From a virus: a stretch of DNA of 32,445 bases. Positions within the stretch are counted from its first letter, which is position 1. Each line of letters starts with the position of its first letter. The notes beneath the pieces were generated by a model. It did not search any database. It was not told the DNA's origin and worked only from the letters and a program-made list of their open reading frames with translations. The position numbers were made by a program, and so were the translations under genes. Below are positions 1-32,445 of this stretch, one piece after another. The stretch covers positions 1 through 32,445 of IMG/VR virus record IMGVR_UViG_3300046092_000054; one strand, given 5' to 3'.

Positions 1-714
1 CCCGCTGATTTTTTCATGGACAACATTAGAATGAATACTAACGTGATTCAGGCTTGTCACGAATTAAAGGTGAAAAAATTAGTTTCCTTTTTATCTACGT
101 GTGTATTTCCTGATAAAGTGGAATATCCATTGGACGAAACTAAAATAGAATTAGGCGCTCCACACCCATCAAACTTCGCTTACGCTTACGCTAAGAGAAT
201 GGCGGACGTACAGATCAGAGCATTCAATCAACAATACGGCACAGAATACTTCTCAGTGATTCCTTGCAACGTATACGGACCAAACGATAACTATAGTTTA
301 GAATCTGGTCATGTTATTCCAATGTTAATTCACAAGTGTTACCTTGCCAAAAAGAATAAGAAGACATTCAAAGTATGGGGTGATGGTACTCCACTTAGAG
401 AATTTGTTTATTCAAAAGACGTAGCGAACATAGTAGATCTACTTATCCAGAAATACACAGGGACTGAACCAGTGATCATATCAAATCCAACTGAGTATTC
501 TATTAAGCAAGTAGTAGACCTAATTGTAGAGCACATGGGCTTCAAGGGTAAAGTAAAGTGGTTGACAGATAAACCAAATGGTCAACACAGAAAGCCTTCT
601 TCTAACGCCAAACTTTTATCTATAATAGGCGAATATAATTTCACCACTTTGGAGAAAGGTTTAAAAGAATCAATAGAATGGTTTATATTAAATTATCCAA
701 AAGTTAGAAAGTAA
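1..714 (+). CDS. fcl: GDP-L-fucose synthase (GDP-4-keto-6-deoxymannose epimerase/reductase), 5' partial
   Basis: This gene makes GDP-L-fucose from GDP-4-dehydro-6-deoxymannose in the cytoplasm. The frame is open from base 1, so the N-terminal Rossmann part with GxxGxxG lies outside the window; the ATG at 16 is internal. Visible are the LSTCVFPD segment (catalytic Ser and Cys region), the SDR YxxxK pair in AYAYAKRMADVQ, the NVYGPNDNY segment, and the substrate-side stretch KVWGDGTPLREFVYSKD. The sequence resembles the animal/eukaryotic-type enzyme as much as bacterial WcaG. The last base of its stop codon is the first base of the next gene's ATG, which points to translational coupling. A fucosyltransferase lies 2.8 kb downstream and could use the product. 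The family call is firm. Confidence 0.93.
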   Translation, partial: PADFFMDNIRMNTNVIQACHELKVKKLVSFLSTCVFPDKVEYPLDETKIELGAPHPSNFAYAYAKRMADVQIRAFNQQYGTEYFSVIPCNVYGPNDNYSLESGHVIPMLIHKCYLAKKNKKTFKVWGDGTPLREFVYSKDVANIVDLLIQKYTGTEPVIISNPTEYSIKQVVDLIVEHMGFKGKVKWLTDKPNGQHRKPSSNAKLLSIIGEYNFTTLEKGLKESIEWFILNYPKVRK

Positions 715-1385
715 TGACAAGAGAATTAGTTATAGCAGTATACGACAAATATCTAGATTGGTTAGACAGACTAAATTCAGATATTAAAGTTACTGTATAT
801 AGAAAAGGAAACGATCAAGCTCAAAGAGACAACGAAATCAAGCTAGAACCAAACAAAGGAAGGTGTATACACAGTTTCTTTAATCACATATACACTAATT
901 ACGACAATTTATCGGACATTACTTTCTTTGGTCAAGATTGGCCTTTCGATCATTGGGAAAATATTGTAGAAGTTGTAAACAATGGCACTGAAAACCTTAG
1001 ACATCAATTAAAAATAGGAGGCTATTATGGATTTCATTTCAATACAATAACAGTTCCATCTCCATTAGGTGGCACAATGTGGGCGTTAAGTCCATCTAAA
1101 CAACACGGAGAAGGACGAGTATTAGTTTGTCAAAGCAATGGACAACCTCAAGATTCTAATCCAAATATAAACGTTGACAAATACTGGGATTTATTATTTA
1201 CTGATGAAAAACCTACTGAATACGAATTCATGCCTGGCGGACATTTTGGAATTACCAAAGAACACGCTCAATTAAGATCTAAAGAATTCTATAAAAAGGT
1301 ATGCGATTTTCTATTAGCAGATGACGCAGCTCCTTGGATGATAGAAAGATTAGAATGTTACATATTCAACCCAAACATAAAATGA
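714..1385 (+). CDS. DUF3431-like protein of glycan clusters
   Basis: A 223-aa protein whose middle (about residues 45-80: NKGRCIHSFFNHIYTNYDNL, then a short TFFGQDW segment) resembles DUF3431 proteins. These are found next to glycosyltransferases in bacteria, fungi and large viruses and are suspected sugar-transfer or sugar-modifying enzymes without an assigned reaction. No signal peptide or membrane segment is seen. It overlaps the fucose synthase by one base and the following dehydrase by four (ATGA), so it is an operon member. The function is inferred only from family and context. Confidence 0.75.
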   Translation: MTRELVIAVYDKYLDWLDRLNSDIKVTVYRKGNDQAQRDNEIKLEPNKGRCIHSFFNHIYTNYDNLSDITFFGQDWPFDHWENIVEVVNNGTENLRHQLKIGGYYGFHFNTITVPSPLGGTMWALSPSKQHGEGRVLVCQSNGQPQDSNPNINVDKYWDLLFTDEKPTEYEFMPGGHFGITKEHAQLRSKEFYKKVCDFLLADDAAPWMIERLECYIFNPNIK

Positions 1386-2668
1386 TTAAACTAGAAAACA
1401 TACAAGAGTTAGTTGGTAACCACGTAGCTCCTTACATTTACAATGCAAAGAACTTTATACCAGGTAAAACGCCAATCTACTACTCAGGTCCTTATTGGGA
1501 TAATAAAGAGACCGAAGCTGCAATAGAAAGTTTCTTAAACGGTAAGTGGATAACTACTGGTGAAAAGGTTTACAAGTTTGAAAACCAATTCAGTAAGAGA
1601 TTCAACGTTAAGCACTCGCACATGGTAAATTCAGGTAGCTCTGCTAACTTGGTATTGATTGCTGCGTTAAAGAAGAGATTCAATTGGGCAGACGATGACG
1701 AAATCATTGTGTCTCCAGTTGGATTCGCTACTACAGTATCAGTATTGTATCAACACAGATTGAAACCTGTATTCGTTGATATAGAATGGGATACACTTAA
1801 CTTTGACTTAGATAAATTAGAAGCCAAGATAACAGACAAAACAAGAGGCATCTTTATATCTCCGGTATTGGGTAACCCTCCAGATATGGATAGATTGGTT
1901 GCAATGGCTGAGAAGTACAATATAAAATTGATTGGAGATAATTGCGATAGTTTGGGTTCTAAGTGGAACGGCAAGTTCTTAAGTGAATATTACGTCGCAT
2001 TCGCTAATTCGTTTTATCCTGCGCATCACATCTCAACAGGAGAAGGCGGAATGATATGTACTAACGATGATGAGTTGAAGAGGTTGTTTGTTAGTATTAG
2101 TTGGTGGGGTAGAGATTGCTATTGCATAGGATCTGCTAACTTATTGCCTTGCGGTACTTGCGGAAATAGATTTGATAAGTGGTTAGATAACTACGATGGC
2201 GTTATCGATCACAAGTACGTATTCTCTCAAATGGGTTATAACTTAAAACCATTAGATTTACAAGGCGCAATTGGATTAGAGCAGTTAATTAAGTTAGACG
2301 AAATGGAAGCAAAGAGAAGATCAGCTAAAGCGAGATTAACAAAGATCTTTACAGATAACATTCCAAATTTAAGATCACCATCTACATTAGAACAAGCAGA
2401 TCCTTGTTGGTTTGGCACTCCATTTATATGCGATGAAGATGGATTGAAACATAGATTAGTTGCATTCTTAGAAGAGAATAAAATACAAACAAGAAACTAT
2501 TTTGCTGGAAATATTTTAATGCATCCAGGCTACTCATTCTTGGATGACTACAAAAATTACCCTGAAGCAAACAAAGTATTAGACAAGGTATTCTTTATAG
2601 GCGCTGCACCTCACTACACAGAACAAGTGTTTGCATACATTGAACAAGTAGTAAAAAAGTTTAAATAA
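1382..2668 (+). CDS. rfbH: CDP-4-dehydro-6-deoxyglucose 3-dehydrase (E1, RfbH-type), PMP and [2Fe-2S]
   Basis: A 428-aa protein of the DegT/DnrJ/EryC1/StrS fold. The PLP lysine of aminotransferases is replaced by His in SFYPAHHISTGEGG (His215), the hallmark of the PMP-dependent 3-dehydrases. Cysteines at 188 (GDNCD), 246 and 248 (GRDCYC) and 260 (GTCGNRF) reproduce the C-X57-C-X1-C pattern of the E1 iron-sulfur site, with a few extra residues before the last Cys. The family removes the C3 hydroxyl on the way to 3,6-dideoxyhexoses and needs an E3 reductase, which is not in the window. I chose the ATG at 1382, not the in-frame ATG at 1334, because 1382 gives the four-base ATGA overlap used throughout this operon and the usual family length. 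The relative ColD acts on a GDP-sugar but lacks these cysteines. Confidence 0.9.
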   Translation: MIKLENIQELVGNHVAPYIYNAKNFIPGKTPIYYSGPYWDNKETEAAIESFLNGKWITTGEKVYKFENQFSKRFNVKHSHMVNSGSSANLVLIAALKKRFNWADDDEIIVSPVGFATTVSVLYQHRLKPVFVDIEWDTLNFDLDKLEAKITDKTRGIFISPVLGNPPDMDRLVAMAEKYNIKLIGDNCDSLGSKWNGKFLSEYYVAFANSFYPAHHISTGEGGMICTNDDELKRLFVSISWWGRDCYCIGSANLLPCGTCGNRFDKWLDNYDGVIDHKYVFSQMGYNLKPLDLQGAIGLEQLIKLDEMEAKRRSAKARLTKIFTDNIPNLRSPSTLEQADPCWFGTPFICDEDGLKHRLVAFLEENKIQTRNYFAGNILMHPGYSFLDDYKNYPEANKVLDKVFFIGAAPHYTEQVFAYIEQVVKKFK

Positions 2669-3483
2669 TGATATCGATATTCGGAGGAACAGGATTTATT
2701 GGATCTAAGTTCTACAACAAACATAAAGAAAATTCAGTCTTAATATCAAGAGACGAAGTACAACCTAAATCTAATAGAGTATTATACCTAATTAGCACAG
2801 TAGATAACTACAATGTGTTAGAGAATCCTTTCATAGACATAGAAACAAATCTAATACATTTAATGAAAGTATTGGACAACTGTAAAGGAAAAGACATAGA
2901 ATTTACATTCGTTAGTTCTTGGTTTGTTTACGGTGATACCCACCTACCAGCTAGAGAATCTTCTCCATGTAAACCAAAGGGATTCTACTCTATAACTAAA
3001 TTAGCAGCAGAACAATTAATAGAATCTTACTGTAAGACTTTTAATATTAACTACAAGATAGTAAGACTTGGAAATGTAATAGGCAAAGGAGACGGTAAAG
3101 TTTCAAAGAAAAAGAATGCATTACAATTTTTAATAGACGAATTGAAGGCTGATAGAGATATTAACTTGTACAACAATGGAGAATTCTATAGAGACTTCGT
3201 ACACGTTGATGATGTAGTTAATGGTATTAAGTTTGTTATGGATCGCGGAGAAAGCGGAGAGATATACAATTTAGGATCTGCAAGAAAGCCAACGCTATTC
3301 AAAGATATTATCGCTTACGCTAAACAAGAAATAGGATCTAACAGTAATATAGGAACTATGGAAGCATCAGACTTTCATAAGATAGTACAAGTAGAGTCCA
3401 TGTATTTGGACTCAAGCAAATTAGGATCATTAGGATTTTTCCCGTCTATAGGAGTTTACGAAGCAGTTAAACAAATGATATGA
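2668..3483 (+). CDS. NAD(P)-dependent sugar-nucleotide epimerase/dehydratase/reductase (extended SDR)
   Basis: A 271-aa extended SDR. The N-terminal nucleotide-binding loop is GGTGFIG (residues 6-12), a catalytic Ser sits in FVSSWFVYGD (about 83-84), and the YxxxK pair is Y107/K111 in GFYSITKLAAEQ. The RDFVHVDDVV stretch is typical of sugar-nucleotide enzymes. It starts on the last base of the dehydrase stop (TAATG). Next to an RfbH-type enzyme it could be the 4-reductase or epimerase that finishes a 3,6-dideoxyhexose, as CDP-abequose synthase does. That role is an inference; the sequence alone shows only the SDR class. Confidence 0.85.
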   Translation: MISIFGGTGFIGSKFYNKHKENSVLISRDEVQPKSNRVLYLISTVDNYNVLENPFIDIETNLIHLMKVLDNCKGKDIEFTFVSSWFVYGDTHLPARESSPCKPKGFYSITKLAAEQLIESYCKTFNINYKIVRLGNVIGKGDGKVSKKKNALQFLIDELKADRDINLYNNGEFYRDFVHVDDVVNGIKFVMDRGESGEIYNLGSARKPTLFKDIIAYAKQEIGSNSNIGTMEASDFHKIVQVESMYLDSSKLGSLGFFPSIGVYEAVKQMI

Positions 3484-4316
3484 TAAGTTATAATAAGATA
3501 GGACATTTTGGAAGGTTAGGCAATCAAATGTTTCAGTTTGCTTCCACTATAGGTGTAGCTAATAAAACTGGACATGATGTAGCATTTCCAAAAGAGAATG
3601 TAGATGTGCCAAGCGTAGAGCATTTCAAAGACGGAGTTAGGCGAGAAGTTTATTTTGATTTACCAAAGTACTTCGATAACGTTAAGTTGACATTGAAACC
3701 GCAATCCGAAATACAAACATTACACGTAGCTCAAGAACCTTACTTCCACTTCTGTCAAGATCTATTTAGAGTACCAGACCAAACCAATTTGATGGGTTAC
3801 TTTCAAACAGAGAAGTACTTTGAACATTGCCGCGAAAAAATAAGAGAATTCTTTGAGTTTAATTCAGAAACAAAAAAGAAAGCTGAATCTGCATTTCCAA
3901 CATTTCCTATGCAATTAGAATTTGTGTCTATACATTTAAGAAAGGGAGATTACGCAGGTCTTCAACAGTTTCACCCAGTAATGAACGCAGACTACTATTT
4001 CAATGCTATGACCTATTTTATGGATGGTAACTATTGCTTCTTAGTATTCTCTGACGATATAGAATATGCAAAGGAATTATTTGGAGATCAAGAGAACATT
4101 ATCTATATGGAAGGAAACGAACCTGATGTAGACATGTGTATGATGAGTATGTGTCATCACAACGTAATAGCCAATAGTAGTTTTAGTTGGTGGGGTGCAT
4201 GGTTAAATCAAAACCCGGATAAAAGAGTTGTAGCTCCAAAGAAGTGGTTCGGACCTGCGTACAATGGAGTTCACGATACAAAAGATTTATACCCACAATC
4301 ATGGATAAAAGCGTAA
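3480..4316 (+). CDS. alpha-1,2-fucosyltransferase (GT11)
   Basis: A 278-aa glycosyltransferase of family 11, which moves fucose from GDP-fucose to an acceptor sugar. All three family motifs are present: GRLGNQMFQFA at residues 11-21, the GDP-fucose motif IHLRKGDY at 151-158, and the C-terminal NSSFSWWGAWL at about 232-242. The length is normal for the bacterial family. The start overlaps the preceding SDR by four bases (ATGA). With the fucose synthase in the same operon, the phage carries at least the last step of donor synthesis and the transferase. The acceptor is unknown. Confidence 0.93.
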   Translation: MISYNKIGHFGRLGNQMFQFASTIGVANKTGHDVAFPKENVDVPSVEHFKDGVRREVYFDLPKYFDNVKLTLKPQSEIQTLHVAQEPYFHFCQDLFRVPDQTNLMGYFQTEKYFEHCREKIREFFEFNSETKKKAESAFPTFPMQLEFVSIHLRKGDYAGLQQFHPVMNADYYFNAMTYFMDGNYCFLVFSDDIEYAKELFGDQENIIYMEGNEPDVDMCMMSMCHHNVIANSSFSWWGAWLNQNPDKRVVAPKKWFGPAYNGVHDTKDLYPQSWIKA

Positions 4317-5017
4317 TACCTTTCTTTAGCATTGCCATACCCACATGGGGAATTAAAGGCAAAGGAGTGGAATACTTAGAACACTCATTTAACATAATAG
4401 CGCAGCAGAGCTTTACAGATTACGAAGTAGTGATATCAGATCATAGCGAAGATGCAGACATAGAGAACTTATGTAATTCATGGAGATCAATGATGAATAT
4501 TAAGTATTTTAGAAACTCTCATGATAGAGGCAAGATAGCGCCTAATATGAATAATGCCATTGAACATTCGAGCGGACTATTTATCAAAATGTTATTTCAA
4601 GACGATTTCTTATACGACACAGATTCCCTTCAAATAATATATGACAGCATCGCGGAGAATCAAGATAAAGATTGGTTCATTACAGCGTGCGTACATACCG
4701 ATGATTGTGTAACCATGTACGATAGAATGACACCGCACTATCATGATCGCATATATGCTGGAGTTAATACTATAAGTTGTCCGTCTGTACTAACAATTAG
4801 AAACGAAGAGGACATACCAATATTTGATGAGACTTTAAACTGGTTAGTTGATGTAGAGTACTATAAAAGATTACACGATGCTTACGGAGATCCTGTCGTA
4901 ATAGACATGGTATGCGCAGTAAATAGAAACGCAGAGGTTAGAACAACTAACATGATGACTGAGAAACAAAAACAAGAAGAAATTCAAAGAGTAATAAGAA
5001 GATATGAAACTAGATAA
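4301..5017 (+). CDS. family 2 glycosyltransferase (GT-A fold)
   Basis: A 238-aa protein with a GT2 N-terminus (FFSIAIPTWGIKGKGVEY, then QQSFTDYEVVISDHSED), an asparagine-rich middle (APNMNNAIEHSSG) and a metal-site-like acidic pair in MLFQDDFLYD. I prefer the ATG at 4301 over an in-frame ATG at 4244 because the GT-A strand begins directly after it; a 16-base overlap with the fucosyltransferase remains. It is shorter than many GT2 enzymes. Donor and acceptor cannot be read from the sequence. Confidence 0.82.
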   Translation: MDKSVIPFFSIAIPTWGIKGKGVEYLEHSFNIIAQQSFTDYEVVISDHSEDADIENLCNSWRSMMNIKYFRNSHDRGKIAPNMNNAIEHSSGLFIKMLFQDDFLYDTDSLQIIYDSIAENQDKDWFITACVHTDDCVTMYDRMTPHYHDRIYAGVNTISCPSVLTIRNEEDIPIFDETLNWLVDVEYYKRLHDAYGDPVVIDMVCAVNRNAEVRTTNMMTEKQKQEEIQRVIRRYETR

Positions 5018-5660
5018 CGTAACTATAGTTGCTGTAGATACTATAACTGCAGAACAATCATTAAAAGCAATAAGATATTCTTGTAGAGAAATAGAGTTCG
5101 CCGCAAAAAAGTTAATCACGTCACAAGATATTCAAGCAGACGATGTAGAAATAATTAAATGTGAACCCATAAATTATGAAGAGTTCAGTCACTTTTGTGT
5201 ATACAGACTTCATGAGTATATAGATACGGAGTTTGCACTACTTGTACACCCTGATGGATACATAGTGAATCCAGATATGTGGACAGACGAGTTCTTACAA
5301 TACGATTATATCGGTGCAATATTTCCGCTACCTCAAGATGATTTTTCTTTTAGAGATGACGAAGGAGTTATACAAAGAATGGGAAATGGAGGCTTTACAC
5401 TAAGAAGTAAAAAGCTATTAAGTCTAGCAAAAGAATTAGATTTAGAGTGGAAACCTTATCATGGTTTTTATAACGAAGATGGATTCTACTGTGTATATCA
5501 TAGAAAGACATACGAACAACACGGTTGCAAGTATGCACCACTAGATATAGCGGCAAGATTCAGTCATGAGTGTCATGTACCAGAAAACGAAGGCATCATA
5601 CCATTTGGATTTCATGGTAAAACTAATTTTTATTATTCGCTAACACAAAAAAGTTTATAA
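5004..5660 (+). CDS. DUF5672 family protein (putative glycosyltransferase-like)
   Basis: A 218-aa protein matching the DUF5672 pattern: LVHPDGYIVNPDMWTDEFL and YDYIGAIFP in the middle, then NGGFTLRSKKLL, an NEDGFYC acidic site and a C-terminal RFSHE...PFGFHG motif. The family is found in polysaccharide and capsule loci, and its DxD-like and GNGGF motifs resemble GT-A enzymes, but its reaction is not established. It overlaps the upstream GT2 gene by 14 bases and is followed one base later by the FkbM gene. Confidence 0.82.
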   Translation: MKLDNVTIVAVDTITAEQSLKAIRYSCREIEFAAKKLITSQDIQADDVEIIKCEPINYEEFSHFCVYRLHEYIDTEFALLVHPDGYIVNPDMWTDEFLQYDYIGAIFPLPQDDFSFRDDEGVIQRMGNGGFTLRSKKLLSLAKELDLEWKPYHGFYNEDGFYCVYHRKTYEQHGCKYAPLDIAARFSHECHVPENEGIIPFGFHGKTNFYYSLTQKSL

Positions 5661-5661
5661 G

Positions 5662-6306
5662 ATGCAAATAGAACCAATGAGAGCGGAAGAGTTAATAACA
5701 TTCATTAAATATAAAGAAGACTTCAAAGTTGTATTTGACGTTGGTGCAAGAGGCAATCTTGAATTCTCGCAAATACATCCTAACTGCGAATATCATTTAT
5801 TTGAACCTCAAATAGGCTACGCAAACTATCTTAAAGAAACAACTAAAGACATGCAAAATGTCACAGTGAATCATATGGGTTTGGGAGATGAAGTAGTTAA
5901 ACAAGCTAAATTCTATCACAACATACAATCTTTTGCGCCTCATCCATTTGTGGATTCTCAGCATAACGAAGGAGATGAATTTGATATTAGCACCATAGAT
6001 GAATACTGTAAAGAACATAGCATCGACTCTATAGACTTTGTTAAGATAGATACAGAAGGATACGATTATAGAGTATTATTAGGAGCTAAGGATATGCTAA
6101 AACAAGATAGAATCAAGTGCATACAGTTCGAATATTGGGACGGAGTACAAAAGTTTGTTGATCTACTATCAGAGAAATACGACATGACATTTATGTGCGA
6201 AGATGGAAAGGAATACGAATTTGATGAAACCATAATTCAGTGGATTGATCAAGAAAGAATACCAAGCGGCAGAGGTGGAGATGTATTCTGTAAATTAAAA
6301 AAATAG
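5662..6306 (+). CDS. FkbM-family SAM-dependent methyltransferase
   Basis: A 214-aa methyltransferase. Motif I is VVFDVGARGN (about residues 23-32), the acidic ribose-binding position follows in HLFEPQ, and the family signature VKIDTEGYDYRVLLGA lies near residues 127-142. FkbM enzymes O-methylate hydroxyls on sugars and polyketides; in this operon a sugar target is the natural guess. A single base separates it from the DUF5672 gene, and four bases separate it from the next gene. Confidence 0.88.
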   Translation: MQIEPMRAEELITFIKYKEDFKVVFDVGARGNLEFSQIHPNCEYHLFEPQIGYANYLKETTKDMQNVTVNHMGLGDEVVKQAKFYHNIQSFAPHPFVDSQHNEGDEFDISTIDEYCKEHSIDSIDFVKIDTEGYDYRVLLGAKDMLKQDRIKCIQFEYWDGVQKFVDLLSEKYDMTFMCEDGKEYEFDETIIQWIDQERIPSGRGGDVFCKLKK

Positions 6307-6310
6307 CAAT

Positions 6311-7201
6311 ATGATATACACAGAATTTGTTTTCGGACAGGGATTTGGAAATCAACTTGCAGTTTATGTAACAACTAGGGCAATAGCCAAAAGAAATGAT
6401 TATGCATTTGGTTATACTGGATTGGAAAACTTTGGAGATAAGAGATACAATGATAAAGGCGTATACTTCATGGATATAGATTTAGGATCTACAGTATTAC
6501 CGACTAATGAAACTTACACTGAAAAAGAAACAAGAATAAAATTAGATCATTCAGATCATGACGCCACATTGGGTTGCGATATAAGATTGATAGATCAAGA
6601 CTTACTCAATGTTAAAAACCATACTAAAATTATGGGTATTATGCAAGGCGAAGATTATTTTTGGGATTATAGAGAAGACATTAAAAATTGGTTGAAAGTA
6701 AAACCTGAATTTGATTGTGTAGACTATAGCCACGATGATATATGCATATTGAATATCAGAGACTACGAAGCAGATCCTACACTATTCTTATCAAGAGATT
6801 ATTGGGTTAAAGCAATCTTCCATATGCTAAGTATAAATCCTAACATGCAATTCTTAGTTATCACTGAGAATCCTGATATGGCAAAGAGATTATTACCAGA
6901 GCTTGCTGATAATGTATACCACTTTGATTTGGCTAAAGACTATTCAATAGTTAAGAATGCAAAATGGTTAATCATATCCAATTCAAGCTTTGCATATTTC
7001 CCATCATTCTGTTCTGACGCTAACTTAATCATAGCTCCAAAATATTGGGCAAGACATAACGTAAGCGATGGATATTGGGCATGCGGATACAATATAAGCC
7101 GTAAGTTCACCTACATGGATAGATCAGGAATGTTACAATCTTATACAGATGTGATGAGGGAATTTGAATTATATAAAAAAGAAAGCAAGATATATGGCTA
7201 G
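6311..7201 (+). CDS. divergent GT11-like (fucosyltransferase-related) glycosyltransferase
   Basis: A 296-aa protein that keeps the layout of GT11 with altered motifs. GQGFGNQLAVYVTTRAIA near the N-terminus matches the GRLGNQMFQ loop, CILNIRDYEAD stands where HxRKGDY is expected (the Arg is kept, the His and the basic-Gly pair are not), and IISNSSFAYFPSF replaces NSSFSWWGA. A GDP-sugar donor is therefore likely but unproven. It could be a fucosyltransferase of other linkage or use another GDP-sugar. It overlaps the next gene by eight bases. Confidence 0.7.
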   Translation: MIYTEFVFGQGFGNQLAVYVTTRAIAKRNDYAFGYTGLENFGDKRYNDKGVYFMDIDLGSTVLPTNETYTEKETRIKLDHSDHDATLGCDIRLIDQDLLNVKNHTKIMGIMQGEDYFWDYREDIKNWLKVKPEFDCVDYSHDDICILNIRDYEADPTLFLSRDYWVKAIFHMLSINPNMQFLVITENPDMAKRLLPELADNVYHFDLAKDYSIVKNAKWLIISNSSFAYFPSFCSDANLIIAPKYWARHNVSDGYWACGYNISRKFTYMDRSGMLQSYTDVMREFELYKKESKIYG

Positions 7202-8057
7202 AGTATTTGATGTGTTTACATTCTTTAACGAATTAGATTTATTAGAATTAAGATTAGAGATGCTTGATCCTTACGTAGATATGTTTGTAATAGTAGAATG
7301 CATAGAGACTTTTTCAGGTAAACAGAAGCAGTTGCATTTTAGCGACAACAAACAGAGATTTGAAAAGTACTTACATAAGATACATCACCACGTTACGTTT
7401 ACACCACCAAAATCGTTTGAGGATTTACAACAGAGAATAGCAGAAGATAAAACTAATGAATTTGAAAAGCAGGTTTGTATCCAAGCACTGACTACATCTA
7501 ATGTACCAAAAGGCGAAGTGCATTGGTTGAAAGAGTTCTATCAAAAAGAAATGATAAGACTCGCTATAGAAGATGCTGGAGCAAAATATGGAGATTTGTG
7601 CTTCGTAGGAGATTTAGACGAGATATGGAATCCTGAATTGGATTACTCTAATATAGAAAACGATACGGTCTATAAGTTAAAACAATTGGTTTATGTGGGT
7701 TATCTAAACAGTAAGTCTAACGAACTTTGGGCCGGTACTACATTAACTAAATATGAAAACATTGAAGGATCTTGTTTGAATCACTTAAGAACGCCATCAA
7801 AAACAAAGTACACTTATATAAATAATGCAGGTTGGCACTTCAGTTTTATGGGAGGAGAAGCTAAAATGAGATCAAAGATAGAGGCTTATGGACATCAAGA
7901 GTTTAATAACGATGAAGTAAAAGATAAAGTTAAGAGCAACTTAGATTCAGGAAAAGACGTATTGGGTAGATCAGAGTTTTATTATGTTATAGACGAATCA
8001 CAACTACCAAAATACCTTTTAGATAACAAACAAAAGTATAAACAATTTTTTAGATGA
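7194..8057 (+). CDS. family 17 glycosyltransferase
   Basis: A 287-aa protein with the GT17 N-terminal signature VFDVFTFFNELDLLELR (residues 4-20), DPYVDMFVIVE, a SGK-x-K loop and FEKYLHKI. The metal-binding acidic cluster is FVGDLDEIWNP at about residues 138-147. The family founder is the eukaryotic beta-1,4-GlcNAc transferase MGAT3; bacterial and viral members are uncharacterised. I chose the ATG at 7194 rather than an in-frame ATG at 7164 because the domain starts three residues later and the overlap with the upstream gene is small. The donor here is unknown. Confidence 0.85.
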   Translation: MARVFDVFTFFNELDLLELRLEMLDPYVDMFVIVECIETFSGKQKQLHFSDNKQRFEKYLHKIHHHVTFTPPKSFEDLQQRIAEDKTNEFEKQVCIQALTTSNVPKGEVHWLKEFYQKEMIRLAIEDAGAKYGDLCFVGDLDEIWNPELDYSNIENDTVYKLKQLVYVGYLNSKSNELWAGTTLTKYENIEGSCLNHLRTPSKTKYTYINNAGWHFSFMGGEAKMRSKIEAYGHQEFNNDEVKDKVKSNLDSGKDVLGRSEFYYVIDESQLPKYLLDNKQKYKQFFR

Positions 8058-9205
8058 TAACATTCTGCATACCAAGTAAGAACAACTTACGATACTTAAA
8101 ACCGTGTATCAAATCTATTCAAGATAATTCTTATTACCCGAATCAAATCATTGTGTATGTAGATCAAGACACAGACGGAACTGTAGAATGGTTGAGAGAG
8201 AATGGTATTAAGTTTATTCAAAACCACGAAGAGACTCCACGAGGAATTGGCTTCGCTTACGATAGCATGTTTCAATGGGCCGACAGAGAATACGTAATAG
8301 CATTTCACGCTGATATGATTCTTGGTCCTCATGCGGACAAACACATGATGGATATCAAAACAAAGGACAACATCGTGTGCGCCACTCGTATAGAGCCACC
8401 ACTACATCCAGCAGGAATAGAGAAGATCGTACAGGATTTTGGTATGTGGCCAGAAGATTTGAAGATCGAAGAGTTTAACCGGTTCGTTGAAGCTAACAAA
8501 AGCGATAAGATAACAAAAAGCATCTTCGCTCCATGGTTAATTAGAAAGGACCAACACTTAGGTCACGATCCTATATTCTTATCGGTATTTGAAGACGCAG
8601 ATCTATTTAGAAGATTCAAATTACGTGGTTATGATTTAATTCAATCGTGGTCCGCAATGGTGTATCATCTAACATGTAGAGGTGGACAGTTTGCACACGC
8701 AGAAAAAATGGAAGACTTTAGCAAGAAGGACGAAAGTTGGCAGAAGAACAATCAAATATCTGCTAACGAATACATTAGAAAATGGGGCGGGTTTTTAAAA
8801 CAAACGGACACATTAGAGCCTATACCGAATATCAAATACAACGTAGGATTAAAAATATTGAATTGTTTTAACGACGGTGTACTTGGAGTGGAACCATTCT
8901 TCGATCAGATACAATGCGAAGCGGATCCTACTAACTACATCAATAAGAATAAAGACATTTCATCTTTCGATATAGCCTCTAAGTTTGTTAGTGAGTTAAC
9001 TACGGATATGATTTTAGAAGCGGACTACAAAGATATTCTTAATAATCAAGAACTTTTTAATTATATTCTGCATAACCTACCAGAATTAATCACTAACGAG
9101 GTTGAGGAACCTGGACAATACGAGTTACAAATATTCAAATTAATTGTAAAAGAGAAAAAAAGTCAACCTATAGGTTTACTTTTCCCAGATATAGTCAACC
9201 CATAG
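8054..9205 (+). CDS. family 2 glycosyltransferase with C-terminal extension (paralogue 1)
   Basis: A 383-aa protein. Residues 1 to about 235 form a GT2 domain: FCIPSKNNLRYLKPCI, a DQDTDGTVEWL nucleotide-binding stretch, and HADMILGP as the metal-site DxD equivalent, followed by TRIEPPLHPAG and VYHLTCRGG. About 140 further residues have no recognisable motif. It is clearly homologous to the next gene (shared HADMILGP, EPPLHPAG, YHLTCRG), so the pair arose by duplication. The last codons and the stop lie inside two hairpins. It overlaps the GT17 gene by four bases. Confidence 0.85.
   Translation: MITFCIPSKNNLRYLKPCIKSIQDNSYYPNQIIVYVDQDTDGTVEWLRENGIKFIQNHEETPRGIGFAYDSMFQWADREYVIAFHADMILGPHADKHMMDIKTKDNIVCATRIEPPLHPAGIEKIVQDFGMWPEDLKIEEFNRFVEANKSDKITKSIFAPWLIRKDQHLGHDPIFLSVFEDADLFRRFKLRGYDLIQSWSAMVYHLTCRGGQFAHAEKMEDFSKKDESWQKNNQISANEYIRKWGGFLKQTDTLEPIPNIKYNVGLKILNCFNDGVLGVEPFFDQIQCEADPTNYINKNKDISSFDIASKFVSELTTDMILEADYKDILNNQELFNYILHNLPELITNEVEEPGQYELQIFKLIVKEKKSQPIGLLFPDIVNP
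9158..9183 (+). terminator. hairpin 1 of a tandem pair at the end of the glycan operon
   Basis: An A-rich arm (AAAAGTCAACC), a TATA loop and the arm GGTTTACTTTT pair over 11 positions with one C/T mismatch. It lies within the last codons of the GT2 gene. The A-run before and T-run after give it the look of an intrinsic terminator that could work in either direction. Function is inferred from shape. Confidence 0.5.
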
Positions 9206-9212
9206 GTTGACT
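9193..9212 (+). terminator. hairpin 2 of the tandem pair, spanning the GT2 stop codon
   Basis: A perfect 8-bp stem, AGTCAACC and GGTTGACT, around a CATA loop. The TAG stop codon at 9203-9205 straddles the loop and arm. The arms repeat those of the hairpin 10 bases upstream, so arms can also pair between the two hairpins. No strong T-run follows, so alone it is a weak terminator; it could also protect the mRNA 3' end. Confidence 0.45.
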
Positions 9213-9232
9213 TAACAGTCTAAATTAAAATT

Positions 9233-10408
9233 ATGTTAACACAAGAACAAGTTACGCTAGTCATACCTTCTAGTAATAACTTAAGACACTTAAAGAATGC
9301 TTATAATAGCATAAAGACATACGCACCTAATTGTAAGATCGTTATGTTAGACGATGGATCTACCGACGGCACAACTGAATGGATGGCGGGAATTAGCGAC
9401 GATAATATTACTGCAGTATACAGATCAGATAAAAGAGTCGGTCATACAATACTATACGATAAAGGAATCGAGTTAGCCGAAACAGAAGTGGTAGGTATCA
9501 TGCACGCGGATATGATCTTAGGTCCGTATTACTTAGAGAACATGTTAAAGCACTTACAAAGAGAAACCGTAGTATGCGCAACAAGAGTAGAACCACCATT
9601 GCACCCAGCTGGAGAAGAGAAGATCATTAGAGATTTTGGTACTGACTTTGATAATTTAAACTTAGACGCATTTGAAGCATACGTTTTAGAAGCTCAACAC
9701 GAGTATAAAGACTTAACAACCGATGGTATGTTTGCACCGTGGATCATATACAAAGAGGACTTCGTTGCAATGGGAGGCCATGACAGACTATTTGCACCAT
9801 TTCCTTACGAAGACTCAGACATATTCCAAAGATGGATACTACACGGATACGAACTAATCCAGTCAAGAGATGCATTCGTATATCACTTAACTTGTAGAGG
9901 ACATAGATGGACAGACGAGATTGGTAAAGACGATGACTACTTTAAGAACGCATCAGCAAAAGCCGCAAGAAACTATCTTAGAAAATGGGGTAGTTGGATT
10001 GAGAACGACAAGTATCAAAGACCAATACTAAAACCGAGGTACGATATAGGCGTAGTTGTGGAGAATTGCGATGCTAACCTACTACTCTCGTTAGAGCCCT
10101 GGTTTAACAACATATACGTAGATCAGGCTTTAATTGCTGACTATATAAAATATGAACAGCCTAAGACAGACCTAATCCTTGAAGCTAGGGTGCGTCCAAT
10201 AGAAGAGCCAAAGCAGAACGATATACTTATTTACTTTGACGCAAAAGATAACGTAGATCTAAATATAGTTCCAAATATACAAGTTATCATTAGAGAATCG
10301 GTAGATGCAGTAGGTACGTACGAATACAACGGACTTAAGATCGATGTGTTACAAATGGTAGACCACACAGACAAAGTGATGGGAACATTCATCAAGAACG
10401 TATTCTAA
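9233..10408 (+). CDS. family 2 glycosyltransferase with C-terminal extension (paralogue 2)
   Basis: A 391-aa protein with a classical GT2 start (VTLVIPSSNNLRHLKNA), the nucleotide-binding LDDGSTDGTTEW, the metal site HADMILGP, and PFPYEDSDIFQRW and YHLTCRGHRW in the acceptor half. About 140 C-terminal residues (from roughly 245) are shared in outline with the preceding gene but match no family I know. It begins 27 bases after the upstream stop, beyond the hairpins, with ATTATG at the start, so it may be transcribed separately from the glycan operon. Confidence 0.87.
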   Translation: MLTQEQVTLVIPSSNNLRHLKNAYNSIKTYAPNCKIVMLDDGSTDGTTEWMAGISDDNITAVYRSDKRVGHTILYDKGIELAETEVVGIMHADMILGPYYLENMLKHLQRETVVCATRVEPPLHPAGEEKIIRDFGTDFDNLNLDAFEAYVLEAQHEYKDLTTDGMFAPWIIYKEDFVAMGGHDRLFAPFPYEDSDIFQRWILHGYELIQSRDAFVYHLTCRGHRWTDEIGKDDDYFKNASAKAARNYLRKWGSWIENDKYQRPILKPRYDIGVVVENCDANLLLSLEPWFNNIYVDQALIADYIKYEQPKTDLILEARVRPIEEPKQNDILIYFDAKDNVDLNIVPNIQVIIRESVDAVGTYEYNGLKIDVLQMVDHTDKVMGTFIKNVF

Positions 10409-10416
10409 ATATTTAT
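10409..10416 (+). promoter_or_regulatory. ATATTTAT motif before an unknown phage gene
   Basis: ATATTTAT occurs 13 bases before the ATG at 10430. The same octamer lies shortly upstream of the genes at 17617, 21012 and 26108. Its complement contains ATAAATAT, which resembles the T4-type late promoter TATAAATA but in the opposite orientation. Promoter function is a guess. Confidence 0.25.
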
Positions 10417-10429
10417 AAGATAAAAGACG

Positions 10430-10759
10430 ATGGCCCTTTCACAACAACCAAGATACCCTGTAACTTTGACAATAGATGGCAAAAAGATGCCATTTCAAAT
10501 ACAGTTCGACGTAAACGATAACACCACAAAGATGGGTATCAAGATGCAATTCGTATTGAGTCAAGAGATTCAAGACCCAAGAGCCAAGCAGGAATTGGCA
10601 AACAAGATATCCGTTGCATTACAAAAAAGAATGGGAGATGCAGGTATCACCATTGCTTACGACGATCGAAATGCATATCAAAATGTTATAGGGTTTACCA
10701 TACCCTTGACATCGATCTCCGATATGTTAATGAAAACGTTTAAAGGTTCAGGAGAGTAA
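10430..10759 (+). CDS. unknown phage protein, 109 aa
   Basis: I do not recognise this gene. It has an N-terminal stretch of alternating hydrophobic residues (YPVTLTIDGKKMPFQIQFDV) that predicts beta strands, a charged helical middle (QDPRAKQELANKISVALQKR) and a second beta-rich part. There is no signal peptide or membrane segment. The small alpha/beta layout would suit a virion or neck component, but nothing proves it. It heads a run of four genes that ends at 12215. Confidence 0.7.
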   Translation: MALSQQPRYPVTLTIDGKKMPFQIQFDVNDNTTKMGIKMQFVLSQEIQDPRAKQELANKISVALQKRMGDAGITIAYDDRNAYQNVIGFTIPLTSISDMLMKTFKGSGE

Positions 10760-10775
10760 CACATTAGAGACAGTT

Positions 10776-11126
10776 ATGAAAAAATACAGACCGGCTCGAG
10801 CCATATTTGAAAACGTAAGTGCTTTAGCGGCGAAAGATATAGAAGCATCCAACATACTAAAAGGTCTTCTTAAGGTCGAAGTACCAAAGGCGATAGAGTA
10901 CGCCATAAAAAATAAGAAGACCTTTGCTTCTATTTTTGAGATAAACGATTCGAATTCATACATAGAACTGCATAAGAACCAGTGGATATTCGCACTTGAA
11001 ACGTGCATATTATTTTACGTCGAAGAAGAGGATTACGAGGCGTGTAACAAAATGACAAAACTTATAGAATCAATTAGATCTAAGAAGGTTAATAAGATTG
11101 TTACTCACACAGATAAAACAAATTAA
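10776..11126 (+). CDS. unknown helical phage protein, 116 aa
   Basis: No family is recognised. The protein is predicted to be almost wholly helical, with a basic N-terminus (MKKYRPARAIFENVSALAAK), an acidic middle (FYVEEEDYEACNK) and a lysine-rich C-terminal tail. It starts with the CAGTTATG context seen at many genes of this genome and is one base from the next gene. Confidence 0.7.
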   Translation: MKKYRPARAIFENVSALAAKDIEASNILKGLLKVEVPKAIEYAIKNKKTFASIFEINDSNSYIELHKNQWIFALETCILFYVEEEDYEACNKMTKLIESIRSKKVNKIVTHTDKTN

Positions 11127-11127
11127 G

Positions 11128-11535
11128 ATGGCAGACAATTTCAAAGAGGTGCAAACTGCGGTGGATAACATGCTGAATGTTAAATCTTACGTAAGAAGAA
11201 AGAAAAAGACACAATCGGATAAGAAGAAAGAAATGTTCGTACAAATGATAAACAGTTTGGACGAGATATTTGTGAGACAAGGATTAATGTATGCAGACAT
11301 GGACGTGGATATGTTTAAGTACGACGAGAAGTTTTTAGCAGTTATAGACGTCATGCTCTATTTCCATTTCGGAGAATCTTGTTCCGATGTAATAGCATTC
11401 TATCTTTACGATAGACAAAATCCAGATGGAACACTCAATCCTATATTTGACGATAACGATGCAGAGATATTACTAGAAAATCCTTACGATCTTTGGAATT
11501 TATTAGTAATGATTAATCCTAAAATTCAGGATTAG
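11128..11535 (+). CDS. unknown acidic phage protein, 135 aa
   Basis: Not recognised. A lysine/arginine-rich N-terminal patch (YVRRKKKTQSDKKKE, about residues 23-37) is followed by an acidic, aromatic body (ADMDVDMFKYDEKF, FYLYDRQNPDGT) and the end DLWNLLVMINPK. The ATG at 11128, one base after the upstream stop, is preferred to an in-frame ATG at 11098 that would lie inside the preceding gene. It resembles in outline small conserved proteins of T4-like phages, but I cannot name one. Confidence 0.7.
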   Translation: MADNFKEVQTAVDNMLNVKSYVRRKKKTQSDKKKEMFVQMINSLDEIFVRQGLMYADMDVDMFKYDEKFLAVIDVMLYFHFGESCSDVIAFYLYDRQNPDGTLNPIFDDNDAEILLENPYDLWNLLVMINPKIQD

Positions 11536-12215
11536 TGGAAGAAAATAAAGACAGACCGCAATTTATATATCAAGGACTTCAAATCACCGAAGACCAGATA
11601 TGGGAAGCCATAAAGAATACGCGTAGCAATCACGAAGCTGCACGATGGATGAAGATCACTTACATTACCTACAAGAAATACGCAAAGAAATATATAGATA
11701 GAGATACGGGTAAAACCTTATTTGATTTTCACATGAATCAATCTGCTAAAGGCATACCAAAGAATTTTCAAGGCAGTAACTTTAAGAAGGACTTGGAAGA
11801 GATGCTCGTAGAAAAACAAGTAGCAAATCCTCAGAGAGTGGCTAAGCTTAAAGATCTATTAATGAAAGATGGTAGATTAGGTTATTGTTGCGATGAGTGC
11901 GGATTCAAAGAGAAACGCATATTAGACATGAAGGTACCGTTATTGATTAACTTCTCTAATGGCAACAAATCCGATTGGAGATTAGAGAACCTAAGATGGT
12001 TGTGTTATAACTGCAGTTTCTTATTTGCAGTGGATCCATTCAGCGATCGTATAACAAGAAACATAGAGTCTAAGTACATACACGACGAAGAAGTATTAGA
12101 CGAGAACAATACAAAGTTCTACAATTTAGATCCATTCTATTTAGAACACTTAGAACGTATAGGTTACGACGATAAAGGCAACCTAAATGTAGACGATATT
12201 ATAGACTACAAGTAA
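11535..12215 (+). CDS. zinc-binding, degenerate HNH-like phage protein with N-terminal HTH
   Basis: A 226-aa protein starting with GTG, whose G is the last base of the upstream TAG stop. Residues about 12-50 (DQIWEAIKNTRSNHEAARWM, then TYITYKKYAKKY) look like a helix-turn-helix. Near residues 113-160 there is a treble-clef-like pair, CCDECG and CYNC, around LRWL, as in HNH nucleases, but the histidines of an HNH active site are missing, so cleavage is doubtful. It may be a DNA-binding protein derived from an HNH nuclease. It is the last gene before a 225-base regulatory gap. Confidence 0.72.
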   Translation: MEENKDRPQFIYQGLQITEDQIWEAIKNTRSNHEAARWMKITYITYKKYAKKYIDRDTGKTLFDFHMNQSAKGIPKNFQGSNFKKDLEEMLVEKQVANPQRVAKLKDLLMKDGRLGYCCDECGFKEKRILDMKVPLLINFSNGNKSDWRLENLRWLCYNCSFLFAVDPFSDRITRNIESKYIHDEEVLDENNTKFYNLDPFYLEHLERIGYDDKGNLNVDDIIDYK

Positions 12216-12251
12216 TTTTCCAACGCTTTATACATTTAATTTAAGATCATT

Positions 12252-12275
12252 CATAACTGATTGGGTTTCATCGTG
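12252..12275 (+). repeat. partial copy (D) of the promoter repeat
   Basis: CATAACTGATTGGGTTTCATCG matches the first part of the repeat elements at 12336, 18761 and 31148 (CATAAC, then GTTGG-like, then TTC and ATCG), but the similarity fades after about 24 bases and no promoter box follows. It lies 84 bases upstream of full copy A, and may be an extra operator site. Confidence 0.5.
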
Positions 12276-12321
12276 TTGCAAAGCATTGAAAATGAATGCG
12301 TTATGAAAATACCTCATATTA

Positions 12322-12420
12322 TTAAAAAACATATACATAACTGATTGGTTCTCTATCAAGAAGTTTCTAAAATAGTTCAATAAAACAGCTCTAGATAGCC
12401 AGGATTGTGTAATTTTACCT
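12322..12420 (+). promoter_or_regulatory. promoter repeat A, upstream of the 12441 operon
   Basis: Within the 225-base gap 12216-12440. The block CATAACTGATTGGTTCTC at 12336, then AAGAAGTTT and AAAATAGTT, matches copies B (18761) and C (31148) nearly base for base, and the shared stretch with B begins earlier, at a TTAAAAAA tract. Like B and C it ends in a T-rich box, here TAATTTTA at 12410-12417, about 24 bases before the ATG at 12441. The TTTTTTTG run of B and C is missing. The remaining bases of the gap hold no gene. Confidence 0.6.
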
Positions 12421-12440
12421 TATATCAAACAATAAAACTT

Positions 12441-12755
12441 ATGCAATTACGAATCCATGTTAAAAATGCTCTTACTAAAGAGATCGTTACTGACCACGCA
12501 GCTGTAGTATTTGAAGATTATGACAAAGAACTTATGTGGAAAAACATGCAGTTGAATCACAAAGCACTTAGCGAAGCCAATCCAGATTGTCACGTTAATT
12601 TCGAATTAGATAACGGTGACTTTATTGCAGGAATGCCTCTTAATATGGAATTAGATCAAGCAAAAATAGATACAGGTGAAATGTCATGGAGATCTTACAT
12701 GAAAAAGTGGCACAACACAGACATAGAATATTCAGCAATGCCTTCATCAAATTAA
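12441..12755 (+). CDS. unknown phage protein, 104 aa
   Basis: Not recognised. The ATG at 12441 (context CTTATG) is chosen over an in-frame ATG at 12405 because the earlier one falls inside the promoter repeat. The protein is mixed alpha/beta, with QLRIHVKNALTKEIVTDHAA at the N-terminus and WRSYMKKWHNTDIEYS near the C-terminus. It is the first gene after promoter repeat A. Confidence 0.68.
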   Translation: MQLRIHVKNALTKEIVTDHAAVVFEDYDKELMWKNMQLNHKALSEANPDCHVNFELDNGDFIAGMPLNMELDQAKIDTGEMSWRSYMKKWHNTDIEYSAMPSSN

Positions 12756-12760
12756 TTAAT

Positions 12761-12862
12761 ATGATATCAGTAATACTATTCTTATTAGTTGTGTATATTG
12801 GTCACACATTAAACTTAACCGATACAGATATTAAATTCACAGACATTAAAACAAAAAAATAA
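12761..12862 (+). CDS. tiny predicted membrane protein, 33 aa
   Basis: A 33-aa frame fills the space between two genes. Residues 2-17 (ISVILFLLVVYIGHTL) form one hydrophobic segment, followed by a polar tail rich in Asp and Lys. Close packing (5 bases from the upstream stop, 3 from the next ATG) supports a real gene. The function is unknown. Confidence 0.5.
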   Translation: MISVILFLLVVYIGHTLNLTDTDIKFTDIKTKK

Positions 12863-12865
12863 GTT

Positions 12866-14023
12866 ATGATAAAGAAAACAAACAAATCGTTGGACGGTAC
12901 TTCATTTCATGGTGCTACAATTAGTGCTACGTTAGCAGATCTACAAATTATCTTAGGTGCGACAACGCATGCGAGCGATCACCACGATAAAGTACAAAAC
13001 GAGTGGGAATTGGAATTAGAAGACGGCACCGTATTTAGTGTGTACGATTGGAAAGAGTATCGTCGTTACACAGATAAAGAAACAATCGAATGGCATATCG
13101 GTGGTATGAACCTAAAAGATACATTCGTAGCTCAAGACACTTTAGTAGAAGCATTAGCTACTATGGAGACAAAGCCAAACTTGTTTCAATCAGTTAAGTC
13201 GTTTATTAATTCTAAGAACGTGGGCGATACATTCACTACTAAAGAATTTCACGCAGCAATGAACGGTATCGAACAACCAACTTGGTGGAAAAAATACAAC
13301 AAGCAATTATTTTATCGTAGCAATACTTACCGTACTTACTTAAGACATTTAGGATTCGTTAAAAATCCTGAGCGTGGATTATGGAAAGTAATATGTCACA
13401 TTCCAGCATGGTTAGATAGCGGTCATGTTAACAGCGCATTAGGTTATATGTACACAGCTGGGCCTGACGAAAATACAATTAGCTATTCTCATCCACAAGG
13501 TGCATGGACTGTTAAGCACTTAGATTATAAAGGTATGACGAGAGACGAAATTGTAACTAAGATCAGAGAATACGTTTTATTGTTTGGCGTCTTAAATACG
13601 CCTAAAGTAGAAGCTACTAAAGTAGAAGAGAAAGATGCTTTAGCAGAATATAGAATTGCAACAGCAAAATTAGCTAAAGATTTGGCTAGTGAAATTATCG
13701 GTGATGGCAAATCTCCTAACATATGGTTCGTTACTCAATCACCATACTACATGAAGTACAAAGATGGGTACGGAGAATCATTCTTATTAGATGGATTTGA
13801 TCCAGCAGAATATACCGAAATGTTTGGTCCTTTCTTTAGTTACAAAGCGGCATGCGATCAATACGACGAAATAGAATTAGAAGCATACGATGGAGTTGGT
13901 ACAGTAACTATAGAAGATCGTGTTATCGGTGTAGTCAAAGAGAAGTTCTTAGAAGAGAGAATAACGGTAGACTATTCTTACAACGAAGTTGATGATTCTA
14001 AATTTTATAACAAATCTAAATAA
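12866..14023 (+). CDS. unknown phage protein, 385 aa
   Basis: No family is recognised for the whole. Residues about 14-95 (FHGATISATLADLQIILG, then EWELELEDGTVFSVYDWKEY and EWHIGG) resemble a small module seen in many phage proteins. A lysine-rich helical part with TWWKKYNKQLFYRSNTYRTY (about 138-157) may bind nucleic acid or protein. The C-terminal third is acidic. No membrane segment or signal is present. The start has AAGTTATG. Confidence 0.7.
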   Translation: MIKKTNKSLDGTSFHGATISATLADLQIILGATTHASDHHDKVQNEWELELEDGTVFSVYDWKEYRRYTDKETIEWHIGGMNLKDTFVAQDTLVEALATMETKPNLFQSVKSFINSKNVGDTFTTKEFHAAMNGIEQPTWWKKYNKQLFYRSNTYRTYLRHLGFVKNPERGLWKVICHIPAWLDSGHVNSALGYMYTAGPDENTISYSHPQGAWTVKHLDYKGMTRDEIVTKIREYVLLFGVLNTPKVEATKVEEKDALAEYRIATAKLAKDLASEIIGDGKSPNIWFVTQSPYYMKYKDGYGESFLLDGFDPAEYTEMFGPFFSYKAACDQYDEIELEAYDGVGTVTIEDRVIGVVKEKFLEERITVDYSYNEVDDSKFYNKSK

Positions 14024-14029
14024 TAAATT

Positions 14030-14230
14030 ATGTTACACGAATACACTAAAGCTGAATTAAACAGCATGGAAACAATCGAACAAGCATGGGACGGTGATGA
14101 GTTAAAGATCAAAACCGATACTCATAGAATTTGGTTAGTACTACGAGAGAATAGACAATACAATGGAGACTACGTAGTAGAAACCTTAGTAAATGGTGGA
14201 TGGGAACAGGTATCTTATTACTTTAATTAA
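14030..14230 (+). CDS. unknown small protein, 66 aa
   Basis: Not recognised. It is beta-rich and has a tryptophan-containing C-terminus (YVVETLVNGGWEQVSYYF). It starts with AATTATG six bases after the upstream stop. It probably belongs to the operon of small genes that runs from 12441. Confidence 0.55.
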   Translation: MLHEYTKAELNSMETIEQAWDGDELKIKTDTHRIWLVLRENRQYNGDYVVETLVNGGWEQVSYYFN

Positions 14231-14244
14231 TAAAAATATAAAAC

Positions 14245-14520
14245 ATGACTCAGTCACAATTAAACAAATTATCTTTATCAGAGTTATCAAACTTAAATAG
14301 AATGGTAGTAGATACCATTAAAGCAAAGAAGAAAACTGATTCAAAAGAAAAGCGTAAAGCTTTCAGTATCGGAGATAAGGTAATAGTAGAACACAAGAAG
14401 ACAAGCGGTAAAGTATTCATCATAAAAGAGATCAGATTGACTAAAGCTACTGTACACGAAGTAGACGGATTTGGTAGATACGACGTACCTTTGGCAATGA
14501 TATCACCTTACTGCTATTAA
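14245..14520 (+). CDS. small protein with SH3/KOW-like C-terminus, 91 aa
   Basis: The N-terminal 40 residues are helical and lysine-rich (NLNRMVVDTIKAKKKTDS). The rest (FSIGDKVIVEHKKTSGKVF, then IIKEIRLTKATVHEV) has the look of a small SH3-like barrel of the kind found in KOW or Tudor-like domains. Such modules bind nucleic acid or protein. The function is unknown. Confidence 0.6.
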   Translation: MTQSQLNKLSLSELSNLNRMVVDTIKAKKKTDSKEKRKAFSIGDKVIVEHKKTSGKVFIIKEIRLTKATVHEVDGFGRYDVPLAMISPYCY

Positions 14521-14536
14521 TATAAAAAACAAACTT

Positions 14537-14803
14537 ATGTACATAGATAATTTAACAGGAATTGAATTCACTTTCTACACAGAAAGCCAATACGAAAATG
14601 CCCGCTTTGGTGGTTACATTGACAATTATAAGATCGCTAGAATTGAGGTGACCTACGACGATGGATCTAGAATAGATGCGCCGTACCACTCGTTCGAAGA
14701 GTTCGAGAACTGTGTAAAGAGAATGATGAATGCTAACAACGTAATCAGTGTATCTCCTTATCAAGCTGACCACTATTATGACATACAAGAATACGCAGAA
14801 TAA
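14537..14803 (+). CDS. unknown small acidic protein, 88 aa
   Basis: Not recognised. The sequence mixes tyrosine-rich beta stretches (YENARFGGYIDNYKIARIEV) with a short helix (FEEFENCVKRMMNANN). It starts with ACTTATG. Placed among other small unknown genes in the same direction. Confidence 0.58.
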   Translation: MYIDNLTGIEFTFYTESQYENARFGGYIDNYKIARIEVTYDDGSRIDAPYHSFEEFENCVKRMMNANNVISVSPYQADHYYDIQEYAE

Positions 14804-14821
14804 TTTTTAAAAACCAGTAAT

Positions 14822-15019
14822 ATGATACAAGACATAGAAAAAGAAATGCAGTTAATACAAGACAGAGAAAAGACAATGGCCAATCCAGAATTCCAAGTTT
14901 GGATGAGGGATTTGAATGTGTCCTCTTCTTACGAAGACAGATCAAGTAAGATAAACGCGTACGATCTACAGATGCAGTACAACACTAAAATGTATTCTAA
15001 ACTAAACTTTAACAAATAA
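14822..15019 (+). CDS. unknown small charged protein, 65 aa
   Basis: A helical, charged protein (IQDIEKEMQLIQDREKTMA near the start) that may form a short coiled coil. It is three bases upstream of the first metallopeptidase gene, so it is likely co-translated with it. No family recognised. Confidence 0.55.
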   Translation: MIQDIEKEMQLIQDREKTMANPEFQVWMRDLNVSSSYEDRSSKINAYDLQMQYNTKMYSKLNFNK

Positions 15020-15022
15020 GAT

Positions 15023-15628
15023 ATGAGACTAAGCAAAAACGATAAGACATTTATTGACACAGTAAAGAATGTGTGTAAGAAACACAAGATATCGTGTAAG
15101 CTTAAAGACGTAAGCTACTTAAAGCCAACACCTAAGATCAGATGTACCGGTTATTTTGACGATGAGAGTAGAACATTAGAGGTTGCAATGAAACAAAAAG
15201 ATTCTCTCGAATTGATAGTGCACGAATACTGCCACTTAACACAGTGGGTAGACAAGGCACCAGTGTATACGAAAGCTAGTAAGTATCTTCTCGCTTTAGA
15301 TAAGTGGATAGAAGGTAAGAACCTACCTATAGAAGTTATAGATGCAGCGATAAAAGGAATCGTTGATCTAGAATTGGATAACGAGAAGAGAGCTGTCGCA
15401 ATGATTCGTAAATATAATTTGAATATAGACAAAGACAAGTACATTAAGAAGGCGAATGCTTATCTATATTTTTATCATTGGATGAAAGAGACAAGACGAT
15501 GGAGCAAATCAAATAATATACCTTACAAGAACAAAGTTATTATTGATGCGATGCCAACCACATTTAGAGGTAGCTACGATAAATTACCAAACAGATTTAA
15601 AAAATTATACAAACAAGAAAATATATAA
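15023..15628 (+). CDS. predicted zincin metallopeptidase 1
   Basis: A 201-aa protein with an HExxH zinc site, LIVHEYCHLTQW (His67, Glu68, His71). A likely third ligand is a Glu in LELDNEKRAV (117-121), spaced as in gluzincin-like folds. No signal peptide is seen, so it would act in the cytoplasm. The rest has an N-terminal alpha/beta part and a basic C-terminus (MKETRRWSKSNN). It is the first of three different HExxH proteins within 2.6 kb. The substrate is unknown, and activity is inferred from the motif only. Confidence 0.72.
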   Translation: MRLSKNDKTFIDTVKNVCKKHKISCKLKDVSYLKPTPKIRCTGYFDDESRTLEVAMKQKDSLELIVHEYCHLTQWVDKAPVYTKASKYLLALDKWIEGKNLPIEVIDAAIKGIVDLELDNEKRAVAMIRKYNLNIDKDKYIKKANAYLYFYHWMKETRRWSKSNNIPYKNKVIIDAMPTTFRGSYDKLPNRFKKLYKQENI

Positions 15629-15629
15629 T

Positions 15630-15866
15630 ATGAAAGCAACATTAGAATTTGACTTAGAAGAAGGACAAGACAAGACAGCTCATTTACGATGCGTTAAAGC
15701 AGTAAACATGGCAGTAGCACTATGGGACATGGATCAATATTTACGAGGACTGATTAAATACGGAGAGCTAGATGATGCTATTTATAAAACACTTCAAGAG
15801 ACCAGAGATAAACTAAGGGAAATCATGAGTGAGAATTCAATTGATTTAGACGAGTTATTAAATTAG
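15630..15866 (+). CDS. unknown small acidic helical protein, 78 aa
   Basis: The ATG at 15630, one base after the upstream stop, is chosen over an in-frame start at 15543 that lies inside the metallopeptidase gene. The N-terminus is beta-like (KATLEFDLEEGQDK), the rest helical with an acidic end (SENSIDLDELL). No family assigned, though similar short proteins with LDDAIYKTLQETRDKLREIM-like helices are common in phages. Confidence 0.62.
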   Translation: MKATLEFDLEEGQDKTAHLRCVKAVNMAVALWDMDQYLRGLIKYGELDDAIYKTLQETRDKLREIMSENSIDLDELLN

Positions 15867-15870
15867 CATT

Positions 15871-16434
15871 ATGAAAATAAATAGAAAACGTGTAGCGTGG
15901 TATCTACAGAATATCAGAGCTAAGAACGAAGAACTAACCGACGAACAGTTAGTAGATAAGCTAGCCACGTGGATGGAAGTTAATCCTGAATGCATTGATA
16001 TGGACGGAGTATCTCATCAAGGTCGTTACTACTATTCTACTGTTGGTTATGGAATCTTTAGTTTATTGGGAGAAAGATATAGAATGGGTAGAGTAGAGAT
16101 ATTCGATAAGCAAAACGAAAGTGGATATCAAATAGCAGAAGGATCTTATTGTATGCCTTTCGTATCAGCTAATCAATTTGAAGACTTCATAGAGTCTATA
16201 GAAACAGATCTACCTATAAGCATAAACATAGGATCTCATGATTGGTGCGAAGCGGCTTGCGCTATAGATTTAGGCTTCGAGAATGCAGAGGCAATGAGAG
16301 ACAAAGCAAATGTTAAAGCGTATCGAGATAAGTTGAACGACGAATACGCTGTAGAACAGGGCTACAAGGATTTTGCAGACTTATTATCTAAAAGTAAATG
16401 GAATAAACCAAAACAAGATGAAGATACAATATAG
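15871..16434 (+). CDS. unknown phage protein, 187 aa
   Basis: Not recognised. The N-terminal 40 residues are helical (KRVAWYLQNIRAKNEELTDE). The middle is beta-rich and contains YYYSTVGYGIFSLLGERY, and a WCEAACAIDLGFENAEAM segment follows. It overlaps the second metallopeptidase gene by 17 bases, so the two are probably translated together. No membrane segment is evident. Confidence 0.62.
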   Translation: MKINRKRVAWYLQNIRAKNEELTDEQLVDKLATWMEVNPECIDMDGVSHQGRYYYSTVGYGIFSLLGERYRMGRVEIFDKQNESGYQIAEGSYCMPFVSANQFEDFIESIETDLPISINIGSHDWCEAACAIDLGFENAEAMRDKANVKAYRDKLNDEYAVEQGYKDFADLLSKSKWNKPKQDEDTI

Positions 16435-17104
16435 CATAAAAGAAATAAAACCAAATGTATTTGCAGTGATAGTACCAGACAGGTATCATAGAGCAATGTT
16501 ATTCATGAGAGTGCAAGAGTACTACGAGTCTCCCAACCCTAAATTCAGAGGCAAGGTGTTCTGTATATGGGACTACATAGAGTGGTACAGCAGAAAGAAT
16601 GGTGATAAGTTTAGTTATGCTTCAGATTGGGTAGGCTTTAACTTTCCTTTAAACGTAGCAGAGAAATGCTACGATAAAATGAATAGCATATTTGTATACT
16701 ACAGCGCATACGATAGTATCATGTTTGAAATACTAAGAGAGATTAGAAAAACTGTTAATGTGAAGTATGGACCTAAAACGAAGGCTTACGTAATTGGAGT
16801 ATCAGATACTGTATCAAGTACGTTTCAACATGAGTTGTGCCACGCGTACTATCACATAGATAACAAGTATAAGAAAGAAGTGGATGCCATTACCGAATTA
16901 ATAGATCCTAAAATATACAAGAGAATGCGTAAGAACTTAACAGATATGGGATACACTGAGCAGGTGTTCTACGACGAAGTTCAAGCATATACATGTATGG
17001 ATTCAGATTACTTTGAGTTCAATAATAAAATACCGGGATCTAAATTAAAGAAACTATCAAAGAAATATAAAGTCGTATATGAAAAATATATCAACCAAAA
17101 ATAA
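16418..17104 (+). CDS. predicted zincin metallopeptidase 2
   Basis: A 228-aa protein with FQHELCHAYYHID (His138, Glu139, His142) as the zinc site and a downstream Glu in YDEVQAY (Glu187) as the probable third ligand, in the order typical of gluzincin-like peptidases. I chose the ATG at 16418; an in-frame ATG at 16373 would lengthen the overlap with the preceding gene. No signal peptide is seen. It shares only the active-site layout with the proteins at 15023 and 17198. Confidence 0.72.
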   Translation: MKIQYSIKEIKPNVFAVIVPDRYHRAMLFMRVQEYYESPNPKFRGKVFCIWDYIEWYSRKNGDKFSYASDWVGFNFPLNVAEKCYDKMNSIFVYYSAYDSIMFEILREIRKTVNVKYGPKTKAYVIGVSDTVSSTFQHELCHAYYHIDNKYKKEVDAITELIDPKIYKRMRKNLTDMGYTEQVFYDEVQAYTCMDSDYFEFNNKIPGSKLKKLSKKYKVVYEKYINQK

Positions 17105-17201
17105 AGATAAAGAGAAGCTTCGTATTAAGAAGTACGAAAAGGCCAAGAAACAAGCCGTAGCAAATTTAACTAAAACAGAAAGAAAAGCATTAGGTTTATG
17201 A
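17079..17201 (+). CDS. very small basic protein, 40 aa
   Basis: A 40-aa frame that begins inside the end of the metallopeptidase gene (26-base overlap) and ends in an ATGA overlap with the next gene. About 14 of 40 residues are Lys or Arg (KDKEKLRIKKYEKAKKQ). The coupling at the 3' end and the otherwise empty gap argue that it is translated. It may bind nucleic acid, or act mainly as a leader for the next gene. Confidence 0.5.
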   Translation: MKNISTKNKDKEKLRIKKYEKAKKQAVANLTKTERKALGL

Positions 17202-17593
17202 GCAATGAAAAAAATTGGGTAACAAGAGCCACAGCACAGAAGATATTGGATTGGTGTTACTTTACCTACGGAAGGTCTAAGATTAACGGCGCATATCCAT
17301 CCCTAGAATTTAGGAAGCCTGATGATTACACAGGCGACGACTACGGATACTACGACGAGATAGATCAAACCATATTTGTCAATAGAGAAATTCACCATGA
17401 TCTAGAAGAGCTTGTTAAAACTATCATACACGAGTATACGCATTACGTTAAACATTCTATGCACGAGTATCAGATCTTGGCCAAGTATTTATCTCACAAT
17501 CAGAATCCATTAGAGAAGGACGCTTTAAAGGTAGAGAAAAGAGATTATAAAAAATGTCTTAGATTTCTTAAAAAAGAATACAACATTGGTTAA
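17198..17593 (+). CDS. predicted zincin metallopeptidase 3
   Basis: A 131-aa protein with IIHEYTHYVKH (His78, Glu79, His82) and a likely third ligand Glu in NPLEKDALKVEKRDY (106 or 113). It is short for a peptidase and resembles the SprT/WSS1-like or ImmA/IrrE-like minimal zincin core in size only. No signal peptide is seen. It starts in an ATGA overlap with the 40-aa gene. The substrate is unknown. Confidence 0.7.
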   Translation: MSNEKNWVTRATAQKILDWCYFTYGRSKINGAYPSLEFRKPDDYTGDDYGYYDEIDQTIFVNREIHHDLEELVKTIIHEYTHYVKHSMHEYQILAKYLSHNQNPLEKDALKVEKRDYKKCLRFLKKEYNIG

Positions 17594-17599
17594 CCACAA

Positions 17600-17607
17600 A
17601 TATTTAT
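17600..17607 (+). promoter_or_regulatory. ATATTTAT motif before 17617
   Basis: A second copy of ATATTTAT, in the 23-base gap nine bases before an ATG. See the copy at 10409. Its role is unknown. Confidence 0.22.
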
Positions 17608-17616
17608 GTTCAGGAT

Positions 17617-17832
17617 ATGTTAATTTACGACCAACTAGACAGAATAGCGGAAGAGACACAGATCCCCACCGAGATACATGAGTACTTACATGTAAATAGT
17701 AGAGAAGTATGGGTTGAGACAATGGTTGGACTAATAGAGAGCGGACAGATTAAACCGGTACCAAAGACGATCAAAGTTTTAGCTGAGAATTGGGAAGATT
17801 TGTTATGTAGGAAGTATTCAAATTTAAACTAA
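17617..17832 (+). CDS. unknown small protein, 71 aa
   Basis: A helical protein with an acidic N-terminus (YDQLDRIAEETQIPTEIHEY) and a tryptophan in the middle (REVWVETMVGLIESG). No family recognised. Four bases separate it from the membrane protein gene that follows. Confidence 0.6.
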   Translation: MLIYDQLDRIAEETQIPTEIHEYLHVNSREVWVETMVGLIESGQIKPVPKTIKVLAENWEDLLCRKYSNLN

Positions 17833-17836
17833 AGTA

Positions 17837-18130
17837 ATGACGATTTTACAGGCAACGGTTGATAGTTCTAGTATTGGTTCAGCTTTTATGCAATACGGTA
17901 TATTGGGTGTATTAGCATTCTTATTAGGTTACTTTGCATGGCAACAGTACTTAAGACTTGTTAAGAAGAACGACCAACTAGAAGAAAAGATAGACAAGCT
18001 ACAAGAGCAGATGTTGAAGATACTCGTAGAAGAGAGAGACCGACTGGATACTTTGATAAGAGATAACACAGCCGCTCTACAAGAACTTCAGAAGACTATA
18101 TACAAATACATGGTTAAAAGCAAGGACTAA
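17837..18130 (+). CDS. small membrane protein with coiled coil (holin- or anchor-like)
   Basis: A 97-aa protein with one membrane segment (about residues 17-36, FMQYGILGVLAFLLGYFAWQ) and a long charged coiled coil to the C-terminus (KKNDQLEEKIDKLQEQMLK, then VEERDRLDTLIRDNTAALQE). The layout matches small BhlA-type holin-like proteins. A role in lysis or as a membrane anchor is possible but there is no endolysin next to it. It overlaps the next gene by one base. Confidence 0.6.
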   Translation: MTILQATVDSSSIGSAFMQYGILGVLAFLLGYFAWQQYLRLVKKNDQLEEKIDKLQEQMLKILVEERDRLDTLIRDNTAALQELQKTIYKYMVKSKD

Positions 18131-18441
18131 TGGAAACCAAAAGATCAGCGCTAACAAAAATGGGAGATACACTAATCAAAGCATTTGAATTGGCAGAATC
18201 TTTTAAGAACAGACAGAAAAATAAAGAGTTGCCTTACGATCAAAAGCTTTTATTATTGAAAGAAGCGCTATCAACAGAATACAAACAGTGTATCGAAGGT
18301 TCTAGAATATCAGGTTTATTTGCGGCTAAGAGACAAGTGGTAGAGAAGCACATACAATTTGTAAAGACAGTACAAAACAAAAAGGTTTTAAACGAAGACG
18401 AAAAACAAATTATAGACACACTCATCTCAAAATACACATAA
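18130..18441 (+). CDS. unknown helical protein, 103 aa
   Basis: Not recognised. It is all-helical and basic at the N-terminus, with FKNRQKNKELPYDQKLLLLK and FAAKRQVVEKHIQFVKTVQN. It begins on the last base of the preceding stop (TAATG), which suggests it works with, or is coupled to, the small membrane protein. Confidence 0.62.
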   Translation: METKRSALTKMGDTLIKAFELAESFKNRQKNKELPYDQKLLLLKEALSTEYKQCIEGSRISGLFAAKRQVVEKHIQFVKTVQNKKVLNEDEKQIIDTLISKYT

Positions 18442-18457
18442 ACTCCATCTAAAGGTT

Positions 18458-18658
18458 ATGAAACAATTGTTTACAAAAAAGTTTGGTAAGAAGATCGCTA
18501 TCAAACCATGCAGCTCAGATCAAATCGGTTGCGACTATCACTTAGATCTATTTGGTAAGGCATGCTCATCGTGCCCATATCAGCCATCTAATAAGACCAA
18601 ATTCTTTACTTTCGGAGCTCCCAAGTCTGCCCCATTGGTCCAAAAACAAAAAGCTTAG
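18458..18658 (+). CDS. small cysteine-containing protein, 66 aa
   Basis: A basic protein with cysteines at four places: PCSSD, IGCDYH, KACSSCPY. The spacing C-x2-C near the middle with an upstream Cys could bind zinc. The tail is basic. It is the last gene before the gap with a terminator-like hairpin and promoter repeat B. Function unknown. Confidence 0.55.
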   Translation: MKQLFTKKFGKKIAIKPCSSDQIGCDYHLDLFGKACSSCPYQPSNKTKFFTFGAPKSAPLVQKQKA

Positions 18659-18690
18659 TATATTATAGTCATTTGGTACAAAGCGTGCCC

Positions 18691-18714
18691 AAAGAGCCCA
18701 AAATAGGCCCTTTT
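18691..18714 (+). terminator. probable intrinsic terminator
   Basis: AAAGAGCC and GGCCCTTT pair over eight positions with one mismatch around a CAAAATA loop, and a T-run follows directly. It lies 33 bases after the stop codon at 18658 and just upstream of promoter repeat B, where a terminator would be expected. Confidence 0.5.
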
Positions 18715-18726
18715 ATGCGTATTGGA

Positions 18727-18842
18727 AACCAATCAGTTACACATGTTAAAAAAGAATATGCATAACGCGTTGGTTCTCTATGAAGAAGTTTTAAGATACT
18801 CGATAAATAGTTTTTTTGTTTCGGTAGATAGCAGTACTTTTA
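18727..18842 (+). promoter_or_regulatory. promoter repeat B, upstream of the 18902 unit
   Basis: In the 243-base gap 18659-18901. It starts with AACCAATCAGTT (18727), then CATAACGCGTTGGTTCTC at 18761, GAAGAAGTTTTAA, a TTTTTTTG run at 18811-18818 and AGATAGCAGTACTTTTACC ending near 18845. The T-run ending in G lies at the -33 position, 16-19 bases before TACTTTTA (18835-18842), which is close to the Bacteroidetes -7 box TAnnTTTG. Transcription would start near 18848, leaving an AT-rich leader of about 50 bases. The repeat is shared with A and C. Confidence 0.65.
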
Positions 18843-18901
18843 CCCTGTTGCTGCCAAATAAGGCATCATATATATAAATTTTTTAATATTAAATAAAAGT
18901 T

Positions 18902-19825
18902 ATGAATACACTACAAACTACGTTGACCGCGTTACAGTCACAATTGGAATCTCAAAAAGAAGCGTCTAAGTATTACTACGACAATGTCTTCACTAAAGAA
19001 ACTGCTACCTTAGAAGCAAGTATCGTTGAATGGTTTTACAAATTTACAGGAGAAACTTACACAATTAAGATCGAAAGTGGCGGAGAAACGTTACAGATCT
19101 ATTCTCTTGGCGAAGAAAAAGCAGATATGTGGAGACACAATGCTATTACGATATACTACTACTCTCGATACAACGAAGAGGCTAAAGCAAAATTGAGTTA
19201 CTATTCTAAAGAAGTAGAGTACAACGATGCTAAAAGTATTGCTTACTTAAAAACTTTAGGTATGGTTGCAGTTTTATTGAATCAAATCAATTTCATGATG
19301 CCTACGTGGAAAGCTGAGTATCAACAGTATGCAGAAAAACGTTACGCTACATTCGAGCAACCCATATCTCACACTGAATTTGCTATACATAAAACAGAAA
19401 AGGAAATAGCCGAACAAGGTATTGCAGAATATAGCAAAACAGGTTTTCAACATACGATATCTTCTCGTACACAGTGCGTAAGACAGTATAACATTCCCTA
19501 TGATCAAGAAGGCTCATACATATTAGAAACAAATCCTCAGTACTTTGATCTACAAACTGGTAGAGGCAAATACGATCACGTACGAGTATATGCATTCGAA
19601 GTTGTAGGTCATGTCAAAAACGGTAAAGTAGAGATGAACGTAAAGACTACTGCTGTAGAAGACGGATCATTCAGTCCTGTAGTTGTTACTAAAGCAAGAT
19701 TCGACGACTTCATTGCAACCGTATACAATTGGGAGAACTTTGATAGAGCTAAATACAATGCCAAGCAAACTGAAAGGTATCTTGATCACATGAGTAAATT
19801 TACTACTGTAATAGAAATGGCCTAA
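18902..19825 (+). CDS. unknown phage protein, 307 aa
   Basis: Not recognised. The first 40 residues are helical, with a heptad-like stretch (LQTTLTALQSQLESQKEASK). The middle is tyrosine-rich (ITIYYYSRYNEEAKAKLSYY), and the C-terminal third includes KYDHVRVYAFEVVGHVKNGK. No membrane segment or signal is seen. It is the first gene after promoter repeat B, with the strong-looking AAATAAAAGTTATG start, so it is probably well expressed. Confidence 0.7.
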   Translation: MNTLQTTLTALQSQLESQKEASKYYYDNVFTKETATLEASIVEWFYKFTGETYTIKIESGGETLQIYSLGEEKADMWRHNAITIYYYSRYNEEAKAKLSYYSKEVEYNDAKSIAYLKTLGMVAVLLNQINFMMPTWKAEYQQYAEKRYATFEQPISHTEFAIHKTEKEIAEQGIAEYSKTGFQHTISSRTQCVRQYNIPYDQEGSYILETNPQYFDLQTGRGKYDHVRVYAFEVVGHVKNGKVEMNVKTTAVEDGSFSPVVVTKARFDDFIATVYNWENFDRAKYNAKQTERYLDHMSKFTTVIEMA

Positions 19826-19855
19826 TTAAATTATAAATAAATAAAAATAAAAGTT

Positions 19856-20320
19856 ATGGGATTAGACATGTATTTGTACAAAAAAACATTCTTATACACA
19901 GGAGAATGGGTACGCGAAGAAGAAAGATGCGACGTAGTAGTTACACAAGGCGGTGAGCCACATCCGTTCATTAATCCAAAAAAGATTAAAGAGATCGTAG
20001 AAGAAGTTGGTTATTGGCGTAAAGCAAATCATATTCATCAGTGGTTCGTAGAAAAGGTACAGAAAGGAAAAGACAATTGTGCAGAGTACAGAGTAGACTA
20101 CGAACAACTGCGAGATCTATTGAATGCTTGCGAAGATGTGTTAGAAGATCATAGTAAAGCAGAGCAGTTATTACCTAGAAGCTCAGGCTTTTTCTTTGGA
20201 AGTACAGACTACGATGACTACTACTTCGAGCAAGTACAGAACACATACGATATCTTAATGAGTATCGTGTCAGCAGGAGATGCAGATACACAAGAGTACA
20301 TATATCAATCAAGTTGGTAA
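19856..20320 (+). CDS. conserved phage/bacterial hypothetical protein (MGLDMYL family)
   Basis: A 154-aa acidic protein that begins MGLDMYLYKK and has the conserved stretches YWRKANHIHQWFVEKVQ (about residues 52-68) and SGFFFGSTDYDDYY (about 110-123). This pattern recurs in phages and bacteria of many groups, but no function is known to me. Its start has AAAATAAAAGTTATG. The tight conservation of the YWRKANxIHxWF motif suggests an enzymatic or ligand site. Confidence 0.75.
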   Translation: MGLDMYLYKKTFLYTGEWVREEERCDVVVTQGGEPHPFINPKKIKEIVEEVGYWRKANHIHQWFVEKVQKGKDNCAEYRVDYEQLRDLLNACEDVLEDHSKAEQLLPRSSGFFFGSTDYDDYYFEQVQNTYDILMSIVSAGDADTQEYIYQSSW

Positions 20321-20339
20321 CATATAAAATAATAAACAC

Positions 20340-20600
20340 ATGAAAACATTCAATGATTTAGAATTCAAAACCCATCCAAGGGGTTCAGGTATTATTAGTC
20401 GTATCAAGTTCGATAACGGATATGGCGCATCGGTAGTTAAAGGACCTTACACGTACGGTGGAGACAAAGGTCTATACGAGTTAGCGGTGACAGATAGCAA
20501 TGACGATCTAACATACACCACACCAGTAACTAGTGACGTAGAAGGTTATCTAACAGAAGAAGACGTAACAAAATTATTAACACAAATCCAAAATTTATAA
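20340..20600 (+). CDS. unknown small protein, 86 aa
   Basis: A beta-rich protein with [19 protein letters not shown] and [18 protein letters not shown], ending in a short helix. It resembles common small phage and bacterial proteins of unknown role. The gene is followed within four bases by the next small gene. Confidence 0.62.
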
Positions 20601-20603
20601 TCT

Positions 20604-20774
20604 ATGTTTGAAGAAATCGAAATTGGCGACATTTACAACGAGAACGAAGACGAACTAATAGAGACTATCGAAGAACTCGAGAAGGAAGTTAAGTTCTACC
20701 TCGCTCAAGGAAACAAGACAGCAGCTAAATTAATTCAGCAGCAAATTAAGGACATTAAAAAAGTACATTTCTAA
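20604..20774 (+). CDS. very small acidic coiled-coil protein, 56 aa
   Basis: This frame is highly acidic in its first half (DELIETIEELEKEVKFY), helical throughout, and ends in a lysine-rich helix. Its stop codon shares a base with the ATG of the next gene (TAATG), and it follows the previous gene by three bases. The packing supports translation. The function is unknown. Confidence 0.62.
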   Translation: MFEEIEIGDIYNENEDELIETIEELEKEVKFYLAQGNKTAAKLIQQQIKDIKKVHF

Positions 20775-20986
20775 TGAATAAAAAGTATTGTAAAGTATGT
20801 AGTACAGAGATCCACCCAAAACGTGTGACTCTTGGTTACTCTACCACATGTGTTAACCACAGCACAGCAGAGAGATTCACAGGTCACTTAGTAGTTGACG
20901 GCAAAACAGATTATTCAATACAGATAATCAAAGATCCTGAGGTAGGCAGAAAGCTCAAACAATTGGCTCAGGCTTCAATAGGCTAA
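20774..20986 (+). CDS. small zinc-finger-like protein, 70 aa
   Basis: The N-terminus has YCKVCSTEIHPKR and then STTCVNHSTAE, giving a C-x2-C...C-x2-H set that could bind one zinc. The remaining part is basic and ends in a helix (VGRKLKQLAQAS). It may bind nucleic acid or protein. No family recognised. Confidence 0.6.
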   Translation: MNKKYCKVCSTEIHPKRVTLGYSTTCVNHSTAERFTGHLVVDGKTDYSIQIIKDPEVGRKLKQLAQASIG

Positions 20987-20993
20987 TATTTAT
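20986..20993 (+). promoter_or_regulatory. ATATTTAT motif before 21012
   Basis: A third copy of ATATTTAT, overlapping the end of the upstream stop codon and 18 bases before an ATG. See the copy at 10409. Confidence 0.22.
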
Positions 20994-21011
20994 TAACACA
21001 AACAAGAACAC

Positions 21012-21296
21012 ATGAGCTACGTAAACCCACAAGACTATTCAAAACAAATAGCAAGTTTATTATCAGAAGGACTAGACACAATAACTGGTATGACAACAGA
21101 ACCTACGATTGTTACCGTTAAAGAAGCAATCAAGAACCTTACCACAGACGATAGAGAACAGTTAGAACAATACGCTGAGTCTTTAAAAGAGATCAAAATG
21201 GAGATGGATAAGTTAATTGCTAAGGGTAAAAAAGGAAAAGCGGTACAAGAAACTGGCGGAGACATGATGAATTTGACGATGCCAACAGAGGAATAA
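21012..21296 (+). CDS. unknown small helical protein, 94 aa
   Basis: Not recognised. The middle and end are helical and acidic (NLTTDDREQLEQYAESLKE), with a lysine/glycine-rich patch (AKGKKGKAVQ) before a polar tail. The HNH endonuclease gene begins directly on the base after its stop codon, which suggests that the endonuclease gene was inserted here and is translated by re-initiation. Confidence 0.62.
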   Translation: MSYVNPQDYSKQIASLLSEGLDTITGMTTEPTIVTVKEAIKNLTTDDREQLEQYAESLKEIKMEMDKLIAKGKKGKAVQETGGDMMNLTMPTEE

Positions 21297-21950
21297 ATGA
21301 ATTGGCATCTCATATATGATTCTATAATTCATAAAGCTATATCAGAAAATAGAAAGAAAAAACGTGATGTATATTATGAATCTCATCATATTATTCCAAA
21401 ATGCATGGGAGGAACTAATGATACAGAGAATTTAGTATTGTTAACTGCAAAAGAACATTTTATTTGTCATAGAATACTTCATATATTGAATCCTAACAAT
21501 AGAAAATTATTTTTAGCTTTTCAAAATATGTGCTATAGAATAAGCACTAAAGATAAAGATAGATTTAAGCCTAGTGGCAGAGTGTATTCGTATTTAAGAA
21601 TTAAAGCTAGAGAATATGCTGTTAGAGGACCTAATCATTATCTTTACGGAATAGAAAGTCATTTGCATCCAATGTATAATAAAAAACATACAGAAGAAAC
21701 CAGAAATAAAATGAAAATAAATCATGCTGATTTTTCAGGTAAAAACAATCCTCAGTATGGAATGACTGGATCTAAAAGTAAAAATAGTAAAAAAGTATGT
21801 CAATTAAATATCAATGGAGAATTAATAAAAATATGGGATTGTTTTAGAGACGTTGAAAGGCATTTAGGAATTTTACATAATAATATAACTAGAGTATGTA
21901 AAGGAACTAGAAAATCAGCAGGAGGATTTAAGTGGAAATATATAAGTTAA
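21297..21950 (+). CDS. HNH homing endonuclease with NUMOD3 and NUMOD1 modules
   Basis: A 217-aa free-standing homing endonuclease. The HNH core is SHHIIPKCMGGTNDTENLV then LTAKEHFICHRIL (about residues 29-61). NUMOD3-like DNA-binding motifs follow (HPMYNKKHTEETRNKM and NPQYGMTGSKS), and the C-terminus has a NUMOD1-like helix-turn-helix with VERHLGILHNNITRVCKG and GGFKWKY. Such enzymes cut a related genome lacking the gene and are copied in. Its base composition is visibly AT-richer than its neighbours. It abuts the preceding stop codon with no gap. Confidence 0.88.
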   Translation: MNWHLIYDSIIHKAISENRKKKRDVYYESHHIIPKCMGGTNDTENLVLLTAKEHFICHRILHILNPNNRKLFLAFQNMCYRISTKDKDRFKPSGRVYSYLRIKAREYAVRGPNHYLYGIESHLHPMYNKKHTEETRNKMKINHADFSGKNNPQYGMTGSKSKNSKKVCQLNINGELIKIWDCFRDVERHLGILHNNITRVCKGTRKSAGGFKWKYIS

Positions 21951-21964
21951 AATAATAATTAGTT

Positions 21965-22306
21965 ATGCAAAATTTAGTTTTAGGTATTTTATATGGTATT
22001 TTAGGTCAAGTAGGATCATTCATGCAACTACAAGGAGGAATTAGATATAATTTATATCCCAAATATTTGTGGGTGTCCTTGGTTGCAGCGATACCGTTAA
22101 GTTGGTTGTATCTAAAGTCAGTACAACATTTTGTTAAAGCTTTCGATGGTTCTGTCTGGGAAAGTAGACTTCTTGGTTTTGGCCTAGGAATTATCACATT
22201 TACCTTGATGAGTAGCTTATTATTTAAGGAACCCATTACACCGAAAACAATACTATCTATATTATTGGGATTCACCATCGTAGCAATTCAAGTACTTTGG
22301 AGATAG
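21965..22306 (+). CDS. small multi-pass membrane protein, 113 aa
   Basis: Four predicted membrane segments, about residues 3-22, 34-51, 66-84 and 91-110 (for example LVLGILYGILGQVGSFMQ and TILSILLGFTIVAIQVLW). The size and glycine-rich helices recall SMR/DMT-type small transporters, but I do not see the SMR membrane glutamate, so no transport role is claimed. Start context is TAGTTATG. Confidence 0.68.
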   Translation: MQNLVLGILYGILGQVGSFMQLQGGIRYNLYPKYLWVSLVAAIPLSWLYLKSVQHFVKAFDGSVWESRLLGFGLGIITFTLMSSLLFKEPITPKTILSILLGFTIVAIQVLWR

Positions 22307-22343
22307 ATTTTATCAGCATTATTAATTAGATTAAATTTAGGTT

Positions 22344-23129
22344 ATGAACAAGACAATCATTATTTCAGATGTCCATGGTAGAGATCAATGGAAACAGATC
22401 GTAGCGCAAGAGAAGGACGCGGACACTGTCATATTCTTAGGCGACTACTTCGATTCTTTTAATATTTCTGCAGTAGAACAGATGCACAACTTTAAGGAGA
22501 TCGTAGAGTTTAAAGAGACCTCATTCACCAACGCAGGCACCGACGATCAACACAAGACTAGAGTTATCATGTTAATAGGTAACCACGATTATCACTACTT
22601 TCCAGAGATAACTGATAGTTCCACATCAGGTTACCAAACAAGAATGGCTATGGTGATTAAACAATTGATTGGAGAAAATAGAGATCACTTACAAGTTGCA
22701 CATAGAATGGGAGAATTTGTATTCAGCCACGCAGGAATTAGTAGCCAGTGGTTAGACGACACCGTTATAGATTGGACAGAAGAGAACATGGTCGATAAGA
22801 TCAACGAGCTATTTAAGTATACGCCTTTAGCGTTAGACTACAGATCTTATAGAATGCTCAACTCAACAGAAGTTATAGGATCTGGTGGATACGGCAACGA
22901 GTCATATCAAGGACCGATGTGGATAAGACCTAAGGCTTTAATGTCTATTAACAAGGACACACTACGTAAGAAGATTATTCAAGTAGTTGGCCACACATAT
23001 CAGAACGAGATAGACAAGCAAGGTAAGGCAACAGGCGGTAGATACTACTTCGTTGATGTACAAGAGACAAGTCAAGAGTATATGATTATTACCGACGGAC
23101 AAATATCATTCAATAAAATAAAAAAATAA
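22344..23129 (+). CDS. calcineurin-like metallophosphoesterase
   Basis: A 261-aa phosphoesterase with the full metal-site set: SDVHGR (Asp9, His11), FLGDYFD (Asp34), GNHDYHY (Asn80, His81), a distal FSHAG (His129) and QVVGHTYQ near residue 220. The family hydrolyses phosphomono- or diesters with a two-metal centre; phage members include protein and nucleotide phosphatases. No signal peptide is seen. The DYFDSFN loop and length resemble the serine/threonine-phosphatase-like branch. Substrate is unknown. Confidence 0.88.
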   Translation: MNKTIIISDVHGRDQWKQIVAQEKDADTVIFLGDYFDSFNISAVEQMHNFKEIVEFKETSFTNAGTDDQHKTRVIMLIGNHDYHYFPEITDSSTSGYQTRMAMVIKQLIGENRDHLQVAHRMGEFVFSHAGISSQWLDDTVIDWTEENMVDKINELFKYTPLALDYRSYRMLNSTEVIGSGGYGNESYQGPMWIRPKALMSINKDTLRKKIIQVVGHTYQNEIDKQGKATGGRYYFVDVQETSQEYMIITDGQISFNKIKK

Positions 23130-23134
23130 AAGTT

Positions 23135-23416
23135 ATGCCAACAATTAGACAACACGATGTACCTGTAGAAGCAGAAGTTACTGTAGATTTTGACGTAGAA
23201 GTTAACGATTTTTTAGAAGATTGTGACACTTCAGAAATAGACGAAGTCATAGATTGGTTGAAAGATAAAGGACTTCTAAAAAATATAAACACAGATACGC
23301 AAGTATGTGCTGCTGAATCTGAATTTATAGAAGCATTAGATAAAATCTACACGAAGTGGAACGTATTATCTAAAGAAGAAGAGACCATGATTTTAAACTT
23401 AGCAAAAAGGTTTTAA
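23135..23416 (+). CDS. unknown acidic protein, 93 aa
   Basis: A very acidic protein (VDFDVEVNDFLEDCDTSEID). The later part is helical (ALDKIYTKWNVLSKEEETMI). It resembles small phage proteins of unknown role and starts with AAATAAAAGTTATG. It could be a DNA mimic or partner of a basic protein, but that is speculation. Confidence 0.65.
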   Translation: MPTIRQHDVPVEAEVTVDFDVEVNDFLEDCDTSEIDEVIDWLKDKGLLKNINTDTQVCAAESEFIEALDKIYTKWNVLSKEEETMILNLAKRF

Positions 23417-23419
23417 TTT

Positions 23420-23584
23420 ATGGCCTTTGTAATAGACATAGTAGATCAAATAGAGCATCTGTTTTCTAAAGAACCAGACAAACGCAAGAAGACAGAGCAC
23501 AAAGAGTGGAAGGATACCATAAACAAATTAATACAAGATTGTAATAAATTGAGTAAATTTAAAATGTATTTCGTAATCAAATAA
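23420..23584 (+). CDS. very small helical protein, 54 aa
   Basis: The frame fills the space after the preceding gene, starts with TTTATG three bases after its stop, and is helical and charged (KRKKTEHKEWKDTINKLI). No family recognised. Close packing supports it. Confidence 0.5.
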   Translation: MAFVIDIVDQIEHLFSKEPDKRKKTEHKEWKDTINKLIQDCNKLSKFKMYFVIK

Positions 23585-23595
23585 AACATGGAAAA

Positions 23596-23751
23596 ATGAA
23601 GTGTTTAAAAAACAAAAAAACAGGTAACATAATTAGAGTTACCGATGTACAAGCTTATCAAATGGAAGGTAATCAGTGGTCTTATGTACCAAAATCAGAC
23701 TGGAAGAATCAGAGTAACCCTAAAAAAGTAGAAGATGTTAAAGAAGCTTAA
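23596..23751 (+). CDS. very small basic protein, 51 aa
   Basis: Starts MKCLKNKKTGNIIRV and has a YQMEGNQWSYVPKSDWKNQ stretch, a pattern that recurs in small phage proteins (a KCxKN-KTGxIxRV opening and a WxYVPKxxWK core). It ends inside the first bases of the next gene (17-base overlap). The function is unknown. Confidence 0.55.
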   Translation: MKCLKNKKTGNIIRVTDVQAYQMEGNQWSYVPKSDWKNQSNPKKVEDVKEA

Positions 23752-24055
23752 ACAGATTTGGCACGAGATCATCGAGAGATGGTTCTTGCTTGCATTCTAC
23801 GGTGAAAGAATGGAAAGAGAAAGGCTGCAAGTTAGAGCAGAACTTGTAAAAAAGAAAGACACTTTGTGGAAGAACATTCCTCCAGGCGTTCCAAGAACTG
23901 TATCAGAAATTCTTACTTATAAACAACCAAAAAAGAAGAGCATAAAGGAATTGGTGGAAGAGTACGAAAAACAAAGTCCTATAATTTATGATGCATTATA
24001 CGAAGCATTAAAAAACATTCAACAAAAAGAAAATGGCAACGACAAAAAAATCTAG
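23735..24055 (+). CDS. unknown helical protein, 106 aa
   Basis: Not recognised. An amphipathic, partly hydrophobic N-terminal helix (LKQIWHEIIERWFLLAFYGE) is followed by a charged region and a helical C-terminus (IKELVEEYEKQSPIIYDALY). It overlaps genes on both sides, which points to coupled translation. Confidence 0.58.
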   Translation: MLKKLKQIWHEIIERWFLLAFYGERMERERLQVRAELVKKKDTLWKNIPPGVPRTVSEILTYKQPKKKSIKELVEEYEKQSPIIYDALYEALKNIQQKENGNDKKI

Positions 24056-24233
24056 AGTAATAAAAATTGATTCTCAAAATTTAGTAACTGAACAGCCAAA
24101 ATGGTTTGCAATTGATTGGAATAAAGTCAAAAGTATATCAGATGTTAAAGCAATACTAGAAAACATGGGTTTAGGTTGTTTTGAAAATGCTCCAGCTTAT
24201 GATACTCTTAAAAAGTATTTGAAAAATGACTAG
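24033..24233 (+). CDS. unknown small protein, 66 aa
   Basis: Basic N-terminus (ATTKKSRVIKIDS) followed by a tryptophan-containing stretch (PKWFAIDWNKVKSISDVKAI). It overlaps the preceding gene by 23 bases and the next by 8. No family recognised. Confidence 0.55.
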   Translation: MATTKKSRVIKIDSQNLVTEQPKWFAIDWNKVKSISDVKAILENMGLGCFENAPAYDTLKKYLKND

Positions 24234-24444
24234 AGAAGAAGCGGTATTCGTAAACAAACTATGTGAGAATAGCTCTACGACTTGGATTAAACTACACATA
24301 GAATACCAAAAGAAATTTGTAGATCCTTCTCTGTGGTACCAAGCGCCTTCAGGCTACCAAAAAGATCTACCGCTACCTCACGGAAACCAAATAGATGGTA
24401 GCGAATTATGTAAAGAGGCGCAAAAGATAATAAACAAAATATAG
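24226..24444 (+). CDS. unknown small protein, 72 aa
   Basis: A mixed helical protein with tryptophans and a proline/tyrosine-rich middle (SLWYQAPSGYQKDLPLPHGN). Starts at the end of the preceding gene and ends five bases before a small membrane protein gene. No family recognised. Confidence 0.55.
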   Translation: MTREEAVFVNKLCENSSTTWIKLHIEYQKKFVDPSLWYQAPSGYQKDLPLPHGNQIDGSELCKEAQKIINKI

Positions 24445-24449
24445 AAGTT

Positions 24450-24566
24450 ATGATGTATATTGCAATAGGATTGATTGGTACAGGACTTTGGATTGCCTAC
24501 GAGATTTATACTGCTCCCTGGTACGATGAAGATACCAACACATTCTACAAAAAAAGAAAAAAATAA
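24450..24566 (+). CDS. tiny single-span membrane protein, 38 aa
   Basis: A 38-aa protein with one membrane segment (YIAIGLIGTGLWIAYEIY) and a short polar, lysine-rich tail. It starts with GAAGTTATG, and its stop codon is part of the AAAATAAAAGTTATG start region of the following frame. Function unknown. Confidence 0.55.
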   Translation: MMYIAIGLIGTGLWIAYEIYTAPWYDEDTNTFYKKRKK

Positions 24567-24571
24567 AAGTT

Positions 24572-24628
24572 ATGAAAAAATACTATGAATTACGAAAGAG
24601 TATACAATCAGATAATAGAGAGAGCTAA
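24572..24628 (+). CDS. 18-aa leader frame or broken gene start before an HNH gene
   Basis: The AAATAAAAGTTATG start signal used by other genes of this genome points to the ATG at 24572, whose frame (MKKYYELRKSIQSDNRES) ends after 18 codons. The HNH gene begins 13 bases later in another frame and lacks that signal. This could be a leader peptide for the HNH gene, or the cut-off start of a gene disrupted by its insertion. Confidence 0.35.
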   Translation: MKKYYELRKSIQSDNRES

Positions 24629-25121
24629 GAATAGACATATAGAAGGTTATGTAGAAAAACATCATATCATTCCAAAGTGTGTTGGCGGAAGTGACGATAT
24701 ATCTAATATAGTAAAATTGACTGCTAAAGAACACTATCTTTGTCATAGATTATTATATGAAATATACCCTTATAAAAATGGTTTAATTTTCGCATATTGG
24801 ATGATGTGTAAAGTGGAATCGAATAACCAGCAAAGAGGAATTAGGATATCAAGTAGAGAATATGATAGACTAAGGAACGAATATAGTAGAGCATTGAAAG
24901 AGAGAGTTCCGTGGAATAAGGGATTAACAAAGAATGATGATAGAGTGGCCAAATATGCGAATGTGAAGAGATGGAATGGTGGCCTTAAAAAAGGAGATAG
25001 CCCAATATTAGACGAGCTCCATAGAAAATCTGCTGAAATGAGAGTAGGTCTAAAGAGACCAGAACATTCTATTAAAATGAAGGAAATATGGGAAAAAAGA
25101 AAGACGAATAACACTATCTAA
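24585..25121 (+). CDS. HNH homing endonuclease with NUMOD3-like C-terminus
   Basis: A 178-aa endonuclease close to the one at 21297. The HNH core KHHIIPKCVGGSDDISNIV and LTAKEHYLCHRLL lies at about residues 22-54, and the C-terminal part has VPWNKGLTKND and RPEHSIKMKEIWEKRK, a short NUMOD3-type DNA-binding module. It lacks the NUMOD1 end of the other copy. It is AT-rich like that copy. It is free-standing and sits between a small membrane protein gene and the UV endonuclease gene. Confidence 0.83.
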   Translation: MNYERVYNQIIERAKNRHIEGYVEKHHIIPKCVGGSDDISNIVKLTAKEHYLCHRLLYEIYPYKNGLIFAYWMMCKVESNNQQRGIRISSREYDRLRNEYSRALKERVPWNKGLTKNDDRVAKYANVKRWNGGLKKGDSPILDELHRKSAEMRVGLKRPEHSIKMKEIWEKRKTNNTI

Positions 25122-25175
25122 ATTTGATTATTTAATTTTTTAGTGTATTTCAATAATTATAAGATTTAAAATTAT

Positions 25176-26087
25176 ATGAATATGAATATAGGATATGCAT
25201 GTATTTGTTTAAGCATGGGTAACAAAGTTAGTACAAACAGAACAATGATGAAACGTACATTCGAAGCCAAAGGAATGGATTACGTTTCTGATTTGACACT
25301 CCTAAATTCTAGAGATATTATTAAGATACTCGAATGGAACAGACAGCATGGAATAAAGCTATTTAGATTGTCTTCAAGCATCATTCCATGGGGAAATAAC
25401 ATAGACATAACCGAACTAAAGGACTACAAAGAGATCAAGTCTGAATTAAAAAAGGCCGGAGACTTTGCTAAATTTTGGGATATGAGAATCACTTGCCATC
25501 CCGGTCCATTCGTAGTACTTACTTCGCCAAAGGACCCCGTAGTAGATAACGCCATATCCGATTTAGAAATGCATGGCAAACTATTCGATATGATGGGCCT
25601 TTCTAAAACTCCGTACAACAAGATCAACATACACTGTAACGGAGTATACGGAGACAAGATGACCGCTATGAATAGGTTCTGCGAAAACTTTAAGAGACTG
25701 TCCTCTTCGGTACGTAAGAGATTAACAGTAGAGAACGACGACAAAGCGTCTATGTACTCCGTTAAAGATCTAATGTACATTCACAACAAGACAGGAATTC
25801 CCATTGTATTCGATTACCATCATCACCAATTTTGTACTGGAGATATGACTGAGCAAGAAGCCTTACGGTTGGCATCAACAACTTGGCCAAAAGGCATAAA
25901 ACCTATCGTACACTACTCAGAATCAAAAGCATTACATGAAAACAACGCTAAAGAAAAGCCGCAAGCCCACTCACTGTATATTAATACCATCCCCAATACA
26001 TACGAGCTGGATGTGGACATTATGGTTGAAGCAAAAGCCAAAGAGTTAGCAATACTACCTTTTTTAAAATTAGATACAATCGTATAA
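25176..26087 (+). CDS. uvsE: UV-damage endonuclease (UvdE/UvsE)
   Basis: A 303-aa TIM-barrel endonuclease of the UVDE family, which nicks DNA 5' of UV photoproducts and some other lesions. The start MNMNIGYACICLSMG is typical. Metal-binding residues are visible in the strand ends: MRITCHPGPF, NKINIHCNGVYGD, RLTVENDDK (Glu), IPIVFDYHHHQF (Asp and His) and KPIVHYSES. The length is normal for the family. It is the last gene before the fibre gene, separated by 20 bases that contain an ATATTTAT motif. A role in repair of phage DNA is the likely use. Confidence 0.92.
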   Translation: MNMNIGYACICLSMGNKVSTNRTMMKRTFEAKGMDYVSDLTLLNSRDIIKILEWNRQHGIKLFRLSSSIIPWGNNIDITELKDYKEIKSELKKAGDFAKFWDMRITCHPGPFVVLTSPKDPVVDNAISDLEMHGKLFDMMGLSKTPYNKINIHCNGVYGDKMTAMNRFCENFKRLSSSVRKRLTVENDDKASMYSVKDLMYIHNKTGIPIVFDYHHHQFCTGDMTEQEALRLASTTWPKGIKPIVHYSESKALHENNAKEKPQAHSLYINTIPNTYELDVDIMVEAKAKELAILPFLKLDTIV

Positions 26088-26094
26088 TCGTGGC

Positions 26095-26102
26095 ATATTT
26101 AT
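26095..26102 (+). promoter_or_regulatory. ATATTTAT motif before the fibre gene
   Basis: A fourth copy of ATATTTAT, five bases before the ATG at 26108. That is too close for an ordinary -10 box with a leader, so if it is functional it may mark something other than a promoter. Confidence 0.2.
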
Positions 26103-26107
26103 CTTAG

Positions 26108-27274
26108 ATGGCATCAGAAAAGAACATAAGTTTTACAAGACAGCAGCAATTCAAGTTTAGAAATGCGGTCGCTGATTATAAGTGGGCTGCAGGAGGAAAC
26201 GCACAATTCGTGGAACCTGACGTTCCTATAATACAGACTTCGGTAACTCCATCGTTTACAGCAACTCCTACTCCTACGCCTACCCCAAGTGCAAGCACCA
26301 CACCAAGCATATCTATTACTCCATCGGTTACCATCACTAGAACGCCGTCTATTACTCCATCGGTTACAGTGACTAGAACACCATCAATAACACCATCAGC
26401 AAGTATTACCCCGTCGGTTACAGTTACTCCTTCGGCTTCAATAACACCGTCTATATCAAAGACACCATCAATAACACCTTCGGCTAGTATTACTCCTTCT
26501 GTTACAGTAACTAGAACGCCATCTATTACTCCTTCAGCTTCAATAACGCCGTCTATATCAAAGACACCGTCTGTTACCGTTACTCCTTCTATATCAAAGA
26601 CGCCTTCAGTCACTCCTTCGCCTTCAGGAGCGGCTCCCGCCATTTTAGTATTTGATTTAGACGCTGCTAACTACTCAGCAGTGCCTACTAATGGATCAAC
26701 AGTCAATGGTTATACACTAGGCGTATCTAATGCAGGTTCTTCAATTACTTGGAATAGCGCTAATGGCGGAACATTTGCTAAATCAAATAATGTTGGTACA
26801 GATGTAATTTATGGAGGTCCAAACTATGTTACGGGACAAAGTTACACAGTGTTTATGGCGTATAAATTATCAGCAACTTCTGCCGGTAGATTGCTAAATA
26901 CTCAAAGCGAAGCGTCTAAAGATTGGATGATGGGGGCATATAATGGTAATCCAAATGCATTTTATCCAAACTTTACCGTAAATTTACCGTTAACCGGCGC
27001 AGATACTGTATGGCATTTTGCTTGGGCAACTTGGAACTCAACAACTACAACTGGTCAATTGTGGATAGCAACTAATACCGCACCAACTGCTTATACATAC
27101 ACTGCCACTAGTGCAGGTGGTGGAGGATTTAACCAATTAAGATTGTTTAGTAGATCTTCAGGATCAGAAGTTCAATCGGGCAATATAGCATTTGTTAAAG
27201 CGTACAATGGAGTATTAACATTAGCCGAAATACAGGCATTACACGCTACGTACAAAACAAGAATGGGATACTAA
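26108..27274 (+). CDS. fibre-like protein: TPS repeat linker plus LamG/concanavalin-like domain
   Basis: A 388-aa protein with three parts: a short N-terminus (ASEKNISFTRQQQFKFRNAV) that may attach to the virion; about 130 residues (44-174) of Thr/Pro/Ser repeats such as TPSITPSVTVTRTPS; and a C-terminal lectin-like beta sandwich (178-388, from LVFDLDAANYSAV to NIAFVKAYNGVLTLAEIQAL) of the LamG/ConA type. Phage proteins with TPS stalks and lectin tips usually project from the capsid or tail and bind sugars. Length variation of the stalk by repeat slippage is likely. No signal peptide is present, as expected for a virion protein. Confidence 0.82.
   Translation: MASEKNISFTRQQQFKFRNAVADYKWAAGGNAQFVEPDVPIIQTSVTPSFTATPTPTPTPSASTTPSISITPSVTITRTPSITPSVTVTRTPSITPSASITPSVTVTPSASITPSISKTPSITPSASITPSVTVTRTPSITPSASITPSISKTPSVTVTPSISKTPSVTPSPSGAAPAILVFDLDAANYSAVPTNGSTVNGYTLGVSNAGSSITWNSANGGTFAKSNNVGTDVIYGGPNYVTGQSYTVFMAYKLSATSAGRLLNTQSEASKDWMMGAYNGNPNAFYPNFTVNLPLTGADTVWHFAWATWNSTTTTGQLWIATNTAPTAYTYTATSAGGGGFNQLRLFSRSSGSEVQSGNIAFVKAYNGVLTLAEIQALHATYKTRMGY
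26237..26629 (+). repeat. tandem short repeats coding for the TPS stalk
   Basis: Imperfect units such as ACTCCATCGGTTACC and ATAACACCGTCTATATC are repeated throughout, varied at third positions. Similar blocks recur at larger spacing, for example a unit ending in ATATCAAAGACACC occurs at least twice. The repeats are coding, not a CRISPR array: there are no fixed repeats separated by unique spacers. Confidence 0.8.
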
Positions 27275-27302
27275 TTATAATGTCCTTACTTTAGACTTTA
27301 AT

Positions 27303-27333
27303 TTTACAGACAAAACAGGATTCAGTATATTTG
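27303..27333 (+). promoter_or_regulatory. Bacteroidetes-type promoter
   Basis: TTTA at 27303-27306, exactly 19 bases, then TATATTTG at 27326-27333, which fits the Bacteroidetes consensus TTTG-N19-TAnnTTTG with one mismatch. It lies in the only gap after the fibre gene. The predicted start is close to the ATG at 27338, so a message for that gene would be nearly leaderless. The surrounding 40 bases resemble those of the promoter at 28127. Confidence 0.6.
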
Positions 27334-27337
27334 ATCT

Positions 27338-27490
27338 ATGACCAAGAGTAAGATCATAGAGCAGATCAAGTACTGGAAAGAAGTATTCAAACCCACTGGA
27401 AACATGGGCAAATGGTACGCGTCAGTAAGAGTAGCGAAACTGACAGAGCAATTAGACAAACGCAATAAGAAAAGAAAGCATGTCAAATAG
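27338..27490 (+). CDS. very small basic protein, 50 aa
   Basis: A highly basic helical protein (KSKIIEQIKYWKEVFKPTG and a lysine-rich end LDKRNKKRKH). Its start is four bases after the promoter -7 box, so translation from this ATG would be leaderless or use a later start (ATG at 27404). It overlaps the next gene by 11 bases. Confidence 0.42.
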   Translation: MTKSKIIEQIKYWKEVFKPTGNMGKWYASVRVAKLTEQLDKRNKKRKHVK

Positions 27491-27695
27491 AAGAGACTTC
27501 CTCAAGTCCAGCTTGTTCTCCGCTATCGCACTCGCGCTCCCGATCAGTGCCAAACCCGAGAGCCTAATAAATACAAAGGCCACACCCGATAGAGCGTTCT
27601 ACACAAACGGAGTAGAGAGGATGAGGATATACAGCAACGGTAACGTAGGAATAGGAACTATCATGCCACCATACGAACTAAAAGTAATAATATAA
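27480..27695 (+). CDS. Tat-signal / fibre-motif chimeric small protein, 71 aa
   Basis: The N-terminus SNRRDFLKSSLFSAIALALP matches a twin-arginine (Tat) signal: RRxFLK, then a hydrophobic stretch ending near ISA. The remainder (ATPDRAFYTNGVERMRIYSN then GNVGIGTIMPPYELKV) is a fragment typical of Bacteroidetes and phage fibre or adhesin proteins (FYTNGxERMRI...GNVGIGT). If exported it would be a periplasmic or surface peptide of about 47 residues. The combination is unusual, and I know of no family with this layout. It shares a base with the next gene (TAATG). Confidence 0.62.
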   Translation: MSNRRDFLKSSLFSAIALALPISAKPESLINTKATPDRAFYTNGVERMRIYSNGNVGIGTIMPPYELKVII

Positions 27696-28105
27696 TGGAA
27701 GAGATTAACATTCAGGAGTGGGACGGCTTACAATACGACCCGATAAGCGACAAAACAAAAGTAGAACTAGCCTTGATAGATCTGTACAATAGACTAGCGA
27801 TGCAAATCCCGGCAAACCATCAAGAGATATTGAACGAGTTAGCAGAAAAGTTACTACCGCAAGAAGCCTCACTCACAGTCAAGCAAGTTGCCGGTTCGTT
27901 GGATGCTTCGATTGGCGACGAGATCGAGATACAAAAGTTACGAGTAGAAGCGAACAGTCCTTACAACGACGGTTTTACACGAGAGTTCTACGACAAGGAA
28001 TTGAAACGCTACAACGCAGGAACCAAAGAGTGGCCCGCACCACGTACCAAAGACGAGCAAGACTACATGTACAATTGGATACGTTCAAAAAGTGGTAGAC
28101 CCTAA
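27695..28105 (+). CDS. unknown acidic protein, 136 aa
   Basis: Not recognised. It is mixed helical, with WDGLQYDPISDKTKVELALI near the start and YNDGFTREFYDKELKRYNAG toward the end. The gene starts on the last base of the preceding stop codon. Its composition is clearly richer in G and C than the genes left of 27.2 kb. Confidence 0.62.
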   Translation: MEEINIQEWDGLQYDPISDKTKVELALIDLYNRLAMQIPANHQEILNELAEKLLPQEASLTVKQVAGSLDASIGDEIEIQKLRVEANSPYNDGFTREFYDKELKRYNAGTKEWPAPRTKDEQDYMYNWIRSKSGRP

Positions 28106-28126
28106 CGGTCTTACCGCAAACTTAAA

Positions 28127-28158
28127 TTTCCCCAAAGATGGGAATAGCAGTATATTTG
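28127..28158 (+). promoter_or_regulatory. Bacteroidetes-type promoter
   Basis: TTTC at 28127-28130, 20 bases, then TATATTTG at 28151-28158, a perfect TAnnTTTG. Transcription would start near 28164 and give a short leader to the ATG at 28182. This promoter is why I start the next gene at 28182 rather than at an in-frame ATG at 28092. Confidence 0.6.
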
Positions 28159-28181
28159 ATTATAACAAAACAATAAAGGTC

Positions 28182-28457
28182 ATGACAAACAAGTATCAGA
28201 AAAGCCCATTGAGTCTAATCGAGGGCGGAAGCCGGATTAAGATCACATTCAAGAACGGGATCGAAAGAGAGTACGACAACATTAAGGACGTGTCGGCTTA
28301 CGTAGCAAAAGTGTTGAGCGAGAGCGATTACATGATTAACCGTATCGAGATGGAGAAGGAAGTAGTGACCACCACAAAAGAGTGGTCTCCTCTATTTGGC
28401 AGAAGCCGTTACGGAACCTACGGATCGGAGTCTCACTCTTACAACGCAGAAATATAG
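28182..28457 (+). CDS. unknown basic protein, 91 aa
   Basis: Begins TNKYQKSPLSLIEGGSRIKI and has TFKNGIEREYDNIKDVSAYV in the middle, a beta-then-helix layout. The C-terminus (LFGRSRYGTYGSESHSYN) is glycine/serine/tyrosine-rich. The start is set by the promoter just upstream. No family recognised. Confidence 0.6.
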   Translation: MTNKYQKSPLSLIEGGSRIKITFKNGIEREYDNIKDVSAYVAKVLSESDYMINRIEMEKEVVTTTKEWSPLFGRSRYGTYGSESHSYNAEI

Positions 28458-28461
28458 ACCA

Positions 28462-28734
28462 ATGACTAGCACACAGTTCAACGAAAAATACAAGCAGTGG
28501 ATACCGGAAGGGTGGAGTGGACTAGACTTCGATATACCGCAGGTGACCGAGTACATGGACACGGTAATGCAAGACATGATCCTAATACCGGGTTTTGAGT
28601 TACACCAAATCAAATTAAAGTTCGATTGGCCGAGGTTCTATTTTACTACCGACTTTAAGGACAAGGGCACAGAGTTGGCAATTGCAGTAAAAGTACAAGA
28701 GAGGATCAACGCAATAATAAAACAAAAGCGATAA
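28462..28734 (+). CDS. small phage protein of a WP/PQVxxYxD type, 90 aa
   Basis: Contains FNEKYKQWIPEGWSGLDFDI then PQVTEYMDTVMQDMILIPGF and LKFDWPRFYFTTD, a pattern I recall from small phage and bacterial hypothetical proteins. The ATG at 28462 follows the upstream stop by four bases; an in-frame start at 28396 would lie inside that gene. It is followed at three bases by the next gene. Function unknown. Confidence 0.6.
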   Translation: MTSTQFNEKYKQWIPEGWSGLDFDIPQVTEYMDTVMQDMILIPGFELHQIKLKFDWPRFYFTTDFKDKGTELAIAVKVQERINAIIKQKR

Positions 28735-28737
28735 GTT

Positions 28738-28947
28738 ATGACAGAAAAGGAGAAAGCCGAAAGTTTGGTGGACGAGTTCTACCAATACACCAATACCAAC
28801 TCAAGAGAGAACGCCAAAGCCTGCGCAAGGATATTGGCAAAGGAGGTAATAGTAAAACTAAAGTACAACAAGGTCATGAAGGTCGTTGTGGATTATTGGG
28901 AAGACGTGTTGCTAGAGATAGAGAAGGTACCAGCATTTAAAGAGTAA
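28738..28947 (+). CDS. small helical protein, EKA/YW family member 1, 69 aa
   Basis: TEKEKAESLVDEFYQY at the start, AKACARILAKEV in the middle and VVDYWEDVLLEIEKV at the end. The layout EKAxxLxxxYxQ...AKxCxxIxxxxV...YWxxVxxEIEK recurs at 29097 and 29844. Such short proteins are frequent in Bacteroidetes phages; the function is unknown to me. Start context is AAGTTATG. Confidence 0.62.
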   Translation: MTEKEKAESLVDEFYQYTNTNSRENAKACARILAKEVIVKLKYNKVMKVVVDYWEDVLLEIEKVPAFKE

Positions 28948-28952
28948 CCGAT

Positions 28953-29077
28953 ATGAAAACAGCAATTAAATGGAATGTAAATAAAAAACCAGAGTGCATT
29001 ACTAATTACATAGTAGATAAAGGTGGGGAAGTAAAGCACTAAATGTATATGGTTGGATTGAAATACCTATTTATTAA
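28953..29077 (+). pseudogene. degenerate small phage gene (frameshifted remnant)
   Basis: An ATG at 28953 opens a 29-codon frame, KTAIKWNVNKKPECITNYIV and so on, ending at 29042. Directly after it, in another frame, the sequence reads NVYGWIEIPIY to a stop at 29077, the usual end of a common small phage protein that begins MKTAIxWxVNKKP. One interpretation is a single gene with a frameshift and a lost middle. Confidence 0.4.
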
Positions 29078-29096
29078 TTAGCTAAAAAAATAAACT

Positions 29097-29297
29097 ATGT
29101 TAACACCACAAGAGAAAGCAGTAGAACTGTACAGCCAATACGAACAGTTGGGTAGGGACTTCACAAGAGGTGTGTCTATGCGTGAGTTCGCCAAACAGTG
29201 TACATTAATATGTTGCAATCAAGTGTTAGCAGATATGGGAGCGGACAGAGGCCACTCGTATTGGACAGAAGTTAAAGCAGAAATAGAGAAGCTATGA
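29097..29297 (+). CDS. small helical protein, EKA/YW family member 2, 66 aa
   Basis: LTPQEKAVELYSQYEQ at the start, REFAKQCTLICCNQVLADMG in the middle, and SYWTEVKAEIEKL at the end, the same layout as the proteins at 28738 and 29844. The paired cysteines (ICC) could bind metal, but they are not shared. Overlaps the next gene by four bases (ATGA). Confidence 0.62.
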   Translation: MLTPQEKAVELYSQYEQLGRDFTRGVSMREFAKQCTLICCNQVLADMGADRGHSYWTEVKAEIEKL

Positions 29298-29509
29298 TCA
29301 AGAGACTAAACAGTAGGGACTCAAAGCTTCTAACGGCAATCCTAAACAGTCCAACAGAAAGGATGGTATGGAGAGATTGGATTAGCTATTGGAAGAGCGT
29401 GAGAACAGTAACTAACTTGGGAGTCGGTCTCGTATGGAGAGGCTCGTACAGAAACCGAGGCTATTTCAGTAGAAGACTCGCACTAACATTAATAAGAATA
29501 GAGTTATGA
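29294..29509 (+). CDS. unknown basic protein, 71 aa
   Basis: A very basic, tryptophan-rich protein (KRLNSRDSKLLTAI, then RMVWRDWISYWKSVRTV, and RRLALTLIRIEL). It overlaps both neighbours by four bases (ATGA), which supports translation although the sequence is unusual. No family recognised. Confidence 0.5.
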   Translation: MIKRLNSRDSKLLTAILNSPTERMVWRDWISYWKSVRTVTNLGVGLVWRGSYRNRGYFSRRLALTLIRIEL

Positions 29510-29757
29510 AATACAGAATAAAACAGTACGAAGCCTTGTGTACCAGATATAAGGGAGGCAAATGGGCAACAGAACAGGTAGAGACTAGATACCAAATAGA
29601 AATGAGAGAAGCAGGCTTTTGGGGTTACATATGGGGATGGAGCGATATAGGAGGCACTTTAGATACAGAAGAGGCTGCAAAGAATAGAGTGGCGCTTTAT
29701 AAGAACAAAGTTTCAGTTAAAGAACCTAATAATATTAGATATATTAATATAGATTAA
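29506..29757 (+). CDS. unknown small basic protein, 83 aa
   Basis: It has aromatic-rich segments (YRIKQYEALCTRYKGGKWAT and FWGYIWGWSDIGG) and a lysine-rich C-terminus. The sequence resembles small Bacteroidetes-phage proteins of unknown role. It starts in GAGTTATG, four bases inside the preceding gene. Confidence 0.58.
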   Translation: MKYRIKQYEALCTRYKGGKWATEQVETRYQIEMREAGFWGYIWGWSDIGGTLDTEEAAKNRVALYKNKVSVKEPNNIRYINID

Positions 29758-29767
29758 ACCTACAGTT

Positions 29768-29947
29768 ATGATAATACTAGCATATTGGATGGCCACAACC
29801 GTATACGGAGTCTATTGGTTAATCAAGAACCCGGCAAGCAGATTTGCAAGCGATACCCACACCAAGAGAGAAAGCCCAAGAGCTAATAGACTTCTACTAC
29901 CAATTCCAAGACATAGACGCAGAGTACTGCATGATACAGAACAGTAA
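29768..29947 (+). CDS. small membrane protein, 59 aa, overlapping the next gene
   Basis: The ATG at 29768 has CAGTTATG and opens a 59-codon frame. Residues 1-20 (IILAYWMATTVYGVYWLI) form a membrane segment like that of the 38-aa protein at 24450. The frame's second half is arginine-rich and lies over the start of the 29844 gene in a different frame, so its true end is uncertain. It may be a broken gene. Confidence 0.42.
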   Translation: MIILAYWMATTVYGVYWLIKNPASRFASDTHTKRESPRANRLLLPIPRHRRRVLHDTEQ

Positions 29948-30119
29948 GCTATGCACAAGAAGACTAATACAAGAGGTACTCGCATCAACAAGCATACAGA
30001 TACAAATAGAGTACTGGCTACAGGTGAATACAGCAGTAGACGAGATCTCATATATAGATAACCCGATAAAGAGAAGCGAGATCTCTAGACAAGACTGGAT
30101 AAGTCCAAAGACTAAATGA
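29844..30119 (+). CDS. small helical protein, EKA/YW family member 3 (TTG start), 91 aa
   Basis: Starts at a TTG. The sequence TPREKAQELIDFYYQF, then MIQNSKLCTRRLIQEVLA and IEYWLQVNTAVDEI follows the layout of the genes at 28738 and 29097; the TPxEKA stretch begins six residues in, as in member 2. A C-terminal extension follows (SEISRQDWISPKTK). The frame lies over the second half of the 29768 frame. Confidence 0.55.
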   Translation: MQAIPTPREKAQELIDFYYQFQDIDAEYCMIQNSKLCTRRLIQEVLASTSIQIQIEYWLQVNTAVDEISYIDNPIKRSEISRQDWISPKTK

Positions 30120-30158
30120 CATATTAATAGACACGATGACACCAAAACCAATGCCACA

Positions 30159-30374
30159 ATGACACTAAAAGAATTAAAAGACTTTATTAACACGGTCCCG
30201 GATGCCTTTAACGATTACAAGGTAGAGACGGCAGAGTACATGGGAGGAAACGAAGAAGAAGCTAAATACAGTAACGAGAAACCAGTAATAGCAGTATACG
30301 TTAGAGAGGACACAGAAGAGGTACTAATAATGACCAAAAGTCTTGTACAAATAAAAGATCCAATTCCCTGCTAA
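30159..30374 (+). CDS. small phage protein, 71 aa (MTLKELKDFI type)
   Basis: Starts MTLKELKDFINTVPDAFNDY, a common opening of small phage and bacterial proteins (MTxKELKxxLxxxPD), with a beta-rich acidic end (PVIAVYVREDTEEVLIM). The function is unknown to me. It is three bases from the next gene. Confidence 0.62.
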   Translation: MTLKELKDFINTVPDAFNDYKVETAEYMGGNEEEAKYSNEKPVIAVYVREDTEEVLIMTKSLVQIKDPIPC

Positions 30375-30377
30375 AAT

Positions 30378-30805
30378 ATGACAACCGACGAATTAACCAT
30401 AGAAGAAAGAATAAGACTAGTAGTACCAGAAGTAAGAGACACTGTATTCTTTATTCCCCACCCAAGAGCGATAACAGAGAAAATACTAGACAGGTATTCA
30501 ATACCAAGAACAAGAGAATATTTAAAGTATCTAATATACACCACACAGGGCGTATTAAATCGTATGGACGTAGTAGAAGACTACCTAAAGGACTGCATAA
30601 AAGGATTCGAAGGAGCATACACACCGTTTAAAGAGAGCGTAACGTTCAACTACGGATTCAGCTTAGACCCTTAAGCGAAGAGGAGTTCTTGTACAAAGGA
30701 GAACAGTTCGTACAAGACGAGAGATGGTACACAAAACCTCCATGGGAATTAAAAATGAACTTAGATACAGAGTCAATACAGGGTTGGTTACACGACGGAC
30801 ACTAG
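30378..30805 (+). pseudogene. small phage gene interrupted by a -1 frameshift (or programmed frameshift)
   Basis: The frame from 30378 encodes 98 residues ending GFSLDP-stop at 30674. Reading one base back at ACCCTTAA, the -1 frame continues PLSEEEFLYKGEQFVQDE then RWYTKPPWELKMNL to a TAG at 30805, giving about 142 residues. The joint reads smoothly (FSLDPLSEEEF). It could be a mutation or assembly error, programmed slippage at CCCTTAA, or two genes, with the second starting at the TTG at 30689 after GAGGAG. Confidence 0.5.
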
Positions 30806-30822
30806 ACAATCTGTCATAGCCT

Positions 30823-31074
30823 GTGCATAATTTGGCACGTGTATCAAAATCGCAAGCCAATATGGCATTAGATCTGGTAATAAAACCAAGTGTAGGGAAA
30901 GAGGTAATAGGGAGCGAGACTGCCCAAGGTGTGCAACTTATAAATATCGCCCAATCTAACACCCGCAATCCAGAAATCTATATATCCACCCAAACGTACA
31001 CCAATCAGCCGTTTCAATACAAAACTGACCTGCAGCGCGACCGAGACGGTAAAGTATACGGTGCAAGTGCTTGA
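30823..31074 (+). CDS. doubtful 83-aa frame
   Basis: An 83-codon frame (MHNLARVSKSQANMALDLV onward). It has no recognised motif, no GTTATG context and a weak coding look, with QSNTRNPEIYISTQTYT-like polar composition. It is listed because otherwise 30806-31291 would be an empty 486-base gap. That gap ends with the repeats at 31088 and 31135. Confidence 0.28.
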   Translation: MHNLARVSKSQANMALDLVIKPSVGKEVIGSETAQGVQLINIAQSNTRNPEIYISTQTYTNQPFQYKTDLQRDRDGKVYGASA

Positions 31075-31087
31075 AAATCAGCAGATT

Positions 31088-31130
31088 GTTCCATGTAGAA
31101 CACTTGCAGAACCGGTTCCATGCAGAACAT
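31088..31130 (+). repeat. two direct repeats of a GTTC-N6-GAAC dyad
   Basis: GTTCCATGTAGAACAC at 31088 and GTTCCATGCAGAACAT at 31115 are nearly identical, start 27 bases apart and each contains an inverted GTTC...GAAC. They sit just upstream of promoter repeat C. They look like paired operator sites for a dimeric regulator. Confidence 0.5.
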
Positions 31131-31134
31131 TAGT

Positions 31135-31229
31135 AACCAATCAGTTGCATAACGCGTTGGTTTCTAATCGAGAAGTTTTAAAATAGTTACTAAAATATTT
31201 TTTTGGTACGCCAGAAAGCAGTACTTTTA
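31135..31229 (+). promoter_or_regulatory. promoter repeat C, upstream of the 31292 gene
   Basis: It starts with AACCAATCAGTT at 31135, the GCAT loop, and AACGCGTTGGTT at 31151, an imperfect palindrome (nine of twelve Watson-Crick pairs and one wobble). GAGAAGTTTTAAAATAGTT, the TTTTTTTG run at 31198-31205 and AGCAGTACTTTTACT follow, matching copy B through the TACTTTTA box at 31222-31229. Transcription would start near 31235, about 57 bases before the ATG at 31292, which itself carries AACCAATTAGTTATG. Confidence 0.65.
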
Positions 31230-31291
31230 CTATGTAGCCGCCCACCCCGTAATAGTACGAGCATCGGCAACCAGATGAAAACCAATTAGTT

Positions 31292-31582
31292 ATGAGAAAA
31301 ATGATACAGTCCAATGCAGCCGTTAGTTTCAACGCAGTAGTCTCCTATACGGATATACTTGGAAAGCGCCACAATATAGTGTGTCGTAACCGTGCACAAA
31401 TCAAGCAGGCCAACAGTTTCCTTAGCATGTTCAAGCGCGAAGGCACAACCATCAAAGCTTTGGCTGCGCAGTACCTTGTGAAGAGAGGTCGGTTTGTAAA
31501 CGTTGCTGGTCTTATATCGGATTGCGTTATGGTTGGTTTTACTAAAGAAGCAGCGAAGAGGATTGTTGCATCCAGCCTATAA
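31292..31582 (+). CDS. unknown basic protein, 96 aa
   Basis: A basic protein with a beta-rich start (AAVSFNAVVSYTDILGKRHN), a helix (KQANSFLSMFKREGTTIKAL), and a helical end (GFTKEAAKRIVASSL). No family recognised; the size and charge would suit a DNA-binding or host-interacting protein. It is the first gene after promoter repeat C. Confidence 0.58.
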   Translation: MRKMIQSNAAVSFNAVVSYTDILGKRHNIVCRNRAQIKQANSFLSMFKREGTTIKALAAQYLVKRGRFVNVAGLISDCVMVGFTKEAAKRIVASSL

Positions 31583-31661
31583 CATATACTGGGTATCAGT
31601 TTGAGTAGATACAAATTTATGTAATTACTTCATTTAGTACCGAATCAAATAAAAATTATAT

Positions 31662-31835
31662 ATGAAATTAGAATTAACACCCGCAGAATTAAAGACAGTT
31701 GAAATCGCATTAAACGAATTGTTTAAAAGTGATAGATGGACAGCCGGCCGTAAAGAGGCAGACATAGACGCGATAGCTTATAGAGCTCAGACCTTATTGA
31801 ATGAGATTGAAAACCATAATAAAAATAAAAAATAA
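31662..31835 (+). CDS. very small helical protein, 57 aa
   Basis: LELTPAELKTVEIALNELF at the start and an acidic/arginine helix after it (ADIDAIAYRAQTLLNEIEN). Starts with ATATATG 79 bases after the preceding gene. It ends four bases before the next ATG. Function unknown; the helical profile is that of many small phage proteins. Confidence 0.58.
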   Translation: MKLELTPAELKTVEIALNELFKSDRWTAGRKEADIDAIAYRAQTLLNEIENHNKNKK

Positions 31836-31839
31836 GCAT

Positions 31840-32193
31840 ATGAATCAAGAAGTATTAGAAACAGTAGTAGAAGCGCCGTACGAATCTCACGAAATGTGGT
31901 TGAGCAAACGTACGAGTAAGATGGCAGGCATGATCGGTTTGTTAACTGCTAGGCTGGAAATGGTCGCAATGCAGCACAGACTTGATATGGAGTACGGACC
32001 TATGACAGTAGATGCGTATCGTAGATCGGCCAAAGAGATGAGAATGGAGATACTCGATACGTTGATCAGGTATCAGAACGATTGGGCCGACATGCAGCAG
32101 TATAGTAACGAAGAATACGGCAAGACTGTGTACGAGAACAAGGTGAAAGAGTACACCACGGAGTTAGAGGCACTTAAAACTTTAGCTTTATAG
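31840..32193 (+). CDS. unknown helical protein, 117 aa
   Basis: The ATG at 31840 is chosen, with CATATG context, four bases after the preceding stop; an earlier in-frame start at 31801 lies inside that gene. The protein is helical with methionine-rich stretches (TSKMAGMIGLLTARLEMVAM and SAKEMRMEILDTLIRY) and a charged C-terminal coiled coil. No family recognised. Confidence 0.65.
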   Translation: MNQEVLETVVEAPYESHEMWLSKRTSKMAGMIGLLTARLEMVAMQHRLDMEYGPMTVDAYRRSAKEMRMEILDTLIRYQNDWADMQQYSNEEYGKTVYENKVKEYTTELEALKTLAL

Positions 32194-32217
32194 TATCGCC
32201 AGAATTGGTTATATTTA
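32187..32217 (+). promoter_or_regulatory. candidate Bacteroidetes-type promoter
   Basis: TTTA at 32187-32190, exactly 19 bases, and TATATTTA at 32210-32217 fit TTTG-N19-TAnnTTTG with one mismatch in each box. It would start transcription near 32223, about 35 bases before the ATG at 32258. Single-mismatch boxes make this weaker than the two upstream promoters. Confidence 0.4.
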
Positions 32218-32257
32218 CTCTAGATCATTATTAATCGTTTAACCAAAAATCAGACCT

Positions 32258-32445
32258 ATGAGCACAAACTCAAACAGACCAAGTAGCTACAACAAATTGA
32301 GCTACATCCAGAAAGTAAGCCGTATCAACCGCAAATTGCGTAACGGTGACATTACCAACGTAGCCGAAGTTACAGGCTTCTCTACTACGCACGTATCAGA
32401 CGTGTTAAGTGGTAAGTACTTCAACGAGAAGATCGTTAACGAAGC
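32258..32445 (+). CDS. helix-turn-helix DNA-binding protein, 3' partial
   Basis: The first 62 residues of a protein cut by the window end. The basic start (NRPSSYNKLSYIQKVSRINR) is followed by a helix-turn-helix, ITNVAEVTGFSTTHVSDVLS and then GKYFNEKIVNEA, the type used by small phage and bacterial regulators. It may control nearby genes, and is a candidate to act on the operator-like repeats, but nothing links them directly. Confidence 0.65.
   Translation, partial: MSTNSNRPSSYNKLSYIQKVSRINRKLRNGDITNVAEVTGFSTTHVSDVLSGKYFNEKIVNE

Follow-up and report, generated by a model that had tools for sequence, protein, structure and literature searches.

The window, the whole 32,445-nt stretch of DNA analyzed here, is a 32-kb piece of an uncultured T4-like phage of Bacteroidota. 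It carries three copies (A, B, and C) of a dispersed repeat. On balance, we favor the interpretation that these copies are the promoters of one small, phase-locked phage regulon, served by a single dimeric regulator that is probably phage-encoded and probably an activator. By its sequence, the repeat is composed of two parts, a sigma-A-type promoter and an 18-bp near-palindromic box. The box is probably the docking site of a virus protein that jointly controls the three gene groups.

Three predicted promoter modules in the window

The original prediction placed three copies of a promoter/operator repeat in large gaps 5′ of first genes, and all three were found there. A profile built only from other phages gives exactly three matches in the window, at 18763–18847 (E 1e-16), 31150–31234 (6e-16), and 12338–12421 (2e-14). 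With a profile drawn exclusively from distant phages, the three window copies are still recovered, at E 1.5e-13, 7e-13, and 2.5e-7. The copies occupy gaps of 225, 243, and 217 bp, directly 5′ of the ORFs at 12441, 18902, and 31292. The repeat is confirmed as real, and a coding feature is ruled out as its nature.

The box spans 18 bp, reads AACTGATTGG-TTN-YCAAT and starts about 71 bp before the −7 box. When boxes are picked by their left half alone, the right half YCAA(T) emerges and nothing beyond it does, indicating that the box is self-contained. The promoter part, of the Bacteroidota sigma-A type, combines a −7 element, TANNTTTA, with a −33 element of the T-run/TTTG kind and, further upstream, an AT-rich block. 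The −7 element of Bacteroidota (Flavobacterium) sigma-A promoters spans −12 to −5 (PMC9723704), and from this placement the predicted start was set 12 bp after the beginning of the −7 box.

In copy A, the promoter-proximal box AACTGATTGGTTCTCTAT (12339–12356, plus strand) was identified by pattern and profile. The −7 element TAATTTTA (12410–12417, plus) begins 71 bp after the box start, with a predicted start at ~12422. Copy A lacks the TTTTTTTG −33 element, with its TTTG, that B and C both have. Beside the main box lie a direct partial copy and a weak inverted box. The direct copy, AACTGATTGGGTTTCATC (12255–12272, plus), has one mismatch to the CATAACNNNTTGGTT core; it had been read as a partial repeat at 12252 and is a single box with no promoter part. 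The inverted box AACGCATTCATTTTCAAT (12285–12302, minus) has two mismatches, and close relatives carry a better inverted box, AACGCGTTGATTNCCAAT, in its place. The first gene of unit A (12441–12755, plus) encodes 104 aa; like the first genes of units B and C, it is of unknown function.

Copies B and C are built more fully. An upstream AACCAATCAGTT shared by the two had been listed as a motif in its own right; it is present and corresponds to the main box read on the opposite strand, which gives B and C an inverted box pair each. In copy B, the upstream inverted box (AACTGATTGGTTTCCAAT on the minus strand; 18721–18738) has 0 mismatches. It is followed on the plus strand by the promoter-proximal box AACGCGTTGGTTCTCTAT (18764–18781; pattern and profile), the AT-rich UP-like block GAAGTTTTAAGATACTCGATAAATAG (18785–18810), the −33 element TTTTTTTG (18811–18818), whose T-run ends 17 bp before the −7, and the −7 element TACTTTTA (18835–18842). 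The start is predicted at ~18847, ahead of a 307-aa first gene (18902–19825, plus). Copy C has an upstream inverted box (AACTGATTGGTTACTAAT; 31129–31146, minus) with 1 mismatch and then, on the plus strand, the promoter-proximal box AACGCGTTGGTTTCTAAT (31151–31168; pattern and profile), the UP-like block GAAGTTTTAAAATAGTTACTAAAATA (31172–31197), conserved like that of copy B over 86 modules, a T-run/TTTG-type −33 element TTTTTTTG (31198–31205), and the −7 element TACTTTTA (31222–31229), with a predicted start at ~31234. A further inverted box (AACTAATTGGTTTTCATC; 31274–31291, minus) abuts the ATG of the 96-aa first gene (31292–31582, plus), at about +41 to +58 relative to the predicted start, and is kept in G001, G002, G003, and G013.

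Module geometry in related phages

Under the original prediction, related phages should carry additional copies, again located in gaps 5′ of genes. Across 1.4 Mb of related sequence from uncultured phages, we found 137 profile matches, representing 86 distinct full modules, and the reversed control gave 0. About 90% of the modules occupy a gap immediately upstream of a gene on the same strand. For most of their length 78 of the 86 lie outside ORFs, compared with 7.6% of random placements, and a coding origin was rejected because the modules avoid ORFs. A same-strand ORF lies within 130 bp of 77/86 modules (24% at random), and an ORF of at least 40 aa starts within ~110 bp downstream of 84/86. 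There are three modules in a 174-kb relative and up to about eight in the phage G012.

Copies had also been said to end in a box near the Bacteroidota −7 element. They do match TANNTTTA, though not the textbook TANNTTTG. TANNTTT is present in 86/86 modules; 85 end in A (TANNTTTA), one in C, and none in G (TAnnTTTG). The −33 T-run ends 16–20 bp before the −7 in 76/86 modules and is missing in the A type. Flavobacterium sigma-A promoters share the −7 TAnnTTT and a T-rich/TTTG −33 about 17 bp upstream (PMC9723704). The modules differ from them in the last −7 base, nearly always A where those promoters have G, in the long conserved AT block and phage-specific 18-bp box upstream, and in the missing −33 of copy A.

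A regulator acting at a fixed geometry had been proposed, and the fixity proved stronger than that proposal, with the box 71 or 61 bp from the −7. The distance is 70–72 bp in 73 modules, 60–62 bp in 12, a count that overstates independent events because a single 10-bp deletion could have given rise to the whole 61-bp class, and 77 bp in one. Thus 85 of 86 modules fall into two classes one helical turn apart, with box centers near −72 or −62 from the predicted start, as expected of a regulator site held in helical phase. A separate pattern scan returned the same two classes, plus steps of ~25 for extra boxes. Between the box and the −33, the AT block is variable in sequence and differs by 10 bp in length, with the phase kept. 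Further boxes lie upstream, either in tandem at steps of ~25 bp or inverted; the inverted arrangement often has a spacing of 43 bp, that of copy B and the commonest in relatives. Boxes occur in both orientations and vary in number among modules, and many modules have direct boxes only.

A candidate regulator in operon C

The best candidate for the regulator is an 82-aa helix-turn-helix (HTH) protein of operon C. Its gene (32258–32443, plus) is cut by the window end, and the 82-aa length is that of relatives. The gene lies near a module in 30/32 loci, a co-occurrence that could be explained by shared ancestry alone, and the HTH loci hold 114 boxes versus 4 in reversed sequence. The box counts, together with the 0 full modules in the reversed control, led us to reject a chance origin. 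No named phage was found to encode the HTH protein. Immutovirus, a phage of Flavobacterium and the nearest named phage by terminase (55%), has neither the box nor the HTH protein. A distant 256-kb phage, G022, carries ~34 copies of the promoter half, fused to terminator-like hairpins, and an HTH protein 75% identical, yet no TTGGTT box was found in it. The box may therefore be bound by some other protein, or the HTH protein may recognize a different word in G022. Its structure model is of moderate confidence only. The Pfam LacI match (E 0.068) is below the cut-off, PDB sequence matches obtained with the alignment are at E 0.29 or worse, and Foldseek matches to the PDB are at E 1.7 or worse.

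Activation, repression, and other explanations

We propose that a dimeric regulator, probably phage-encoded, would bind the box and, from a position roughly seven or six helical turns ahead of the start, would contact RNA polymerase, probably through the C-terminal domains of its alpha subunits, seated on the UP-like block. The result would be a joint rise in the transcription of units A, B, and C. Copy A would depend most on the regulator because it lacks the −33 TTTG. If, as we suspect, the regulator is the HTH protein, the inverted box at the unit C start codon would let it damp its own operon. Class I activator promoters of the CRP type have sites centered at about −61.5 or −71.5, positions that differ by one helical turn, ahead of DNA bound by the alpha-CTD. 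The box centers near −62 or −72, before UP-like DNA, resemble these sites, whereas here the protein that would bind is a candidate, the site is phage-lineage specific, and several tandem or inverted boxes can be present.

An upstream box alone does not separate activation from repression. The boxes could instead be operators of a phage repressor that closes the units later in infection, with the fixed distance reflecting descent of one copied and shuffled promoter cassette. We regard this as doubtful, and clearly less probable than activation, even though whole modules are alike enough for a common origin. The box at the start codon in copy C, just downstream of the predicted start, would suit a repressor, as would boxes in both orientations and varying numbers and the weak, non-significant likeness of the HTH protein to Cro/XRE and LacI repressors. 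However, the obligatory box of the 86 modules is centered off the polymerase-covered core, at only two distances one turn apart, while the sites of simple steric repressors tend to lie closer to the core, with no requirement for phasing. The AT block, variable in sequence and in length by 10 bp but with phase kept, also argues against this reading. It is unlikely, in turn, that the copies are early promoters of high strength with an extended consensus, like those of T4, used by host polymerase in its unmodified form, with the box read by alpha subunits or a host protein and no phage regulator involved. T4 early promoters (UP/−35/TGn/−10) too are near-identical, head small-gene units, and have UP elements and extra conserved regions (PMC2988021). 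The AT block is UP-element-like, and the promoter half alone is multicopy in G022. But the box contains GC, is near-palindromic, stands alone in tandem or inverted arrays, and is specific to a phage lineage, and Immutovirus, which infects Flavobacterium, lacks it. The modules also differ from T4 early promoters in number, only three per 174-kb genome (about eight at most, in G012), and in their discrete near-palindromic operator at −72 or −62.

The least probable reading, which we consider very improbable, is a mobile promoter/stem-loop cassette like PeSL, in which inverted boxes form an RNA hairpin or recombination site that ends the upstream transcript. As far as the cassettes of Arbiol 2010 and Comeau 2014 are described in PMC4177764 and PMC4503421, they are conserved, promoter-bearing, and dispersed between gene blocks of T4-like genomes, a likeness that the modules share in a phage that is itself T4-like; in place of the terminator stem-loop of those accounts, an operator box adjoins the promoter here. 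Inverted boxes can fold, the box region does so better than shuffles (mean z −1.7, with 32/86 below −2), and in G022 the same promoter half is joined to terminator-like hairpins. In the lineage of the window, however, no stem-loop terminator joined to the promoter was found: the stems lack a following U-tract, pairing between inverted boxes shows few compensatory changes, box positions 9 and 13 vary against base pairing (odds ratio 0.43), and the many modules with direct boxes only have no inverted pair. We rejected an RNA element or hairpin as the main role on three grounds: in-box pairing is not maintained, no U-tract accompanies the stems, and the predicted start is downstream of the box.

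Activation by a phage factor, the reading we prefer, has a counterpart in T4 middle promoters, where a phage-specific word, the MotA box, recruits a phage regulator to host-polymerase promoters, the function we infer here. The MotA box stands in for the −35 at about −30 (PMC2988021). In the 86 modules no phage box replaces the −35 near −30; the box lies ~40 bp further upstream, centered near −72 or −62, and the −33 is usually present. Tentatively, the box and the small HTH protein may make up a previously undescribed phage activator system on Bacteroidota sigma-A polymerase, with sites in helical phase at −72 or −62 across a whole uncultured T4-like clade and autocontrol through the start-codon box of the regulator's own operon. 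The Bacteroidota sigma-A promoter is of an unusual type. A limited literature search returned no account of how T4-like phages of Bacteroidota control transcription and no relevant paper naming the box. With the box and promoter defined, the spacing falling at two values a helical turn apart, and a single protein as candidate, activation by a phage factor is directly testable in a Flavobacterium reporter. The module also serves as a marker of this uncultured phage clade and of its co-regulated units.

Boxes outside the modules

Across 84,980 genomes (genome_contigs), the stricter box pattern gave 0 matches and the looser one a single chance match inside a coding region, and a host repeat or transposon end was rejected on these counts. 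When up to one mismatch is allowed, boxes in the 174-kb relative are confined to the three promoters, save for a lone match at 100805. The first pattern run on viral_contigs returned 14 loci, of which L007, L010, and L016 look like chance matches by their flanks. Five loci (L114, L117, L118, L120, and L134) have boxes seemingly without a promoter. These look like the outer boxes of a module on the opposite strand, as seen directly for L134, whose flank the other four share.

The promoter-like module and its box

Three dispersed copies of a promoter/operator repeat had been predicted in the window, and all three are present. They share the word CATAAC-NNN-TTGGTT, followed after exactly nine bases by GAAGTTT. 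With up to two mismatches, this core pattern occurs 12 times in the window against 3.8 expected, a count reached by no shuffle. Exactly the three copies are recovered by a profile made solely from the sequences of other phages (E 1e-16 to 2e-14), and its best match beyond them has E ~4.

The repeat has two parts, a promoter part and an 18-bp box. The promoter part consists, in order, of an AT-rich block, a T-run with a final G or A, a 17-bp spacer and TANNTTTA, an arrangement that agrees with the Bacteroidota sigma-A pattern, except that the last base of the -7 element differs (PMC9723704). Copy A, which heads the gene group starting at 12441 (unit A), is without the -33 TTTG. When boxes were picked by their left half alone, the right half read YCAA(T) and conservation stopped there. 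This makes the box a near-palindrome complete in itself, AACTGATTGG-TTN-YCAAT, a form that would suit a dimeric protein. The word AACCAATCAGTT, originally taken as a separate element, is really this box inverted. Across the window there are boxes at 12255, 12339, 18764 and 31151 on the plus strand and at 12285 (weak), 18721 and 31129 on the minus strand. Another minus-strand box, at 31274, runs right up to the ATG of gene 31292; four relatives retain it.

Spread among related phages

When 1.4 Mb of related DNA was searched iteratively with the profile, 137 matches and 86 distinct full modules emerged; the same sequence reversed gave none. As the original prediction anticipated, the additional copies sit mostly in gaps 5' of genes: 78 of the 86 modules lie mostly outside ORFs (7.6% of random placements do), and 77 are followed within 130 bp by a same-strand ORF (24% at random).

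No named phage closely matches the first 25 kb of the 32,445-bp window. A pattern scan of viral contigs found 14 stretches, 11 with the full element. One matched contig, G001 (174,359 bp), encodes a T4-type terminase whose nearest named relative is that of Flavobacterium phage vB_FspM_immuto (55% identity); other ORFs of G001 were read as PolA-type DNA polymerase, GroEL and PhoH. At up to one mismatch, its boxes occur at the three promoters only, plus a lone match at 100805. Immuto has a gene order in common (glycosyltransferases, small conserved proteins, an HNH protein, then a small-gene region), and no box was found in its genome save one isolated one-mismatch match at 95698. In a 179.6-kb contig (G012, loci L097-L105) boxes with at most one mismatch form ~8 clusters; assuming circular permutation of this contig, all of them fall within one ~62 kb arc. 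Most of these clusters have short inverted words rich in GAGCTC (CCATGAGCTCCTGG..GAGCTC) 30-130 bp upstream, which may terminate the unit before.

The module is conserved within this phage clade. A single box match came out of two scans covering 84,980 genomes of bacteria and archaea, and by reading of the flanking frame it lies inside a coding region; a literature search of limited coverage did not find the box in any relevant context.

Box-to-promoter geometry

The start of the promoter-proximal box lies 70-72 bp from the -7 element in 73 modules, 60-62 bp in 12 and 77 bp in one. A profile-independent scan gave the same two peaks, with extra boxes at ~25 bp steps. The two distance classes are separated by one helical turn, which leaves the box on the same helical face; the shorter class may stem from a single ancestral deletion. 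If transcription starts, as predicted, 12 bp downstream of the first -7 base, box centres would fall near -72 or -62, where class I activators such as CRP have their sites (-71.5 and -61.5).

A candidate regulator and its proposed mode of action

The best candidate for a box-binding regulator is the product of ORF 32258, which lies in unit C (the gene group starting at 31292) and is cut by the window end. In relatives the product is an 82-aa helix-turn-helix (HTH) protein. It was found at 32 loci in viral contigs, with the module present in 30. At one of the two exceptions the contig begins 930 bp before the HTH gene, and the second exception is G022, a distant 256-kb phage with ~34 promoter-half copies and no box. 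Neither the HTH protein nor the box is present in Immutovirus. When four box-bearing genomes were compared with Immutovirus and G022, 12 of their common families were absent from both and 7, the HTH protein among them, from Immutovirus only. An AlphaFold model has five helices (mean pLDDT 74), and its resemblance to Cro/XRE and LacI domains is weak and not significant.

We propose that a phage-encoded dimer would bind the box and contact polymerase over the AT block, activating all three units. Being without the -33 TTTG, copy A would be the most regulator-dependent, analogous to the MotA-dependent middle promoters of T4 (PMC2988021). Copies B and C could also serve host polymerase at once. 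The box at the unit C start codon would permit self-limitation. The main rival is that the bound protein represses instead of activating. A role as an RNA hairpin is unsupported: box positions 9 and 13, which could pair, change in ways that disfavour pairing (odds ratio 0.43), and compensatory changes in inverted box pairs are few. The inverted boxes do make the box region fold somewhat better than shuffled versions. As far as the partial descriptions available define PeSL, the promoter/stem-loop cassette of T4-like phages, this cassette is not one in the strict sense, because it has no adjoining terminator.

In G022 (IMGVR_UViG_3300012346_000380; L187-L199) the promoter-half copies, without the TTGGTT box, include those at 18025-18088, 21517-21571 and 231621-231681 on the minus strand. 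A terminator-like hairpin, AAGCCCAAATTTTTTAGTTTGGGCTTTTTT, is present in several of them, with its T-tract running into the -7 box, which suggests a fused terminator-promoter. Many have an upstream word of their own in common, ATTGTTCGTAACTTT.

Other genes and repeats in the window

Three neighbouring small proteins of unit A (15023-15628, 16418-17104 and 17198-17593) carry the HExxH-type motifs HEYCH, HELCH and HEYTH and are possibly small metalloproteases; two belong to the family set common to box-bearing phages. Two related HNH/homing endonuclease-like genes (21297-21950 and 24585-25121) have no counterparts in G001, whose corresponding flanking genes directly adjoin each other, and are likely mobile insertions. 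The protein encoded at 26108-27274 contains a long TPS[IV]TPS-type repeat, with imperfect DNA repeats of 36 bp and longer, and is similar to that of a G001 ORF at 67080-68966. Between two glycosyltransferase-like genes lies a strong, terminator-like inverted repeat, AAGTCAACCTATAGGTTTACT / AGTCAACCCATAGGTTGACTT (9160-9213).
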